Origin: Leptospirales bacterium
GTDB lineage: Bacteria; Spirochaetota; Leptospiria; Leptospirales; Leptonemataceae
Length of the DNA: 64,000 nucleotides
Assembly (NCBI GenBank): GCA_016788865.1
Contig: JAEUSB010000003.1
Location: 41,277 to 105,276 of the forward strand
Direction: 5' to 3'
The position numbers and the translations under genes are program-made. The first letter of the stretch is position 1, and each line of letters starts with the position of its first letter. Under the pieces are notes generated by a model. It was given only the letters and a program-made list of their open reading frames with translations, had not been told where the DNA came from and did no database searches. Shown here piece by piece: positions 1 to 64,000 of the stretch.

Positions 1-296
1 ACAGCGCTCGCAAAACAGATCTGCGCGATTCGCAAAATCTTCACAATGAATTGAGCAAGCTTAAACCATCCATCGCGCAGCAAGAGCGCCTGTCGGTCTT
101 TACCGGTCCAGGATTCTTCACGGTTGAATCTGCCCGATTCATTGAATATGAGCTCCATCCAATCCAGGTCGAATGGGTGGCAACGCCGCTGGTTCCACAA
201 AAACAAAACGTCCTCGTGCATTCATCCCATCCGGATTTTGCTAACGCCGGAGGTCAGAGAACACAGAACTTCGCCCTCGTGGAGCCACGTCGTTGA
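1..296 (+). CDS. C-terminal end of a truncated protein of unknown function
   Basis: The reading frame is open from the first bases of the window to a TGA at 294-296, so this is the tail (about 98 residues) of a gene that begins outside. The visible part is hydrophilic, has no membrane segment and shows no motif I recognise. The next gene starts with a TTG that overlaps this stop codon (TTGA), which indicates an operon and translational coupling with the GT-C membrane protein downstream. A role in surface glycan assembly is only inferred from that position. Confidence 0.55.
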   Translation, partial: SARKTDLRDSQNLHNELSKLKPSIAQQERLSVFTGPGFFTVESARFIEYELHPIQVEWVATPLVPQKQNVLVHSSHPDFANAGGQRTQNFALVEPRR

Positions 297-1564
297 TTTC
301 GCGGATTCTGCACATAGCGTTCTATTATCTGAGCGTGATGCCCCTTGTGGCCTTCTTGCTTTTTAAGTTCCTCCCTGCTGGAGAGCTGAATAAGGCAAGG
401 CTTGCGATGGTTGGGATTCTGATTATGCTTGCCCTGCCACTGAGATTGATTCTGAAAACGATTCCTACGCAGCCCATTAAGCTGAACAGGAACCATGCAT
501 GGTTTGCTGTTGTCCTGACTTTCGGATCAGCGTTCCTCCTCTGGCGCATTTCTCAACACACACAGGGCATGACAGACGCCTGGCAGATGTGGAATATGAA
601 GGGGAAATTCTATTTCCTTTCATTTGTGAACGGAGTGGAGTTCCGGCTTGTCCTACCAGAATGGTTTCATCCTGGATATCCGGCTTTCTTTCCGTTCCAG
701 TTGGCCGGGATCGCTCTGCTGCTTGGGACCTGGGTTTCAGAAGTTGCAATTTTCGTTGCGCTGCTTTATTACGCTCTAATCGCTCTGATGTTTTTCGATC
801 TAGCCGGGCGTATTCAAGGCGCCAGACCTTTTTGGCCCACTACGTTAGGCGATATTTCTCTGCTCCTCGCAATTCTTCTACCGGTCTTGCCGGGGATTAT
901 TATGGCCACGGCCGAGCAGTGTGCTGATATACCGCTCGGCGTGTTTCTATTGTATGCGTATTATTTGACTCGTGAACTCACTGGCTCGGGGAAAGGCAGC
1001 GTGGGACTGTTTGCCTTGCTGGGGCTATCGTTCGCTGTGATGCTTCATGTCAAAAACGAAGGCGTGCTCCTGGTACTCATGGTCTTTCCTGCATTTCTCT
1101 GGCTTTTTCGTTCCAGCCTGAAATCACTGAAGCATACCGCCATGCTCCTCGGTAGCTTTGGGCTCTCTTTCGTGTTGCTGGTTTTGTTCAAGGTCCATGC
1201 TCCTGAGCTGCAGCCTTACAAATTCCAGTTGAGCCGCGTAGTTCAGGACCTGGTGGATCTCTCCCGTTACGCATTCATTCTCAAGGGCTTCCTGGCTTTC
1301 CAGATACTGACGGCCTTCTTTGCACCCATTGCAGCTGCAATCCTGGTCTTCCAATTTCGTAAGAAGGACCTCTTTCTGTTGGTTCCTCTGTTGCTGAATT
1401 TCGCGTTCTATCACGCCTTCTTCCTGATCACGCCTGAGGATCTGCCATGGCACTGGATCAGCGCCTACCATCGCATTAATATTCAAGTCATGCCTGCCTG
1501 GTTCTTTGTTTCGGCTGCTTCTCTCGGCGGGCTCCTCCTCCACAAGGAGTCGGGGAATCCATGA
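293..1564 (+). CDS. Polytopic membrane protein, probable GT-C glycosyltransferase
   Basis: This 423-residue protein is made almost entirely of hydrophobic helices, about 10-11 predicted by eye. The first periplasmic loop carries DAWQMW followed by an HPGYPAFFPF stretch, a layout common in GT-C (ArnT/PMT-like) enzymes that use polyprenyl-phosphate sugars. A later loop has an AEQCADIPLG stretch. No specific family can be named with certainty. It starts at a TTG that overlaps the stop of the upstream gene, and the rfbF gene follows after 66 bp. It most likely transfers a sugar outside the inner membrane during lipopolysaccharide or glycan assembly, but the donor and acceptor cannot be read from the sequence. 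Confidence 0.7.
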   Translation: MISRILHIAFYYLSVMPLVAFLLFKFLPAGELNKARLAMVGILIMLALPLRLILKTIPTQPIKLNRNHAWFAVVLTFGSAFLLWRISQHTQGMTDAWQMWNMKGKFYFLSFVNGVEFRLVLPEWFHPGYPAFFPFQLAGIALLLGTWVSEVAIFVALLYYALIALMFFDLAGRIQGARPFWPTTLGDISLLLAILLPVLPGIIMATAEQCADIPLGVFLLYAYYLTRELTGSGKGSVGLFALLGLSFAVMLHVKNEGVLLVLMVFPAFLWLFRSSLKSLKHTAMLLGSFGLSFVLLVLFKVHAPELQPYKFQLSRVVQDLVDLSRYAFILKGFLAFQILTAFFAPIAAAILVFQFRKKDLFLLVPLLLNFAFYHAFFLITPEDLPWHWISAYHRINIQVMPAWFFVSAASLGGLLLHKESGNP

Positions 1565-1630
1565 TTTTTCGATTGATCGCGGAAGCAAGGCTGTGACTTT
1601 TTCCACCTTGAACAATTGGGGCAAAATTAA

Positions 1631-2395
1631 ATGAAAGCAGTAATCCTGGCAGGTGGCCTGGGATCCAGGATCAGCGAAGAGAGCTCTGTTAGACCCAAGC
1701 CACTGATTGAAGTGGGCGGAAAACCCGTGCTCTGGCATATCATGAAGATATATTCCCACTATGGTGTGAATGATTTCATTATTTGTCTGGGTTACAAAGG
1801 GTACATGATTAAAGAGTACTTTGCCAATTACTTCCTGCATATGTCGGATGTAACCATTGAACTCGCAAACAACAAGATGAGCGTTCACCAGCAGTACGCA
1901 GAGCCATGGCGCATAACGCTGATTGATACGGGTGAAAAGACAATGACGGGTGGCCGGTTGAAGCGAGTTCGCGACCACGTTTCCGGAGAGGATTTTTGTC
2001 TCACGTACGGTGATGGCGTTGCGGACATCAACATTGAACAATTGGTCAAGTTTCACAAGAGTCACGGCAAAGCAGCAACGTTAACGGCTGTTCAGCCTCC
2101 CGGTAGATTTGGCGTATTGCGCTTGCAGAATGATTCGATTACAGCATTCGAAGAGAAGCCAAGCGAAGGCGGGTGGATCAATGGGGGATTCTTTGTCCTT
2201 TCCCCGTCGGTGATTGATCTAATCCAGGACGATGAGACAGTTTGGGAGCGCGAACCAATGGTGAAGCTCGCAGCAGACGGTAATCTGAAGGCATATTTTC
2301 ACGATGGGTTCTGGCAGCCCATGGATACGTTACGCGACAAGCAGCAGTTGGAAGGACTCTGGGAAAGTCGGAAGGCTCCCTGGAGAGTCTGGTGA
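1631..2395 (+). CDS. rfbF: Glucose-1-phosphate cytidylyltransferase
   Basis: The enzyme makes CDP-glucose from CTP and glucose 1-phosphate, the entry step of the CDP-3,6-dideoxyhexose pathway. The 254-residue length matches the family. The nucleotide-binding signature GGLGSRISEES lies at residues 8-18, RPKPLIEVGGKP follows at 21-32, and the metal-binding region YGDGVADIN is at 126-134. The ATG start follows a GGGG tract. The gene overlaps rfbG by four bases (GTGA), and rfbH follows, so the first three pathway enzymes are co-transcribed. The Salmonella and Yersinia O-antigen loci have the same order. Confidence 0.93.
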   Translation: MKAVILAGGLGSRISEESSVRPKPLIEVGGKPVLWHIMKIYSHYGVNDFIICLGYKGYMIKEYFANYFLHMSDVTIELANNKMSVHQQYAEPWRITLIDTGEKTMTGGRLKRVRDHVSGEDFCLTYGDGVADINIEQLVKFHKSHGKAATLTAVQPPGRFGVLRLQNDSITAFEEKPSEGGWINGGFFVLSPSVIDLIQDDETVWEREPMVKLAADGNLKAYFHDGFWQPMDTLRDKQQLEGLWESRKAPWRVW

Positions 2396-3483
2396 ACCAT
2401 GCGGTCTGGTCTGGGCGCCGGGTCTTTTTGACCGGTCATACAGGCTTCAAGGGTTCCTGGATGGTGGCCTACCTGAAGCGCCTTGGCGCGGAAGTTACCG
2501 GGTACAGCCTGGCGCCCCTGACGGACCCGTCCCTCTTTATCGAAGCAAACATCCAACCATTGCTCGCAAATCATCACCTCGCGGACGTAGAAGACCTGGC
2601 AACGCTCAAGAAGGCCATGCAGGAATCTCGCCCGGAAATTGTGTTTCATATGGCTGCGCAACCCCTGGTTCGTGAGTCATACGTGAAGCCAATTGAGACC
2701 TTTCGGACAAACGTGTTGGGAACCGCCAATGTGCTCGAATCTGTCCGGGCAGTTGATACGGTGCGAGCCGTAGTAAATGTTACAACAGACAAAGTCTACG
2801 AAAACCCGGAACATGCCAAACCATTCCTCGAAGATGAAAAGCTCGGCGGCTATGATCCGTACTCTGCAAGCAAGGCTTGTTCGGAAATTGTCACTGCCGC
2901 CTATCGTCAGTCCTTCTTCAATGCAGCCAGTTATCGAGAACACAAAGTGGCGGTGGCAAGTGCCCGCGCGGGAAATGTCATTGGTGGTGGTGATTGGTCG
3001 CCGGATCGGTTGGTCCCGGATTTGCTTAAGGCGCTACTCAAAGACGAAAAACCGCTGATTAGAAATCCCGTGGCAGTGCGACCCTGGCAGCATGTGCTCG
3101 AACCAATCTCGGGCTACTTGAACCTGGCTGAGAAGCTTTTTCAAGAGGGGCCTGCCTTTGCGGAACCATTTAACTTTGGCCCCGATGCGAGCGACATGCA
3201 ACCAGTCCTCAAAGTTGCAGAATTGATCCTGGAAGTATGGGGCAAAGGCGAGCTCAATGTTCAAAAGTCGCCTAACGGACCTCATGAGGCTGGCGCTTTG
3301 CTTTTGGACAATACCAAAGCAAAGAAACGGCTGCACTGGCATCCAGTCTGGAATCTCAAGACTGCTCTAGCGCGAACCGTAGAGTGGACGCAGCACTGGC
3401 ATCAGGCAAAAGGTAATTTGATGGATCTGATGTCGCATCAGATCGCTCAGTACGAAAAAGACGCAAGCAATGGAAGAGGCTAG
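2392..3483 (+). CDS. rfbG: CDP-glucose 4,6-dehydratase
   Basis: This extended short-chain dehydrogenase turns CDP-glucose into CDP-4-keto-6-deoxyglucose with bound NAD. The 363 residues include the Rossmann motif TGHTGFKG (14-21), which is typical of this subfamily, TTDK at 131-134, and the catalytic pair Tyr157/Lys161 in YSASK. It starts with GTG overlapping the rfbF stop. It ends with TAG at 3481-3483, and the same frame then stays open straight into rfbH, which is unusual and is discussed under rfbH. Confidence 0.93.
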   Translation: MNHAVWSGRRVFLTGHTGFKGSWMVAYLKRLGAEVTGYSLAPLTDPSLFIEANIQPLLANHHLADVEDLATLKKAMQESRPEIVFHMAAQPLVRESYVKPIETFRTNVLGTANVLESVRAVDTVRAVVNVTTDKVYENPEHAKPFLEDEKLGGYDPYSASKACSEIVTAAYRQSFFNAASYREHKVAVASARAGNVIGGGDWSPDRLVPDLLKALLKDEKPLIRNPVAVRPWQHVLEPISGYLNLAEKLFQEGPAFAEPFNFGPDASDMQPVLKVAELILEVWGKGELNVQKSPNGPHEAGALLLDNTKAKKRLHWHPVWNLKTALARTVEWTQHWHQAKGNLMDLMSHQIAQYEKDASNGRG

Positions 3484-3540
3484 AACCTGGAAACAAATCT
3501 GACACCCCTCACAGCCGGCGATATTTGCAAGTTACAATGG

Positions 3541-5082
3541 ATGAGCCAGGAGCGCATGGCGCTGGTAGTTTCCATCGAACAGGATGAAGCGCAAATCGTG
3601 TTCGCTTGCGATCCGGCGCAATCGCTATTCAATCTGAATTCCGAGGAGTTCGAAGGTCCATTTGAAAGTCTGGCTTTCCCCGTTAAGATATCCGCTTCTG
3701 TGCCCGTTGCGACAACTACGCGTGTGGGCCGCCTGAAGAGGACGGCGCTTGAACGCTTTCTAAGAAAGTTCATGGAGAGTCAGACCCGCAACTATTACCA
3801 GGCAATCCACAAACCCGCGCAGGACTCGCCTTTTGAGCCTGGTAAGACTCGAGTGACGTACGCGGGACGTGTTTTTGATGCAGGCGAGATGGTGAACCTG
3901 ACCAATTCCGCGCTGGATTTCTGGCTGACAAGCGGTCCTTTCTCGGCTGAGTTTGAGAAGCGATTTGCAAAGCTCCTTGGTGTCAGGAAATCCCTCCTGG
4001 TAAACTCTGGCTCCTCGGCTAATTTGCTCGCGTTTTTTACTCTGACGTCTCCAAAGCTCGAGGAACGGGCCATAGAAAGAGGCGATGAGATCATCACTGT
4101 AGCCGCTGGTTTTCCAACCACAGTTGCACCAATGCTGCAGTACGGTGCTAAGCCGGTCTTCATCGATGTGAGCGTAGACGATGGAAACTACAATGCGGAT
4201 GTATCCTTGCTTGAGGCGGCGCGTTCTGAGCGCACCAAGGGTGTGATGATGGCGCATACACTCGGGAATCCATTTGATCTGAATACGGTACGCGAATTTT
4301 GCAAGAAGTACAATCTCTGGTTAGTGGAAGATAACTGTGACGCATTGGGCACTCGTTATGAAGGGCAACTAACGGGCAGCATTGGCGATCTGGCAACATC
4401 GAGTTTTTATCCGCCACACCATCTTACAATGGGTGAGGGCGGCGCTGTGTACACCGGGAACTTGAAGCTCGCAAGCATTGCGGAATCCATGCGCGATTGG
4501 GGTCGCGATTGCTGGTGTGCATCCGGTAAGGACAATACGTGCGGCAAGCGCTTTGAATGGGAACTGGGTGAATTGCCCGCAGGATACGATCACAAGTACA
4601 TTTACAGCCACCTGGGCTTCAATCTCAAGGTCACTGATATGCAGGCGGCCATTGGCCTTGCGCAACTGGACAAACTGGATGAGTTCGTCACGTTGCGACG
4701 GAAGAACTGGCAGACCCTGCGCGATGGCCTTGCGGACTTGCAGGATGTCTTCATATTACCAACTCCAACAAAGGGATCTGAACCGAGTTGGTTTGGTTTT
4801 GCACTGACAATTCGTGAAAACTCCGGAGTAAAACGTCGTGAGCTGATTGATTATCTGGAAGCCGAGAGCATCCAGACCAGGCTGGTATTTGCAGGAAACC
4901 TGCTGCGCCACCCGGCCTTTGACAAAATGAGAAAAACCGGCACCGACTACCGGGTAGTTGGGGACTTGAAGAACACGGATCGCGTGATGAACCAGACCTT
5001 CTGGCTTGGCGTTTATCCAGGAATGAAGACCGGTATGATTGAATACATGATCGAGAAGATTCGCAAGTTTGTGAGACGTTAG
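3541..5082 (+). CDS. rfbH: CDP-4-keto-6-deoxyglucose 3-dehydrase (E1) with an N-terminal extension
   Basis: RfbH is a PMP- and iron-sulfur-dependent dehydrase that removes the C3 hydroxyl of CDP-4-keto-6-deoxyglucose. As expected for E1, the usual PLP-binding Lys is replaced by His (PPHHLTMGEGG, around residue 292), and the cluster cysteines are present: NCDA near residue 266 and the C-x-C-x7-C set in DCWCASGKDNTC. The reading frame gives 513 residues, whereas the family is about 437. An internal ATG at 3772 would give 436 residues and is a plausible true start. The extra 77 residues, open back to 3484, do not resemble RfbH and have no strong ribosome-binding site. They may be a fused domain or the remains of a separate small gene. 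The reductase partner RfbI (E3) is not in this window. Confidence 0.9.
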   Translation: MSQERMALVVSIEQDEAQIVFACDPAQSLFNLNSEEFEGPFESLAFPVKISASVPVATTTRVGRLKRTALERFLRKFMESQTRNYYQAIHKPAQDSPFEPGKTRVTYAGRVFDAGEMVNLTNSALDFWLTSGPFSAEFEKRFAKLLGVRKSLLVNSGSSANLLAFFTLTSPKLEERAIERGDEIITVAAGFPTTVAPMLQYGAKPVFIDVSVDDGNYNADVSLLEAARSERTKGVMMAHTLGNPFDLNTVREFCKKYNLWLVEDNCDALGTRYEGQLTGSIGDLATSSFYPPHHLTMGEGGAVYTGNLKLASIAESMRDWGRDCWCASGKDNTCGKRFEWELGELPAGYDHKYIYSHLGFNLKVTDMQAAIGLAQLDKLDEFVTLRRKNWQTLRDGLADLQDVFILPTPTKGSEPSWFGFALTIRENSGVKRRELIDYLEAESIQTRLVFAGNLLRHPAFDKMRKTGTDYRVVGDLKNTDRVMNQTFWLGVYPGMKTGMIEYMIEKIRKFVRR

Positions 5083-5093
5083 TCGCACATAAA

Positions 5094-5483
5094 ATGGAAT
5101 TGTTTCAGAAAAGATCTTTTGGATTATTCCTGATCGTCGGTGGAATAAACACCGTATTTGGCTATCTCGTCTTTGCTCTGCTAACTCTAACCGGGCTTCA
5201 CTATTCACTTGCTGCTTTTTTGGCCACGGTCATTGGTGTGATCTTTAATTTTTTTACAACGGGAAGAATCGTATTTGAGAACCGTTCTCCAGCGCTCATC
5301 TTCCGTTTCTTCCTGGGATATGGCGTGTACTATGTCCTGTACGTAATTTCGATCGGCCTGCTAAAGCATTTTGGTCTCGACTCGTTGGTTGCGGCAGCAA
5401 TTGCGCTTCCCCCGCTTTCAGTAGTATCCTATCTATTGAATAAGTACTTCGTTTTCCCGCAGGCCAACGGAAACCCGGGATGA
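5094..5483 (+). CDS. GtrA-family polyprenyl-phosphate-sugar flippase
   Basis: This 129-residue protein has four hydrophobic segments and the GtrA-family pattern: an N-terminal FLIVGGINTVFGY-like helix, an NFFTTGRIVF stretch after the second helix, and a conserved C-terminal SYLLNKYFVF. GtrA proteins are thought to move undecaprenyl-phosphate-linked sugars across the inner membrane after a GtrB-type transferase makes them. GtrB-like enzymes are encoded at 8286-9230 and 27614-28573, and candidate YfhO acceptor-side transferases follow. The gene lies 11 bp after rfbH and overlaps the next gene by four bases. Confidence 0.88.
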   Translation: MELFQKRSFGLFLIVGGINTVFGYLVFALLTLTGLHYSLAAFLATVIGVIFNFFTTGRIVFENRSPALIFRFFLGYGVYYVLYVISIGLLKHFGLDSLVAAAIALPPLSVVSYLLNKYFVFPQANGNPG

Positions 5484-6526
5484 AGCCAATCGATTCTCGG
5501 GACCTTGGGCATTTCCTGGAAAAAACAAGGAGTTGCTGGGAAACGTTAGGCGGTAAACGAGTTTTCATTACGGGAGGGAGTGGCTTTGTAGGTCGGTGGT
5601 TGCTCGAAACGATTCTCTACGCCAATGCTCGCCTGGGCCTTTCACTTTCAGTGGGAACAATGACGCGGGATGCGAAGACTCTTAGAGCATCCCTGCCGCA
5701 CCTGGTGAATGATTCCGCGCTGACCATATACCAGGGTGGATTTGCTTTTTTAAAGGGTCTAAACGGTGAGTTCGATTTCGTAGTCCACGCAGCGGCCGAT
5801 ACTCGTGTTGCCCCTGAACGCGCCGATGAAATCCTCGCAAGCATGCTCGATGGAACGCGAATCGCTCTCGATTTTACTGAACGTGTTGGTGCGAGGGACT
5901 TCCTTTTAACCAGTTCTGGAGCCGCATACGGCCGGCAACCTCCCGATATCACCCATTTGTCGGAGGAATACCCGGGCAAGCCCGACGCCAACGATCCATC
6001 ATCTGCATATGGCGAGGGGAAACGCCTGGCGGAATTGATGTGTGCCCGGAGCTCGGAGCAAACCGGAATTCGGACGAAGATCGCGCGACTGTTTGCCTTT
6101 GTTGGTCCGCATCTGGCGTTGGACCGGCAGTATGCTGCTGGAAACTTTATTCGAGACGCCCTTCGCGGAGAAACCATTCGGATTGCTGGAGATGGGACCG
6201 ATCTCCGGTCGTATCTTTACGCGGCTGATATGGCCATCTGGCTCTGGACAATTCTCTTTCGCGGCGAGCCGGGGAGAATCTACAATGTGGGTTCTGATCA
6301 AGAGATAAGCATAGAGGAGCTTGCAAAGCTCGTCGCGCAGGCCGCCGGCTCACGGGCTCCAATTTCAATCGCAAAAACCCCGGTACCGGGTAAATTACCG
6401 GCCCGGTATATTCCGAGCACGGCGCGGGCGCGTACGGAATTGCACTTGCAGGAATGGGTGCCGACTGCGGAATCTATCAAGCGTACCGTCGAATGGTTTC
6501 GGGACCAGACCCACGGTATTGTTTGA
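5480..6526 (+). CDS. NAD-dependent epimerase/dehydratase (extended SDR)
   Basis: An NAD(P)-dependent nucleotide-sugar enzyme of 348 residues. It has the Rossmann motif TGGSGFVG at 31-38, a TSSGAAYG serine region at 144-151 and the catalytic pair Tyr177/Lys181 (YGEGK). It starts at an ATG overlapping the gtrA stop. Between the CDP-dideoxyhexose genes and a split transketolase, it could reduce or epimerise a CDP-4-keto-3,6-dideoxy sugar or a two-carbon-branched derivative of it. Sequence alone does not show the substrate. A second, more clearly assignable SDR (RfbJ-like) is at 21998-22924. Confidence 0.8.
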   Translation: MKPIDSRDLGHFLEKTRSCWETLGGKRVFITGGSGFVGRWLLETILYANARLGLSLSVGTMTRDAKTLRASLPHLVNDSALTIYQGGFAFLKGLNGEFDFVVHAAADTRVAPERADEILASMLDGTRIALDFTERVGARDFLLTSSGAAYGRQPPDITHLSEEYPGKPDANDPSSAYGEGKRLAELMCARSSEQTGIRTKIARLFAFVGPHLALDRQYAAGNFIRDALRGETIRIAGDGTDLRSYLYAADMAIWLWTILFRGEPGRIYNVGSDQEISIEELAKLVAQAAGSRAPISIAKTPVPGKLPARYIPSTARARTELHLQEWVPTAESIKRTVEWFRDQTHGIV

Positions 6527-6532
6527 TTGTTT

Positions 6533-7342
6533 ATGTCTAACTTTGATCCGCGAAAGCTCAGAAAGACTGTCCTTGAAATGGCATACGCCGGGTCAACGGT
6601 GCATATCGCATGTGCCTTTTCCATAATAGAAATACTCGCCGTTCTGTATCGTTCGCATCTGAATCTTGGCGACCGCACAGTCGACGCGCAAGATCGCGAC
6701 TTCCTCGTCTTGAGTAAAGGCCATGGTGTTATGGCGCAGTATGCTTGCATGCGCGAACTCGGCTGGCTCAAGGACAAAGATATTTCGAATTATTTTGGTG
6801 ATGGCACCCTTCTCAAAGGGCTATCAGACGGTCACGTACCGGGCCTTGAGGTAACGTCTGGATCGCTCGGGCACGGTCTATCAGTTGGCGTTGGGTTAGC
6901 ACTGGCTGCGAAACGGAAAGGCACAGGTCAGCGTTGTTTTGCGATCGTGGGAGACGGGGAACTGAACGAAGGTGCTATCTGGGAAGCAATGCTTTTTGCA
7001 GCGCAGGTCGAACTGAGCAATTTGCTAATCATTGTAGATGCCAATGGATTTCAGGCTATGGGGCGTATTGACGAAATCATCCGTCTCGAGAGCATTGCGG
7101 ACAAATTCAAATCGTTTGGATTTGAGACGCGCGATATTGATGGTCACGATCAGGATCTGCTGACTAGGACCATCGATGAGTTGATGCGGTTGAACTCGCC
7201 AGCCCCGCGTGCTCTTGTTGCGCGGACCATCAAGGGTCAGGGAATTTCCTTCATGGCCAATGACAACCGCTGGCACTACACCAGGTTGAGTCCTGAAAGC
7301 TATGCAAAGGCTCTGGCAGAGCTGGAAGAGCAGGGCAAATGA
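6533..7342 (+). CDS. Transketolase-like protein, N-terminal (ThDP pyrophosphate-binding) subunit
   Basis: This 269-residue protein equals the N-terminal third of transketolase. It has the thiamine-diphosphate/Mg motif beginning at VGDGELNEGAIW (about residues 138-149), and SLGHGLSVGVGLALA upstream of it. The ATG at 6533 is chosen over an in-frame TTG at 6527, which touches the previous stop. The C-terminal half is encoded by the next gene, with a four-base overlap. The pair probably forms a heteromeric ThDP enzyme that transfers a two-carbon unit. Its place in a nucleotide-sugar operon suggests a sugar-modifying role rather than the pentose phosphate pathway, but this is inference. Confidence 0.85.
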   Translation: MSNFDPRKLRKTVLEMAYAGSTVHIACAFSIIEILAVLYRSHLNLGDRTVDAQDRDFLVLSKGHGVMAQYACMRELGWLKDKDISNYFGDGTLLKGLSDGHVPGLEVTSGSLGHGLSVGVGLALAAKRKGTGQRCFAIVGDGELNEGAIWEAMLFAAQVELSNLLIIVDANGFQAMGRIDEIIRLESIADKFKSFGFETRDIDGHDQDLLTRTIDELMRLNSPAPRALVARTIKGQGISFMANDNRWHYTRLSPESYAKALAELEEQGK

Positions 7343-8289
7343 GAAACGCGTTTTCAGATGCACTCGTTTCGGCTGCAAGAAAAGATTCCCGGGTGCTCCT
7401 GTTGACAGGGGACCATGGGTACGCGCTGTTCGATCCGTTCCGCGCCGCGTGTCCGGATCAGTACATCAACGCTGGAGTGGCAGAGCAAAACATGGTTGGC
7501 GTAGCTGCCGGTCTTGCCAAGGGAGGGTTCCGGCCGTTTGTCTATGGCTTGAGCGCCTTTGTGCCCATTCGTGTACTCGAACAAATCAAAATGGATGTTT
7601 GTTATCACGAACTGCCCGTCATATTTATTGGTGATGGGGCCGGGGTGGTTTATAGCTCGCTTGGATCAAGCCATCAAAGCACGGAGGATATTGCCGCGCT
7701 CCGTTCCTTGCCCTCGATTTCCATTTTTTCGCCGGCGGACGCAGCGGAGATGACCGCTTGCATGGAAGCAGCGCTGGCCAGCACAGGCCCCGTGTATCTG
7801 CGCATGGGCAAGGCAGATCTTGGAAAGATTCACGATTCGCCACCGGTTGTGAAGAGCGGAGGGCTAATCAATGTTCAACAAGGTCGCTCTAAAATGGCCT
7901 TCATTGCGACGGGTTCCATGGTATTCGCTGCGCGCGCAGCTTCGCAGGAATGGTCGGATGTGGCTGTATGGAGCGCGCCTTCATTGAAACCCATCAGTTC
8001 TGAATCCATTGAACAAATCGCAAAACAGCATGAGATTATCGTTACATTTGAAGAGCATTCAGTTTCCGGCGGACTTGGCTCAATCGTCACGGAAGTATGC
8101 TCAGAGCGATTTCCACGCCACGTGCTGCGAATAGGCATCCAGGATCGGTTTTCTCAGTTTTGCGGATCATACGAGTATCTAATGCGCGAACATAAGTTGG
8201 ATCTGGAATCCGTTGTTGAGAAGATTCGCAACTACCTGGTGCAGTTGGGAATGGAAGAGACGCATGGGCTGAAGAATAGGGCAAAATGA
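7339..8289 (+). CDS. Transketolase-like protein, C-terminal subunit
   Basis: A 316-residue protein matching the central (pyrimidine-binding) and C-terminal transketolase domains. The catalytic Glu that activates thiamine diphosphate is Glu49 in VAEQNMVG, and GSSHQSTEDIAALRS-type residues follow at about 113-127. The ATG overlaps the stop of the N-terminal subunit, so equimolar synthesis is likely. Split transketolases occur in primary metabolism in some bacteria, but a pair inside an LPS operon beside CDP-dideoxysugar genes suggests a branched-sugar enzyme comparable in principle to the ThDP pairs of avilamycin biosynthesis. The donor substrate is unknown. Confidence 0.85.
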   Translation: MRNAFSDALVSAARKDSRVLLLTGDHGYALFDPFRAACPDQYINAGVAEQNMVGVAAGLAKGGFRPFVYGLSAFVPIRVLEQIKMDVCYHELPVIFIGDGAGVVYSSLGSSHQSTEDIAALRSLPSISIFSPADAAEMTACMEAALASTGPVYLRMGKADLGKIHDSPPVVKSGGLINVQQGRSKMAFIATGSMVFAARAASQEWSDVAVWSAPSLKPISSESIEQIAKQHEIIVTFEEHSVSGGLGSIVTEVCSERFPRHVLRIGIQDRFSQFCGSYEYLMREHKLDLESVVEKIRNYLVQLGMEETHGLKNRAK

Positions 8290-9230
8290 AAAAGAAGCGA
8301 ATTTCGATAGTCACTCCCTGTTACAACGAAGAAGCGAATGTGCAGGAAGTCTACCGCCAGGTGAAGGAGCAGTTTAAGAAGCTTCCCGCTTACACGTATC
8401 ATCACATCTTCATAGATAACGCGTCAAAAGACGGTACGGTCAGCATTCTGAAGGATCTTGCAAAGAAAGATAAGAACGTTCGCATCATAGTCAATTCGAG
8501 AAACTTTGGTCCGCTTCGATCTCCCTACCATGGACTGCTTGAGGCAGACGGTGATGCGGTAATCCTCCTGGTCGCCGACCTGCAGGATCCGCCGGAGATG
8601 ATTGGAAAGTTCATAGAACAATGGGAAGCCGGGTTTAAGGTTGTGCTTGGGATCAAGACGTCAAGCGCCGAGTCATGGTTGATGTTCCTCGTGCGGAAGC
8701 TATTCTATTATCTGATTGGCGTTCTCTCTGACACGACGGTTCAACTTACCAAGAACAACACGGGATTTGGCCTTTATGACAGACAGATTATCCAGATCCT
8801 GCGCGGACTGGAGGATGCAAATCCATATCTGCGTGGCATGATTTCAGAATTGGGCTTTCCCAGCGCAAAAATTCCTTACAAGCAGCCTGCGCGCGCTGGC
8901 GGCAAAAGCAGTCATAATTTCTACGTAAATTATGACTTTGCAATGCAGGGAATCGTAAACCATTCCAAACTCCCTCTGAGAATGGCGACTTTTTCCGGAT
9001 TCATCCTTTCTGGACTTTGTGCTCTGGTTGCTCTTGGATACCTTATAGCCAAGCTTCTCTTCTGGACGGAGTTTCAGTTAGGTATTGCGCCCCTTGTTGT
9101 TGGTGTATTTCTATTTGCGTCCGTTCAATTGTTCTTCATTGGAATCCTGGGTGAATACATTGGTGCGATTCACACACAGGTATTGAAAAGACCTCTAGTG
9201 ATAGAGAAAGAACGCGTGAACTTCGACTGA
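8286..9230 (+). CDS. GtrB-like family 2 glycosyltransferase (polyprenyl-phosphate sugar synthase)
   Basis: A 314-residue GT2 enzyme with the GtrB/CsbB/DPM1 layout: a cytoplasmic GT-A domain (TPCYNEEANV at 10-19, IDNAS at 43-47, DLQDPPEM at 98-105) followed by two membrane helices in the last 90 residues. Such proteins attach one sugar to undecaprenyl phosphate on the inner leaflet. It overlaps the preceding transketolase gene (ATGA) and is the last gene of the operon. Together with GtrA (5094-5483) and the YfhO proteins downstream it completes a three-component glycosylation system by analogy with Bacillus CsbB/YfhO. The sugar is unknown and could be the dideoxy sugar made by this operon, although that would need a CDP donor. 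Confidence 0.85.
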   Translation: MKKKRISIVTPCYNEEANVQEVYRQVKEQFKKLPAYTYHHIFIDNASKDGTVSILKDLAKKDKNVRIIVNSRNFGPLRSPYHGLLEADGDAVILLVADLQDPPEMIGKFIEQWEAGFKVVLGIKTSSAESWLMFLVRKLFYYLIGVLSDTTVQLTKNNTGFGLYDRQIIQILRGLEDANPYLRGMISELGFPSAKIPYKQPARAGGKSSHNFYVNYDFAMQGIVNHSKLPLRMATFSGFILSGLCALVALGYLIAKLLFWTEFQLGIAPLVVGVFLFASVQLFFIGILGEYIGAIHTQVLKRPLVIEKERVNFD

Positions 9231-9324
9231 TTTCCTTTCCTTTGTATCGTCGGAAATTTCGGGGTGCATTCGCGGCCGATGCTATCGTTTCATGTGATAA
9301 CGCCTCATGAGAAAAGAAATTGAC

Positions 9325-11542
9325 TCAGACCTTTGCCCATCTGCTTCGACAGTGGCAGACAATGAGGAAAAGCATTATGGCCAAAAGGCCGAATCCGGAG
9401 AACGCTAGCAGCACAACCAATAACGTGGGTTTGTATTCAAATTCAACACGGTGTGTTCCCGGAGGAAGTTTGATCGTGCGAAAGATCAGGTTTGCAGCAT
9501 AAACCTCAACCTGAACTCCATCAATTCTTGCGATCCATCCGGGAAAGAACTTGTCACCAAGGACCAGGAAGGTGTCGCCCGCCGCATTTGTTTCAAGCAC
9601 TACCCGTTCCGGCTCATCTACAAGAAATTTGGCCGGTGCCAGGTGATCACCGGGGGAGGTTCTGGTAAGTAGCCCTTCCTGGGCTGGAATTTCGACTGCG
9701 GTTTGCAGGAGAGGGTTCAGAGATTTCGACATGAGGATTGCGCTTTCGCGGGGTCCTGAAACGGGGACAATTCTATTGGTCAGGTAGGCTCTTGGTAGTA
9801 CGGGCCCGCGCATTTGGAATAGCAAGTACTGATCAAGATGGTCACCCATGGCCAATAAGGTCGTTGATCCCAGGGTCTTGCTTACAAACTCAAGCATCTC
9901 TGGAGTCGCAACGGCATCATTGATCACAATGAAACTCTGCAACACTTTCGCTTTCGTCTCTGGGTCTGCTCTCAGCCAGAGGCCGCGATTCCCGAGTATC
10001 CATTTGACCGATCCGGCGCCTAATAGTTGTAAGGTGGTGTTCTTGGCCAATGCTTTGTAATCCAGATGGGTTTCTCCAAGCCAGATGCTGTCCTTGTTCT
10101 GGTTTCGCAGGTCTTCAGCAAGCAAGGACGAGAATAAGAAAGAGCGGTAGGTGTTGGAAGGTTCGTAGTCCGAGAGGTTCCGCCTGGAAGCCAGCATGCC
10201 AACTTTCTCGCAAGGTGCGAAGAATGAATTGCAGACGGAATCAAAACGATATGCCTTTTGATCCGGCAGGACACTTTGTGCGGTGCGCGCGTAGCCATCA
10301 ATGTACCGGGCCACATGGATAAATGCAACAGCTGGGAGATGTTTTTGCGGCACTACGACAGCCAGAACAAGCAAGGCCAGTAGCAAATTTCGGTGGGCCA
10401 ATTTGATTGAAGAAAATTTGCGCAAGAGGCGGTTGGCGTTTTGAATGAAGAAGGCCATACCTACAGATGCGGGAATAAGTAAAATATGGTTCGCGCGCTC
10501 AGGGATCCTGAACGCGGATCCCAGTGGGTAGTGATTGAAGTACCATTCAGCTATGGGACCCTGACGGCCCATCGAAAGCAGAGCAATAGGAATGGCCAGA
10601 CAGATCATGGCAACTACCAGTGGACGGTTTCGTGGAGATAAGAGCGCGCTTACTAGTCCGGCAGCGATTAACAATGGCAAGACGATTTTGGTGATCGTGT
10701 TGCCTCCCAGGAGATCGGGCAGGATGCTTCCTGCGGGTCGTCCGCCTAATCGATTGAACTGATGGATGGTCACTCCGATTTCTCCCCGGATTCCCAGCGC
10801 AAAGAACTCTCCGGCGGAGACCATCTGCGGGGCGGTGAGGATTGCGAAGAACACGATCGCCATTCCCAACAAGAGGGCGGTTCGTAATTTCTGCGTTTTC
10901 AATACGCGAGCGTTTTCAACGAGTGAGAAAATAAACACAAGTGCGCAGGCATGCAAAGCAAAGAACGCGTACTGTGGATACCCAGCGTACAGGAGCATGC
11001 TAAAGGCAAGGCATATCCCAAGTGCGCTTCTGACGCGCGGGCGGAAAGCAAACTTGCGAATTGCTAAGATGCATATCGGCAACCAGGTCACGCACGCCAG
11101 GAGATTTAATAGTTTGAAAGTATTTAGAAACTCTGCGGACAGTACAAACACCAGCGCCCCACTGAGAGATGGGACTTCCGAACCGAAAAGAACGCAGCAT
11201 GGCATAGGATCCGATCATCCCAAGGAAGAAATGAAACAGGATCTCGATGAATTGTCCCACCTCAAGACCCAAGAGAATTGTCAAAAGCAGATGTGGGGGG
11301 TATAGCAAGCGCGCTTGCAGTGTGCCAATTACGGGATTGCCCGATGAAATATACGGATTCCACAGAGGCAGCTCGCCATTCATGACACGATTGTGAAAAT
11401 ACTTCTGCATGGGATATTCGTAAGTGACAATGTCGGAGAAGATATACGTGCGGTCTATTCCGCCCAGGTTACTACGGGCCAATAGGAACAGTACGCCGAG
11501 GAGAATTAGAACAAGCGGCGTAAGGCGGCCAACCGATATCAA
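9325..11542 (-). pseudogene. YfhO-family GT-C membrane protein, frameshifted (copy 1)
   Basis: This is the first of six YfhO-like paralogues, which otherwise run 750-780 residues. Here the N-terminal part is in one frame and the rest in another. The first frame matches its paralogues through GSYAMLRSFR (near 11183), and the second resumes with GALVFVLSAEFL (near 11158). The spacing fits one extra base or two missing bases in that 25-bp stretch. The start is taken as TTG at 11542, preceded by a good GGGAGGAG site. The C-terminal soluble region keeps the family signature FFPGW and LPPGTHRVEFEY. It is either a genuine pseudogene, two split proteins, or a sequencing error. Confidence 0.8.
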
Positions 11543-11658
11543 GAGTTCTCCTCCCACACATCATTTCTGCGCGAAGGCATGCAGGGGGAAACTCTGTTTT
11601 TGCTCAGTTTTGTGCGCGGTGGTGGAAGTACCAGGTTCCTTGAAGATTATCCAACTCG

Positions 11659-11693
11659 CCTCCGCAGTCCAATCCATTGGACAGGTGCGGAGG
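11659..11693. repeat. Long imperfect hairpin between yfhO copies 1 and 2
   Basis: Outer arms CCTCCGCA/TGCGGAGG (8 bp) and inner arms GTCCAAT/ATTGGAC (7 bp) with a 3-base bulge form a stable stem. It follows the stop of copy 2, but no U tract follows on the - strand, so it could be an RNA-processing or attenuation element rather than a terminator. Confidence 0.6.
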
Positions 11694-11697
11694 GTAT

Positions 11698-13986
11698 TTA
11701 TTGCTCTTTTTTCAGCCGTTTCCGGCCCACCACAAGAAATGCAATTAGAATCGCGTACCCGACCAGCGATACTATGAATGAAACATAGAAATTCCACGGT
11801 TTGTAAACGAACTCTACTTCATGTTTCCCGGGTGATAACCGAATTGCTCGAAACATAATGTTAGCCGGATAGATCGTTGTGAGTTGACCATCGACTCTGC
11901 ACTCCCAGCCGGGAAAATACTTATCGTTCAGGACCAGGAATGCCTCACCCGCTGCGTCCGTCCGGATTACGATATGTTCGGGTTTATCGACAATAAAGTC
12001 CGCACGTTTCATATGATCGGCCGGGACGGTCTTCCCAGCCGTTAGTCGTAAATGCTCGGGTATTTCTAATACCGTTTGTTTCATGGGGTCAAACGGTGGT
12101 TCGAGGATTCGAGCGCTGTCTTTCGCACTTGCACTGGTTTCGATCCGATTGGTCAGATAGGCTCGGGATACTGTGCCTTCCAGCTTGAAGATAGTATACA
12201 GCGACGTATCTTTCGGTAAAAGCTCCAGAAGTATCTTCAGTTTCTCTTCGCCGACCTTCTCAAGAAGGCGAGCTCGCGCCGTATCATCCGGCACAATATC
12301 CACCGGGGTGACAAGACCTACCCCTTTGATTCTAGTCCGGTGTTCTGGAGTTGTTTTGCGCCAGAGCTCAGAGCTTGCCATAACCCACTTCACTGAGGCG
12401 GCTTGCAGTAGCTTCAGGGCGGCCGGATCCGTGAATGTATCAATATTGATATTTGTTTCCCCTAACCACAAATAGCCCTCAGGCAAGTTGCGCAGCTCGC
12501 TGGAAACCAGACGTGAAAACAAATAGGAGCGATACGTGTTTGCAGGTTCGTAGTCTGTGAGGCTGCGCCGTCTGGCTATCATTCCTGCCTTCTGGCAGGG
12601 CTCCAGTCCAAAATAGCATATTGTGTCGTACCGATCGTAGCTGCTTTCCGGAATAACCTTCCTCAGATTTTCCGCGTAATGATCAATGTGTTTTGAGATA
12701 TGCATGAAAGCCTGTGTTTTCAGTGCCTTTCCGGGCACCAGCAGCAGGGCCAGGGCAAACAAGAGCGCAACTGTCCCTGCCAATCGCAAACTTGTTTTCC
12801 TGATCTTCCGATCAACGATTACGAATGCCAGTCCAAGAAAGAAGGCTGAAGGGAACAATAGCAGGAATAGTAAGCGCTGGGGAACACGAAAGGCAGAGCC
12901 CAGTGGATAGTTGTTGAATATCCAGTTTGCGAACTCGCCGCCTGAAGCAAGCAAGGCGAATGGAATCACAATAGCAACCATTGTCAAGATGCGTAATCGA
13001 TATTCCCGCAACATTGCGTATCCCAGGATCGCACTGAGGGCTACCATCAGGGGCAGGGCGTACAAATGTGGGGGATATTGAATAGTTGGGGCTTGACCGG
13101 GTTGCGGCGGCACCATTTGAGCCCCTCCGTAGAGGTGCGGGAGCAATACAAGAATTGAACGACTGCCGAAGGGGTTGAACTGCTGCAAGGTTACACCGAC
13201 TTCACTGCGAAGACCTCTTGAGAATAGCTCGGCTGATGTGATAATTTGGGCACCGGAAACCAGGGCGAATAACGTTAAGGCGGTGCTGATCAACAGCAGG
13301 AAACGAACAGGGTGCCTCATAAGACGCCGCCGCAGATGGAACGCTCCAAACAGAAAAACGATTACGCAAACGTGTGCCGCGTAGTACGCGTATTGAGGGT
13401 AGCCGGCGTAAATCAGCATCGAGAAGCTGAATGCCAGGATGGCTGAAGTCGTAAGGTCTGGCCGATAAAGAAATTTCCGTATGGACCAGATGCAAACGGG
13501 CACCCAGGCCACTGTAGCAATGACATTGAAAGCGGCAAAGGCGTTCAGAAACTCGACTGAAAGCATGACGCTCAGGGCGCCAACCATGCTGGCCATGCGC
13601 TTCAACCGAAACGATCTCAACATTGCGTAAGATCCAATTACAGTTAGGCAGAAGTGGAAAATAACCTCGAGCAATTGGCCCACATTCAGTCCAAAGACCA
13701 GAGTCAAGATGAGCCGCGGTGGATAGATCAGGCGCGCCTCAAGCGTACCGATCATTGGATTACCCCCGGATTGGTACGCGTTCCAGAGCGGTAGTTCTCC
13801 ATTCAGCAAGCGTTCGTTGAAATACTGCTGCATTGGCAGATCGTAGCTGAGGTTATCAGCGAAGTTATAGGCTTCATCCAGCCGGTCGAGGTTGGATCTT
13901 CCGAGCAAAAACAGGAAGATCAATAGAATTAAGGCGAATAGCGGTGTTCGCCTGGAACGTCCCATGCTGCGAACCAGTTCAAGCAT
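11698..13986 (-). CDS. YfhO-family GT-C membrane glycosyltransferase (copy 2)
   Basis: An intact polytopic membrane protein of 762 residues from the ATG at 13986 (a TTG lies two codons earlier). The order of parts is: one N-terminal helix; a periplasmic loop with paired acidic residues and LNGELPLWNAYQSGGNP; about ten further helices up to residue 420; and a C-terminal periplasmic domain ending in FPGWECRVDG, LSPGKHEVEF and a last helix. In Bacillus and Listeria, YfhO proteins transfer sugars from polyprenyl phosphate to lipoteichoic acid outside the membrane. Here the acceptor is more likely LPS or another envelope glycan. It is the second of six paralogues on this strand. Confidence 0.82.
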   Translation of the reverse strand: MLELVRSMGRSRRTPLFALILLIFLFLLGRSNLDRLDEAYNFADNLSYDLPMQQYFNERLLNGELPLWNAYQSGGNPMIGTLEARLIYPPRLILTLVFGLNVGQLLEVIFHFCLTVIGSYAMLRSFRLKRMASMVGALSVMLSVEFLNAFAAFNVIATVAWVPVCIWSIRKFLYRPDLTTSAILAFSFSMLIYAGYPQYAYYAAHVCVIVFLFGAFHLRRRLMRHPVRFLLLISTALTLFALVSGAQIITSAELFSRGLRSEVGVTLQQFNPFGSRSILVLLPHLYGGAQMVPPQPGQAPTIQYPPHLYALPLMVALSAILGYAMLREYRLRILTMVAIVIPFALLASGGEFANWIFNNYPLGSAFRVPQRLLFLLLFPSAFFLGLAFVIVDRKIRKTSLRLAGTVALLFALALLLVPGKALKTQAFMHISKHIDHYAENLRKVIPESSYDRYDTICYFGLEPCQKAGMIARRRSLTDYEPANTYRSYLFSRLVSSELRNLPEGYLWLGETNINIDTFTDPAALKLLQAASVKWVMASSELWRKTTPEHRTRIKGVGLVTPVDIVPDDTARARLLEKVGEEKLKILLELLPKDTSLYTIFKLEGTVSRAYLTNRIETSASAKDSARILEPPFDPMKQTVLEIPEHLRLTAGKTVPADHMKRADFIVDKPEHIVIRTDAAGEAFLVLNDKYFPGWECRVDGQLTTIYPANIMFRAIRLSPGKHEVEFVYKPWNFYVSFIVSLVGYAILIAFLVVGRKRLKKEQ

Positions 13987-14064
13987 TCCCAAAGCGTGCT
14001 TATCTCGTCACTCCATCAACCTTTTTTTCAATGCTTCCGTTCGAATACACTAGCAAGCGGCTCA

Positions 14065-14089
14065 GGAGTCTTGTGGTCCACAAGACTCC
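14065..14089. repeat. Perfect 12-bp inverted repeat between yfhO copies 2 and 3
   Basis: GGAGTCTTGTGG, one T, then CCACAAGACTCC. It lies in the 200-bp gap behind copy 3. The one-base centre suits a DNA operator or cruciform better than a terminator, and no U tract follows. Confidence 0.65.
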
Positions 14090-14196
14090 AATCTCGGACT
14101 GTCCGCCCGGCATCGAGCGACGGCAATTTTCTCAGAGGGTTACAGACGGGAAAAGTAACTCCTTCAATTTTCTGTCATATATTAGATGTTAGGCGA

Positions 14197-16464
14197 TCAC
14201 GGTCGCGGTATCAGGCGTCTAACTACGGTCACGAGGAAAACAGTCAGTATTGTCAGATATCCAAGGGCTGCGATGGCAAGCAGCGCAATGAGGGTTTTAG
14301 GCCGATAAGTAAATTCAACGATATGTTTTCCCGGAGGAATCTTAATTGCGCGGAAAATTAGGTTGGCAGGAAAGATTTCGACGGCTTGCCCATCGACTGT
14401 TGCAACCCATCCCGGGAAGAACTTATCATTGAAAACCAGAAAAGTATGCCCGGATGAGTTGGTTGTGAATCCTACTCTTTCCGGTGAATCTGTTGCGAAA
14501 TCCACCGGCTGCATATGATCTTCTCGTTTAGGGATTTCCGGATACGATTCGGTAGCCTGGGATTCAATAACTGTCTCGACCATTGGATTTATCTTCTTGA
14601 GCAGTTCAAAGGATTCCGTTGGACCTGAGCTGAAGCGTATTCGGTTTGTGAGGTAAGCACGGGGAGCTACATCCTTCTCAACTTTGAATACATGGTAGAG
14701 AGGGAGTTGGCCTCCGAACCCTTCAAGCAGTTCTGTCGTAAAACCAGAGCCAAAGCGCTTCTGCATGATCAATTGTGCCGCGTGATTTACAACAACGCCG
14801 ATAGGTTTGGAAATTCCATTCTGTTCCATCTTGGCGCGGTCTTCAGGCGGCGTTTGCTTCCAGAGTCTGGAATCCCCCAGGATCCACTTAACCGAGCTCG
14901 CCCTTAGAATGTTCAATGCCTGCTGGTTGGTCAGGCTAATAAATGTGAGATTGGTCTCGCCGAGCCAGATATCAAATCCGGGACCATTGCCCACTTTTTC
15001 CGAAACCAATTGAGCGTGGAGAAAGGTTCTATAGGTATTTGCCGGTTCGTAGTCGTTCAAGCTCAAACGCCTTGCAACCATGCCGGCCTTCTGGCAGGGC
15101 TCCAGAAAGAAGAATGCGCAGATCGATTCGAAGCGATACGAACTCTGCGCCGGGATAGTCTCCTGGATATCCTTCGCGAATATATGCATCATGCCGGAAA
15201 CGTGGGGGAACGCCTGCGTGCGAAGCCTCTTCTGTGGAGCCATGATGGCAAGGAAGATCAACACCCATATGCTCAAAAAAACGCGAAAACGCAGAATACT
15301 GCCCGGTGCGGTTCTTTTGAATGCAATGACAACTTGTGTCAAAATTCCCACGAGGAACGCACAGGGTATGAGCAGTACCCAGGAGGCGCGCTGCGGATAG
15401 CGAAAAGACGATCCAAGGGGATAATGATAGTAGAACCATTCAGAAATGGGCGTGGCCGCGGCCATTGCAAGAAGGAGAAAGGGTATCCCCAACAAAATGT
15501 TTGCAATGATCTTTTCACGGAAGCGCCTGAGTCGCCAGTACCCCGTCACGATTCCGGCAATGATGACTAGATTAATAATCTGAAACTGCGGTTTGTATGC
15601 GCCACCAATTGCTTCGGGCAAGATCCTTAAGGCAGATCGGCCTCCGTATGGGTTGAACTGCTGAAAACTCAAGCCGGCTTCCCCTCGCCACCCGAGGGAA
15701 AAGAATTCGAACGAAGCAAACAGCTGCGGCGCGGTGACGACAAGCAGGCTCAATCCGGCCAGCACTGAGTAGGCGGCCAGGGGGGTGAGTTGTCGCCGCA
15801 GGCGTTTCCGTCTTAAATACAAGCCGCTCAGGAAGACGATCACGCAGGCATGCGCCGCAAAGAAACCGTACTGTGGATGACCGGCGTAGACCAGCATCGC
15901 ATGCGTGATTGCGATTGCCATGGCGCGCATGAAAGTTGGCCAGATCAGGAACAGGTTGATCGTCGCGATGCAGGCGGGTAACCAAACGATTGTTGCAATT
16001 AAATTCTGGGTAACGTTGAAGCTTGCAAGGTAGTCGTTTGCGAGCATGAAGAAGATTGCTCCCAGAATTGCCGGGCCGCTCTTCAACGAATAGGAGCGCA
16101 GCATGAAATACGTTCCGAGCAAGCCGAGGGCAAAATGAAAAACTAATTCGCAGAATTGTCCCCAATCCAGGCCCAGAAGCAATGTAAAGACAAGACGGGG
16201 AGGGTAAATCAGGCGATGCTGCAATGTTCCAATCGTGGGATTGCCCGCCGATTGATATGGATTCCAGAGGGGCAATTCGCCCTGGCGCAATCGAGAATTG
16301 AAGTATTCCTGCGCTGGCCAATCTTGCGTGACGTTATCGGCAAAGACGTACGAATCATCAAATCCCGCAAGGTTGGATCGAAATATGAGAAATAGGGCGC
16401 CGATGCAGCAAAGGAGAACTACCGGTGCATATCCTGCGAGAGATCTAGGGAGGAATCGCAGCAT
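14197..16464 (-). CDS. YfhO-family GT-C membrane glycosyltransferase (copy 3)
   Basis: A 755-residue paralogue with the same layout: a first helix, the loop motif RQGELPLWNPYQSAGNP, multiple helices, and a C-terminal domain with FFPGWVATVDG and IPPGKHIVEFTY. The membrane part differs clearly from its neighbours, whereas the two loop motifs are kept, as expected if acceptor or sugar specificity changed while the catalytic site stayed. It is intact, starts with ATG and is divergently arranged from the MBOAT gene with 99 bp between them. The 204-bp gap after its stop contains a long inverted repeat (14065-14089). Confidence 0.82.
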   Translation of the reverse strand: MLRFLPRSLAGYAPVVLLCCIGALFLIFRSNLAGFDDSYVFADNVTQDWPAQEYFNSRLRQGELPLWNPYQSAGNPTIGTLQHRLIYPPRLVFTLLLGLDWGQFCELVFHFALGLLGTYFMLRSYSLKSGPAILGAIFFMLANDYLASFNVTQNLIATIVWLPACIATINLFLIWPTFMRAMAIAITHAMLVYAGHPQYGFFAAHACVIVFLSGLYLRRKRLRRQLTPLAAYSVLAGLSLLVVTAPQLFASFEFFSLGWRGEAGLSFQQFNPYGGRSALRILPEAIGGAYKPQFQIINLVIIAGIVTGYWRLRRFREKIIANILLGIPFLLLAMAAATPISEWFYYHYPLGSSFRYPQRASWVLLIPCAFLVGILTQVVIAFKRTAPGSILRFRVFLSIWVLIFLAIMAPQKRLRTQAFPHVSGMMHIFAKDIQETIPAQSSYRFESICAFFFLEPCQKAGMVARRLSLNDYEPANTYRTFLHAQLVSEKVGNGPGFDIWLGETNLTFISLTNQQALNILRASSVKWILGDSRLWKQTPPEDRAKMEQNGISKPIGVVVNHAAQLIMQKRFGSGFTTELLEGFGGQLPLYHVFKVEKDVAPRAYLTNRIRFSSGPTESFELLKKINPMVETVIESQATESYPEIPKREDHMQPVDFATDSPERVGFTTNSSGHTFLVFNDKFFPGWVATVDGQAVEIFPANLIFRAIKIPPGKHIVEFTYRPKTLIALLAIAALGYLTILTVFLVTVVRRLIPRP

Positions 16465-16563
16465 TCCTGATTGTTGCTCGATTGATCGGGGTGCAAGGAT
16501 TTTTTACGGTCGCATTTCTTGTTGACAGGAGTAAAAATGTAGCTTGATCCTGTTTTCCAGGGC

Positions 16564-17964
16564 ATGCAGTTTCAGTCAGCGCAGTTTCTTTTCTTCTTTA
16601 TAGCTGTCTTCATCCTCAACGCCTTCCTGAATCGCTTTCAAACAACATCCTGGCCTAGAAACGCGGTACTCGTTATTGCCAGCTATATCTTTTATGCTGC
16701 CTGGAAGCCTGCGTTTCTAATTCTGATTTTGTTCGTGACCGGGTTCAACTACCTGACCGGTAGTGCACTGGCGTCGAATAACGTCCAACGGCGAAAAAGT
16801 TTTCTTGTGTTCGCGATCGCAGTCAATCTTGGTTTACTGTTCTATTTCAAATACTTTGCTTTCGCGATGCATTCTGTCTTTGTGCTTCTGGGTTGGATCG
16901 GATTTTCACAGGGCGATTTTACTACTAACATCATTTTGCCGATTGCCATCTCATTCATAACATTCGAGGCCATAAGCTATAATGTGGATGTATACAGGGG
17001 TAGTTTTCGGCCTGAATCGAATTTGCTCTCCTTCGCGTTGTACTTTGCATTTTTCCCGCGATTGGTTTCCGGTCCAATTGTTCGACCGTATCAAATATTA
17101 CCGCAGCTGAAGCGAGCGCGTAATCGACTGCATATCCGTTCCGGCTTGTTTCTGGTGGTTCAGGGGTTATTCAAGAAAGTCTGCGTTTCTGACTTGATAA
17201 GCTATTTCCCCAATGCGGTTTTCAAGAACCCGGATGCACATTCGGCCCAGGACATCATCCTCGCAGTGATGGCCTTCACGGTGCAAATTTATTGCGACTT
17301 TTCTGGTTATACGGACATAGCGATTGGTGTTGGGCGTATGCTTGGAATTCGCCTTCCACAAAATTTTCGCCTGCCGTACACAGCCCTCAATATTCGAGAA
17401 TTCTGGCAGAGATGGCATATAACGTTGTCCACGTGGCTTCGCGACTATCTCTACATAGGACTGGGGGGAAACCAGACCGGTCATACGTACAGAAACCTGT
17501 TCCTGACTATGCTGCTCGGTGGTTTGTGGCACGGAGCGTCATGGAACTTTGTGATTTGGGGGGCTTTGCACGGATCCGTCTTGGTGGCCTATCATTGGTT
17601 CTCTCGCTTTCGCCCAAACTTCAATATCCCGTGGCCCATTTCCTGGGTGATTACTCAGCTGGTCGTGGTCGTTGCCTGGATCTTCTTCCGCGCTGATACG
17701 TTTACAACCGCATCCCAAATGATAACCGGTGTCTTTCAGCCGACCCGCTATACTGGATTTTTCACAAGAGATGCGGATCTGGTGGTCTATACAATTCTGG
17801 GATTCTATGTTTTTCACATTGGCGCAACGTTATTCCGCCGATTCAAGCGCCCAACATATAAGTATGGTCGTTTTTTTCTGGGTGCTTATCAGGCCTTATT
17901 GTTTCTCGCGGTATTGTTTGCAATTAAACCAGATGACACTCCTTTCATCTATTTTCAGTTTTAA
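16564..17964 (+). CDS. MBOAT-family O-acyltransferase (AlgI-like)
   Basis: A 466-residue integral membrane protein of the MBOAT family, which takes acyl groups from a cytoplasmic donor and passes them to a sugar outside the membrane. It has about 10-11 helices, the conserved block NIREFWQRWHITLSTWLRDY, and the active-site His in LGGLWHGASWNF (about residue 323). AlgI (alginate acetylation), DltB and PatA are relatives. The next gene, two bases downstream, codes for an AlgJ/SGNH-like partner, as expected for a two-protein acetyl-transfer unit. It interrupts the yfhO array on the opposite strand. Confidence 0.9.
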   Translation: MQFQSAQFLFFFIAVFILNAFLNRFQTTSWPRNAVLVIASYIFYAAWKPAFLILILFVTGFNYLTGSALASNNVQRRKSFLVFAIAVNLGLLFYFKYFAFAMHSVFVLLGWIGFSQGDFTTNIILPIAISFITFEAISYNVDVYRGSFRPESNLLSFALYFAFFPRLVSGPIVRPYQILPQLKRARNRLHIRSGLFLVVQGLFKKVCVSDLISYFPNAVFKNPDAHSAQDIILAVMAFTVQIYCDFSGYTDIAIGVGRMLGIRLPQNFRLPYTALNIREFWQRWHITLSTWLRDYLYIGLGGNQTGHTYRNLFLTMLLGGLWHGASWNFVIWGALHGSVLVAYHWFSRFRPNFNIPWPISWVITQLVVVVAWIFFRADTFTTASQMITGVFQPTRYTGFFTRDADLVVYTILGFYVFHIGATLFRRFKRPTYKYGRFFLGAYQALLFLAVLFAIKPDDTPFIYFQF

Positions 17965-17966
17965 TC

Positions 17967-19586
17967 ATGCGACCAGGTAGAAAGCACATTCGGTTAGGTA
18001 TCGTTCAGGCACTATCCGCGCTCATTGTACTGGTTGCGGCACATTTCTTTGTGAAGCGTTTTGTCGAGGCGACGGCGTTTTCTCCCGGTTTCTTTATTTA
18101 CGCCCCTGGCGGTGAGTCGCTCGCGTACGAGGAATTTGAAAAGACTTCCGGCCGGAAGGTTGCTTTCGTTGGCAATTCTGTGATGGCGGCCCTCGATTTT
18201 CCGAGGTTACGGAAAGTCATCAAGCGTCATTACGGCGAAGACATCGAAGCCTTTAACTTTGGACGACCAGCCCAGGGTGTGGGCGACTATAGAGTAATCC
18301 TGTCACGAATGGCTGACTTGAAGCCTGACCTGATTGTAATGCAAATCCACGAAATCTCAATTGCCGGTCAGGTGTTTAGAACAAACGTCCGCGGGCAGAT
18401 TGCAAATCGTACAGTTCTGGAACGCGTTGGTCCTGAGTTGTTCCTTGATTCCTATGGCGTCGAGGGCTTTTTTCAATCACCCCTGTACCGGCTTCCGCTT
18501 TATCCGTATCGGGATCCATTTCGTCAGACTCAATTGCAGCGATCCATTTACTTCGGTTCTACGTTAAGCGACGTTCAAAGCCGATTCTGGCGTCATTTGT
18601 TCCAGGGGTCGGATCCTTTCCTGGGGACACCGCAAGACGCACGCAGCAAGCACCAGGAAGCCATTCCCGAACTAGAACCGCGCGACAAGAAAATAAAGGG
18701 ATACGGTATCGAGCTCAATCCGCTTCAAATCAAATTGTTTGAAGATATGCTCGAGGATCTGAAGGCAATGGGTGTACCATATTTCGTCTACCTCCAACCG
18801 GTGCCCCCGGCTATGGCTGACGCTCCCACTGGTGACTTCTTTCGACAGACACTGAGGAAACACAATGTTGAGTTTACGGACATTCGCAACGACTATCCGG
18901 AGAGTCTCTTCACCACAATGGCCGTTCATATGCGCGATTCAAGACACATGTTCGACCTGTTATTCGCAACTCAGCCGGCGGTAAATGTAGGATTCTCTGA
19001 AATAGACTGGAAAGAGGCTGGCCTGACGGTGGCCGTTCGTTCGCGATTTGACCTGCGAAGTTTCGACGAGTATGGAATGTTCAAACAGCTAAACATTGAA
19101 GGCGACCTCAAACGGAGAAACTACTTTCTATTCTCCGGTGACGGGCTGATCAACGTGAGACCAGGTTCACCCGTTCAAATGGATCAGAAGGTTATTTCTG
19201 ATTTTGCCGCCGGGCTGCCTGTTGCCATCGAGGACGAGATGCATTTTTGGGCACCAGCGCGAATAATGGAGAAACTCAAAGTGATTCGTTTCGAGAAAGG
19301 TCCGCCGGCCGCCGATATCGCAGCCTTGAAGCAACTCAGGTTCTATTCTGTTTCCGTTCCAGTAGGAAGAATTTCCGACTTATTTCAGGTCTCAGTGAAT
19401 GGAGAATTCATTCCGGAGCTGGATTCGATGGAGGCTCCCATGAACCACGGCTACTGGCTTGCGGATCGTGCTACGGGCCGGGTCACATTGATCCTTCCGC
19501 GCGGCCACTCGGTCAACAGCGTTCAAGTGTCGTACATCAACCAGGAGCGGGCATTAGGTAGTCGATTGAAAGCGCTTATCAAGTAG
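17967..19586 (+). CDS. SGNH-like (AlgJ/DUF1574-type) partner of the MBOAT acyltransferase
   Basis: A 539-residue protein with one N-terminal membrane helix (about residues 10-28) and a periplasmic body. Block I of the SGNH fold reads FVGNSVMA (about 69-76), with GNS in place of GDS, and a NFGRPAQGVGDY block follows, a pattern seen in AlgJ/AlgX-like acetyltransferases. The last 150 residues form an extra domain rich in beta strands. It sits two bases behind the MBOAT gene. Leptospiral MBOAT genes are often paired with DUF1574-type SGNH proteins, and this may be one. Probable role: final O-acyl transfer to surface glycan. Its 3' end overlaps the facing yfhO copy by 8 bp. Confidence 0.7.
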   Translation: MRPGRKHIRLGIVQALSALIVLVAAHFFVKRFVEATAFSPGFFIYAPGGESLAYEEFEKTSGRKVAFVGNSVMAALDFPRLRKVIKRHYGEDIEAFNFGRPAQGVGDYRVILSRMADLKPDLIVMQIHEISIAGQVFRTNVRGQIANRTVLERVGPELFLDSYGVEGFFQSPLYRLPLYPYRDPFRQTQLQRSIYFGSTLSDVQSRFWRHLFQGSDPFLGTPQDARSKHQEAIPELEPRDKKIKGYGIELNPLQIKLFEDMLEDLKAMGVPYFVYLQPVPPAMADAPTGDFFRQTLRKHNVEFTDIRNDYPESLFTTMAVHMRDSRHMFDLLFATQPAVNVGFSEIDWKEAGLTVAVRSRFDLRSFDEYGMFKQLNIEGDLKRRNYFLFSGDGLINVRPGSPVQMDQKVISDFAAGLPVAIEDEMHFWAPARIMEKLKVIRFEKGPPAADIAALKQLRFYSVSVPVGRISDLFQVSVNGEFIPELDSMEAPMNHGYWLADRATGRVTLILPRGHSVNSVQVSYINQERALGSRLKALIK

Positions 19587-21837
19587 CTCGGGATCGCGCC
19601 ATGAACCATCCTCCAATCAAGCAACCGGCGAGCAAAGCGTACGCAAGTAGCGACAGGATGAAGGTATTTCTGAATCGATCATCCCTGTAGGTGAATTCAA
19701 TTTCATGAACGCCGGGAGGGAGCGGCACAGCGCGGAAAAGAATATTCGCGGCGAGAATGGGGGCTTGTTTTCCATCCACCGTACACTCCCATCCGGGAAA
19801 GAACTTGTCATTCAGGATAAGGAACGCGTTGCCTCTGGTTTCCGTGCGAATTAAGATTCGCTCAGGATCGTCCTTCAAAAACGTTGCTGGTTTGAAAGAA
19901 TCCTCAGGAAACTTTTCCTTTGGTATCAGTTCCATAGTGTCAGGCATCTCAATGATGGTCCCTTTCATCGGATTAAAAGGGGGCTGCATCATCTGAATGC
20001 TTGTTTGGATATCCTGTGATGCGCTGACAACGTTCGAAACATAGGCCCGCGGAAGAGATCCTTGAATGGCGAAAACTTCATAAAGGGGAAGGCCTTCGCC
20101 ATGATATTGGCTTATCAGATTAAAGGCCGCCTCACCTATCCTGGCGCGTAAGAGGTTGATTTTTCGCGAATCCGGGATGGCTCCGGTTCGCGATAGCACA
20201 CTGGAGTTAAGGATCCTTTTGCGCAACTCGTCGGGTTTGGATTTCCATTCCACACTATCAGCGACTACGTGGTTTACGGATGCTGCCTGTAAAAATCGTA
20301 GAGCTACAGGATCGTCTAACGTTTTAAGACTGACCATCGCGTCTCCAAGCCAGACCAAGTCGCGTCGATTAGTCCGAATCGTTTCCGAATAGAGTGAAGC
20401 ATATTCAAAAAACCTGTGAGTATTGGATGGTTCGTACTCAGAGAAGCTCCGGAGTTCCGCCATCATTCCGGCGCGGCGGTAGGGTTCCGTTTGAAATCCG
20501 GTAACTGTGACGAAGCGATGATTGCTGCCCATTGGAATGGCATGCTTTAGATCCTGAATGAAGGTATTCATATAGGGCATTGTATGCAGGAAGGCGTGAG
20601 CCCGGAATCGATTCAATGGCAAAAGGATTGACGCGAGGATTACAGGAACTGCAAAACAGGCGATAACACCGTATGGCTTTCTGATACTCAATAAGGCTTG
20701 AGATAGAACCGCAATGCTGAACGCGCATGGAAAAAGCAAGAGGTAAAGGGCTCGCATGGGCGCGCGAAACGATGATCCAAGGGGATAGGTTTCAAAAACC
20801 CAGGTCGAGAATGGGGTTGCCGGACCCATGACCAAAAGAACGAAAGGAATGGAGCTTATCACCATTGTAAATGAATGCAAGCGCAGGCGTTTCAGTCGAA
20901 ACCAACCGCTCACCAGTCCGCCAAATATCAGCAACGGAATTACATTTAGTACAGGATGCTTGCCTTCAGCGTAGAGCCTTGTGAATATTTCTGACGGTGA
21001 ATAGCCTCCAAATAGATGGAACTGTTCTTTGCTTACCCCGGTGACGCCTCGGATTCCCAACGAAAAGAACTCTGCGGCAGTGAGCACTTGAGGCAAAGCT
21101 ATCAGGACAGAAATCAGGAGAGCGAGAGAGAGGAGCAGTACAATACGAATCGGGTTCTGAAAAATCCGGTCTCTACGCGAGAGGAGTGAAACCACGAATA
21201 CCGCAAAGCAAAGATGCAGTGCGTAGTAGGCGTACTGAGGATAACCTGCGTAAATCAACATTGAAAATGTCAAGGCAAGAAGGCTACTATTGAATAGTAC
21301 AGGGCGCATTGCAAAGACTCGAACTCCGTAAAGGCAAGCCGGAACCCATGCCACGGAGGCGAAAACATTGTGTGAATAGGTCGCAGAAAGAAATTCCACC
21401 GAGAGCAGGACAGACAGGGTTCCAGTGGCCGCCGCCAATGGATGGAGCGAGTAGGTTCGTAGGAAGGCGTAAGTGGCAATGATTGTGAGGAAGAAATGGA
21501 ATAGAATTTCAAGCAGTTGTCCCCATGCAATACCAAACATCAAAGCGGGAAGAAGCCTGGGGGGATAGAGCAGTCTCTGTTGGAGCGTACCGATGACAGG
21601 ATTGCCGGCCGATTGATAAGGGTTCCAGAGGGGAATCTCACCCTTGCTCAATCGATCGTGGAAGTAGCTAACTACCGGAAACTCAAACGAAACATCATCA
21701 TAATTGCGATTGTTCTCCAGGTCTTCGACTGGATCAAACCGAACCAGATCTGAACGAAAGTATATGAAAGCGATGGCAAAAAGCAGCAGCAAGATCGGAC
21801 TTCGCCGAGTATTGCGAAGGAGCTGCGAAACGGACAT
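19579..21837 (-). CDS. YfhO-family GT-C membrane glycosyltransferase (copy 4)
   Basis: Fourth YfhO-like paralogue, 752 residues from the ATG at 21837, which has a GGAGAGC site upstream; the open frame extends 11 codons further. It has a first-loop motif SKGEIPLWNPYQSAGNP, about ten helices, and a C-terminal domain with KFFPGWECTVDG and LPPGVHEIEFTY. With copy 5 it shares the opening RSDxVRFD and the NxxDDVSFE(F/L)P segment, so these two are each other's closest relatives. It overlaps the converging SGNH gene by 8 bp and is divergent from the rfbJ-like gene. Confidence 0.82.
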   Translation of the reverse strand: MSVSQLLRNTRRSPILLLLFAIAFIYFRSDLVRFDPVEDLENNRNYDDVSFEFPVVSYFHDRLSKGEIPLWNPYQSAGNPVIGTLQQRLLYPPRLLPALMFGIAWGQLLEILFHFFLTIIATYAFLRTYSLHPLAAATGTLSVLLSVEFLSATYSHNVFASVAWVPACLYGVRVFAMRPVLFNSSLLALTFSMLIYAGYPQYAYYALHLCFAVFVVSLLSRRDRIFQNPIRIVLLLSLALLISVLIALPQVLTAAEFFSLGIRGVTGVSKEQFHLFGGYSPSEIFTRLYAEGKHPVLNVIPLLIFGGLVSGWFRLKRLRLHSFTMVISSIPFVLLVMGPATPFSTWVFETYPLGSSFRAPMRALYLLLFPCAFSIAVLSQALLSIRKPYGVIACFAVPVILASILLPLNRFRAHAFLHTMPYMNTFIQDLKHAIPMGSNHRFVTVTGFQTEPYRRAGMMAELRSFSEYEPSNTHRFFEYASLYSETIRTNRRDLVWLGDAMVSLKTLDDPVALRFLQAASVNHVVADSVEWKSKPDELRKRILNSSVLSRTGAIPDSRKINLLRARIGEAAFNLISQYHGEGLPLYEVFAIQGSLPRAYVSNVVSASQDIQTSIQMMQPPFNPMKGTIIEMPDTMELIPKEKFPEDSFKPATFLKDDPERILIRTETRGNAFLILNDKFFPGWECTVDGKQAPILAANILFRAVPLPPGVHEIEFTYRDDRFRNTFILSLLAYALLAGCLIGGWFMARSRAT

Positions 21838-21997
21838 AGACGATTGCTCTCCAGGATCATAGCATGACAACTGTTTTTGGCATACTCAAGGAAGGGATGG
21901 CGTGCCCTTGCGGGAGGCGGTCGATTTTATTTCCTCAAATCTCCGAGAATGCTAGTATGTATCACGCATCCGGTGGATTGTGACTGCGGTTTAAACG

Positions 21998-22924
21998 ATG
22001 ACGAAAGGAACGATATTGCTGACCGGGGCATCGGGATTCATAGGCAGTCACATTGCAGAAACGCTCTTGCTAGGGGGGTGGAAGGTTGTGTGCTTGAGAC
22101 GATCGACGTCAAATACCTGGAGACTATCAGCACAACCAAACATCATCTGGCATGACATAGATCTGAATCAGGACCTGGCCCCGCTATTCGTAGAGCATAG
22201 CTTTGATGCTGTGATCCACGCTGCAACGGCTTATGGTAAGAAAGGTGAAGACAATTCTAGCCTGCTGTTCGCAAACGTGTATTTCCCTTTGCGTTTGCTG
22301 GATCTTGCAATCAAGCATCATGTTTCGCTTTTCGTCAGCACAGACACCTTTTTCAAAACAGCGGTGCACAACTATTCGTATATGCAAAACTATACCCTTA
22401 GCAAATCCCATTTTTCCGATTGGATGGCTTTGGCCGGAGACGCAATCAAACTGGTAAGTCTTTCGCTCTTTCAGGTCTACGGTGAACGCGATTCGGACAC
22501 CAAGTTTATTACCAACTTGCTTCTGAAGTTGCAACTCGGAGTGCCCGCAATGGACTTTACCAGGGGTGAGCAAAAGCGAGACTTCATTTATGTGAAAGAT
22601 GTTGCCGCAGCGTATCAGTCCGTCATTGACGCGCGTGCATCTATCAAACCGGGGCTGCATCTCTTTGATGTTGGTACTGGCGCCGAAACCGAGCTCCGGA
22701 AATTTATTGAACTCGCGGCACAGCTGACGGGCTCCAGGACCTGCCTGAACTTTGGGGTAATCCCGTACCTTGCGGATGAGATATTCTCGTCCCGAGCCAA
22801 CGTTGAACCCTTCAAGACTGCTTTCGGTTGGAAGCCCGAGTTTTCTTTGAATGCCGGCCTAAAAAGAACAGTTGATTGGTTTGCCGAGAATGCCCATCTT
22901 TATGCTAGCGTCTCAGGACCCTGA
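21998..22924 (+). CDS. rfbJ: CDP-abequose synthase-like NAD-dependent reductase
   Basis: A 308-residue SDR with TGASGFIGSH (8-17) and the catalytic pair in YTLSK. It resembles Salmonella RfbJ, the CDP-4-keto-3,6-dideoxyhexose C4-reductase, as remembered: LLDLAIKH, STDTFF, a central NYSYMQNYTLSKSHF segment, RGEQKRDFIYVKDV, DVGTGAE, and a C-terminal FGWKPEF. It would finish the pathway started by rfbFGH 17 kb upstream and yield CDP-abequose or a C4 epimer. It stands alone between two yfhO copies on the other strand. Paratose or another dideoxyhexose product cannot be excluded. Confidence 0.75.
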   Translation: MTKGTILLTGASGFIGSHIAETLLLGGWKVVCLRRSTSNTWRLSAQPNIIWHDIDLNQDLAPLFVEHSFDAVIHAATAYGKKGEDNSSLLFANVYFPLRLLDLAIKHHVSLFVSTDTFFKTAVHNYSYMQNYTLSKSHFSDWMALAGDAIKLVSLSLFQVYGERDSDTKFITNLLLKLQLGVPAMDFTRGEQKRDFIYVKDVAAAYQSVIDARASIKPGLHLFDVGTGAETELRKFIELAAQLTGSRTCLNFGVIPYLADEIFSSRANVEPFKTAFGWKPEFSLNAGLKRTVDWFAENAHLYASVSGP

Positions 22925-25181
22925 GACCATTGGCTATCAGGGTTACAAAGAAAATCAGATAACCTACCCCAGAGCCGGCAAGTGCAATCAGCAGAAAACG
23001 GGGTCTATAAAGAAACTCTACGTGATGTTCGCCGGACGTTAGGCGCACAGAGCGGTACAATATGTTGGCGGGTAAAATGGGACTGGGATTGCCATCAACT
23101 CGGCATTCCCAGCCGGGGAAAAACGCATCGTTCAAGACAAGAAAGGAATCACCAGTTGTCCGTGTCCGCACAATGACGTGCTCTGGCTCATCAAGGACGA
23201 ATTCAGCTGGCCGGAATGCATCCGCCAGCGACAGCGTTCCTTGCGCCATTCTGGCATAGTCCTTAAGGTTTTCGGGTTCCTCAATCACAGTTTCTCGAAG
23301 CGGGTTGAAGTCCCCTTTCATTCGCTGGAACGCATCGCCAGCTGATTGCGCAACGTTTATACGATTCGTTGTATAAGCGCGAGGGAGGCTGCCATCGATC
23401 CTGTACACTTCGAATAGCGATTCTAAGTTCTGGATATATGATTGTAGTAATTGCATCTGCATGGGTTCGAGTCTCTGATTCAAGAGATTGGTTAGCCGTG
23501 AATTGGGAATTTCCCCGGATCTACGAAGGGCTGCCACGGAGGACAATTGTGCTTGTTTTTCCGGTGTGAGTTTTGACGAGAAGACTGAATCGGCAATTAC
23601 CCAATTTACTGATGCGGCTTGAAGGAAGGAAATCGTTCTGGAATCCAGGAGCGCGTCGAACGATAACTTAAGATCGCCGAGCCAGACGTCATTGCGGGCT
23701 TGCCGGCGCAATTCTTCCGAAACAAGGTTTGCATAAAGATAAAACCGGTATCCATTTGACGGCTCGTACTCAGATAGGCTGCGGCGTCTGGCCATAAGGC
23801 CGGCTCTGCGATAAGGCTCCGTCTGGAATCCGGTGATACTCGCAAAGCGTTGCTGGCTCCCGGACGGGATCAGGGCCTGCAGGTCACGAACAAAAGCGCC
23901 CATGTAAGGGGCAGAATGCAAGAAAGCATGAGAATGAAATCGCTTATTCGGAAGGAGAAGGAACAACAGGAGCCCAACCGCAACAGGAAAGGATAGCCAT
24001 GCCAGAGATACTCCCTTGATAGCCGGCGTTCTGAGTCTCAAACCACATTGAACCAGTAGACCCATCGCATAGGCACAGGGGAAGAGCATCAGATAAAGCG
24101 CGCGCACCGGCTGTCGGAAAGCATTTCCGAGCGGATAATGGTCGAACATCCATCTCGCAAAAGGTGTATGGGTACCCATCGCAAGGCAGGCGGCGGCGCC
24201 CCCGATCAGCACCATGGTCGCGATGATTAAGCGATGGTTTCGAAATCGAATCCAGCCCACAATAAATCCAACTGGGACCATCGCTGTTATGATATACATA
24301 GGGCCGGGGTCCGTGGACGCGGAGTACATGTAGGCGATCAAGCCTGCCGCAGGATATCCGCCATACTTACTGAACTGTTCAAATGTAACACCTATCGCTC
24401 CGCGAATTCCGAGTCCAAAGAACTCTGCCGCGGCTGCCAATTGTGGAAGCGTAATGAGCACAAACAGGGATGCAGCGATACTCAAGTACATTGCCACACT
24501 TGCAACCTTGGGCCGGAGCCGGGTCCAATACGACACAAGGCCGGCCAGGAAAACTGCAATGCAAAGATGCATCGCGTAATACGCGAACTGCGGGTATCCG
24601 GCATAGATCAGCATCGAGAAAGCCAGCGCGAGGATTACGGATCGTGCCGGGCCTGGTCGGATCAGAAAGAACCGAATGCTCCAGACGCAAACAGGTACCC
24701 AGGAAAGCGTGGCGAAGACGTTATGCGAAAACGTAGTGTAATGAAACTCTGAGGCAAGCAGAACGGAAATTGAACCAACAAAAGCTGCGGGCTGCCGCAA
24801 CCCAAACGACCGCAGCATTGCGAAAGTTCCAAACACGGCCAGAAAGAAGTGGAAAACTATTTCAACCAACTGCCCCCATTCAAGGCCAAGGAGGGCGTAA
24901 AAGACGAGTCGTGGTGGGTACAACAGGCGCTGCTGGAGCGTTCCGATTACCGGATTGCCCGCTGCCTGATACGGGTTCCAGAGCGCCAGTTCACCCTGGG
25001 ACAATCGCTCGTGAAAATAGTGAACCATGGGTAGTTCGAATGAAACGTCGTCGTGATTTGTATTTGTTGCGAAATCAGCCCAGGCATCGAAGCGAACAAT
25101 GTCGGAACGACTGTATAGAAACGCAACGCAGGAAAGCAAAAGCAGCAGCGGGATTCCGTTCCGAAATCGCAGAGAGAACAT
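22905..25181 (-). CDS. YfhO-family GT-C membrane glycosyltransferase (copy 5)
   Basis: Fifth paralogue, 758 residues, intact and starting with ATG. It keeps the first-loop motif SQGELALWNPYQAAGNP, FFPGWECRVDG near residue 690 and LTSGEHHVEFLY. Its opening and its acidic NHDDVSFELP segment are close to copy 4. It is only 16 bp behind copy 6 on the same strand, so copies 6 and 5 form an operon. Its 3' end overlaps the converging rfbJ-like gene by 20 bp. As with the other copies, the sugar and acceptor are not known. Confidence 0.82.
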   Translation of the reverse strand: MFSLRFRNGIPLLLLLSCVAFLYSRSDIVRFDAWADFATNTNHDDVSFELPMVHYFHERLSQGELALWNPYQAAGNPVIGTLQQRLLYPPRLVFYALLGLEWGQLVEIVFHFFLAVFGTFAMLRSFGLRQPAAFVGSISVLLASEFHYTTFSHNVFATLSWVPVCVWSIRFFLIRPGPARSVILALAFSMLIYAGYPQFAYYAMHLCIAVFLAGLVSYWTRLRPKVASVAMYLSIAASLFVLITLPQLAAAAEFFGLGIRGAIGVTFEQFSKYGGYPAAGLIAYMYSASTDPGPMYIITAMVPVGFIVGWIRFRNHRLIIATMVLIGGAAACLAMGTHTPFARWMFDHYPLGNAFRQPVRALYLMLFPCAYAMGLLVQCGLRLRTPAIKGVSLAWLSFPVAVGLLLFLLLPNKRFHSHAFLHSAPYMGAFVRDLQALIPSGSQQRFASITGFQTEPYRRAGLMARRRSLSEYEPSNGYRFYLYANLVSEELRRQARNDVWLGDLKLSFDALLDSRTISFLQAASVNWVIADSVFSSKLTPEKQAQLSSVAALRRSGEIPNSRLTNLLNQRLEPMQMQLLQSYIQNLESLFEVYRIDGSLPRAYTTNRINVAQSAGDAFQRMKGDFNPLRETVIEEPENLKDYARMAQGTLSLADAFRPAEFVLDEPEHVIVRTRTTGDSFLVLNDAFFPGWECRVDGNPSPILPANILYRSVRLTSGEHHVEFLYRPRFLLIALAGSGVGYLIFFVTLIANGLRVLRR

Positions 25182-25197
25182 ATAGCTGGTTCACAGC

Positions 25198-27516
25198 CTA
25201 TGTGCCTTCTGGCAATTGCTTTTTGCTGCTGTGCCTGCGTTTGAAAAACCAGAAGAAGCTCACGAGCAAAATGAACAAGTGTGTGCTGGCTGCTACCATG
25301 CAAGCAGCGAAAAGAACGCCTGGTCTATATGTGAATTCAACCCGATGAGTCCCCGCCGGAAGCCGTATGGCCCGAAACAAGACGTTGGCTGGAAAAATCG
25401 GGGTCTTGTTGCCGTCGACGGTGCATTCCCATCCAGGAAAGAATTTGTCGTTGAGCACCAGAAATGACTCCGCAACAGTTTCCGTGTGCAGAATGATTTG
25501 CTCAGGCAGGTCCACCTCGAACCTCGCTGGTTTCATATGGTCTGTCGGGTGAATTGCGTAGAGCTCGTGCGTCACTCCTGCTGGTAGTTCAAGAATAGTT
25601 GTTGATGCAGGATCAGAGGAATTCTGCAACTTGAGAGCACTGTCCTTCGCGTTGAGGCTGAGCTCGATTCGATTTGAAGTGTAGGCACGCGGCAACGGGT
25701 CGTTGAGTCGAAAAACCTGGTAAAGTGGCAAGGGATTCGCCTGTGCAATGGCAAGCACGGCAGGATCCACTTCCCTGGCCAGGAAGCGGATCATCCGTGA
25801 ATCCGGGATGCTTCCGGCCATTTGAACTGAATCCATACGCGCAATTCTGGCTTTGAGCTGAGGGTCAACATCTCGCCAGAAAACGGCATCCCCCAGTACC
25901 CAGCCAACTGAAGCAGCTCTCAAAAGTCGTATAACGTTAGGATCTGCGAGGGTAGCAAAGCTGATTTCCGTGTTACCCAGCCATACCCATCCGGGATTCT
26001 GGTTGCGAAGTTCTGGCGAAAGGACTCTCGCCAGAAGGTACGAACGGTATGTATTGGCCGGTTCGTAATCGGAAAGGCTGCCCCTTTGGGCAAGCATGCC
26101 GGATTTCTTGTACGGCTCTGTGGCGAATCCAGTAATATTGATAGAGCGCGTGCGGCTGCCCGGTGGCAGGATACTTCCCATGCTTTGAGCAACATCCATG
26201 GCGTAAGGGGATATCTGCAGAAATACTTGCGGCCTAAAATACTTTCCGGGCAAAAGTGATGCGCAAATGATAACGAGCACCACGATTGAACCAAGGTCAT
26301 TCTGGATGCCGGACCGTTTGCGCCACTGTGAAATGATTTGAACGAGGCCACTGGCACAGAGCGAAATGCCGAACGCCGCTATGAACAACAGGATCGCCTT
26401 TGCGCGGAGGGGAACGCGAAATGTTGAACCGAGTGGATAATAATCGTATATCAAGTCCGCGAAAGGTGATGCAGTTCCCATTGCCAGCAATGCGAAAGGT
26501 AACGCTACTAGAAGCATGACGGTCGAAACCTTGCGGTAACGTGCTTGCGTTAGCCCGAACAGAAACCCGGAGAAAACAATGAACGAGATGATGTACGTAG
26601 TTTGATGCCCGGCCAGAACTCTCCAGGCTTCCGGATAGGCCTTCTCCCCGGTAAAGACCAGGGGAATAAGCGTCCAGAAGGGTCGCCCGCCCAAATTTTG
26701 AAACTGCTCCTTTGTGACTCCAACTTCTCCGCGCAGACCTTGCGCGAAGAATTCCGCAGACGACAAGACCTGAGGTCCGGCAAGTAGTGTGAACAAAATT
26801 AGCGATAGCACCAGCGGCCCAAGAAGGTGTCGAGGAATTCGCACCACGGATCTTGTTCGTAGCGGTATGGAGAAAAAGCAAATGATAGCGCAAGCGTGCA
26901 ACGTGTAATACCCGTACTGCGGATACCCGGCATAAACAAGCATGCTGAAGGTAACCCCAACCCAGAGGCCACGCCACAGATTGCCATGGATCGAGAGTCG
27001 CCTGACGCTGAGCACGCACACCGGTACCCAGGCAATCGTCGCAAGAACATTATGCGAATAGCTGCTACCCAGGAATTCCGCAGATAGTAACACAGCGATC
27101 GCGCCAACGGCAGCCGGCCCACTCTTGACCCGGAGCGAACGGAGCATGCCAAAAGTTCCGAAAACACCAAGCGCAATGTGAAATAGTATCTCAATCCACT
27201 GGCCGTGTTCAACCCCCAAGAGTAGCGTAAAGATTAACCGCGGAGGGTACAGCAATCTTGCTTCGAGCGTGCCAATCGTTGGATTCCCCGCTGATTGATA
27301 CGGATTCCATAAGGCCAGTTCCCCTTTAGCAAGCCGTTCGTTGAACATCTTTTGCATTGGAAAATCGTACGAGACGTCATCATATTCAACGCGTTCGAAT
27401 AATTCAAAGAGGGGTTCCTCGCGAAGCAGGTTTGATCGGCTGACCAGGAAGAGCGCAATTGCGGAAATGATTACAAGGAACCAGACCCTGTGTTGTGTCA
27501 GATCTGGAAACTTCAT
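25198..27516 (-). CDS. YfhO-family GT-C membrane glycosyltransferase (copy 6)
   Basis: Sixth paralogue, 772 residues from the ATG at 27516; the open frame begins at a TTG at 27549. It has the motifs AKGELALWNPYQSAGNP, KFFPGWECTVDG and LPAGTHRVEFTY, about a dozen helices and an intact C-terminal domain. It leads the copy 6-copy 5 operon and is divergent from the GT2-SGNH operon, so the roughly 100 bp between them should hold promoters for both. No clear consensus was found there. Confidence 0.82.
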   Translation of the reverse strand: MKFPDLTQHRVWFLVIISAIALFLVSRSNLLREEPLFELFERVEYDDVSYDFPMQKMFNERLAKGELALWNPYQSAGNPTIGTLEARLLYPPRLIFTLLLGVEHGQWIEILFHIALGVFGTFGMLRSLRVKSGPAAVGAIAVLLSAEFLGSSYSHNVLATIAWVPVCVLSVRRLSIHGNLWRGLWVGVTFSMLVYAGYPQYGYYTLHACAIICFFSIPLRTRSVVRIPRHLLGPLVLSLILFTLLAGPQVLSSAEFFAQGLRGEVGVTKEQFQNLGGRPFWTLIPLVFTGEKAYPEAWRVLAGHQTTYIISFIVFSGFLFGLTQARYRKVSTVMLLVALPFALLAMGTASPFADLIYDYYPLGSTFRVPLRAKAILLFIAAFGISLCASGLVQIISQWRKRSGIQNDLGSIVVLVIICASLLPGKYFRPQVFLQISPYAMDVAQSMGSILPPGSRTRSINITGFATEPYKKSGMLAQRGSLSDYEPANTYRSYLLARVLSPELRNQNPGWVWLGNTEISFATLADPNVIRLLRAASVGWVLGDAVFWRDVDPQLKARIARMDSVQMAGSIPDSRMIRFLAREVDPAVLAIAQANPLPLYQVFRLNDPLPRAYTSNRIELSLNAKDSALKLQNSSDPASTTILELPAGVTHELYAIHPTDHMKPARFEVDLPEQIILHTETVAESFLVLNDKFFPGWECTVDGNKTPIFPANVLFRAIRLPAGTHRVEFTYRPGVLFAACMVAASTHLFILLVSFFWFFKRRHSSKKQLPEGT

Positions 27517-27613
27517 CTCTCTGATTCTCTTTAAACTCTCTCGCCGCAACTTTTTTTCATTGTTATCCGCCTTGCAGTGACGGTTATTTCAAGGTTGACA
27601 TAGGGGCTGTCGC

Positions 27614-28573
27614 ATGTGGCATGAAAGTTCGATGGCAGCAAAGAAGAAACTCCTTTCCATCATTGTACCCGTTTTCAATGAGGCTGACAATATCGAAAGG
27701 ACATATCAAACCCTTTTGCGAACCCTGAAGCTGCTACCCGGATATGAATACGAGATCATATTCACGGATAACCACAGTACGGACAATTCTTTTGCCATCC
27801 TGGAGCAGATGGGCAAGAAAGACCGTCGGGTAAAGGTTATACGCTTCTCACGAAATTTTGGTTATCAGAAATCTATTCTGACGGGCTACTTGAGCGCATC
27901 CGGTGCGGCTGCAATTCAAGTAGACTGCGATCTTCAGGATCCACCGGAGATAATCCTTGAGTTTGTAAGGAAATGGGAAGAGGGGGCCGTGGTTGTCTAC
28001 GGTGTGCGAAGAACCAGAAAGGAAAACTGGTTCATTAATGCGCTTCGAAAAATTTTTTATAGGATCGTTGCGACATTAAGTGAAGATACTCTTCCGGTAG
28101 ACGCTGGGGATTTTCGCCTGGTGGATCGTAAGATTATTGAAGAGCTGAAACGGATGGAAGATGCTACTCCGTACTTGCGCGGCGCCATTGCCACCATGGG
28201 TTACAAACAGATAGGGATACCATATGACCGAGCAGAACGAGATATCGGAGACAGTAAGTTTTCGTTTGGCGGATATTTCAAGCTGGCAATCGACGGGATC
28301 GTCAACCATTCGGTCATTCCTCTAAGGATCGCAACATACGTTGGGCTTGTGATCTCGGTAATTACGTTTCTGGCAATCCTCGTCTATATTGCCCTCCGGA
28401 TTTTTGTCGGTGCAAACTGGCCGTCCGGATTTACAACCATTACAATTTTCTTATTACTGTCTATTAGCTTGAACGCACTCTTTCTGGGTGTTATTGGCGA
28501 GTATCTAGCAAGAATCTTTAAACAGGTCAAGAAGCGATCGCTTACTCTTGTCGAAAAAACGGTAAACGTCTAG
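27614..28573 (+). CDS. GtrB-like family 2 glycosyltransferase
   Basis: A second polyprenyl-phosphate sugar synthase candidate of 319 residues. The GT-A domain has IIVPVFNEADNIE at 16-28, FTDNHS at 50-55 and VDCDLQDPPE at 103-112, and two membrane helices fill the C-terminus. The ATG at 27614 follows an AGGGG site; an ATG six codons in is the alternative. It starts a + strand operon with three SGNH proteins, and the first of these begins immediately after its stop codon. With only one GtrA in the window, both GT2 enzymes may share that flippase, or another lies elsewhere. Confidence 0.85.
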   Translation: MWHESSMAAKKKLLSIIVPVFNEADNIERTYQTLLRTLKLLPGYEYEIIFTDNHSTDNSFAILEQMGKKDRRVKVIRFSRNFGYQKSILTGYLSASGAAAIQVDCDLQDPPEIILEFVRKWEEGAVVVYGVRRTRKENWFINALRKIFYRIVATLSEDTLPVDAGDFRLVDRKIIEELKRMEDATPYLRGAIATMGYKQIGIPYDRAERDIGDSKFSFGGYFKLAIDGIVNHSVIPLRIATYVGLVISVITFLAILVYIALRIFVGANWPSGFTTITIFLLLSISLNALFLGVIGEYLARIFKQVKKRSLTLVEKTVNV

Positions 28574-29566
28574 ATGCGTAAGAACCTCCTGCTAACCTTT
28601 GCGTCAGTCTTGTTGACTTATTTGCTCGTAGAGATTGTCTATAGCCTGGCCGGCATTTCAATTTATCGTCGCGGGGAAGCGTCGGGATTTCAGTGGGTTG
28701 TGTTTGATCCAATCGGCGGCTGGGTTAATCGTCCACGATACTCGCACGGTGATACCTTTCGCATTGATTCGAAAGGATTTCGTGAGGTTCCACGACCACC
28801 CGGTGAAGCAGTCAGGACTCTCGTTTGTATGGGAGATTCCGGCACTTTCGGAATCTGGGACGATGGAGCGTGGCCTCAGTTTCCCGATTTTCCGTCCCGC
28901 TTACAGAATCTATTGCCGTCCGATCGGGTGATCAATGCGGGGGTGATCGGATACACTTCATCACACATTATTCGGCAATATAAGACACGCATTCGTCACT
29001 TGAGACCGCAGATCGTCATTCTCCGTGTGGGATTCAATGATCACTCCATGGTCTGGGACGCCCGCGGTGAGATTCGCGAGCCCGCGTCAGCACTTGGCCG
29101 GACTCTGGTATATTCCCTTTCGCGAACGTTTGCGGTTCAAACCGCGCTTACACTGCAGAGAGTCTCCGGGAGCACCAAGGAATTTGAAACGCGTTGGAAC
29201 GATGTGTCTAGTTTCAAGGAAAACCTCGAAAAACTTGCGCGCTACGTCTCCGATGATGGTGCACAGCTAATTCTGGTCGACTATCCAATTCGTCCGACGT
29301 CGTTTCCGGGGCGCGTGGATCAGAAAAGATTTCCGGTGAAGCTGTGGGGAGTCAGGGATTATATTGAACTGAGTGCGCTTCACAGACCATATGCCGAAGC
29401 GATACTGGAAACCGGTCAACGGTTGTCTTTGCCAACTGTGAAAACGGCTCCTCGCCTTGAGGAGCCAGCCCAGGCCGCATTCTCATCTACCGACATTGTG
29501 CACCCAACTGCTCGGGGTTACGATGTGATAGCAGAGATGGTAGCAGCAATGGTCCGGAGTCTGTAA
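28574..29566 (+). CDS. Membrane-anchored SGNH/GDSL hydrolase-like protein (tandem copy 1)
   Basis: A 330-residue protein with one N-terminal membrane helix (about residues 6-27) and a periplasmic SGNH domain. All blocks can be seen: MGDSGTFG with Ser89 as nucleophile, the Gly block in NAGVIGYTSSH, the Asn block in RVGFNDHS, and DIVHP with the Asp/His pair near the C-terminus. The family includes esterases, O-acetyltransferases and peptidoglycan or glycan deacetylases. It is directly behind a GT2 gene and ahead of two paralogues, which points to modification of a surface glycan. Whether it adds or removes an acyl group cannot be told. Confidence 0.82.
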   Translation: MRKNLLLTFASVLLTYLLVEIVYSLAGISIYRRGEASGFQWVVFDPIGGWVNRPRYSHGDTFRIDSKGFREVPRPPGEAVRTLVCMGDSGTFGIWDDGAWPQFPDFPSRLQNLLPSDRVINAGVIGYTSSHIIRQYKTRIRHLRPQIVILRVGFNDHSMVWDARGEIREPASALGRTLVYSLSRTFAVQTALTLQRVSGSTKEFETRWNDVSSFKENLEKLARYVSDDGAQLILVDYPIRPTSFPGRVDQKRFPVKLWGVRDYIELSALHRPYAEAILETGQRLSLPTVKTAPRLEEPAQAAFSSTDIVHPTARGYDVIAEMVAAMVRSL

Positions 29567-29585
29567 AGCCGAGGAGGCGGACGAA

Positions 29586-30596
29586 ATGCGAAGCAAAGGC
29601 TATTTACAGAATCTATCCCTGGTGTTTTTTTCAGTATTCTTGACCTACTTTGTGGTTGAGATTGTCTATTCGCTATCAGGCTATTCCGTCTATCGTCGGG
29701 GTAAGGCAGTATTTCAGTGGCTTGTCTATGATTCGATTCAGGGGTGGATGAATCTACCCCATTACAACCATGATGGTAACTTCAGGATCGATCGAAACGG
29801 ATTCCGCATTGTCGAGCGTGCGCCGGTCCTGGCAGATCAAACCATAGTTTGCCTTGGAGATTCTGGTACATTCGGATTCTGGGCTGATGGTACCTGGCCC
29901 AGATTTCCGAATTTCCCGGACAAATTGCAGGAAAGCCTTGATGCAAGAACATATCGAATTGTAAATGCGGGTGTTATTGGATATACATCGTCCCACATAC
30001 TCAGACAATACATGGTCCGAGTTCGGAAACTCAAGCCACACACAATCGTAATCCGAATCGGATTCAATGATCATTCGCCAAGCTGGGACATAAGGCGAGC
30101 AGTACGAGATCCTGATTCGAGCTTTAAACGCTTTCTGATCTATTCGATGGGATCCACTTTTACGGTCCAAACGGCGGTGACTTTGAAGCAAATTGGAGAA
30201 CCGGATCGGGCAATGGAAATCCCCTGGAATACTATTTCGCAATTTAAAGAGAACTTAACGAGGCTTGTCGATTACGCTCGTGCGGACGGGGTACGGGTGG
30301 TGCTTCTCGACTATCCAATCAGGCCGCCAGCTTTTCCCGGCCGTGTAGACCAGAGCAAGTTCCCCACCATGGGCTGGGGTGTCAGGGATTATCAGAGTTT
30401 GCTCGAACTTCACCGCCCTTACACAGAGGCAATCCGCGAAATTGCTCAGGTCAAGCAGGTGCCATTGATCGAAACAGCTCCAGAGCTCGAATCGCGCCAG
30501 CAAGAAGGCTTTTCCGAGACTGACATTGTTCATCCAAATGAGAAGGGATACAGTCTGATTGCGAAAGCAGTGGCTCGATTCCTCGGAGGGCGTTGA
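29586..30596 (+). CDS. Membrane-anchored SGNH/GDSL hydrolase-like protein (tandem copy 2)
   Basis: The middle copy of the tandem, 336 residues, starting 19 bp after copy 1 with a strong GAGGAGG site. The N-terminal helix ends in VVEIVYSLSGYSVYRRGK, nearly as in the other copies. The catalytic blocks are CLGDSGTFG, NAGVIGYTSSH, RIGFNDHS and DIVHP. It has the segment DYPIRPPAFPGRVDQ, which is nearly identical in copy 1. The divergence among the copies suggests old duplications with different substrates. Confidence 0.82.
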   Translation: MRSKGYLQNLSLVFFSVFLTYFVVEIVYSLSGYSVYRRGKAVFQWLVYDSIQGWMNLPHYNHDGNFRIDRNGFRIVERAPVLADQTIVCLGDSGTFGFWADGTWPRFPNFPDKLQESLDARTYRIVNAGVIGYTSSHILRQYMVRVRKLKPHTIVIRIGFNDHSPSWDIRRAVRDPDSSFKRFLIYSMGSTFTVQTAVTLKQIGEPDRAMEIPWNTISQFKENLTRLVDYARADGVRVVLLDYPIRPPAFPGRVDQSKFPTMGWGVRDYQSLLELHRPYTEAIREIAQVKQVPLIETAPELESRQQEGFSETDIVHPNEKGYSLIAKAVARFLGGR

Positions 30597-30670
30597 GAGC
30601 GTTCTCGCCGTAGGTTTCTCGATGTTGAAAAAGGGCTGGGCACGTTCAATTGATTGCGGAATGTCTGACT

Positions 30671-31708
30671 GTGAATAGACTCAACTTGAGGGAAATTGTA
30701 AGCAATGGTGCTCTGGTTGTATGTTCCCTTTTGCTGACCTTCGCGCTTGTAGAAATCGTATATTCCAGTATTGGACTTTCCATTTATCGCAAAGGAAAGG
30801 TTACCGGGCCGCGCTGGCAATGGCAGTGGCTTGTTTTTGATCCGATCGAAGGTTGGGTAAATCGACCAAAGTACAAACATGACGAAAATTTTGAGATTGA
30901 TGTGAACGGATTTCGAATAGTTTCGGGAATGGCCAATTCCGCGGTGAGAACCGTCGTGTGCATGGGAGACTCAGGTACTTTCGGGATCTGGAATGACGGG
31001 GAGTGGATTCGATTTCCCAGCTATCCTCCGAAGTTGCAGGAATTGCTGGGCATTGACTGGCGGGTTCTGAACGCGGGTGTTGTCGGTTATACTTCGTCAC
31101 ACTTACTCAGGCAGTACATGACGCGAATCAGAAAGCTGAAGAACAAGCCTACGTACATTCTCATTCGCACCGGATTTAATGATCACAAGCTTGAATGGGA
31201 TAGTCGCCGCGCAGTCCGAGAACCTGTGAGTCCATTGAAGCGCACCCTGCTTTACAACTTTGGGTCGACCTTTACGATTCAAACGGCAATTGCACTGAAC
31301 AACCGCAATCCCGTTGCAGGAACACCAGGGCGGCGCTGGCACAGTCTTGAGGAATTCAAGACAAACCTGGAAAAGCTTATCACCTACGCCAGAGCCGATG
31401 GTGTGACACCGGTTCTTGTGGATTATCCCATTCGTCCGGCGAGTTTTCCCGGTCTGATTCCTGCCGGTGAGCTACCACCGGATCTGGGAGTTGCGGATTA
31501 TGCGGATTTGATTCGGTTGCATGCGGAATACAATGGGGCAATCGTCGCAGTCGGCCGAGATACGGGCACACCGGTTATCGAAACTACCCATCTTCTAACC
31601 GATATTCGCAGCCAGGGATTTTCCAGCACGGACGTTGCCCATCCGAATGCGCGCGGTATGGCGATCGTTGCGCAGCAAATAGCAAGTTTTTTGAGAAGTA
31701 CGCCCTAG
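30671..31708 (+). CDS. Membrane-anchored SGNH/GDSL hydrolase-like protein (tandem copy 3)
   Basis: The third copy, 345 residues from the GTG at 30671, which matches the N-termini of the other copies best; a TTG at 30650 would add seven residues. The blocks are CMGDSGTFG, NAGVVGYTSSH, RTGFNDHK and DVAHP, so the DxxH pair is kept although Ile-Val becomes Val-Ala. A 75-bp gap separates it from copy 2, so it may have its own start signal. Its 3' end overlaps the converging lipoprotein gene by four bases. Confidence 0.8.
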   Translation: MNRLNLREIVSNGALVVCSLLLTFALVEIVYSSIGLSIYRKGKVTGPRWQWQWLVFDPIEGWVNRPKYKHDENFEIDVNGFRIVSGMANSAVRTVVCMGDSGTFGIWNDGEWIRFPSYPPKLQELLGIDWRVLNAGVVGYTSSHLLRQYMTRIRKLKNKPTYILIRTGFNDHKLEWDSRRAVREPVSPLKRTLLYNFGSTFTIQTAIALNNRNPVAGTPGRRWHSLEEFKTNLEKLITYARADGVTPVLVDYPIRPASFPGLIPAGELPPDLGVADYADLIRLHAEYNGAIVAVGRDTGTPVIETTHLLTDIRSQGFSSTDVAHPNARGMAIVAQQIASFLRSTP

Positions 31709-32178
31709 CCGGGAAGACCGGGGCATTTGCATTCAGATTTTCCCGGCGAATCTTCAATATAGCACAGTAGAATAGGCGGATTTGTGCGCGTGAAGATCAT
31801 GCGAAGTACCCCTTCCTTCTCGGACCATTCGCCAGAAATTTCGTGGTTGGATGTCTCGGCGGCAAAGATTCCTGTGAAGTAGTACCCATCGTCGTTTGGA
31901 ATGCTGCGACTGCAGCGCTCCTGAAAGTGCAACTGCCAATCATCCGCAGCCATTCGAGCGTCTGCCGGGAAGGCGCGTTCTGTCAGGATGGGACCTTGCG
32001 CGCCCTTTGGCGCCATTCGCATCCCGGAGAGCTCGATAATCTCTTTAGGTACGGCGCCTTTGTGTGGGTGTTTGCGCAAATACTCCTGCACAACTTCATG
32101 CTGGTTTATTGCCGTGACCACGTCCTTTTGTCCGCAGGCAATCAGGATGACGAGAATGAACAATGAAGCGCGATGCAT
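31705..32178 (-). CDS. Small putative lipoprotein of unknown function
   Basis: From the ATG at 32178 this encodes 157 residues that begin with a short signal peptide ending in LVILIAC, a good lipobox. The mature part has no recognised domain. It contains seven or so charged segments and four cysteines besides the lipid-bearing one, with CKC near the C-terminus. An in-frame TTG six codons upstream is the alternative start but would spoil the signal peptide. It lies alone between the SGNH operon, which converges on it, and the GT-C pair. The function is not known. Confidence 0.65.
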   Translation of the reverse strand: MHRASLFILVILIACGQKDVVTAINQHEVVQEYLRKHPHKGAVPKEIIELSGMRMAPKGAQGPILTERAFPADARMAADDWQLHFQERCSRSIPNDDGYYFTGIFAAETSNHEISGEWSEKEGVLRMIFTRTNPPILLCYIEDSPGKSECKCPGLPG

Positions 32179-32252
32179 AGGGAACAGGAGCGTCAATGTG
32201 CCTGGGGAATAAAGTATTTTTTGGGCGCGCCAAACAGGTCTATTTGTTCGCG

Positions 32253-33848
32253 TTAAAGGCCGTTCGCGGGTTTGGGTACATAAATGTAATACATTTCCGG
32301 AGTATACGGCGTGCCCGGATACTTGCCGACTAGCATGTAGCGCTGGGCGATGGCATCCGCCTGTTCCACGCTGATGCGCTCCACATATTGCCGTTTTGCT
32401 TTTCTTACTTCATGCGCGGGGAAGTTCAGAGTGATAATGTCGATCTTGCCGTTGCGCAGTTCCTCTAGAAAAGGAGCATCCGATCGTTTCTTGTTGCGGA
32501 TATGCTGGTTGTAGAGAAACGGATCATCGATGACGAGATCAACTCTGTTTCCCATACGTGGAAAGTGACCGGTTGTGCCACCCACAACGCGCGGGGTTCC
32601 GCCGTGAGCGGAAACAATCTTATCCAGTGCCTGCATGAAAGTGGCATCGCGCTGGATATCATTGGCATCTGGCCGACCTTTGTAAGCGTATGGATCGTAT
32701 CGCTTGAAAAAGAGTGCGACAACGATGATCAGACTCCAACGAACTATTTTTCTCACAGTGCCTGCGTCAGTCGTTGGTCGGTTCAATGCCGCTGCGCACC
32801 CGTACATTACGATCAAGAAGAGCGAGAGCATTGGTTCACTGAAATAGTGAATGTAAGCACCGGCTTTTCCCGCTGCGGGAATATGGAATAGAAAACTTAC
32901 AATGCAATAGATGGTGAGCAGCGGCTGTCTCGCGTAGATTTGAACGACTATGGCTGTGATGATAAAAGGCAATAGACCTATGAACTGCCGGTACGGTTCA
33001 ACTATGAAGGCGCGGGTCGAATCAAATATGGCTACGTTGTAGAAGACGAAATGTTCAATGAAGCCGGTAAACCCAAATCGCAGAGCCCACACTCCGACGA
33101 TCACTGCAGTGGTTGCAATTCCCGCTAAGGTAAATCGTACAAACTGTTTCCGATCCCGCCACAGCAGGAAGATACTCACAGCCACAGGTGCCGGGAGTGC
33201 GCTCTGCTTATAGCATAGCGCGCAGGCAAATAGTATCCCTGCAAAGCCAATCCCGGTCCTGGTATACTGAGCACGCAGGGCAAAGCAAATCCCGGTCAGG
33301 GACATCGCCAGAGCAATTGAATCAGGTTTGGCATTAATGCCATACAGCAACATGCTCGGCGGAAATAAGACCGCGCAACCACCAAGGATTGCAAACAGAC
33401 GGTTTCGTGTACCCAGGTAGACAACGTAGCAGCCTGCCAGAAAGCAAATGGTCAATCCCAGGAACGAGAGGAGTCGGAATGGTAGAAATGAATTCTGAGC
33501 AATGGGAGCGACAAGCTCTGCGAAGAGATAGTAGATTGGGCCATAGTTGGCCGCTACAAATGGCAGGCCGTCTGAGGTTGGGTAGAGCTGACCCCCGGAT
33601 TTCAGTATCTGGATCTCCCGCAGAATTACGCCTTCTCCGTAGTCAACTTCCCCTGGATAGATGACCATGGACGCCAGATAACGGATGGTTATGAGTACCC
33701 CAAAGGAGAGGTATGCGACAAAGGCATACCCGAAATAGCGTATTACCTTATCCCAGGCGATTTTTGAAAGTAGCCTGGTCAGGATAGATCCCCAGGACTG
33801 AATGCGCGCAGTGAAGGACAGCCGTTCACTTTCATTTTTTGGGAACAT
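32253..33848 (-). CDS. GT-C-type membrane protein, DYGEG paralogue A
   Basis: A polytopic membrane protein of 531 residues from the ATG at 33848 (the frame is open to 33905). The first periplasmic loop carries VDYGEGVILRE and then NYGPIYYLF, a pattern of bacterial GT-C transferases related to ArnT/PMT. A further loop has NAKPDSIALA. The soluble C-terminal region contains DDPFLYNQH. It overlaps the end of its paralogue B and clearly arose by duplication with it. A polyprenyl-phosphate sugar donor is expected from the fold, but the acceptor is unknown. Confidence 0.75.
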   Translation of the reverse strand: MFPKNESERLSFTARIQSWGSILTRLLSKIAWDKVIRYFGYAFVAYLSFGVLITIRYLASMVIYPGEVDYGEGVILREIQILKSGGQLYPTSDGLPFVAANYGPIYYLFAELVAPIAQNSFLPFRLLSFLGLTICFLAGCYVVYLGTRNRLFAILGGCAVLFPPSMLLYGINAKPDSIALAMSLTGICFALRAQYTRTGIGFAGILFACALCYKQSALPAPVAVSIFLLWRDRKQFVRFTLAGIATTAVIVGVWALRFGFTGFIEHFVFYNVAIFDSTRAFIVEPYRQFIGLLPFIITAIVVQIYARQPLLTIYCIVSFLFHIPAAGKAGAYIHYFSEPMLSLFLIVMYGCAAALNRPTTDAGTVRKIVRWSLIIVVALFFKRYDPYAYKGRPDANDIQRDATFMQALDKIVSAHGGTPRVVGGTTGHFPRMGNRVDLVIDDPFLYNQHIRNKKRSDAPFLEELRNGKIDIITLNFPAHEVRKAKRQYVERISVEQADAIAQRYMLVGKYPGTPYTPEMYYIYVPKPANGL

Positions 33849-35352
33849 AGACCCAGAAGTCGCCTTGGGTAAAGCCTGTGCCGGGAAGTTTTTTCCAGAG
33901 ATCATAATTTAATACCAGAGCCCGGCATTGGTCGGCTGAAAGTCTTTCCAGGAAAGCCCTGTCAATCTTGAGGTGCTCATTGGGGTCGAAGTGCGTTATC
34001 ACAACGTCCACTGAACGCTTCTCAAGCGCCGCAAGGAGAAAGTCTCTGCGTATCACCTTTTTCTTTACATGCTGATTATAGAGAAAGGGGTCGTCAATGA
34101 AGATTTCAAACTGAGATCGCAGGCGTGGGAGGGGATCTGCAAACGCGGAAAAAGCTTGCAAACCAGGCCTAGATTTTTTTGGCAAATCCTGGGCCAGCAG
34201 AACAAGCTCTTGAACAATAGCTGCATCACGCTGTGCCGCAGCTTCGTCCGGTGGGGCCTTAAATCCCTTTGGCTTCACCAGCAGTGTGAAGATAATCGCG
34301 GCTGAAATTGCGATGGCGCCCCTGACATTCCATGTCCGCACAAGCGGAGCCAGTCCGCATGCAACAATAAGGTTAAGCGCCATTGCAGGTTCAGACAGAT
34401 AGTTCAGGAATGAGCCGGCTTTTGCGCTTGCCAGCAGATGAAATACGACGCCAATCAAGAAGTAGAGCAGCAGCTCTTTTTGATTCCGCGCCCAGGCGCA
34501 TATGGCACCAGCAATCAAGCCGAATCCGAAAAGACCGAGAAAGGCTTGAGGCAGGCGCGAGTAGATTTGCCAGTCAATCTCCGCTACATTGGAGAGCAGA
34601 TAATGGTGGACCATATTCGAGAACCCGAATGCGAACCCAAATCCTGCGAAAAGAATTGTGAAGGAGGCTATGCCGGCTAACGCAAAGAGCATTGCTCCTT
34701 TTCGATTCTGTGTAAGCAAGAGTATGAATACGGTGAGAGGCGCCGGAAGCATGCTCTGCTTTACCAGACCGGCTGCAACGAAGAGCACCGCGGCACCGTA
34801 GGTCCTTTTCCCGTTGAGGTTCGACAATGCAACGGCTAGTCCTGCGTGGGACAAGCCCAGGGCCAGCGAATCGGGCTTATTCGAAATGCCAAACAGTACC
34901 ACGATAACGGGCGTCAGTACCAGCAACCCCGCGAGCAAACCGACAATCTTGCTTCCGGTCTGCTTGATCGCAATCCAGCCAAGCGAGCTAGCCGAAAGTA
35001 TCATTCCGGCGAGGGAAAGAATCCGGCCCGGAGCATAAGATCCGGGCGCAAACCAGGAAACAGCTGAAATAAGGGAATAGAACAGTGGTCCGTAATTTGA
35101 GGCCTGAAATCTTTCCGGCATTTCTCCGGGATAAACGGGCGCACCACTTAGAATTTGATTTACTTCGTGTAGTACCACGCCCTCACCGTAGTCGATTGCA
35201 CCTGGAAAACGGATGACCCCAAGCCAGAAGCGAATTGAAAACCACGTCGCATAGACGAGGTAGAGCAGCAAGCCAGCGTACACTATGCGCAGAATCAAGT
35301 GAAGGGGGAAGCGGTTGGAAAGACTGGTGAGAGTTTCGTCAGCACCACGCAT
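33832..35352 (-). CDS. GT-C-type membrane protein, DYGEG paralogue B
   Basis: Paralogue of the previous entry, 506 residues from the ATG at 35352; a GTG at 35403 is the longer alternative. The shared landmarks are IDYGEGVVLHE, NYGPLFYSL, NKPDSLALGLSH and IDDPFLYNQH, in the same order and spacing. It has about 10 membrane helices. It is transcribed first, paralogue A follows with overlapping ends, and the MFS gene diverges from it. The 113 bp between them contain an inverted repeat (35412-35434). Confidence 0.75.
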   Translation of the reverse strand: MRGADETLTSLSNRFPLHLILRIVYAGLLLYLVYATWFSIRFWLGVIRFPGAIDYGEGVVLHEVNQILSGAPVYPGEMPERFQASNYGPLFYSLISAVSWFAPGSYAPGRILSLAGMILSASSLGWIAIKQTGSKIVGLLAGLLVLTPVIVVLFGISNKPDSLALGLSHAGLAVALSNLNGKRTYGAAVLFVAAGLVKQSMLPAPLTVFILLLTQNRKGAMLFALAGIASFTILFAGFGFAFGFSNMVHHYLLSNVAEIDWQIYSRLPQAFLGLFGFGLIAGAICAWARNQKELLLYFLIGVVFHLLASAKAGSFLNYLSEPAMALNLIVACGLAPLVRTWNVRGAIAISAAIIFTLLVKPKGFKAPPDEAAAQRDAAIVQELVLLAQDLPKKSRPGLQAFSAFADPLPRLRSQFEIFIDDPFLYNQHVKKKVIRRDFLLAALEKRSVDVVITHFDPNEHLKIDRAFLERLSADQCRALVLNYDLWKKLPGTGFTQGDFWVYVPKK

Positions 35353-35411
35353 GACGGTTGTTTTTCTGCACGGGGGAGCGCTGTCAAGGATTGAGCGGTT
35401 CACCTAAGTCT

Positions 35412-35434
35412 TGACAGGGGTCGCTTGCCTGTCA
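35412..35434. repeat. Inverted repeat TGACAGG-N9-CCTGTCA
   Basis: It is placed between the divergent GT-C paralogue B and the MFS gene. A related palindrome occurs at 50100-50112. Possible operator. Confidence 0.45.
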
Positions 35435-35465
35435 GAGCGAACCTCAAGCCCAGAACAGAAGCTGA

Positions 35466-36644
35466 ATGATCTACTTCCTCCTTTTCTTTACTTTTTTCAT
35501 GGGTGTTGGCGCTTACCTGGCGAATCTGAGCCCGTATGTCCTGTCGCACTATCCTGAGCATGCGAACTCGATTTTTGCATCAACCCAGCTGGCGGGACCG
35601 GTGGGAGCGATTCTTGCCGGCTACACAACGGACAAGACGAAATTGCTGCGCGCGCCCCTGATCATTGCACTCTGCGGGTTTGGTGTTTTTCAAATCATGC
35701 TCTTTGCCGGGATGTCTGGCGGGCTGACGATTGCTGCAGCCGTTTTCATGCGGCTGTTTATGTCAGCCAGCGGACAGCTCCTCACAATCGCCTGCCTTGA
35801 AGACGGGAATGATCGATTCGCCAGATCGCGAACGGCCGGGACAATTGGATTTTGCGTGGTACAAGGCCTTCTCTATTTTGTCTCCGTTTCGACGCAGACT
35901 GCGAACATACCACCGGGCTCATGGGCTCAGTTTGGGAGCATTTTCTATTTCATTGCTCTGCTTCTGGCTTTCAAGACCCCGGTACACAGAAAGGCCCGCG
36001 AGAAATATTTCTTCCGTGAAACGTTTGTTTATTTGCTCCAACCGCGATTCCTTGCCTTCTTTGCTACCTCCTTCGTTTTCTATGCCTGTTATCAGCTTGT
36101 GGACTTCTACATTGGCCGGTTCATAGAAATCACGCACGGCATTGCTTATGTCTATCTCGGTTGGGGGCTATCAGTAGTTTTGGAAATTGGACTGATGCCC
36201 TTCACTGCATCGCTCTTTGATCGGTATCATACAAGAATGTTATTTGTTGTATCTATCGTTGCCGGAGGGCTGCGGTTTCTTTTGCTGGCCACATCGGAAA
36301 CTACGGGGATGCCTCCCCATTTTTCGCAGATTCTGCATGGTTTGCACTTCACTGGCTATTATGCCGCGGCTATCTTTCTGCTCAAGAGTTCGCTTCCAGA
36401 CAGATTGTATGGAACCGGATTCGCGCTGTACTCTGCCTTTGCCTCGAGTCTCGGCGGTGTGGCTGGAAGCCTGATAACGACGGGAATGCTTACGAGAAAT
36501 CCAACCGAATCAGGCTATGCCTTTGTGTTTGGCGTAACGGCCGTGGCTCATCTGTTCTTAATTCCCGTATTCTTGCTAATGAAGCTGCCGGATGCGCTTC
36601 AAGAAGGCAATCGGGACAATGCATCCTCGTACGCTTTGAAATAG
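35466..36644 (+). CDS. MFS transporter
   Basis: A 392-residue protein with twelve predicted membrane helices in two bundles of six, and a loop between helices 2 and 3 of the form GYTTDKTKLLRAP, which matches the MFS loop signature GxxxDrxgrr. It resembles the LacY-like/nucleoside-permease branch (MFS_1-like). The substrate is unknown. Its last 46 bases overlap the end of the converging glycogen synthase gene, and both frames look real. Confidence 0.78.
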   Translation: MIYFLLFFTFFMGVGAYLANLSPYVLSHYPEHANSIFASTQLAGPVGAILAGYTTDKTKLLRAPLIIALCGFGVFQIMLFAGMSGGLTIAAAVFMRLFMSASGQLLTIACLEDGNDRFARSRTAGTIGFCVVQGLLYFVSVSTQTANIPPGSWAQFGSIFYFIALLLAFKTPVHRKAREKYFFRETFVYLLQPRFLAFFATSFVFYACYQLVDFYIGRFIEITHGIAYVYLGWGLSVVLEIGLMPFTASLFDRYHTRMLFVVSIVAGGLRFLLLATSETTGMPPHFSQILHGLHFTGYYAAAIFLLKSSLPDRLYGTGFALYSAFASSLGGVAGSLITTGMLTRNPTESGYAFVFGVTAVAHLFLIPVFLLMKLPDALQEGNRDNASSYALK

Positions 36645-38374
36645 TGTGCACTTAATATGTTCCAATCGAATTGATCTGAGAGCGATTCACACTTGTTTCG
36701 TAATACAATTCTGTCCCTGCGCTCCAATTGGCAGTATTCCCAGAGATGTTGAGCAAGGGCCGCGGAAGCATTGTCGAATGAAATGCCACGTCGCGGTAAA
36801 ACGTACACCCCGTGTTCCTGATGTCCGGAAATATTTTGGGTTACGTAGCTTCCAAATCCCGCAAGGTCGCTCGTTACAGATGGAACGCCACGCACCACGC
36901 ATTCGAGCGGAGTGTAGCCCCATGGTTCGTAGTAGCTTGGGAAAATGCCCATGTGGCAACCGCGCGTGAATTGTTCATAATCCATGCCAAAGAGCGGATT
37001 GGTTTCTGTGATAAAGTCAGGATGGTAGATCACTTTAACCGGGTCTTCAGGCGCGTTAAATAGCCCCAGGAACCGCAGTTGCTTCAGCACATCGTCTCCT
37101 GCGTCGTCCACTATGTTGTGGGTGATTATAGGAGGCAGGCGTTTTGTCTTCCATGCGTGCATGGTCCGGCGCAGTCGCAACCACCAGTAGTCGTCCACAA
37201 GCGTTTCGAGGGGCGGCTTGTTGCCGGAAGAGGCCTCATAGAAAAGCCGCTCGCCAATCTGCTCCTGGATTCCTTCACAGACGCGGCGGATCTCTTCCAT
37301 CATGGCAAAGTTTGAAAGTACCCCTGGATTGATTGAATGTGTGGGCCGCCTGGTTACCAGGAACGCAACGATTGTCTTATCCGTTCCTTCGGCTTTCAGT
37401 TTTCTATTCAGGTGCGCCAGCGAATCGATCAATAGATCGTAGCCTTTGTTCCTGTATTCGTACCTGCCAGCAGAAAAGAAATAGAGGGTCTTGTCCAGGT
37501 CAAACGTGTAGCTGGGAAAGAAGTGACCAATGATAAATTGATTGATTCGCTCTTTGTAGGTCACGTGCAGATTCTGAAACTCATGCAACGCAACGGGTCT
37601 TTCAAAATTGATTCCATTGGGGGTCAGGTGATCTGGCTTTCGCTTGAGTAAGTGATCGCATTCGAGAGCCGTAATGTCACTTAACGTTGTGAAAATATCC
37701 GATTTCTGTGCGGCGGCGGCTTCAATGGCGCTACGCTGATGGATTCCGAATTTTCTTGCCTCCTCACCTGGATCTACAGCAGGCAAGTGTTCGAAGTACT
37801 TGTCATCTGCCTGAGCCAGGTACCTCCCGAGCAAGGTTGCATGTGTTGTGAAAACAGTGGAGATTTTGAGCTTCTTGCGTTTCACTTCTGGAATGGCACT
37901 GGCGGCCATCCATTCGTGAAAATGTGCAATGCTGCGAACTTCCGGCGTTTCTTTCAGGAAAGCCATGAGGAATTTTTCGACCATGAAGCCAAACAATAGA
38001 ACCTGATCGGTCAGATCATCCGGGTCGCTGGTTGATATGCTGTGCTTTTCCCAGAGGAAATACTTTATTTCCGCCACATGCTTTCTTGCCCCTTCGATAT
38101 CCAGGAGCACGACTCGGGGTCGACCGGGGATAAGCCAGGTGCCGGTAACGGCCTCAAAGCCATCGCGTCCCAGGGCATTGCAAACCGCGCTGTGAATTGG
38201 CGACGGATTTGCTTCAAATTCAAGGGCGGCCGTCTCTCGATTCAGCGGTCCGACGAGAGTATATTGATCCCCCAGCCGGCGCACAATGCTCGGTGCCTTA
38301 CTACGGATTACGGTATAGATACCACCCAGCTGCTGGCAAACTTCCCAGGCGATCTCAACGAGGTGAAAAGCCAC
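36599..38374 (-). CDS. Glycogen synthase, GT3 (eukaryote-type)
   Basis: This 591-residue protein is a family GT3 glycogen synthase, the type known from fungi and animals, rather than the bacterial GT5 GlgA. It opens with VEIAWEVCQQLGGIYTVIRSKAP, the GT3 N-terminal signature, and has the C-terminal E-x7-E catalytic motif in YYEPWGYTPLECVVRGVPS. GT3 enzymes use UDP-glucose (GlgA uses ADP-glucose) to extend alpha-1,4-glucan in the cytoplasm. The C-terminal regulatory tail of the eukaryotic enzymes is absent. No other glycogen gene is nearby. Confidence 0.88.
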   Translation of the reverse strand: MAFHLVEIAWEVCQQLGGIYTVIRSKAPSIVRRLGDQYTLVGPLNRETAALEFEANPSPIHSAVCNALGRDGFEAVTGTWLIPGRPRVVLLDIEGARKHVAEIKYFLWEKHSISTSDPDDLTDQVLLFGFMVEKFLMAFLKETPEVRSIAHFHEWMAASAIPEVKRKKLKISTVFTTHATLLGRYLAQADDKYFEHLPAVDPGEEARKFGIHQRSAIEAAAAQKSDIFTTLSDITALECDHLLKRKPDHLTPNGINFERPVALHEFQNLHVTYKERINQFIIGHFFPSYTFDLDKTLYFFSAGRYEYRNKGYDLLIDSLAHLNRKLKAEGTDKTIVAFLVTRRPTHSINPGVLSNFAMMEEIRRVCEGIQEQIGERLFYEASSGNKPPLETLVDDYWWLRLRRTMHAWKTKRLPPIITHNIVDDAGDDVLKQLRFLGLFNAPEDPVKVIYHPDFITETNPLFGMDYEQFTRGCHMGIFPSYYEPWGYTPLECVVRGVPSVTSDLAGFGSYVTQNISGHQEHGVYVLPRRGISFDNASAALAQHLWEYCQLERRDRIVLRNKCESLSDQFDWNILSAHYFKAYEDALSRLPS

Positions 38375-38469
38375 GTCAGGAAAAAATCGCCTGAAAATCG
38401 GTCGTCAACCAATTTATAGAATCCATCTAAGTGGATTGCCAGCCAGGGTGGCTGTGTCAGGCTTCGCTC

Positions 38470-38898
38470 ATGGCCGGTAGCCTTGTAGACTTTTTGCAGA
38501 CCGTTGCCTCAAAACAATTCCAGCAAGGGGATGTTATCTTCCGCGAAGGCGACCAGCCGGACGATACAATGTATTTTGTCTTCGGCGGGGAAGTGGGGAT
38601 TTTCAAAAATCGCCCGGAAGGCGAGCGCAAGATCAATCACCTGGTCCCCGGAATGTTTTTTGGTGAAATGGCCCTGGTCAATAGCAGACCCAGACTGGCG
38701 ACTGCCCGAGTGCTGACCTCTACAGCTCGGCTCGCAATGATCAATAAAGACATTTTGCTGAAGCTGGCGGGTCGGCGTCCGCAGTTTTTGTTTAATCTCC
38801 TTAAGTATTCCGTCAGTCGTCTCCTCGCAGGGGAAGATAAGTTACAACGATTGAAAGAGGAATATCAAACCATCAAGCGTCAGCGAGGGATTCCCTAG
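38470..38898 (+). CDS. Cyclic-nucleotide-binding domain protein (copy 1)
   Basis: A 142-residue protein from the ATG at 38470, consisting of a single cNMP-binding domain of CRP/PKA type. The phosphate-binding cassette reads FFGEMALVNSRPRLATARV and includes the Glu and Arg that contact the cyclic nucleotide. There is no DNA-binding domain, only about 30 helical residues at the end (RLKEEYQTIKRQ). It is likely a small cAMP/cGMP-sensing partner. The next gene, a paralogue, overlaps its stop by one base. Confidence 0.8.
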   Translation: MAGSLVDFLQTVASKQFQQGDVIFREGDQPDDTMYFVFGGEVGIFKNRPEGERKINHLVPGMFFGEMALVNSRPRLATARVLTSTARLAMINKDILLKLAGRRPQFLFNLLKYSVSRLLAGEDKLQRLKEEYQTIKRQRGIP

Positions 38899-39314
38899 TG
38901 TCGCTCAACATATTTGAGTACGTCAACAACCTGGCCGTTGATATGCACAAGGATGGAGATGTTATTTTTGCTCAGAACGATGAATCAAACGGGCGCATGT
39001 ATTTTGTGGCGGAAGGGGAACTTGCCGTTATTCGCGAGATTGACGGAGAACCGCATGAATTGAACCGGCTGCGCGAAGGTGCGTTTTTTGGCGAGATGGC
39101 AATCATTAACCGGAGCAAGCGAACTGCGACAGTAAGGGTTGTTTCACGGAAAGCCAAGCTGGGCTATCTTGATGAAGAGATCTTCATGCGGATTGGCAAA
39201 GCAAATCCGATTTTTCTGTATTCACTTCTGAAGCTAGTTATTCAACGAATTGGCGCGGTTGAGGACCAAATTGAAGAAGTCGCTCGCGACGTTGCAAAGC
39301 TCAAAAACGGCTAG
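38898..39314 (+). CDS. Cyclic-nucleotide-binding domain protein (copy 2)
   Basis: A 138-residue stand-alone cNMP-binding domain with the cassette FFGEMAIINRSKRTATV, followed by a C-terminal helix (QIEEVARDVAKL). It starts at GTG, overlapping the TAG of copy 1 by one base, so the two are translated together and may work as a heterodimer. No output domain is attached. The next gene, a Bfd-like iron-sulfur protein, begins inside its 3' end. Confidence 0.8.
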   Translation: MSLNIFEYVNNLAVDMHKDGDVIFAQNDESNGRMYFVAEGELAVIREIDGEPHELNRLREGAFFGEMAIINRSKRTATVRVVSRKAKLGYLDEEIFMRIGKANPIFLYSLLKLVIQRIGAVEDQIEEVARDVAKLKNG

Positions 39315-39519
39315 CTCTGACGTTATTTGCCGTTGCTCGGGTCTTATTAAGAGCGAGCTGCATGAACTTGTGCAAAAACGTTTTTCTCTGGAAAGAATTA
39401 CGGAAAGAACCGGGGCAACCCATGGTTGCTCAACCTGCGCGAACGAACTGCGTCGCGAATACGGTGAGGCCCGGCTTGTGATCGATTGCGAACGCAAAGG
39501 CCAGTATCGGTTGCTTTAG
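39271..39519 (+). CDS. Bfd-like [2Fe-2S]-binding small protein
   Basis: A protein of about 82 residues with the four-cysteine pattern of BFD-type [2Fe-2S] domains: CRC near residue 29 and HGCSTC about 32 residues later, in the spacing C-x-C-x31-C-x2-C. The exact start is not certain. A TTG at 39271 has a GAGG site seven bases upstream; other TTG codons lie at 39250 and 39292. It overlaps the end of the second cNMP-binding gene. Related domains occur in bacterioferritin-associated ferredoxin and in nitrite reductase and NifU proteins. A role in iron release or electron transfer is possible. Confidence 0.65.
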   Translation: MKKSLATLQSSKTASSDVICRCSGLIKSELHELVQKRFSLERITERTGATHGCSTCANELRREYGEARLVIDCERKGQYRLL

Positions 39520-39529
39520 TTAAGAATTG

Positions 39530-39603
39530 TGGGCCCACCTGGACTTGAACCAGGGACCAAGAGATTATGAGTCTCCTGCTCTAACCGACTGAGCTATAGG
39601 CCC
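39530..39603 (-). tRNA. ileX: tRNA-Ile (CAU anticodon, modified to lysidine)
   Basis: The 74-base sequence folds into a cloverleaf: a 7-bp acceptor stem (GGGCCTA with TGGGCCC, one G-T pair), a D arm with AGCTCAG, an anticodon stem-loop GGAGA-CTCATAA-TCTCT, and a T arm with GGTTCAAGTCC. The anticodon CAU could be Met or Ile2. The T arm and variable loop (TTGGTC, CTGGTTCAAGTCCAGG) match the Ile2 type, which TilS modifies to read AUA. CCA is not encoded. Confidence 0.88.
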
Positions 39604-39636
39604 GTTGAAACCAGTGCACCCGAAGGCACGCCCGAA

Positions 39637-40497
39637 TCAATCATTTCCCTGGTCGCAGGTGTTCGTCTCCGCAAGAACGGGAAAGTGATCGGAATAGGCA
39701 GGGTCGGGCTTCTTGCCGACCATCATGGCAGGCAATCTGACAATTCTAGCCTGCGCATTCATTCTACACTTCCCTGGCTTCATGTAGGCCCCATCGATAC
39801 AGATCCATTTCGATTTTTCCAGAAAGCTGGCGCAGGCGGTCCGCTCAATAAGATCCATCAAACCAATAGAGCCCAGGCTCTGTCGCGCCGGTTCCGACGG
39901 TTCTTCATTGAAGTCTCCCAGCAGAATGTACGGAGGTTTGAGGGTCTTTGCGTGTGCGGCATTGCTGAGGCGTCTGGCTTGAGTCCGGCTACCCAGTTTC
40001 GATTTCCAGTGGGTGAAGGCAAAATCCGTCCCGCGATATGAACCCACAATGTAGCCCCGACCCGGCCCGGAATTTCGCACATTAGAGAGTTCCTTTCGGG
40101 ATAGAATGCCAACGTCAATTCCGCGCGCGTCTTCGCGCTCAATCAAATAAGCATAGCGATATCCGGCAGCCTGACCGAGCCGCTTGAGCACGGTCATGTT
40201 TTCAACTTCCGCCAGGCCAACAATGTCAGCGTCTAATTCGGTTAGAATGGATGCCAGAGCCTCGATTCTGGTTGAAAGTCTTTCTTCCGTCCAATGGAAT
40301 TTGCCCGTGGGAGTAAACTCCTCATCCTGCTTTAGCGGGTCGTCGACTGTGTCGAAAAGATTGTAAACATTCCAGAATGCTACCGTTATACGATCAGACC
40401 CGGGATCAGGCCGGGCCTCTTCAGTAAAGGTCAGGTAAAGCAGGCAAACCAGGGTCAGGAGGGCGAACCGGAATCCTCGTGCAGGCGCTCCGGGCAA
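39637..40497 (-). CDS. Secreted endonuclease/exonuclease/phosphatase-family protein
   Basis: A 286-residue exported protein of the EEP (DNase I-like) superfamily. The TTG at 40497 is preferred as start, because GAGGAG lies seven bases upstream and it comes just after the murA stop; it gives a signal peptide with hydrophobic core FALLTLVCLLYLTF. The active-site residues are visible: FWNVYNLFD (Asn), GLAEVEN (metal-binding Glu), LLGDFNEEP (Asp/Asn) and SDHFP (Asp/His). Possible substrates are nucleic acids or phospholipids. It is co-transcribed behind murA, which may be incidental. Confidence 0.82.
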   Translation of the reverse strand: MPGAPARGFRFALLTLVCLLYLTFTEEARPDPGSDRITVAFWNVYNLFDTVDDPLKQDEEFTPTGKFHWTEERLSTRIEALASILTELDADIVGLAEVENMTVLKRLGQAAGYRYAYLIEREDARGIDVGILSRKELSNVRNSGPGRGYIVGSYRGTDFAFTHWKSKLGSRTQARRLSNAAHAKTLKPPYILLGDFNEEPSEPARQSLGSIGLMDLIERTACASFLEKSKWICIDGAYMKPGKCRMNAQARIVRLPAMMVGKKPDPAYSDHFPVLAETNTCDQGND

Positions 40498-40501
40498 TGC
40501 G

Positions 40502-41791
40502 CTACTCCTCAACGCGATCAATCTGAGCGCCCAACGCTCGTAAGCGTTCGTCGATGCGAGTGAAGCCGCGATCGATCTGGATTACGTTCTGAATTTCCGA
40601 TTCTCCCTGCGCGCACAGCGCTGCAATCAGCATGGCCATGCCGGCGCGAATATCAGGGCTCGAAATTCTGGACGCACTGAGCGGCGATGGTCCAATAATC
40701 ACAGCACGATGTGGATCACAAAGCACAATCCTGGCACCCATAGAAATTAGACGGTCTGTGAAGAACAGACGCGATTCAAACATCTTCTCGTGAATGAGCA
40801 TGGTACCTTTACATTGCGATGCCGTTACAAGAGCGACTGACGTCATGTCGGATGGGAATCCGGGCCATGGTGCGTCGTCAATTCGGGGGACAGCACCACC
40901 AAGATCCGAGACAATTTCCATGCTCTGATCTGCGGGAACACGCAATGCATCCCCTTCGGGGCGTGTCTCAATTCCAAGTCTCGAGAAGATCAAGCGAATC
41001 ATGCGAAGATTTTCCAGATCCGCATCTTCAATCAAGAGTTCACCCCTCGTCACAGCGGCACAGGCAATAAAACTTCCTACCTCAAGGTAGTCTGGCCCGA
41101 TTCGGTGGGTAACTCCAGTCAATGACGTAACACCCTGGATCCGCAGGATATTTGATCCTATCCCCTCGATTTTTGCACCCATGGACACGAGCATGCGACA
41201 CAGGCCCTGCACGTGTGGTTCGCTGGCCGCATGTCGAATGATGGTTTCGCCTTCCGCAAGAACTGCCGCGCAAACTGCGTTTTCCGTTCCTGTGACGCTG
41301 GCCTCATCGAGCAAGATATCAGCCCCCTTCAAACGATCGGCTGTGAGTTCGTAGCCATCGGGGAATGCTTTGACACGCGCACCCAGTGCCTCGAGCGCCA
41401 GGATATGCGTATCAAGGCGCCGGCGCCCAATTCGATCTCCGCCTGGTCTGGGTAGAAACACTCGGCCAGTGCGTGCAAGCAGGGGGCCGGCCAGAGTGAC
41501 AGAGCCACGCAGTTTGGTAGATAGGTCAACCGGTAGATCGCTTGCCGGGTTGGATGGGGTAGTAATGCGAACGGAGCTTTCCGGCCCAGAAGCAAAAACC
41601 TCCTGGACGTTACAGCCCAGGTTCTTCAGTATGTCAGCCATCAAGCGCACGTCTTCAATGTCTGGAATGTTGGTAAGAACTACGGGCTGCTCTGTTAAGA
41701 TAGAAGCGGCCAGAAGTGGCAGGGCTTCGTTTTTATTTCCCTGGGGACGGATTGTACCTGAGAGCGGAAGACCGCCGCGGACGCGAAACAT
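40502..41791 (-). CDS. murA: UDP-N-acetylglucosamine 1-carboxyvinyltransferase
   Basis: MurA transfers enolpyruvate from PEP to UDP-GlcNAc, the first committed step of peptidoglycan synthesis. The 429 residues (from ATG 41791) contain NKNEALP near the N-terminus with the catalytic Lys/Asn, and the flexible loop reads [12 protein letters not shown]. In most bacteria this loop has Cys (PGGCAIG, Cys115), the target of fosfomycin. Here it is Asp, as in Mycobacterium and Chlamydia, which gives natural resistance. This fits the known use of fosfomycin in selective media for leptospires. Confidence 0.93.
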
Positions 41792-41869
41792 TGAGGATTG
41801 CACAATCAAGCGTTGTTTTGAATGGGGCGCGCGTCAAGGGGAATCCCATTTCTTAAGGTTTGCACCAGG

Positions 41870-42817
41870 ATGAAGGGAGTCATTGTCTGGTTCAGGGATC
41901 ACTGGCTTGCAAAGATTCTCTGTCTCTTTGCGGCCCTGCTCCTGGCCGTCTATGTGGATAACCTCAAAATCGGCACCGTGGCCTTGAACCTGCCCGTCGT
42001 TTATCGAAATAAACCTGAGACATTATCCTTTGTGAATGATCCGCCGCGATTCATGGAAATCAAATTTCGCGGAGACAAAGAGAAGTTGAATTTCCCAACC
42101 ACCAAACTCCGCGTCGAAGTCGATCTCAAAGATGCTTCTGATCAACGCCGGAACTATCCGGTTTTCATTGATTCCAGGCTATTTCCGCAAACCGTGGAAT
42201 TGCTGGACGCGCCTACGCAGGTTGCGCTTCGATTTGAGAAGTCAACGCAGAAGTTAATTCTCCTCAGGGTGACAACCACGGGCAATCCAAAGACCGGGTT
42301 CAAAAAGGGACGCGTCATACTCTCGCCGGATCGGATTCGTTTGTTGGGATCACAAGAACGGCTTTCCAGTATTCGCGAAATTGTTCTGCCTCCCATAGAT
42401 ATCGGCGGTGCTTCCGAAAACGTTATTCGCACTGTTGTAGCAAGGGAACCGGAGAGCGTTCAGTTTCTGAGCCCTCCTGAGATAGAAGTAACCGTTGTCA
42501 TACTGGCCAACCAGGAGCAGAATCAGAAGACGGTCGACGTCCCCATTCAGATGAGGAACGTCGTTGCGAATGTCGTGCCAACCATCGGAGTGAAATCCGT
42601 ACACATTCTTGTGCAGGGGGATGCTGATAGCCTTGGCGACGTGGATTCCCATGACATAGATGCTTTTCTGGACTTAGCCGGACTTGAAATCACGGGAGAT
42701 GTAGACAACCTGACTTTCGAAATTCCTGTTAAAGCGCACATTAAGAATAATCCCAAAGTAACAGTCGTCTCTCTCGATCCGGAGTTTGTTTCTGTGAAGT
42801 TCGAAAAGAAAAAGTGA
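41870..42817 (+). CDS. YbbR-domain membrane-anchored protein
   Basis: A 315-residue protein from the ATG at 41870: an N-terminal membrane helix (about residues 12-30, [17 protein letters not shown]), then a periplasmic region of three or four YbbR repeats, each a beta-rich unit of about 80 residues (LPVVYRN..., PVFIDSRL..., VDVPIQMRN..., FEIPVKAH...). YbbR proteins often regulate the diadenylate cyclase CdaA and sit next to it. No cdaA gene is in this window, although the start region diverges from murA. It reaches thiD after 34 bp and may be co-transcribed with it. Confidence 0.82.
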
Positions 42818-42851
42818 CGAAATAGAAGACCATGTTGTATTCTCTGGATAT

Positions 42852-43646
42852 ATGCACCCCGTAGTCCTCACCATTGCCGGCTCTGATTCAGGAGGTGGAG
42901 CGGGAATCCAGGCGGATCTCAAGACCTTTCAGGCTCTCGGATGTTTTGGAACCTCGGCCATTACCGCCATTACCTGTCAGAACACGCTGGGCGTTTCTGC
43001 CGTGCACGGTGTGCCCCCTGAAATCGTCCAGGGGCAGATTAAAGCTGTGCTTGATGATTTTCCGGTTCGTGCGATTAAAACAGGAATGCTATTTTCGGCG
43101 GCCCTGATTGACACAATCGAGGCGGCCATTCCTCTTCGCGATTACATCGCGCTCGTGGTCGATCCTGTCATGGTTGCGTCCACTGGCGCTCGACTATTGG
43201 CCTCTGACGCAGAATCAGCTTTGAAACGCTTTTTGAAACGAGCGACCCTGATCACTCCCAATCTTCCAGAAGCGGAGGTTTTGCTGGGTCGCCAGATTTT
43301 CACGTTGAGTGACATGGAACAGGCGGCGATGGATCTCTTCGCGCAAACGCAGACTGCGGTGCTATTGAAAGGTGGCCACCGTGCCGAGCACGGCAAGATG
43401 GTGTTGGATGTTTTCTTCGATGGGACCCATATTGAGATCCTTGAGGCACCACTTATGGATGCGCGTCATACGCACGGAACGGGTTGTACCCTATCCGCTG
43501 GAATCGCTGCGGGCCTTGCACACGGCATGGGCTTGTTGGAATCTGTGAAACTGTCCAAGGAGTTCTTGATTGGTGCGATTGCAAATGCTCCCGGTCTGGG
43601 TGGTGGAACAGGGCCTCTCAATCATCTCTGGAAAATGGGCAAATAG
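42852..43646 (+). CDS. thiD: Hydroxymethylpyrimidine/phosphomethylpyrimidine kinase
   Basis: ThiD phosphorylates HMP and HMP-P in the pyrimidine branch of thiamine synthesis. The 264 residues show [15 protein letters not shown] (11-25), [15 protein letters not shown], and the anion-hole/catalytic segment [13 protein letters not shown] near residue 215, with the catalytic Cys present. Length and order match the family. The product thiamine diphosphate is also the cofactor of the split transketolase in this window, though the genes are far apart. Confidence 0.95.
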
Positions 43647-43708
43647 TCCCCAGGAAATATTTTTACTTTTGACATACATTGATTCATCGCTTCCTATAGC
43701 CTGGCACA

Positions 43709-44932
43709 ATGAGAATCGCCGCCGACTACATCGGGTTCGACAATCTAAATGATCTGAATCTGTTTCTGATCGACCAGGGCTTGCAGGGTGGATTCTTTCT
43801 GGCAGAACCCATCAAGGATAAGGCCGGCAATATTCTCATCAAAGAGAAGATCCTGGTTAAAGATAGTTCGCTGAAGCGCCTGGAAAGCATGGATGGGAAC
43901 TATGAGACCGATTTCAGAGTTCTCTTAACTCCGGATTTATTAAAGCAACTTCGCACATACATGACGCGATACATAACCGGACTTCTGAAGAAGTCTGATT
44001 TTGCATTCATCGCGCATTTATTTCAGAACACAAGGTTGAATTATCATCTCTACATCCAGAATGCATTCAATACTGATATCTTGCTTCTTACTTTTTATAA
44101 GCAACTTACAGACAATCGGGAATTCTTTGATCACATCGCGCATGTTGCAATGCTTTCGATGGGCATTATTGTGCAAAAGGGATTCGGGATCCCCAGGCTC
44201 CATCGCTACGCATTCCTTTGCGGCCTGCTTGCAGATACACCGCTTGCAACTTCAGACGAGTGGCGGACGCCCCTGCCGGAAAAACGTCGATTAGAAATCG
44301 CGAATGCAGCTTGTAAGTTTGCTGCCAGGCTTGGAATTCCGCGCGAGGTTGGGGATGCCCTTCAGGACTATCCACTCCAGGTAAGCAAACCTGAGAAAGA
44401 CGACACTCCAATTGCGATTGTGGAAGCTTCCGCGACGCCAGAAAACGAGGAAGTCGAAAAAGCACCTGAGGCTGCCGGCGAAACAGACGGGACAACCGTG
44501 CGCATTCTGACCCAGGTGCTGCGCCTTGCCATCTACATCCAGGAATTGTCCAATCATATCGAGGATCCAAAGACCTTCACAGAGAAGGTGGTCTCGATGG
44601 TGGCGTATAACGGTGCCAGGGGCTATTTTCATCCGGATCTGGTTGAGCTCATCATTGAACGATTTAAGGAGTTTGAGCAGGTTGCGCGGCGTATGATGGT
44701 AGTTGCAAAAGTTGAATCCAATTGCATCCATCCGCCCTCAGCGTGGGCATACCCCAAGCCGCGCGCCGCGCAGGTGCTTTGCCGCAATCGCGTGGATGGT
44801 TGTCCCAATCTGGTTTCTGGCTGGGATATTAACATTGTATCGCCATTGGAAGCATTTGGATGGATTGGTGCCACGCTCGATGCTGGCAGTTATCCAAAAT
44901 GTACACTTGAAGGCGGGCTGGAAAAGGACTAG
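43709..44932 (+). CDS. Protein with a degenerate HD-like region, function unknown
   Basis: A 407-residue cytoplasmic protein. The central part (about residues 130-190) looks like an HD/HD-GYP domain: DHIAHVAMLSMGI, then HRYAFLCGLLADTPL where LLHDIG would be expected. The HD pair is thus reduced to a single Asp, and the metal site is probably lost. A low-complexity acidic stretch (about 235-260) links to a helical C-terminal part. The last 50 residues contain a CRNRVDGCPN element. No enzymatic activity is expected; it may be a regulator. A TTGACA element lies 40 bp upstream. Confidence 0.65.
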   Translation: MRIAADYIGFDNLNDLNLFLIDQGLQGGFFLAEPIKDKAGNILIKEKILVKDSSLKRLESMDGNYETDFRVLLTPDLLKQLRTYMTRYITGLLKKSDFAFIAHLFQNTRLNYHLYIQNAFNTDILLLTFYKQLTDNREFFDHIAHVAMLSMGIIVQKGFGIPRLHRYAFLCGLLADTPLATSDEWRTPLPEKRRLEIANAACKFAARLGIPREVGDALQDYPLQVSKPEKDDTPIAIVEASATPENEEVEKAPEAAGETDGTTVRILTQVLRLAIYIQELSNHIEDPKTFTEKVVSMVAYNGARGYFHPDLVELIIERFKEFEQVARRMMVVAKVESNCIHPPSAWAYPKPRAAQVLCRNRVDGCPNLVSGWDINIVSPLEAFGWIGATLDAGSYPKCTLEGGLEKD

Positions 44933-46032
44933 GGTCCGCGTACGCAACGAACGTCACCGATCACTGCCGTTCTGTTGATTATTCCGGACGATCCGTCTGC
45001 AAAATCGACTGTGAAAGCGTCCAGCGGGCCCGCTACATCGATCGTCGATGTCCAATACGTTCCTGTCGGTGATCCGACGAAGGCTGTAGTGTCAATGACG
45101 GGGCTTGTCGCCTGGGTTGCGTCTACAATGCTGTTTAATTCGCGAATGCTCGGCAGGCGCCAATCTGAGAATCCGGCGTAATTCATTCCTTCACAGTAGC
45201 TGATTGCGTTTGCATGATCAATGTTTGCAGGTGATGGACCGGCACAATTAGAAGTATTATCTGCTACTCCGCCAGCCTTTAGGACACACTGCATCCAGCT
45301 CAAGCCTGTGGAGCTGTCGTTAACGATGTTTGATCCATTGACCGTTGCGACTGTAAACGAAGATGCGGGCGCTGCCGATGAGTTTCCTGCCACACAGCGG
45401 ACGTATGTGTTTGTGGCTATCGCGTTGGACTGACTCGCAAAGAATCCCTTGCGAAGATCCATTAGGAGAGAATTGGTCGGAGTGTTTGTGATGATCGTTG
45501 AAGTCCAGTAGTACGCATTTGCACCAATGGGGTGGTTGGGAAAGTTTTCGGTGTTCATGTTGGGTACGCTAACATCATAAACCGGTAACAGCGCCATCTC
45601 TCGCGCACTGGGCAAACGCCATTGTCGACCTGTGAAACTCAGATTATTGCAATAGTTGAGGGCCTGGGTGCGAGTCACCGTGGACGTCGCAGTTCCCGTG
45701 CAGGATGGCGGCGATTGTGGGTCTGAACACCTTAGCCAGAACAAGTCTTCGCGCACGTCCTGCGCGACGACACTCCCGGAATCAATAAGACGAAGCGAGT
45801 AGGGACCTGGTTGATTGATGTAGGCTCCATCCTGGCCGCTACCGGCACAGGACATTCGAGCGCCCACGGCATCATAGCACTGGGCTTGTTGTGTGTCTGG
45901 CCAGGTACTAACCCGGACGTAAAGAAGCGCGATCCAGGCATTGCAAGCAAGATCCTGCATAGAACAGTTTGCCGGATATTTGCAGCCCCCCACAAGAACG
46001 GCGAATAGCAGCGTAATTATTCGACCCGGCAT
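44929..46032 (-). CDS. Lipoprotein with two DUF1566 (Lcl C-terminal) domains
   Basis: A 367-residue surface-type protein that begins with a signal peptide and lipobox (LLFAVLVGGC). Two DUF1566 repeats follow, at about residues 125-215 and 245-365. Each has the hallmark pattern with DWRLPSIRELNS or QWRLPSAREMAL, YYWTST or TYWTST, and a final (Y/D)VRCV. DUF1566 is common in leptospiral outer-membrane lipoproteins, where it may bind host or environmental ligands. Its 3' end overlaps the converging HD-like gene by four bases. Confidence 0.85.
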   Translation of the reverse strand: MPGRIITLLFAVLVGGCKYPANCSMQDLACNAWIALLYVRVSTWPDTQQAQCYDAVGARMSCAGSGQDGAYINQPGPYSLRLIDSGSVVAQDVREDLFWLRCSDPQSPPSCTGTATSTVTRTQALNYCNNLSFTGRQWRLPSAREMALLPVYDVSVPNMNTENFPNHPIGANAYYWTSTIITNTPTNSLLMDLRKGFFASQSNAIATNTYVRCVAGNSSAAPASSFTVATVNGSNIVNDSSTGLSWMQCVLKAGGVADNTSNCAGPSPANIDHANAISYCEGMNYAGFSDWRLPSIRELNSIVDATQATSPVIDTTAFVGSPTGTYWTSTIDVAGPLDAFTVDFADGSSGIINRTAVIGDVRCVRGP

Positions 46033-46100
46033 CGCGAATCCAGGTTCGATTCAGGCACCCAGGCGAACAGCGAATTTCTCTACTGCTTGCGATTGCGAAA

Positions 46101-47525
46101 TCATTGTCCCGACGAGAGATCCACCACGAAATCGAAGTGCAGCGAATTCAAAAAATGTATGTCGTGGCTTGAAACTATCAGAGCTCCTTCAAATTGACTC
46201 AGAAAGTTGCCAAGGATTCTACGGCTTTGAAGATCCAGGTGGTTGGTTGGTTCGTCGAGCAACAGCAACTGCGGGGAATGGTTCCTATGCAAGCAAAGGC
46301 AAAGCTCAATGCGCATTTTCTCTCCCCCGGAAAGTTGATTAACAGGTCTTTGCTGCTCGTCCTGCGTGAAACCCAATCTGCCCAGAATCGAACGAGTGCT
46401 TCCGACGTCTTGCTCGAGCCGAGGTTGCATCCAGCTCCATAGCGTCTCGGAGCTCTGAAATTGAGCCAGTTGCTGATCCATGAGCGAATGGCGCACGCCC
46501 AGAAAGAAATCGCCGCTGCATCGACGCCTTGCATCACCATCGCCGGAAAGTGTTCTCATAAGCGTGGACTTACCTGATCCGTTGGCACCGCGCAAATGAA
46601 CGCGCATTGGTCCTGAAAGAACAAAGCTAACAGGACGCGGAGAGCTGCGCAGTGAGGTCTCCGTTTCAGTGAGCAGGACGAAATCACGCACTTCGCATAC
46701 CCTCTTTGAGGCCGGCGGGCGAGTAAATGAGCCATCCCAAATGAAGTCGTTCGCGTCTCTTAGCCGTTGTCTTGCGAGGATCAGCTCTTCCCTTTCACCG
46801 GCCGTACGATCAGTCTGAACGGTCTTCAAGCGGGCCAGGGTGTTCTGAGCCTGGCGCTTCTTCATTCCGCGCAGGATCTGCGGCAGGTTGGCCTTCCTAC
46901 CATGTCGTTCTCCGCGCGATGCCCGCTTTTCTTGCCGCTCTATAACAGCCCTGGCCTTTCTTTCGCGGGCTTTCAGGGCGCTCGTAATGTTCGAGATTTG
47001 CTCCTGAAGAGATGTCTCTTCCGTTGCGACTCGGTCCACAAAACTCTCAAATCCTGGGGGGTGCTTGATCAGGGTCCCATGCTTGATTTCATAGATTGCA
47101 TCCACTGCATTGAGAACACTGGGATCATGAGAAACAATCAAAGCTGCGCCCGAGAACTGCATTAGCGAATGGAGGAACCATGTTCGCGCCGCCTCATCGA
47201 GATCGTTTGTCGGTTCATCGAGCAGCAACAGCGTCGTGGGGGAGTTGAAGGCCTCGCGCAATGCCGCCAGTCTTGCTTCTCCGCCGCTTACGCCGGAATT
47301 CTGAGAGTGTTGTTGAACGAATGCGAATGACGAAGAAGTCTGCACCTGACCTGTTGCTTCCAGAGCTCCAGCAAGGATTCTGAGTAATGACGTCTTTCCA
47401 CTACCATTGGGGCCAACGAGTGCAGCCTTTTGCCCCAAATGCAAAGTAAAGCTGACATCCCGGAGCAAGGCCGTCTCCGAATACGAGAATGAAATACGAT
47501 CTGCAAATAATTGCTGCGAACCCAT
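46101..47525 (-). CDS. ABC-F family ATPase with compact first domain
   Basis: A 474-residue protein with two ATPase domains and no membrane segment, so an ABC-F translation factor. Domain 1: GPNGSGKTSLL (38-48), signature SGGEARL, LLLDEPTNDLDE. Domain 2: GANGSGKSTLM, LSGGEKMRI, LLLDEPTNHLDL. They are joined by a basic helical linker of about 80 residues. In domain 1 only about 35 residues separate Walker A and signature, as in ribosome-protecting ARE ABC-F proteins (Vga, Msr, Lsa), compared with about 90 in Uup or EttA. A resistance role is possible but not shown. Confidence 0.85.
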   Translation of the reverse strand: MGSQQLFADRISFSYSETALLRDVSFTLHLGQKAALVGPNGSGKTSLLRILAGALEATGQVQTSSSFAFVQQHSQNSGVSGGEARLAALREAFNSPTTLLLLDEPTNDLDEAARTWFLHSLMQFSGAALIVSHDPSVLNAVDAIYEIKHGTLIKHPPGFESFVDRVATEETSLQEQISNITSALKARERKARAVIERQEKRASRGERHGRKANLPQILRGMKKRQAQNTLARLKTVQTDRTAGEREELILARQRLRDANDFIWDGSFTRPPASKRVCEVRDFVLLTETETSLRSSPRPVSFVLSGPMRVHLRGANGSGKSTLMRTLSGDGDARRRCSGDFFLGVRHSLMDQQLAQFQSSETLWSWMQPRLEQDVGSTRSILGRLGFTQDEQQRPVNQLSGGEKMRIELCLCLHRNHSPQLLLLDEPTNHLDLQSRRILGNFLSQFEGALIVSSHDIHFLNSLHFDFVVDLSSGQ

Positions 47526-47742
47526 AGCACGCCACCTCTTGAAGTGATTAAGAATGCCCGGTCGCGCTGATGCGTCCGATTCATTCAGGAAGAGAGTTGT
47601 TAGGCGTGCTTGCGCATAGAAGGGTCAGTCATTTGACCCGATCCCAGCTTAGTGATTCTTCAAAGAAAAATCAACAAAAAATATAGCAGGTGGAAGGCTT
47701 TGCTAACACTGGATAAAATCAGTAGATAGTGCGATGGCAAAA

Positions 47743-47762
47743 CCCCGAGTTTCATCTCGGGG
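47743..47762 (-). terminator. Rho-independent terminator downstream of the lipase chaperone gene (second)
   Basis: On the - strand a 7-bp GC-rich stem (CCCCGAG with CTCGGGG, six-base loop) is followed by TTTT. It lies 23 bp beyond the stop of lifO and backs up the terminator that overlaps the gene end. Confidence 0.7.
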
Positions 47763-47770
47763 TAGGTCAT

Positions 47771-47796
47771 CTAAAAACGGGCCGCTATTCGCGGCC
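47771..47796 (-). terminator. Rho-independent terminator overlapping the lifO stop codon
   Basis: On the - strand GGCCGC-loop-GCGGCC is followed by CGTTTTTAG. The TAG stop of lifO falls in the hairpin, so the terminator is embedded in the last codons. Confidence 0.72.
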
Positions 47797-48828
47797 AAAA
47801 CGACGCTGTTGCGCAAAACGGAAGTAGCCGGACGCCTCTTCATTCTTGATGGATTCCGCTTCTTCACCAAATAGTTTTCTGCGCAGTTCATCGAGTTTCT
47901 TTTCGCGCTCATCACCGGAATATCTGGAGACAATCTCTTTGCGTTCCTGTGTGTAGATTTCGCCATTTGACCAGCGTTGATCGCGGTCGGCATCAAGTTT
48001 ATCCCAGCGACTGATTGCGGCATCGTCCATTCCCATTGTGGTTCTAACTTCTTTTAAGTACGCGGACCTCTCGATCGAATTCATTGAGCTGAGTTCTGGC
48101 TGAACGGCATCAACGAAACTGTTCACGAGCAACTGACGTTGCTTCTCAAGAACTCCAGGCAATGCCTTACCGTAGGCGTCATTCAAGCTCGATTGATATG
48201 CCTTAAGTTTGTCTTTGGCACTCATGTCCTTTGATTCCTTGATTTTCTTCAGGGTATCTGCCACTTTCTCATTGCTGCGATCTCCGGCCCAGATCTGTTC
48301 TGCGTCCTCACCGAACAAATCGCGCCTTGCGCTCCACAGAGTGCTCCGCCGCTCTTCATCCGACATTTTGTTAAGCTTACCCTGGTTCTCTTCCAGATAC
48401 TTATTGAACTTGTAGAGTTTCTCTGATTGGTCGAACAGTGAGGCCGCTTGATCCGGGAATGCAGTGCCCAGAATTTCCTGTAGCATCTGAACCCAGGTAT
48501 CCGGGTACTTCTGTTTCAGAAAACGCAGCAGCTCTTCCAGCATGCGAATGCGCATGTACGGAAGCTTGAGTTGATCTCCGTATTTCTTGCGAAGCAAAGC
48601 TACGATTTGATCAAAGCTCAGGTCATCCAGGGACTGAGCACCTTCGCCCAGGTCTTTCCACTTAAGGTCTGAAAGCACGTTTTCGTTTATGGTGCGCGAA
48701 GGCATTGGCTTGTTCTTGAGATCTGCGAAGGTCTTTTCTACGGGGTCGTCGCCCCTGAGTAAGAAGAATAGAGCAATGACAAGGATTGCAACAATGCCGA
48801 CTCCGGCTAGAACCACGGGCTTTTTCAT
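47785..48828 (-). CDS. lifO: Lipase-specific foldase (lipase chaperone LifO)
   Basis: LifO proteins are inner-membrane-anchored foldases that help secreted family I lipases fold in the periplasm. The 347 residues show a single N-terminal helix (about 5-24), a variable proline-containing linker, and a long helical region. The chaperone's paired motifs are repeated: RRDLFGEDAEQIW at about 167-179 and RRKLFGEEAES near the C-terminus, with MRIRMLEELL-like helices. A clear AGGAGAG site precedes the ATG. The lipase gene lies immediately upstream (113 bp away), behind its own terminator, which suggests separate dosage control. Confidence 0.85.
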   Translation of the reverse strand: MKKPVVLAGVGIVAILVIALFFLLRGDDPVEKTFADLKNKPMPSRTINENVLSDLKWKDLGEGAQSLDDLSFDQIVALLRKKYGDQLKLPYMRIRMLEELLRFLKQKYPDTWVQMLQEILGTAFPDQAASLFDQSEKLYKFNKYLEENQGKLNKMSDEERRSTLWSARRDLFGEDAEQIWAGDRSNEKVADTLKKIKESKDMSAKDKLKAYQSSLNDAYGKALPGVLEKQRQLLVNSFVDAVQPELSSMNSIERSAYLKEVRTTMGMDDAAISRWDKLDADRDQRWSNGEIYTQERKEIVSRYSGDEREKKLDELRRKLFGEEAESIKNEEASGYFRFAQQRRFGRE

Positions 48829-48885
48829 TCAACTCTCCTGGGATCGCACTCGATTTTGCTAAACGAGTTCAATGGTTTTGTCTAT

Positions 48886-48916
48886 CAACAAAAAACCCCG
48901 CATTGCTGCGGGGTTT
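48886..48916 (-). terminator. Rho-independent terminator after the lipase gene
   Basis: AAACCCCGCA-TTGC-TGCGGGGTTT (48893-48916) followed on the - strand by six T. A second, AT-rich palindrome of 9-bp arms (48924-48942) stands just before it, at the lipase stop codon. It separates lipase from lifO transcription. Confidence 0.88.
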
Positions 48917-48941
48917 GCAAGAAATTGAAACTGAGTTTCAA

Positions 48942-50039
48942 TCAATCGTAGATTGCAATGTAGTGAATCGCTGCAGCATAGAATTCCATTTCATCAAACG
49001 TATCTGGCGGAACACCAACCACGTCTGCATGATCTTGCTCAACAATGCCAAGTGTTGAAGTCATTTGTGCTGAGCTAGGGCTGTTTGCTGGAGCTTCACC
49101 AAGTGAAGTGATGGTTGTGAATGAATCCAGGCAGAGGAAGCAGGAGTTGTATTGCAATCTCCAACCATTTTGCTGTGAATTGATACCGACGAGACCGTCA
49201 TCGTCCAGATCTGTTGCAGTACCGTTGCCCTGGCCTTCTGCGCCATCATTGTCGCAGTCACCCACGCAGTATCCGTTACCATCAATGTTCTTCAGTGTTT
49301 TGACGACGAAGAGCGCTGGATTCACGTTCACACCGGCTTGTGCGGTTATGACGGAAACATAACGATAAGCAATGCTCGAGCTATTTGGATACAGCGCATT
49401 GAAGTTCTGAGTTCCAGTTGTAACACCATCTGTAGAAGAATAGTCTTTATGAATCAGTTGTTTGAGAGCTGCATGACCATCGTTTCCGGGTTGGTAAATT
49501 GCATTTCCAAACATGGATGCAAGTGCAGAAACTACACTTGTGATTCCTGGACCAAGATCCATCACGTATTTAGCTACCGGTGATCCACGGTGTGGAGTAG
49601 AAACAGTCATGAGCACGCGTACGATAGCTGTCCCTTTGCGTTGTTTCAGGACGTAGGCCGCTTTGCGCGCGTCGAGTCCACCCTGTGAATGCCCAATGAT
49701 GTTGATCCGGGTTGCACCAACTGTTGCCATGTATCCTTCGATGTCGTTCGCGAGATCCACGCCACGAACTTCAGAAGTCTGGAAGGCTGCAACCTGGCCA
49801 ATGAATGTTTTTTGTCCGGAGTTGAGATTGCTGTTGCAAGTAACTTCAAGGAACTCATCGCAAGGATCGCCTACGAAATTTCCGTAGTCATCCCCGAAGT
49901 AGTCGAATCCAAGAAGGTTATTAAAACCGCCCATACCGTGAGCAAATACGACCGGGTAGGTTGATTTGTCGGCTGCGGCTTGAAGGCTCATAGTCCCGCC
50001 AAAGGCGAGGAGAGCCAATAGAAGCTTAAGTCTTTGCAT
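48942..50039 (-). CDS. Secreted triacylglycerol lipase (family I-like)
   Basis: A 365-residue alpha/beta-hydrolase with a signal peptide (cleaved near SLQAAA), the oxyanion segment VVFAHGMGG at about residue 30 and the nucleophile elbow IGHSQGG (Ser near 119). It resembles Pseudomonas/Burkholderia family I lipases, which need a LifO partner, and lifO is the next gene on the strand. It has five or more Cys and a DCDNDGAEGQGNG/DLDDDG region (about 270-295) that looks like a calcium-binding loop. A strong AGGGGG site precedes the ATG. Confidence 0.88.
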   Translation of the reverse strand: MQRLKLLLALLAFGGTMSLQAAADKSTYPVVFAHGMGGFNNLLGFDYFGDDYGNFVGDPCDEFLEVTCNSNLNSGQKTFIGQVAAFQTSEVRGVDLANDIEGYMATVGATRINIIGHSQGGLDARKAAYVLKQRKGTAIVRVLMTVSTPHRGSPVAKYVMDLGPGITSVVSALASMFGNAIYQPGNDGHAALKQLIHKDYSSTDGVTTGTQNFNALYPNSSSIAYRYVSVITAQAGVNVNPALFVVKTLKNIDGNGYCVGDCDNDGAEGQGNGTATDLDDDGLVGINSQQNGWRLQYNSCFLCLDSFTTITSLGEAPANSPSSAQMTSTLGIVEQDHADVVGVPPDTFDEMEFYAAAIHYIAIYD

Positions 50040-50099
50040 GTTTTCCCCCTATGCAGTGACCGAATTGAGGCAGACAGGTACAGATTGTAAATAATTTTC

Positions 50100-50112
50100 T
50101 GACAGGCTGTCA
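50100..50112. repeat. Short palindrome TGACAGGCTGTCA
   Basis: It sits between the divergent lipase and GT39 genes and touches the GT39 ATG. It has the same core as the element at 35412. Possible operator. Confidence 0.45.
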
Positions 50113-51587
50113 TGACTTTCCGAGACTTTTTACCACCGGGAATCCTGTCTCTTGTCTTCCTGGTTTTGCAGGCATTTGCGGCCGGTCTGGTCGGTTACGG
50201 CATTTTTGCCGACGAGCTCTACTATCTGGCCTGTGCCAGGCATCTGGCGGCAGGGTATGTAGACCATCCCCCGCTTTCGATATGGATACTCTGGGCCCTA
50301 CCCGTCACCGGGAAATCCCTCCTGGCTTTGCGGCTTGCCCCGGCCCTGGCAGGTGCATGCACCGTATTTCTGACAGGGCTCATGGCCCGTCGCCTGGGCG
50401 GTTCACCGGGGGCCGCATTTCTGGCCGCTGCCTGTGCTGCAGCCATGCCAGTTCTCCAGGTTGTCACGGGCTTCTATTCGATGAACGCATTCGAACTATT
50501 GATCTTTGTTACTCTGCTCCTGGTGTTACTAGAAATCCAACTCAGCGACCGGGTTCAACTCTGGCCCTGGGTTGGCCTTCTTGTTGGGCTGGGGGTCATG
50601 AACAAACACACGATGGGTCTGCTGTCACTCGTGTTTGTCTTACCGATAGTTTTGAATAAATGGCGTATGACGTTAAAATCTGGATATTTCTATCTGGCTG
50701 GTCTGGTGGTTGCAATTGTGATAGCGCCCAACGTTTACTGGATCATTGAGCACGACTTCATAAGTTTTGAATTCTATAGAAACGCAACCATTGAAAAGAA
50801 CATTGCAACTTCGCCCGTCAAAGGTCTAATCGATCAGATACTCGCGACCAATCCTGCAACCTTGCCCGTCTGGGCCGTGGGTCTGTATGCTTCGTTTCGC
50901 AGAAACGAATTACGCCCGTTTGGGCTTGCATTCATCGGAATACTCGCAGTGTTTCTGGTTTCAGAATCCAGCCGACCCGATCGAATCATGAGTATCTATC
51001 CGATCATGTTTGCTGTTGGTGCCGTTTCACTGTCCGACCTGATCCGGCGTATTCTGTCGGTTGTTGTCCCTCTGGCCGGGCTATTCTTTGCACCAATTTC
51101 TATGCCTCTGCTTTCGCCTGAGCCGCTTGGGAAGTTTGTCAGAATGCTCGGTGTTGTGCCGCAAATTGAAAAGGGAAAGCAGACAATGTTACCGCAATGG
51201 TTTGCCGATCGGTTTGGATGGGAAGATGTAGCAAAAATTGTGGATGGGGTGATTGAAACCTTACCGCCAGGGGAAAGAGAAACTGCTGTGGTCATTGCGC
51301 CGTGGTACGGGCCGGCTGGAGCTATTGAACTGTACAGCAAAACTGCTCCCACAGTCGTAAGTGGCCATAACAGTTACTACCTTTGGGGACTGCCGCTGCG
51401 AGAAATGAAAACGTTTATTGTGATTGGATATCCAATCGAGGCATTGCGGCCGCGGTTCAAGTCAGTTGAACCGGCTGGATTTTACACGCGTCCATATTCC
51501 ACAGAAGAAAATGTTCCCGTGGTGATTTGTCGCGATCCCGTCGCGCCATTGAGAGAACAATGGCGCGAGCTGAGACGCTTCAATTAG
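50112..51587 (+). CDS. GT39-family (PMT_2/ArnT-like) membrane glycosyltransferase
   Basis: A 491-residue GT-C enzyme. Its first loop has FADELYYLACARHLAAGYVDHPPL, the acidic ED-type signature of ArnT/PMT enzymes with the catalytic Asp, and about eleven helices follow. The C-terminal 150 residues are periplasmic. It would transfer a sugar from polyprenyl phosphate to protein or lipid A/LPS. It stands alone, facing the lipase gene across 72 bp. Its ATG overlaps the inverted repeat TGACAGGCTGTCA. Confidence 0.85.
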   Translation: MTFRDFLPPGILSLVFLVLQAFAAGLVGYGIFADELYYLACARHLAAGYVDHPPLSIWILWALPVTGKSLLALRLAPALAGACTVFLTGLMARRLGGSPGAAFLAAACAAAMPVLQVVTGFYSMNAFELLIFVTLLLVLLEIQLSDRVQLWPWVGLLVGLGVMNKHTMGLLSLVFVLPIVLNKWRMTLKSGYFYLAGLVVAIVIAPNVYWIIEHDFISFEFYRNATIEKNIATSPVKGLIDQILATNPATLPVWAVGLYASFRRNELRPFGLAFIGILAVFLVSESSRPDRIMSIYPIMFAVGAVSLSDLIRRILSVVVPLAGLFFAPISMPLLSPEPLGKFVRMLGVVPQIEKGKQTMLPQWFADRFGWEDVAKIVDGVIETLPPGERETAVVIAPWYGPAGAIELYSKTAPTVVSGHNSYYLWGLPLREMKTFIVIGYPIEALRPRFKSVEPAGFYTRPYSTEENVPVVICRDPVAPLREQWRELRRFN

Positions 51588-51596
51588 CCGCGCCAA

Positions 51597-52286
51597 TTAC
51601 TTCAGTTCGTCGAATTTCTTTTGAGCAATCGCGAAGACTTTCTTCTTGGTTTCTTCTGACATCTGTCCTTTTGTTCCAAGTGGGCTATCTTCCAACATTG
51701 AATGTGCGTGGCTATAGACGATCCCTTTGAGTTCTGCAGCATCGATGGTCACCGTCTTTCCGTTTTTTGTGAATACCACTGTGTCAGTGTGATGAACTGC
51801 ATTGTAGTCTTTGCCAGAGGCAAACTCTACATCCCCTTCACAGTGGCATACAACGGTAATGTCTTCTTGCTGAGCAGTATAGAATTTGGTCCCACGGACT
51901 CCAGCCACTGCTGTTGGCGTATGAACCGTGAACTTTTCGTTTGATGCACGCTTTGCAACCGACAGCCACATGTTTCCTTTATCGAGCTTTACATCCGTAT
52001 CTGCACCTGTGGATGTGATCATGAAACTTGCATTTGGCTGTACTTCCGCCTGTGCCAGGGTTCCGCGAATTGCAATTACAGCCACGCTGTCCGCGCCAGT
52101 GTAGACAGTGTCGCCTGATTCAAATTGATCTCCGATCTTGACGGGCTTTCTGGCTCCGGCATGTTCTACTTCTGCAGTGCCGCGCAGGCTGACAATAAGG
52201 CCACCTGTCTTGTTATCTGCCTTCTTGCAACTGCCCAGAGTTGCCATAGACACGATGGCGATTGATGTGATTGTGAGTAATTTCAT
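51597..52286 (-). CDS. FecR-domain lipoprotein, LipL45-like
   Basis: A 229-residue lipoprotein with signal peptide and lipobox (MATLGSC), followed by a FecR domain (about residues 45-140: RGTAEVEHAG, SGDTVYTGADSVAVIAI, HTPTAVAGVRGTKF) and a lysine-rich helical tail. LipL45 of Leptospira has the same order of parts and is processed to a peripheral membrane protein. Here no sigma factor or TonB receptor is adjacent, so this is not a classical FecR regulator. It converges on the GT39 gene with 9 bp between. Confidence 0.82.
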   Translation of the reverse strand: MKLLTITSIAIVSMATLGSCKKADNKTGGLIVSLRGTAEVEHAGARKPVKIGDQFESGDTVYTGADSVAVIAIRGTLAQAEVQPNASFMITSTGADTDVKLDKGNMWLSVAKRASNEKFTVHTPTAVAGVRGTKFYTAQQEDITVVCHCEGDVEFASGKDYNAVHHTDTVVFTKNGKTVTIDAAELKGIVYSHAHSMLEDSPLGTKGQMSEETKKKVFAIAQKKFDELK

Positions 52287-52417
52287 TCTCCGACCCTTTT
52301 GGTTGCGGTCCCTTTCGTCAAGACGAAAGGTCTTGCCTGGGTGGAACTGCCTCGGAGGGGATGGCTAACGGCCTTTGAGCAAGACCGGTCTGGACATGTG
52401 AGGCGGACGGTCCCGAA

Positions 52418-53137
52418 TCAGGGTTGCCGGGCTTTGTACTGTTTGACTTCCGCTTCAAGCTCCTGGATCCGATTTCTCTTTTCAGCGGAGTCCCACTCGC
52501 GATCACTGAAGCCATTTGGAGAATACTTTTGCGTTACGTATTTTTGATGGAGAGTCTTTAGCGCACCCTGCGGTGGTCTGGCCAGTTTTCCTTCCGCGAA
52601 TTGCTGGAGTTCCTGGTCATTCGGCAGCCTTTCTCCGACGATTCCCGGGAATTGAAAGCTTGCCTTCACGTTTCCTGACGGAATTGCTTCGCGTACTATC
52701 AGACCGTAGAGCCGGAACGTCAATGTATGCGTTCCGGATTTCAAATCCTGAGTGAGAAGGCAAAGTGCCAGGGGTTTTTCTCTTTCATCCGCGACAATCG
52801 TCTTAAATGAATACCTTCCGGCAGTTTTAACCTGGACCTGAAACCGTACGCTCAGCGATCCGTCTTCCAGGGCGTCGCTCACAAAGCGTGCTATGCTTGC
52901 GTCTCGGGTAGCGTCTCCATCAACAAGCGGGATCTGCCCCAGGTCAAAACTCAGGTTCTGCGCAGGCCGCGAATCAGGCGGATACCGACTCTCCTTCCGA
53001 TAGTGTTCAAGCCTGGTGATTGGATCAACTGCGGTATCTTCCGTCGACGAGTTCACAGGCGGCCGCTGGCAGTAGGCGGGTTGCAAGACCACAGCAAAGA
53101 AGAACAGGAGGCCCAACCTGGAAGCGGGATTTCGCAT
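52418..53137 (-). CDS. Exported protein of unknown function, paralogue of its upstream neighbour
   Basis: A 239-residue protein with a signal peptide (GLLFFFAVVLQPAYC); the ATG at 53137 has TAGG seven bases upstream, and a TTG at 53191 is the alternative. It matches the C-terminal half of the next protein: RYPPDSRP versus KFPPNSRP, AGRYSF versus PGRYTI, YVTQKYS versus FTTQPYK and EKRNRIQELE versus LKRERIKELK. The shared pattern suggests beta-sandwich domains ending in a helix. Lying behind a lipase gene, the pair may assist its folding or export, by analogy with LifO. Confidence 0.65.
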   Translation of the reverse strand: MRNPASRLGLLFFFAVVLQPAYCQRPPVNSSTEDTAVDPITRLEHYRKESRYPPDSRPAQNLSFDLGQIPLVDGDATRDASIARFVSDALEDGSLSVRFQVQVKTAGRYSFKTIVADEREKPLALCLLTQDLKSGTHTLTFRLYGLIVREAIPSGNVKASFQFPGIVGERLPNDQELQQFAEGKLARPPQGALKTLHQKYVTQKYSPNGFSDREWDSAEKRNRIQELEAEVKQYKARQP

Positions 53138-53193
53138 ATTGCGCCTAACGTTATCCGGACGGTCGTTTGATTTTGCGCCACTGGAATTCAAAA

Positions 53194-54363
53194 TTACTCT
53201 GATTCAGCCAGCTGTTTCAATTCTTTGATGCGTTCGCGTTTCAAGTCTGAATCGTATTCTGCATCTGAAAAGTCTGCAAGCTTATAGGGCTGAGTTGTGA
53301 ATTCTTTATCGTATTCCGGAATGGTTCGATGGTCAGGCTCTGTAGTCCGCAGGGTTTCAAGCAGCTTGTTAACCTGTTCCTGTGGGCCATTGAGCAGTTC
53401 AGGATCAAGGGCTGACGTTTCCTGGATGCCGCGCAGTCCTTTCAGGATGTAAGGGCCGCTCGCCCGACGTTCGTGGAAGATTTTTCCAAAGAACAATAAG
53501 TCTACCATTTGCTTTCCACCGGTGAGGCGAGCATCGCTTTTGGCGTGGGCAACGGGCTTGTCCTCCGCTGCAAATAGATTGCCTTCAATGGTATAACGGC
53601 CTGGCATTCTCACATCGAGTTCCGCGGAAATAATCAGCGATCCGCTTTCAATGCGTTCGCGGAAATTTCCGGTGAACGTCGCGGGTGTAACAGGAGACGA
53701 GAAGAAATGCACCTTCATGTCGTGAACAAAGCCGGAGTTCTCTGCGGGAATTCCAAACTTGATTGAAAGCTGCATATCGCCCCAGTCTTCGCGACGAGGC
53801 TTGAATGCGATGATTGTCTTGAAACCATTTTCAGCCGTCCCGGGCTTCACCTGTGGTTCCGGGACTCCAAACGTTTTGTCATCGATGTAACGTTCGAGGC
53901 GAACCGATTCGAGCTTGGCCGCAGTTCCCTGGCCGTTCTCCGGATTTCTGCATTCAAGTTGAATATCGAGGGTTTCTCCTTCCAGTACCGTATGCTTCAC
54001 GGGCTGCAGCTTGCATTCGAACTGCGCGGCTTTGAGCTGGCCATCTTTCACCGTTACCATTGCCTGATATGGCAGGGCGATCTGTTTGTACTCGATCACG
54101 TCCAGATACTCGGGCTTGAGGGGTCTTGAATTGGGCGGAAACTTTGCCCAGATTGTGTAATCGTTTAGAACCTCCGCATAAGGTACGGGCGCTCCACCCT
54201 GAGCGAGTTCTGCCAGCTTCTGTGATGGATCATCAAATCGCCCCTCTGCCTGCTGGCGATACTGCCGAATATTTTCAGGATCGCGTGACAGTAGAAAGAA
54301 GATTATGATTCCCAGAATGCCTGCGATTACCGCCAGACCAATGATTATGTTTCGCTTATTCAC
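53194..54363 (-). CDS. Membrane-anchored periplasmic protein of unknown function, lipase-associated
   Basis: A 389-residue protein with a single N-terminal membrane helix (about 5-25, LAVIAGILGIIIFFLLSR) and a large periplasmic part that seems to contain two beta-sandwich-like domains and a charged C-terminal helix. The anchor and size parallel LifO, but the sequence does not resemble the LifO helical region. It directly precedes its shorter paralogue (a 56-bp gap to that ATG) and follows the secreted lipase 54485-55363 after a terminator. A folding, secretion or inhibitor role is a hypothesis. Confidence 0.65.
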   Translation of the reverse strand: MNKRNIIIGLAVIAGILGIIIFFLLSRDPENIRQYRQQAEGRFDDPSQKLAELAQGGAPVPYAEVLNDYTIWAKFPPNSRPLKPEYLDVIEYKQIALPYQAMVTVKDGQLKAAQFECKLQPVKHTVLEGETLDIQLECRNPENGQGTAAKLESVRLERYIDDKTFGVPEPQVKPGTAENGFKTIIAFKPRREDWGDMQLSIKFGIPAENSGFVHDMKVHFFSSPVTPATFTGNFRERIESGSLIISAELDVRMPGRYTIEGNLFAAEDKPVAHAKSDARLTGGKQMVDLLFFGKIFHERRASGPYILKGLRGIQETSALDPELLNGPQEQVNKLLETLRTTEPDHRTIPEYDKEFTTQPYKLADFSDAEYDSDLKRERIKELKQLAESE

Positions 54364-54427
54364 TTTCTATCCCCTGAACTTTATGTGCAACTAACGTTGA
54401 GGGCCGGAGTCTTCCTGCAAGGCCAAA

Positions 54428-54458
54428 TCAAAAAAAAAGGGCAGCAAGCTGCCCTTTT
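54428..54458 (-). terminator. Rho-independent terminator after the second lipase gene
   Basis: AAAAGGGCAG-CAAG-CTGCCCTTTT at 54435-54458, with a run of A on the + strand that is a long U tract for - strand transcripts. It separates the lipase from the downstream pair. Confidence 0.88.
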
Positions 54459-54484
54459 GATTAACAAGTGTGTTGTAGCAGATC

Positions 54485-55363
54485 TTAGAGTCCGGACTTA
54501 ACCATGTTTGCTTGATTTGGGAACTCAAGGTGTTTTACGCCTACGCCACCACGATTGTGGAGCGGATGCGCATAGTGGCCTGAGTGTGTTGCGTATGTTG
54601 TGGTCTTCTTCCACCAGAGAATTCCGGTAGTGATAGACTGCCCACCGCACTGAGTGAATTTTTCAATGTTACGATAGCTGCAAGTAGTGTGCATTGCAAC
54701 TACGGTGTCATGACGACCTGGGAAGACCAGTTCTGCAAACGACAGGTACCATGGAAACGGAGTGTTACCGGCAACATGATAGAATGGAGTTCCGTTGTTC
54801 TGGTTGTGGTCATATGCACTACGCGCCGCGCTTGTTTGGAGTGCTCTTACTGCATCCGGGAAATTCAGGAAGTAGTCTGAGAGACCCAGTGTCAGAGCGT
54901 TGATGGCGCTAAGGATTGGAGATCCAATGTTTGCAAGCTCTGATCCGCCTTCAGCCGATACCAGCGAAGATACATACAGAATGTTGTAGGTTCCTGTGCG
55001 GTTGTAGTTAGCAAGTGTGTAACCGGTCACCAGTCCACCCATTGAGTGGTTTACAATGCGGCAGGATTTACCCTGATCGCGGCGGCAATACTGGTTCAGG
55101 ATTTGAAGCATCCGTGGAACACCACGGTCTGAGTTGAAGGCAAGCGGGTTAAATCTTCCATCATATCCAACAAACACGACTGGCGTGCTGTTATCTTGCT
55201 GGCCCCAGTAAGTTGGGCAGGAAGTAGCTCCCTGGCAATTCTTGGCTGTTTCTGTTTTTTGAACGGAAAAATGGAATCCATGCACGTAAACGGTAGTTAC
55301 GGCCTGCAGCGAGCCGGCTGCGAAGAGTGCGATTCCAGCAATGAGTGCTGTTTTGAGTTTCAT
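54485..55363 (-). CDS. Secreted lipase/esterase-like alpha/beta-hydrolase
   Basis: A 292-residue exported hydrolase. The ATG at 55363 has AGGGGG six bases upstream and a classical signal peptide (LIAGIALFAAGSLQA); an earlier in-frame start would add 20 residues. The oxyanion region VYVHGFHF lies just after the signal peptide, the nucleophile elbow reads VNHSMGGL (about residue 107), and later histidines near the C-terminus (SGHYAHP) could complete the triad. It is less like family I than the other lipase. The substrate is unknown. Confidence 0.82.
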   Translation of the reverse strand: MKLKTALIAGIALFAAGSLQAVTTVYVHGFHFSVQKTETAKNCQGATSCPTYWGQQDNSTPVVFVGYDGRFNPLAFNSDRGVPRMLQILNQYCRRDQGKSCRIVNHSMGGLVTGYTLANYNRTGTYNILYVSSLVSAEGGSELANIGSPILSAINALTLGLSDYFLNFPDAVRALQTSAARSAYDHNQNNGTPFYHVAGNTPFPWYLSFAELVFPGRHDTVVAMHTTCSYRNIEKFTQCGGQSITTGILWWKKTTTYATHSGHYAHPLHNRGGVGVKHLEFPNQANMVKSGL

Positions 55364-55434
55364 GAACATCCCCCTGTATCGTGAACTGTGACCAGTGTGC
55401 AATCGGTACGCAATTCGGGTCAATCAGAAAAAAT

Positions 55435-55470
55435 CCTAACAGTGTTAGGCAGCGACGCCGGCGCGTCGCT
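55435..55470. repeat. Two adjacent palindromes upstream of the second lipase
   Basis: CCTAACA-G-TGTTAGG at 55435-55449, followed by a stem AGCGACG/CGTCGCT at 55451-55470. They lie in the shared intergenic region of the lipase and the toxin-antitoxin pair. The first is a typical operator size; the second lacks a U tract. Confidence 0.5.
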
Positions 55471-55556
55471 CTCGGGCGGAACGATCATCAATTTGTATAC
55501 TCTCTTTGGAGTAGACCAGCGCAGGCTGTGCGGCAGAAAAAAAGGGTGAGGAAGTC

Positions 55557-55586
55557 TTGACATGACTACAGGCGTATGACTATAGT
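55557..55586 (+). promoter_or_regulatory. Sigma-70-type promoter of the toxin-antitoxin pair
   Basis: TTGACA (55557-55562), an 18-base spacer, then TATAGT (55581-55586). The expected start is near 55593, one base before the ATG at 55594, so the mRNA would be nearly leaderless. Two TGACTA direct repeats 14 bp apart sit on the promoter and could be the antitoxin operator. Confidence 0.7.
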
Positions 55587-55593
55587 ATTATTT

Positions 55594-55827
55594 ATGATTC
55601 AGGCGGTTTCAAAGGGAAAATTCAAAGCGCGGGCGCTTGAATTCTTCAGGCAGGTTCAACAGAGTAGAAAACCGTTGATTGTAACCGATAACGGAAAGCC
55701 CGTTTTGAAAGTGATCCCATATGAAGAAGAACCGGAAGCGGAACTTGCAACTCTGCGCAATTCCGTGATCGAATTCAGAGATCCGCTTCTGCCCGTGGGT
55801 GAGAAGGACTGGAACGCTCTGAAATGA
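55594..55827 (+). CDS. Phd/YefM-family antitoxin
   Basis: A 77-residue antitoxin of the Phd/YefM fold, with ARALEFFRQVQQSRKPLIVTDNG-like residues forming the DNA-binding dimer and VLKVIPY typical of the family. The C-terminal tail should wrap the toxin. The ATG at 55594 is chosen because the promoter leaves no room for the longer ATG at 55576, which lies inside the spacer. The stop overlaps the toxin ATG by four bases, the standard order. Confidence 0.85.
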   Translation: MIQAVSKGKFKARALEFFRQVQQSRKPLIVTDNGKPVLKVIPYEEEPEAELATLRNSVIEFRDPLLPVGEKDWNALK

Positions 55828-56219
55828 TCGTGCTTGATACGCATGCCTGGATCTGGTGGGTAAGCAATCCAGATCTTCTGTCAAAGCATGCTGCTCAAGT
55901 TCTTAGTAAGGCGGTGCGCGAAAAATCGATCCTGGTTTCAAGCATTAGCGCCTGGGAAGTTGCGATGCTTGTAAAGAAAGGTCGCCTGAAGTTATCAATG
56001 CCCCCTGAGGAGTGGATTGCCAGGTCGGAGCGGCTTTCGTTTTTGAATTTTGTCCCCGTTGATAATTCAGTCTTGCTCAAGTCAGTCAATCTATCAGAGA
56101 AATTCAGTCAGGATCCAGCAGATAGAATCATCGTGGCTACGGCGCTTCTTCAGGGCGCGAAGCTCGTAAGCAAAGATGCTTCTATAAGAAAAGCGAAAGT
56201 GGTAGATGTAGTCTGGTAA
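55824..56219 (+). CDS. vapC: VapC-like PIN-domain toxin
   Basis: A 131-residue PIN-domain ribonuclease. The acidic metal-binding residues are visible: Asp5 in VLDTHAWIWW, Glu in ISAWEVAML (about residue 45) and Asp in DPADRIIVATAL (about 93-104). VapC enzymes usually cleave tRNA or rRNA. The antitoxin is of the Phd type. The pair looks intact and functional. Confidence 0.9.
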   Translation: MIVLDTHAWIWWVSNPDLLSKHAAQVLSKAVREKSILVSSISAWEVAMLVKKGRLKLSMPPEEWIARSERLSFLNFVPVDNSVLLKSVNLSEKFSQDPADRIIVATALLQGAKLVSKDASIRKAKVVDVVW

Positions 56220-56231
56220 TCGCCAACTCGC

Positions 56232-56987
56232 TCAAAGTCCAATCTCCTTGAGAAAAGGATAACCACTATATTTCTTCAACGGTTTGTATTCCTGTAGATC
56301 CGTTGGACCGAGTAATGCGTGTTCGATATTGATTTTCATGCCCGCTCGATTCGCAAGTTTGATGAGAGCAAGGGTGTCGAGCGAGAGCATCTGGCTATTT
56401 GGGCAATTGTGCAGATTGCGCCATTTGTTGGTGCGTAATAATTCCGGTACAACATCTTTCAAAGCCTCCGGATCCTTCTGCAAGAGAGCCTCGAAAGCAT
56501 ACACAATGCCTTGTGAGTGCCTGTATTTGTGGCTCATTGAATCCTTGAGATCCTTAGTGGCTTTCTTAAGCTTCTTCGCGTCACCGACAATCGCTGCCTG
56601 GTAACCGCGAAAGACGTGGCTTTCTGCAATTTCAAACGCGGCCCCGCGCGTTGGCAGAGAACCATAAAGATTCATAACGGCTTCTGAATCACTTGCGATT
56701 GCGTAGCTGATGGACCAGCGATAGACCGCGGGGGCAATTACCTTGAAATTGTTCTTACGGATCGTCAAAAAGAAGTCGGCTTCCGCTCCGCGGAAAAAGA
56801 ATTTGCGTGCCGCGATCGGATCGTTGTCCAGGAAAATCGCGGCGATTGCAAAATCGCAATTGAACGCACCTAACCCGGACCCGTGAGGCTTCACCACACC
56901 GGATTTCAATTGAGCTATCCGGATGGATTCGCCGTTCTGATTCTCAGTGTTCCAGCGCTTAAGTTTCTCAATTTGCGTCCGTTTCAT
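56232..56987 (-). CDS. Possible Imm49-family immunity-like protein
   Basis: A 251-residue cytoplasmic, mostly helical protein. Repeated alanine-rich helix pairs (AIASDSEAVMNLYG, GYQAAIVGDAKKLKKA, IVYAFEALLQKDPEAL) resemble the TPR-like immunity protein Imm49, which is often found apart from its toxin. That call is from memory and unproven. It converges on the VapC gene with 12 bp between and has no clear ribosome-binding site. No polymorphic toxin is in the window. Confidence 0.45.
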   Translation of the reverse strand: MKRTQIEKLKRWNTENQNGESIRIAQLKSGVVKPHGSGLGAFNCDFAIAAIFLDNDPIAARKFFFRGAEADFFLTIRKNNFKVIAPAVYRWSISYAIASDSEAVMNLYGSLPTRGAAFEIAESHVFRGYQAAIVGDAKKLKKATKDLKDSMSHKYRHSQGIVYAFEALLQKDPEALKDVVPELLRTNKWRNLHNCPNSQMLSLDTLALIKLANRAGMKINIEHALLGPTDLQEYKPLKKYSGYPFLKEIGL

Positions 56988-57126
56988 TTTTTATGAGCGA
57001 TTCAAATTTTCTGTAGACTCGGAGTCGTGACCCGCTGCGCGCCACTTCTTCCATCCTGAGTAGCTCTTGTCTGCAGGCTCGTGTTCCACACCTATTTTTT
57101 CAAACTGTCCAGGAAATGTAACTCAC

Positions 57127-57639
57127 TTAAAGCTCCGACTTTGTTGGATCCGGCAGGGTCTTCAGGTAACTGAGAATTTGATTCGGGAACGTGCACGCGA
57201 CCACTGCAATAGTTGCGACAAACCATCCGGTGACTGCGTGTATGAAGGGTGCAAGGTTTTCCAGATTGAAGTCCACGAAAAAGATCCAACGAAAGTCCCT
57301 CACTATTGCAACACAAAGGAACGCAAGGCAAGCAAGCAAAGTCAAATGCAACAGCCTCGCGCGCAATCCAATCACTGCAATTCCAATGGTTAGCGGTCCG
57401 TAGCGGAGAAAGCTTTCGCCACATGCCTTCGAGGGGCCAATCAGGAAAGCTGGCAGGCCAATTGCTCCAATAACCCAATGACTCCGGAGAATGGCCGGAT
57501 TGAAAACCGTGGCCATCGTGCAGGAAAACCAGATAACAACACCGATTACGAATGCGATTCTTGTTGTGTATTTCACAGTGGCCGGTCTACTCTCACCCGC
57601 TTTCAGTCGCACCTCAGTAACTGACGAAGGAAAATCCAA
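57127..57639 (-). CDS. Small membrane protein, four helices, unknown function
   Basis: A protein of up to 170 residues with four hydrophobic helices (around residues 29-47, 53-68, 82-113 and 135-152 of the longest version). The longest start is TTG at 57639; GTG at 57576 would shorten it to 149 residues, starting at MKYTTRIAFVIG, and keep all helices. No family is recognised. It diverges from the ECF41 sigma gene, so it could be a target, but the usual ECF41 partners (COE proteins) are soluble. Confidence 0.55.
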   Translation of the reverse strand: MDFPSSVTEVRLKAGESRPATVKYTTRIAFVIGVVIWFSCTMATVFNPAILRSHWVIGAIGLPAFLIGPSKACGESFLRYGPLTIGIAVIGLRARLLHLTLLACLAFLCVAIVRDFRWIFFVDFNLENLAPFIHAVTGWFVATIAVVACTFPNQILSYLKTLPDPTKSEL

Positions 57640-57734
57640 ACGGCCTCCATCAGGTCAATGCTTGTCGGGCGCCTTTCCCATGGGCGACATTGAACTTCGA
57701 AACCCCACTGGCCTATCATTTTCTTCTAGCTTTC

Positions 57735-57761
57735 TGTCACAGTTTTGATCGTTTGTTCGAC
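57735..57761 (+). promoter_or_regulatory. Candidate ECF41-dependent promoter of the sigma gene
   Basis: TGTCACA (57735-57741), 16 bases, then CGAC. Known ECF41 promoters have TGTCACA with a CGTC-like -10 at about this distance. The start would be at or next to the ATG at 57770. Confidence 0.5.
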
Positions 57762-57769
57762 GTATATCC

Positions 57770-58693
57770 ATGACCCCCGAGCAAGTCTTCTTACAGCATC
57801 GCCCACTTTTGCTGGGCATAAGCTACCGCATCCTTGGAATGTATGCGGAAGCAGAGGATGTGGTTCAGGATGCCTACATTCGCTTTTCGCAGGCTAATGA
57901 CGTGCGCGATGCGCGCGCCTTCCTTGCTACGATTGTAACGCGCGCCTCCATAGACAGACTACGTTCTGCAAAACATAAGCGCGAGGAATATATAGGGCCC
58001 TGGCTGCCGGAACCAATGGCAGATAACTCGATCTCTGATCCAGCCCTGCTTGCGGAGCAGCAAGAATCCGTCTCCATGGCGTTCCTCTTATTACTTGAGC
58101 AACTTGACCCGGTCGATCGCGCTGTGATAGTGCTCCGTGACATTTTCGATTTCGATTATGCAGAGATTGCTCGGTTCATTGACAAATCAGAAGAGGCCTC
58201 ACGTCAGATAGCCTCGCGCGCACGGAAGCTGGTGCGACGACCCATTGAAGAGCCCGTGTTGCCGGATGCTCATAAGCAGAAACTCCTGGATGCATTCATG
58301 AAGGCCTGTTCGCGCGGGAATCTCGAAAGTTTGATGTCACTTCTGGCCCAGGACATCCAGGTCTATACGGATAGCGGCGGGCGAGTGCGCGCCGCTGCGC
58401 GCAATGTGGTATTTGGCCAGGACAACTGCGCCAGATTTTTCCTGGGGATTCTAAAAAAGTATCCTCCAGGGTCTGTAGCAGTGAAGCGATCCATCAATGG
58501 CCAGCCAGGAATTGCAGTTTTCGTTCACGGAAAACTGTATGCCGGTGTATCGTTTGCATTTGGCACGGATGGCAAGATCCATTCGGTTTATTCTACGCTA
58601 AATCCAGAAAAGCACAGCGGACTTAGAAAATTGAAAAAGCCAGGATTGCTCTATCGAATTGTGGCGCGTATCTATACTGGAATGTTGGGTTAG
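57770..58693 (+). CDS. ECF41-type RNA polymerase sigma factor with SnoaL-like C-terminus
   Basis: A 307-residue sigma factor. Region 2 covers about residues 8-75 (YRILGMYAEAEDVVQDAYIRF), the YIGPWLPEP linker marks the ECF41 group, and region 4 spans about 105-160 (FDFDYAEIARFIDKSEEASRQIASRARKLV). The last 130 residues form a SnoaL_2-like domain with the SGGR and NPEKHS elements that modulate activity. ECF41 members lack an anti-sigma factor and use this extension. Upstream stands a TGTCACA-N16-CGAC element. Confidence 0.92.
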   Translation: MTPEQVFLQHRPLLLGISYRILGMYAEAEDVVQDAYIRFSQANDVRDARAFLATIVTRASIDRLRSAKHKREEYIGPWLPEPMADNSISDPALLAEQQESVSMAFLLLLEQLDPVDRAVIVLRDIFDFDYAEIARFIDKSEEASRQIASRARKLVRRPIEEPVLPDAHKQKLLDAFMKACSRGNLESLMSLLAQDIQVYTDSGGRVRAAARNVVFGQDNCARFFLGILKKYPPGSVAVKRSINGQPGIAVFVHGKLYAGVSFAFGTDGKIHSVYSTLNPEKHSGLRKLKKPGLLYRIVARIYTGMLG

Positions 58694-58703
58694 TCGTAAG
58701 CAC

Positions 58704-58733
58704 AAAAAAGCCGCCCTGTTTCCAGGACGGCTT
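58704..58733 (-). terminator. Rho-independent terminator downstream of the porin gene
   Basis: A hairpin of AAGCCGCCCTG and CAGGACGGCTT (one mismatch), with a run of six T on the - strand. It ends the porin transcript and could also stop the facing sigma-factor transcript. Confidence 0.85.
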
Positions 58734-58753
58734 CTGGCTAAGTAGGCTAGCTC

Positions 58754-60025
58754 CTAAAATGTCGCTGTGTATCCAACGTTGGCCCAGTAGATCCATTTTG
58801 GAAGTTTTTGGCGTGGAGTCCAAGCGTACCTAGGGTTTAGGGCTAGGACTCGTTGGTTACTGTTCACAAATAGTTGGACCAAGTCGGACGCAAGACCGTT
58901 TCCAACTTTAGATGGATCATTTACCAGACCGTCATCCATGGTTGACTGTCCGTCAAGTGCAACTACCCGGTTAGTAGCCAAGTCACTATCATAAAAGCGC
59001 AGATCCGGACGATACGCGGCATTCAATCCCACAGTCAATCCGCCCAGGATTACGCTGACGTTGGAAGTCCAATCTTTCCATCCTTGAACGGTTTGCTGTG
59101 TGTCCTGTACGACGTTGGTCTGATTTAGTGCTCCGGCACCGGTAAGGCTGTACTGGTTGCTTACGATGCTGTAGGAAGGACCGGTTGTAACGCCAACAGA
59201 GACTTTGTCATTGATTGCAATTGTCTTGGAATAAACCAACTGGTAGTACTGGTTGGAGTTTACAATGTCATGATAGGCTTTTGCTGTCAGGTCAGGGAAC
59301 ATTGGCAAAGCATACGTGACGAACATTTCAGTTCCAAAGTAGTATGGAGAACCAGCCCCGCCGCCAGGATTCTGAGCAAATGGATTCCCTTTGGCCTTAG
59401 GATTCACATAGTTGTATGTAACAACACCAAAACCAATCACACCAACTCTGGTTGAGGAAGAATATCCAAGGGTAAGGTCAATCTCATCTGCTCGCTCAAG
59501 GCCATTGGGATCTTTATACAGATTGGGCGCATTTGTAGCCGCGATAGAGGTTGTTGGCCACTTGGTCCCGCCTTGCAATGTCTGAAGTTTCCCGTCAAGG
59601 ATTGAATGGAAACTACCTGCTGTGCCAGTGTGCATGTCGACGAGTGTTTGAGCTACAATACTGTTTGCTGACGTCGCATCGGCGTTGTTGCCTGCTGGGC
59701 GGGCGTTTTGAATTCTCTGATCAATGTCCTTATCACCGCGACCAGCAAGAGCAAAAGCACCCAGAATGTTGAAAGTCAGACCATCAACTGGTGTTTTGAA
59801 CGTAATGGAAGGCTGCAGCGAAGGGGACTGGTTGATGCTGTCAAAGGCCTGGCGCTTTTGCACAAAGCGGTTTGCATACATATCCTGGCCACGGAAAACA
59901 TAGTTGGATGCTATCGAAACGTTCACGTCTACGTTAGCGTTGGGCAGTTTAGGGGGTTCTTCGGCCATGAGTGGCATTGAAGCACACAGCAGGACCCCTC
60001 CTGACCATTTAAATACTTTATTCAT
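58754..60025 (-). CDS. Outer-membrane beta-barrel protein (TorF/Gcw_chp-like porin)
   Basis: A 423-residue protein with a signal peptide (cleaved after MPLMA) and, right at the mature N-terminus, NVSIASNYVFRGQDMY, the signature of the Gcw_chp/TorF putative porins. Alternating hydrophobic strands cover the protein and it ends in TATF with the terminal Phe that BAM recognises. The ATG has a GGAGGT site five bases upstream, a signal for strong expression. The transported substrate is not known. Confidence 0.85.
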   Translation of the reverse strand: MNKVFKWSGGVLLCASMPLMAEEPPKLPNANVDVNVSIASNYVFRGQDMYANRFVQKRQAFDSINQSPSLQPSITFKTPVDGLTFNILGAFALAGRGDKDIDQRIQNARPAGNNADATSANSIVAQTLVDMHTGTAGSFHSILDGKLQTLQGGTKWPTTSIAATNAPNLYKDPNGLERADEIDLTLGYSSSTRVGVIGFGVVTYNYVNPKAKGNPFAQNPGGGAGSPYYFGTEMFVTYALPMFPDLTAKAYHDIVNSNQYYQLVYSKTIAINDKVSVGVTTGPSYSIVSNQYSLTGAGALNQTNVVQDTQQTVQGWKDWTSNVSVILGGLTVGLNAAYRPDLRFYDSDLATNRVVALDGQSTMDDGLVNDPSKVGNGLASDLVQLFVNSNQRVLALNPRYAWTPRQKLPKWIYWANVGYTATF

Positions 60026-60489
60026 CGGATACCTCCGGGGATTTTACCTGTGTAGCCGTTTGCAGGAAATGTGCCAGCGTTTTCGGCGTCTTTGAGGTCG
60101 CTATGTGACTATTTTTTAGGCGTTTTTCCTCCGGAATCCTCCCTTTCGGCCGAACTCGCCTTAATATTGTGCAAGTTGCGCCTGAAGAGCTGCCATTGCC
60201 GGGCGACATCATCCTTTTGGATTAGTTCCCAGGGTGGGCATAATGCCTGAATTTTCCCGACGGTTTCGGAGAAACAGCCAAATCGCGGGATTATGTCTCA
60301 TTAGAAATCGATCGGGCTATCGGACGGGCCACATCCGCGAATTATGTCTCATTCTGGAAGACCCGGGCGCAGCGATCAAGTAGCTATCAGAGCCGCCAGA
60401 AACGCGGATGCGTAATAGTCCGTACGGCGCAGAAGGCAAAATGTGTTTGCAAGAGCTATCAGCCTCGCGCAAATCGAATCAGGTATATC
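60026..60489. other. 464-bp gap without a gene
   Basis: No open frame here has a ribosome-binding site and plausible protein. The left end should contain the porin promoter (- strand), the right end that of the PilZ-like gene. A 13-bp direct repeat, ATTATGTCTCATT, occurs at 60290-60302 and 60341-60353, each preceded by a CGCG element. Otherwise I see nothing in it. Confidence 0.6.
60290..60353. repeat. 13-bp direct repeat, 51 bp apart
   Basis: ATTATGTCTCATT at 60290-60302 and at 60341-60353, each with a CGCG element just upstream. It may be a regulatory site or the scar of a lost element. Confidence 0.5.
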
Positions 60490-61671
60490 ATGGCTGAAAG
60501 CCGAGCATTGCAGTATCTCACCACCGCTGATAAGATTCAGTATCTGTTGAAAAACCATCTGGCCGGCCGTAGCCTTTATGTTCGCAACAGCGGAGATCCA
60601 CCCGTGGAACTTGCGAATCTGGGTTTTGATGCAAACAATGTGATGACCGTGGAGAATAAGAAGTTTCAGGTCGCGCTTGAAGAAGAAGTGGTACTGTTCA
60701 GAATTCTTGGCCGCTATATCGAACTCCATTGTTCCGTTGTGGCCAATCCGGAGCCGGGGAAGTATCAACTGCATGTGAAGACCGCGGGGATTTCCGCAAA
60801 AGAGCGCGGGAATCTGCGACTGCCTGTTGGCGCAGATCTGGTTGCAATTTCAAACATTCGCGCCAGCAAGCATGCAATCGACGTTAGTCTCTTTAGCATC
60901 CCAACGACTGTGAAGGTTAGCTTTGCTGAATATGAAAGAAAGCTCAAACTGACAGAAGACTTTGCAAAGATCGATGTGTACGGCCCGCGCGGTACCGTGT
61001 TTGATGAAATTCGCAAAACAAATCGCACCCTGTTTCTGGAAGAAACACAGAATCCTGCATGCTATAAGCCAAAGAGCGAGTTCTACCTGGACTACGATTC
61101 CATTTTGTTTGACGGTGTTCCCAAGCGGATGATGGAACTCAAGCGGGAGAAGGTTGTATCTGAGATCATTGTGCCCGTGACGTACATCACGCACGACATG
61201 ACTTCAATTCCGCTTGGATACATTCATTTGCAGAGCAAGTCAAAGCGTTATGGTGAAGACAAGGTCCTTGAGCTGCAGCAGCTTGCCTTTGAAATGGTGG
61301 ATCGAATTCGCGATTCCAATACGGTGATCATGAATCATCGTGAAACTGTGCTCAATCTTTCGCGCGGTGGCCTGAAAGTTCAAATTCATCATCCTGAACT
61401 GAAAGAATATCTGCAGCGGCAGGCCGGATTCACGTTCGATGTCGTCTTTAAAATGCAGGGACCAATTACGCTATTTGGCAAAATCAGGTCGAGCGTTACC
61501 GATCACGATGGTAACTTACTTCTGGGCGTTCAAATTTCAGGCAGTTCATCACGCGAAAATGAAATGAAACGATATCTGGACAACGTGGCCCTAATTGAGC
61601 AAAAGATTACCCAGGCAGCAGAAGAGCGAAAGCGGATGCTATTGAAAGGCCAGCAGCCTAAGCGAGCTTGA
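60490..61671 (+). CDS. PilZ-like protein (leptospiral DUF1577-type)
   Basis: A 393-residue cytoplasmic protein. Near residues 278-360 a PilZ-like beta barrel is suggested by NHRETVLNLSRGGLKV, FDVVFKMQGPITLFGKIRSS and NLLLGVQISG. The usual RxxxR upstream of the (D/N)xSxxG motif is not clear, so c-di-GMP binding is uncertain. An N-terminal YcgR-like segment and a middle region of 150 residues precede it. The family is best known from leptospires, where I recall the name DUF1577. Its 3' end overlaps hemE by 14 bp. Confidence 0.7.
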   Translation: MAESRALQYLTTADKIQYLLKNHLAGRSLYVRNSGDPPVELANLGFDANNVMTVENKKFQVALEEEVVLFRILGRYIELHCSVVANPEPGKYQLHVKTAGISAKERGNLRLPVGADLVAISNIRASKHAIDVSLFSIPTTVKVSFAEYERKLKLTEDFAKIDVYGPRGTVFDEIRKTNRTLFLEETQNPACYKPKSEFYLDYDSILFDGVPKRMMELKREKVVSEIIVPVTYITHDMTSIPLGYIHLQSKSKRYGEDKVLELQQLAFEMVDRIRDSNTVIMNHRETVLNLSRGGLKVQIHHPELKEYLQRQAGFTFDVVFKMQGPITLFGKIRSSVTDHDGNLLLGVQISGSSSRENEMKRYLDNVALIEQKITQAAEERKRMLLKGQQPKRA

Positions 61672-62704
61672 AGCTCTTTACAGTTTCCACCATTGCCTGA
61701 ACATTATCGAGACCTGAGGCCGGATGGATTCCATGGCCCAGGTTGAAAATGTAGCGTGATCGCCTACCAAACGCTTCGAGCACCTTCAAAGTCTCTTTAC
61801 GAGTGCGCTCCGGCGTGCCGTAGAGCACAAGCGGATCCATATTTCCCTGGAGCGCAATTTCGCTATCCACTTGCGATAGGGCCTGATCTGCCGTTATGCG
61901 CCAATCCAGTGAGATCGCGTCCGGTTTCTGGCCATTCATTTGCCCCAGTAAGTGGCTGCCGTTTCCCACAAAAAGGATTACTGGCTTACCTGCCTGCCTG
62001 ATTGCGTCAATGATGCGTTTGGTAAAGGGCGCGCTGAATTCTGCGTAATGCGCGGGGGATAGAATCCCTCCCCAGCTGTCAAAAATCTGCACCGCGTCAG
62101 CGCCAGCTTTGAATTGCATCTTGAGATATTCAATTGTCAGATCCGCAAGAACGTCCGATAGCCTGAGAAACAATTCAGTATCCTTGAACAAGCAGGCCTT
62201 GGTTTTTTCAAACTTCTGCGTGCTTCCGCCCTCAATCAAGTAGCTTGCAAGCGTAAAGGGCGCTCCCGCAAAGCCAAGGAGGGCGGGGCGTGAGGGCAGG
62301 GGCTCAATCTCGGCGCGAAGGCGCTGCAGTATCTCTACAACGTAAGGACAGGCTTTGGCCGCATCGAAGTTTCGGAATATGTCAAGGTCTGCCTCACTCT
62401 GAACAGTCTTTTCCAGGACGGGGCCCTTTTTCTCTTCAAAATGCAGCGGGATTCCTGCTGCGCGGATTGGTGTAAGAATGTCGCTGAACATGATAATGGC
62501 GTCCATTTGAAATCGCCGCAAAGGTTGCATTGAGATTTCAAATGCATGGTCAGGATTTTCCATTACTTCGATGAAAGATTTTCCGCGACGGATCTCATTG
62601 TACTCAGGAAGGTAGCGTCCTGCCTGACGCATGTACCAGAAAGGAATGCGATCGATTTGTTCGCCTCGCATAGCCCGGAGCAAAAGTGGTATTTTATTGT
62701 TCAA
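61658..62704 (-). CDS. hemE: Uroporphyrinogen decarboxylase
   Basis: HemE removes four carboxyl groups from uroporphyrinogen III in heme synthesis. The 348 residues contain the N-terminal signature FWYMRQAGRYLPEYNEIR and the second motif GFAGAPFTLASYLIEG. It starts at TTG 62704, with AGGAG six bases upstream, and overlaps the regulator gene by 11 bp, so it is co-transcribed with the two-component genes. A comparable pairing in Leptospira links a kinase/regulator pair (Hklep/Rrlep) to heme synthesis. Confidence 0.95.
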   Translation of the reverse strand: MNNKIPLLLRAMRGEQIDRIPFWYMRQAGRYLPEYNEIRRGKSFIEVMENPDHAFEISMQPLRRFQMDAIIMFSDILTPIRAAGIPLHFEEKKGPVLEKTVQSEADLDIFRNFDAAKACPYVVEILQRLRAEIEPLPSRPALLGFAGAPFTLASYLIEGGSTQKFEKTKACLFKDTELFLRLSDVLADLTIEYLKMQFKAGADAVQIFDSWGGILSPAHYAEFSAPFTKRIIDAIRQAGKPVILFVGNGSHLLGQMNGQKPDAISLDWRITADQALSQVDSEIALQGNMDPLVLYGTPERTRKETLKVLEAFGRRSRYIFNLGHGIHPASGLDNVQAMVETVKSFKLA

Positions 62705-63386
62705 TGTTTACTCCTGATAGTTCGTATCCCACGCCATGTCTTGTTATAAAGTGAACGGGTTCTGCCGGGTCTTCTTCAAAAATTTTTCTGAACTTCACAA
62801 TGAAGTTATCAATGGAACGTGTCGTGGGAAGATCTGCGCCCCAAACATTTTCCAATAAGAAATCACGCTTAACCGGTCGCCCTCTGCTTTGAACCAGGAA
62901 CTGGAGCATCTTGATTTCTTTGTCATTGAATCGAACTGTGGTTTCGCCGGGCGCGGTTGCGCAGGCAGAAGCAAGATCCAGTTCATATCTGCCGATTTTT
63001 ACGCGCTGTTTGCGCCCCAGGCGAATGTGCAATCGAGCAATGAGTTCTTCAAGCTCAAAGGGTTTGGTCATGTAATCGTCTGCTCCCGAAGCAAACGCTT
63101 CGAGCTTATCTTCGATTCGACCGCGCGCAGTGAGAAATATAACCGGGAACTCAAGGCCGATTTGGCGCAGCCTCTTGCACAGCTCAATGCCATCAAATGC
63201 GCCCGGAGTCGTTATGTCTAAAATTCCCAGAGAATAATTGCTGCGTTCAGTCTGGAGCGATTCGAAGGCAAGGTCTGCCTGGGGAAAATCCGCTACAAGA
63301 AATCCCTCCGCCTCCACATTCAGTTTGATTCCTTTGCGCAAGGACGGTTCGTCTTCGACGAGCAAGATTCTTCGTCTATTGGGCAC
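62694..63386 (-). CDS. OmpR-family response regulator
   Basis: A 230-residue regulator: a receiver domain with Glu11/Asp12, the phosphoacceptor Asp57 in LGILDITTPG, Thr87 and Lys108 in MTKPFE, followed by a winged-helix DNA-binding domain (about 130-228, ending in FITRHGVGYELSG). It overlaps the kinase upstream and hemE downstream. The context suggests control of heme or iron metabolism. Confidence 0.93.
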   Translation of the reverse strand: MPNRRRILLVEDEPSLRKGIKLNVEAEGFLVADFPQADLAFESLQTERSNYSLGILDITTPGAFDGIELCKRLRQIGLEFPVIFLTARGRIEDKLEAFASGADDYMTKPFELEELIARLHIRLGRKQRVKIGRYELDLASACATAPGETTVRFNDKEIKMLQFLVQSRGRPVKRDFLLENVWGADLPTTRSIDNFIVKFRKIFEEDPAEPVHFITRHGVGYELSGVNIEQ

Positions 63387-64000
63387 GACGCAATCTCACA
63401 ATAAATTCAGAATTCTTCGCCGGATTGATTTGAACTGTACCGCCGTTCCCCTGGACAATTTGTCTGACCAGGTACAATCCAAGACCCGTGCCGCGCCCTT
63501 GAGCATTTCGCAGGCGATAGAATGGTGCGAAAACATTTTCATGCTCTGCCTGGGGGATTCCGTCCCCAGAATCGTGAACACGTATCAGTATGTGTCGTGG
63601 CTCGGTTTCAACTCCAATTCGAATCAAGGGTGATCCCCCGCTGTAGGCCAGCGCATTCTGTAATAGAGCGTCGAGGATACGTTCGAGCAGGCTGTCGGGA
63701 ATCTGAGCAATTGCGGAGTCCGGCAGGTCCAACTCGATCTTTGCCCTGGCTCTGGCAATGCTCGAAGCCGATCGCTGCACGTGGGCTTTAATTTCTCTTA
63801 CAACATCCGAAGTCTGGTTTCTTTCGAAACGCTGCAGGCGCCCAACCTGACCCGCTAAAAGCAGGTTCTCGATCTGCGATGTCAGGCGCTTCAGGTTCTC
63901 AATTCCATCTTCTAGCAGTTCTTTCTTCTCTGAATCCCTGAGTTTTCGTTTGAGCAAAGTTTGCAACGTCAATAGCGCGCCCGCGACAGGGGTCTTGAGT
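63376..64000 (-). CDS. Sensor histidine kinase, C-terminal part (cut by the window end)
   Basis: The visible 208 residues start inside the H box (LKTPVAGALLTLQ); the phosphoacceptor His should be just outside the window. The ATP-binding domain has the N box LLQNALAYSGG, G1 as VHDSGDGIP and G2 as GRGTGLGLYLVRQIV. It overlaps the regulator gene by 11 bp. The sensing part is not available. Confidence 0.92.
   Translation of the reverse strand, partial: LKTPVAGALLTLQTLLKRKLRDSEKKELLEDGIENLKRLTSQIENLLLAGQVGRLQRFERNQTSDVVREIKAHVQRSASSIARARAKIELDLPDSAIAQIPDSLLERILDALLQNALAYSGGSPLIRIGVETEPRHILIRVHDSGDGIPQAEHENVFAPFYRLRNAQGRGTGLGLYLVRQIVQGNGGTVQINPAKNSEFIVRLRRAQ

Follow-up and report, generated by a model that had tools for sequence, protein, structure and literature searches.

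Three-component glycosylation systems are usually pictured with a single synthase, flippase, and transferase each. According to PMC8035078 and PMC5836110, CsbB/GtcA/YfhO three-component glycosylation modifies teichoic acids in Bacillus, Listeria, and Staphylococcus. For the pgf system of S. mutans, stepwise addition has been proposed (PMC5856776), and loci with several GT-C glycosyltransferases are mentioned for periplasmic side-chain systems in PMC11127046. The island described below, from an uncultured Leptospirales bacterium, holds seven predicted transferases of the same family, two synthases, and only a single flippase; a congener carries the empty site.

The island spans 39.8 kb, from position -4386 to 35403 of the window (the whole stretch of 64,000 nucleotides that was analyzed), with the array in its middle (Table 1). 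It is largely collinear in a congeneric MAG, hereafter called the sister, and a third MAG lacks it, matches of the flanking genes lying 97 bp apart. The sequence-only reading had claimed six paralogues of about 750 to 780 residues on the minus strand. Homology and strand held, but Y1 is split, so that five copies are open (755 to 783 aa) and the sixth is frameshifted, all within 9325-27549. Likewise, six is the number of homologous genes in the array but not in the genome, which has eight: Y0 lies 4 kb left of the window, inside the island along with other predicted GT-Cs, and Y7 is on another contig (C107). E-values between copies reach down to 5.9e-188, which excludes chance likeness. Y1 is divided between an ORF of 185 aa (11000-11557) and one of 626 aa (9325-11205); relative to the open, 58% identical Y1 of the sister it shows a net gap of 2 nt, and its frameshift may be an assembly error. 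Both loop motifs described earlier were found in all six array copies, with small variants only (GEI in Y4, NPYI in Y1, and YFPGW in Y2).

Table 1. Features of the island within the window; percentages are identities to the sister orthologue, and cut-offs are those of the profiles.
Feature	Position	Strand	Evidence
Membrane protein, 423 aa, 9 hydrophobic segments	293..1564	+	no Pfam family
RfbF, glucose-1-phosphate cytidylyltransferase	1631..2395	+	TIGR02623 462.9 bits (cut-off 300.25)
RfbG, CDP-glucose 4,6-dehydratase	2392..3483	+	TIGR02622 467 bits (cut-off 278.45)
RfbH, CDP-4-keto-6-deoxyglucose 3-dehydrase	3541..5082	+	NF011936 705.2 bits (cut-off 423)
GtrA-type presumed flippase of lipid-linked sugar	5094..5483	+	PF04138 65.4 bits (cut-off 26.1)
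SDR, sugar ketoreductase/epimerase	5480..6526	+	PF01370 109.4 bits; 68%
Transketolase N-terminal subunit	6527..7342	+	PF00456 97 bits
Transketolase C-terminal subunit	7339..8289	+	PF02779, PF02780
GT2a, polyisoprenyl-phosphate sugar synthase (PgfS/ArnC-like), 2 C-terminal TMs	8286..9230	+	NF047588 204.6 bits (cut-off 500); PF00535
Y1, YfhO-type GT-C, frameshifted	9325..11557	-	PF09586 22.5 bits (C-terminal ORF; cut-off 28.5)
Y2, YfhO-type GT-C, 764 aa	11698..13992	-	PF09586 32.8 bits, above cut-off; 68%
Y3, YfhO-type GT-C, 755 aa, copy with structure model	14197..16464	-	PF09586 32.2 bits, above cut-off
MBOAT, DltB-like membrane O-acyltransferase	16564..17964	+	PF03062 92.5 bits; TIGR04091 154.8 bits (under cut-off 375)
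539-aa protein, one N-terminal TM, adjoins MBOAT	17967..19586	+	no Pfam family; 73%
Y4, YfhO-type GT-C, 763 aa	19579..21870	-	PF09586 26.0 bits; 65%
SDR	21998..22924	+	PF01370 112.6 bits
Y5, YfhO-type GT-C, 758 aa	22905..25181	-	PF09586 17.9 bits; 59%
Y6, YfhO-type GT-C, 783 aa	25198..27549	-	PF09586 28.1 bits; 57%
GT2b, polyisoprenyl-phosphate sugar synthase (PgfS/ArnC-like)	27614..28573	+	NF047588 214.1 bits (cut-off 500); 89%
SGNH/GDSL hydrolase 1, TM-anchored	28574..29566	+	PF13472
SGNH/GDSL hydrolase 2, TM-anchored	29586..30596	+	PF13472
SGNH/GDSL hydrolase 3, TM-anchored	30650..31708	+	PF13472
Predicted GT-C (PMT_2-like), 550 aa	32253..33905	-	PF13231 21.2 bits (under cut-off 26.1)
Homologue of the 32253 protein, 523 aa; island right end	33832..35403	-	no Pfam family over cut-off

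The YfhO label fits the array unevenly. Against PF09586, Y2 and Y3 exceeded the cut-off, while Y6, Y4, the C-terminal ORF of Y1, and Y5 fell under it; in a search of the genome, six of the eight copies exceeded it, with Y1 and Y5 under. The match was confined to 43 to 76 residues near the C terminus (within profile positions 758-835), and no array copy matched the whole profile of 835 positions, in contrast to two families of the phylum (f22 and f45), whose matches run from positions 2-54 to 830-835. Tandem YfhO-like arrays were found in other phyla too. A model of one copy, Y3 (pLDDT 92.9), showed a GT-C glycosyltransferase fold with the first extracytoplasmic loop after TM1 characteristic of GT-C-A, and matched AftD, STT3, PglB, ArnT, and Pmt; mycobacterial AftD was the best match of both the GT-C core and the C-terminal domain. 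The acidic first-loop motif D-x4-[DE]-x-P is present in all six copies, and D43, conserved in at least 90% of a 49-sequence alignment, is presumably the catalytic Asp.

It had been suggested that the copies differ in the membrane part, but this is not mainly so. With the sister's open Y1 used in place of Y1, mean pairwise identity was 0.60 in the first loop (residues 31-95), 0.40 in the membrane part (96-430), 0.36 in the soluble middle (431-640), and 0.51 in the C-terminal domain (641-725). The conservation of the first loop may reflect general catalysis rather than one donor. Each copy is 57 to 68% identical to its sister orthologue and 33 to 49% identical to the other copies, indicating that the duplications are old.

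As stated in the sequence-only reading, one GtrA and two GT2s accompany the array, although all three genes lie outside 9325..27549. As judged by family and fold only, a polyisoprenyl-phosphate GT2, a flippase, and GT-Cs occur in one locus. Three more GtrA-family genes are found elsewhere in the genome. The contig carrying Y7 (C107) has no GtrA match in the window's genome; in the sister, however, one of these additional GtrA genes (C40:9128-9487) shares a contig with Y7, at a distance of about 11.7 kb and just beyond the stretch searched, and therefore Y7 may have its own flippase. GT2a of the sister is broken by a 70-nt gap, so that the sister's copies may depend solely on GT2b, unless the gap is an assembly error. 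The C-terminal transketolase subunit is 79% identical to that of the sister and 30 to 40% identical to its other matches (41 relatives searched, E <= 1e-30), and the location of the transketolase within the RfbFGH operon predicts a branched dideoxy sugar. The SDR at 21998..22924 is probably a reductase of a CDP-dideoxy sugar, because in genome G020 a 39% identical homologue is flanked by rfbG and rfbH (L165 5760-6650). Contrary to a single shared donor supply, the two GT2s and two SDRs could provide at least two donors, each serving its own subset of copies. Elsewhere in the island, the 293..1564 protein is a possible GT-C, the 17967..19586 protein is presumed to be the extracytoplasmic acyl-transfer partner of the MBOAT, and the 33832..35403 protein shows a 34% match to the sister orthologue of the 32253 protein. 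Genes for a soluble glycosyltransferase, a polymerase, or a ligase were not recognized in the island, nor was an arabinose-donor gene among the island ORFs scanned.

We consider it somewhat better than an even chance (probability, about 0.56) that the six old, distinct YfhO-family paralogues are dedicated final transferases that all draw on a common pool of lipid-phosphate-linked sugar, predicted to be produced by the island itself, and the best reading of the system is an expanded form of the known three-component system. Gene content, orthology, island boundaries, and the predicted GT-C fold of Y3 are results of the analysis, whereas donor identity, flipping, transfer, acceptor, and division of labor are predictions, as follows. 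RfbF, RfbG, and RfbH would yield CDP-4-keto-3,6-dideoxyglucose, which an SDR would reduce, and the split transketolase and second SDR may put a two-carbon branch on part of the dideoxy sugar. GT2a and GT2b would load the sugars onto undecaprenyl phosphate, and the single GtrA would flip the lipid-sugars. Y0 to Y6, and the unlinked Y7, would each have their own acceptor site and add sugar at a separate position on a glycan outside the cytoplasm, whether in parallel or sequentially, and O-acylation of the product would fall to the MBOAT pair. The copies likely use a common sugar supply with a different attachment each, as is thought for mycobacterial cell-wall arabinan. A bolder and distinctly tentative extension is that the island is a full assembly line for a surface glycan built outside the cytoplasm residue by residue, in which two lipid-linked 3,6-dideoxy sugars, one of them two-carbon branched by a private split transketolase, would feed the seven YfhO-type and several other GT-Cs, one linkage each; it would be a spirochaete counterpart of mycobacterial arabinan assembly, arisen by tandem expansion of an AftD-like family.

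A Pgf-like protein O-glycosylation, in which PgfS-like GT2s and YfhO/PgfM-like proteins would modify secreted proteins and each copy would serve one residue or target set, is the strongest rival, albeit an unlikely one. Among NCBIfam models, PgfS scores best with both GT2s, as does PgfM2 with every array protein except Y5, which has no such match. Modification of Cnm and WapA in S. mutans requires pgfS, pgfM1, pgfE, and pgfM2, and the pgfM2 mutant shows an intermediate form (PMC5856776). However, every Pgf score is far below its equivalog cut-off (PgfS, 214.1 and 204.6 against 500; PgfM2, at most 21.8 against 1500; PgfM1, at most 18.5 against 1400), and no target protein gene was recognized within the island. 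Although STT3 and Pmt are high-ranking fold matches, acceptors cannot be read from fold rank, and the dideoxy-sugar genes and DltB-like MBOAT suggest a polysaccharide.

The sequence-only reading favored a combinatorial system with six alternative final transferases, which as a switching serotype system would use the copies in changing combinations; we regard this as improbable. Most differences between copies do fall outside the first loop and the C-terminal domain, the order of Y1 and Y2 is swapped between the two species, frameshifts affect Y1 in the window, next to a (TC)3 run, as well as GT2a in the sister, and metagenome proteins include orthologues of Y2 and Y5 plus one protein from a lineage not observed in the other two. 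Nevertheless, there is no good sign of such switching, since neither inverted repeats nor recent gene conversion was found. Within positions 1-36000 of the window, there were no invertible or slippage repeats and no recombination between copies, the (TC)3 run being shorter than repeat tools report; a single weak tandem repeat was seen, the longest exact word common to copies is at most 22 nt, and no homopolymer of more than 4 bases was found beside the Y1 shift. Besides, all copies are retained as orthologues between the species. This retention of six separate lineages also makes it quite improbable that old duplications produced the array incidentally, with copies that are decaying or largely equivalent. 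Such decay would accord with the frameshift in Y1 and with the fast evolution of the copies (57 to 68% identity between species versus 78 to 92% for RfbF/G/H, GtrA, and GT2b), but pN is far below pS in each copy, Y1 has no second frame-breaking gap, and the 293-1564 protein and an SGNH protein (63% each) drift similarly. That the YfhO-type proteins, with about 8 to 12 hydrophobic segments each, carry or flip lipids or lipid-linked sugars rather than transferring sugar is very improbable given the GT-C fold and acidic first-loop residues, the absence of transporters among Foldseek matches with E up to 0.1, and the separate GtrA already in the island.

With dedicated final transferases as the preferred reading, seven predicted transferases, a proposed shared supply, and an empty site make it possible to ask how GT-Cs of the same fold split acceptor sites, and what is recognized by the C-terminal domain of YfhO, for which AftD is the closest match of solved structure. 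Compared with the CsbB/GtcA/YfhO system, the island shares a GT2 with C-terminal TMs, one GtrA, and YfhO-family GT-Cs, and that system offers a precedent for a shared flippase; it has one YfhO, whereas here there are seven in the island and one elsewhere, together with dideoxy-sugar genes and a spirochaete host. The S. mutans pgf operon (PgfS, PgfM1, PgfE, and PgfM2) likewise combines a GT2 and an epimerase-type SDR with at least two YfhO-like proteins (PMC5856776), but the present scores are under the Pgf equivalog cut-offs, and the island has dideoxy-sugar and acylation genes and more copies. In periplasmic O-antigen side-chain systems (gtr; ORF12 GT136), a GT-C also adds a lipid-linked monosaccharide outside the cytoplasm (PMC11127046); the island lacks recognized O-antigen backbone genes and has the YfhO family rather than Gtr or GT136. 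Branched 3,6-dideoxy sugars of the yersiniose/erwiniose type (YerE and ErwE) likewise derive from CDP-4-keto-3,6-dideoxyglucose, and their loci also encode a thiamine enzyme (PMC12247030), but the enzyme here is a split transketolase, predicted to do the branching, rather than a YerE-like decarboxylase. Finally, mycobacterial arabinan assembly (AftA-D and EmbA-C) also has multiple GT-Cs fed by one polyprenyl-phosphate donor (PMC11127046), and the AftD structure 6w98 ranks first in the fold comparison, with the whole protein as well as with the C-terminal domain, although AftD has 1312 residues against 755 here, with 14% identity over the structural alignment. The donor genes differ from those of arabinan assembly, and the transferases here form one lineage-restricted family in tandem.

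The array of six YfhO-type GT-C paralogues (Y1 to Y6) is real and agrees in part with the sequence-only reading, which had placed six genes on the - strand at positions 9325 to 27549. A length of about 750 to 780 residues holds for five copies, which are single open frames of 755 to 783 aa, but not for Y1, which is divided between two overlapping frames. Aligned with the open copy in the sister genome (a congeneric metagenome-assembled genome), Y1 shows a 2-nt gap near 11170, adjoining a (TC)3 run, and its remaining gaps are multiples of three. The genome has two extra copies, Y0 and Y7. Pairwise identity between the window's copies is 33 to 49%, and the mean by region falls from 0.60 in the first loop through 0.51 in the C-terminal domain and 0.40 in the membrane core to 0.36 in the soluble middle. 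The membrane part is thus not the main site of difference, since the soluble middle is lower still.

Coordinates of features in the window (negative positions lie to its left on the same contig) and in relatives
Feature	Location	Remark
Y0	-4386 to -2044, same contig	26% identical to Y2
Y7	contig C107	38% identical to Y2
Island	-4386 to 35403	39.8 kb
Y1 frames	11000-11557; 9325-11205	- strand
Membrane protein	293-1564	63% identical to sister's
Split transketolase	6527-8289	+ strand
GT2a	8286-9230	+ strand
SDR between Y4 and Y5	21998-22924	+ strand
GT2b	27614-28573	+ strand
ABC ATPase-like protein	46101-47525	
PMT_2 GT-C gene	50112-51587	outside island
Extra sister membrane protein	L037 4665-6896	743 aa; no Pfam family over cut-off
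Sister GT2a orthologue	L038 8035-8906 (contig C70, ~43034-43905)	split
Sister GtrA-family gene	G001:C40 9128-9487	
Empty site, third congener (G002)	L147 1-4275 (C75, 4,275-base contig)	
rfbF-rfbG-SDR-rfbH, another relative (G020)	L165 3876-7980	

In a maximum-likelihood tree, each of Y1 to Y7 pairs with one sister gene (bootstrap, 100), the Y2 group also including one metagenome protein. Among the deeper branches, only the one uniting Y4, Y5, and Y6 is supported; the rest lack resolution. Identity to the sister orthologues is 57 to 68% for Y1 to Y6, 75% for Y0, and 59% for Y7, whereas the donor genes are more conserved (RfbF, 92%; RfbG, 81%; RfbH, 87%; GtrA, 78%; GT2b, 89%); unlike these, the 293-1564 protein and one SGNH protein (63%) are also less conserved. 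For Y1 to Y7 against their orthologues, pN (0.21 to 0.29) is well below pS (0.78 to 0.83), which is saturated. Three metagenome proteins are a Y2 orthologue, a Y5 orthologue, and a member of a separate lineage; they probably share one contig, since the longest contig listed for each has the same length (26,448 bases).

The left operon (+ strand) encodes RfbF, RfbG, and RfbH, each above its curated cut-off, followed by GtrA (the presumed flippase), an SDR, the split transketolase, and GT2a. GT2b and three SGNH hydrolases lie right of Y6 on the + strand; the locus holds one GtrA and two GT2s, as the sequence-only reading had it. Interspersed in the array on the + strand are an SDR gene and, separating Y3 from Y4, genes for an MBOAT and a single-TM partner. 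Two membrane proteins, one weakly PMT_2-like, form the right end of the island. At the left end are a 585-aa membrane protein and Y0; against the array profile, the sister orthologue of the former reaches 40 bits. A Pfam scan of the ORFs taken as island genes recognized the two GT2s as the only nucleotide-sugar transferases and nothing of the Wzx, Wzy, or ligase families, which is not proof of absence because several island membrane proteins have no family. Elsewhere, the window encodes a PMT_2 GT-C protein (72.8 bits) and a 474-aa protein, two segments of which match the ABC transporter ATPase family.

Sister contig JAIOPQ010000077 matches the window's genome in gene content over the whole span between the MFS gene at 35466 and a point well past Y0, array included, except that Y1 and Y2 are in reversed order, there are two SGNH genes rather than three, and a 743-aa membrane protein is added. 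In the third congener, 97 bp separate the matches to the two island-flanking genes (the MFS gene and, left of Y0, g141), with glycogen synthase next, as in the window's genome. Therefore, the island is wholly present or absent as a block across the three congeners. No Y match was found in the third congener, which has its own rfbFGH-SDR-GT2-GtrA cluster on another contig, adjoined by a 665-aa protein with about 10 hydrophobic segments. The sister GT2a orthologue has a 70-nt gap relative to the window's gene (residues 126 to 149 absent, frame shifted), which may be a real loss or an assembly error.

The SDR encoded between Y4 and Y5 is tied to the same CDP-sugar by a 39% identical homologue between rfbG and rfbH in another relative. 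Encoded within the rfbFGH operon as separate N and C subunits, the split transketolase is 34% identical to the genome's second transketolase and has no close match among the 41 relatives searched, the sister excepted. It would add a two-carbon unit onto a 4-keto sugar, predicting a two-carbon branched 3,6-dideoxy sugar. This step is only predicted, because a review assigns such transketolases mainly to antibiotic pathways and YerE-like enzymes to LPS (PMC12247030).

The copy-number survey found the subfamily confined to the window's genome and the sister among 41 relatives (window's genome included); in each of six others, a single gene matches weakly (23 to 48 bits). The array profile yielded 76 loci from named genomes, among the best 80 of at least 510 relatives, and 17 had two or more hits within about 22 kb. 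The sister itself accounts for 4 of the 76 and 3 of the 17; without it, 72 loci remain among these best 80, and 14 of them, from 13 contigs, are multi-hit. Deltaproteobacteria, Chisholmbacteria, and Acidobacteria are among the sources of the multi-hit loci, which contain as many as six hits, some of these being fragments. Thus, tandem YfhO-like arrays recur, and the window's array is among the larger ones observed. Six loci of other phyla (L047, L050, L064, L065, L094, and L098) have at least three YfhO-like hits in tandem each; tblastn (E, 1e-8) with the island GT2s matched two (L047 and L094), and tblastn with the island GtrA matched none of the six.

The combinatorial six-transferase system proposed from the sequence is without support. 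The simplest reading is that one lipid-sugar supply and one flippase would serve many final transferases, and we consider this predicted arrangement likely (probability, about 0.56). The copies may modify different sites of one glycan, separate glycans, or proteins. In both species Y7 is located away from the island, and the stretches of 19.0 and 16.0 kb searched around it yielded no homologues of the island GT2s or GtrA. The sister's Y7 contig carries a further GtrA-family gene, about 11.7 kb from Y7 and beyond the stretch searched, which makes shared supply slightly less likely. Published precedents for sharing are a single GtrA that serves three systems in L. lactis, a GT2 common to two GT-Cs in Listeria 4b (PMC8035078), and several mycobacterial arabinosyltransferases that use one donor (PMC11127046). 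The system is a new, expanded variant of a kind already known.
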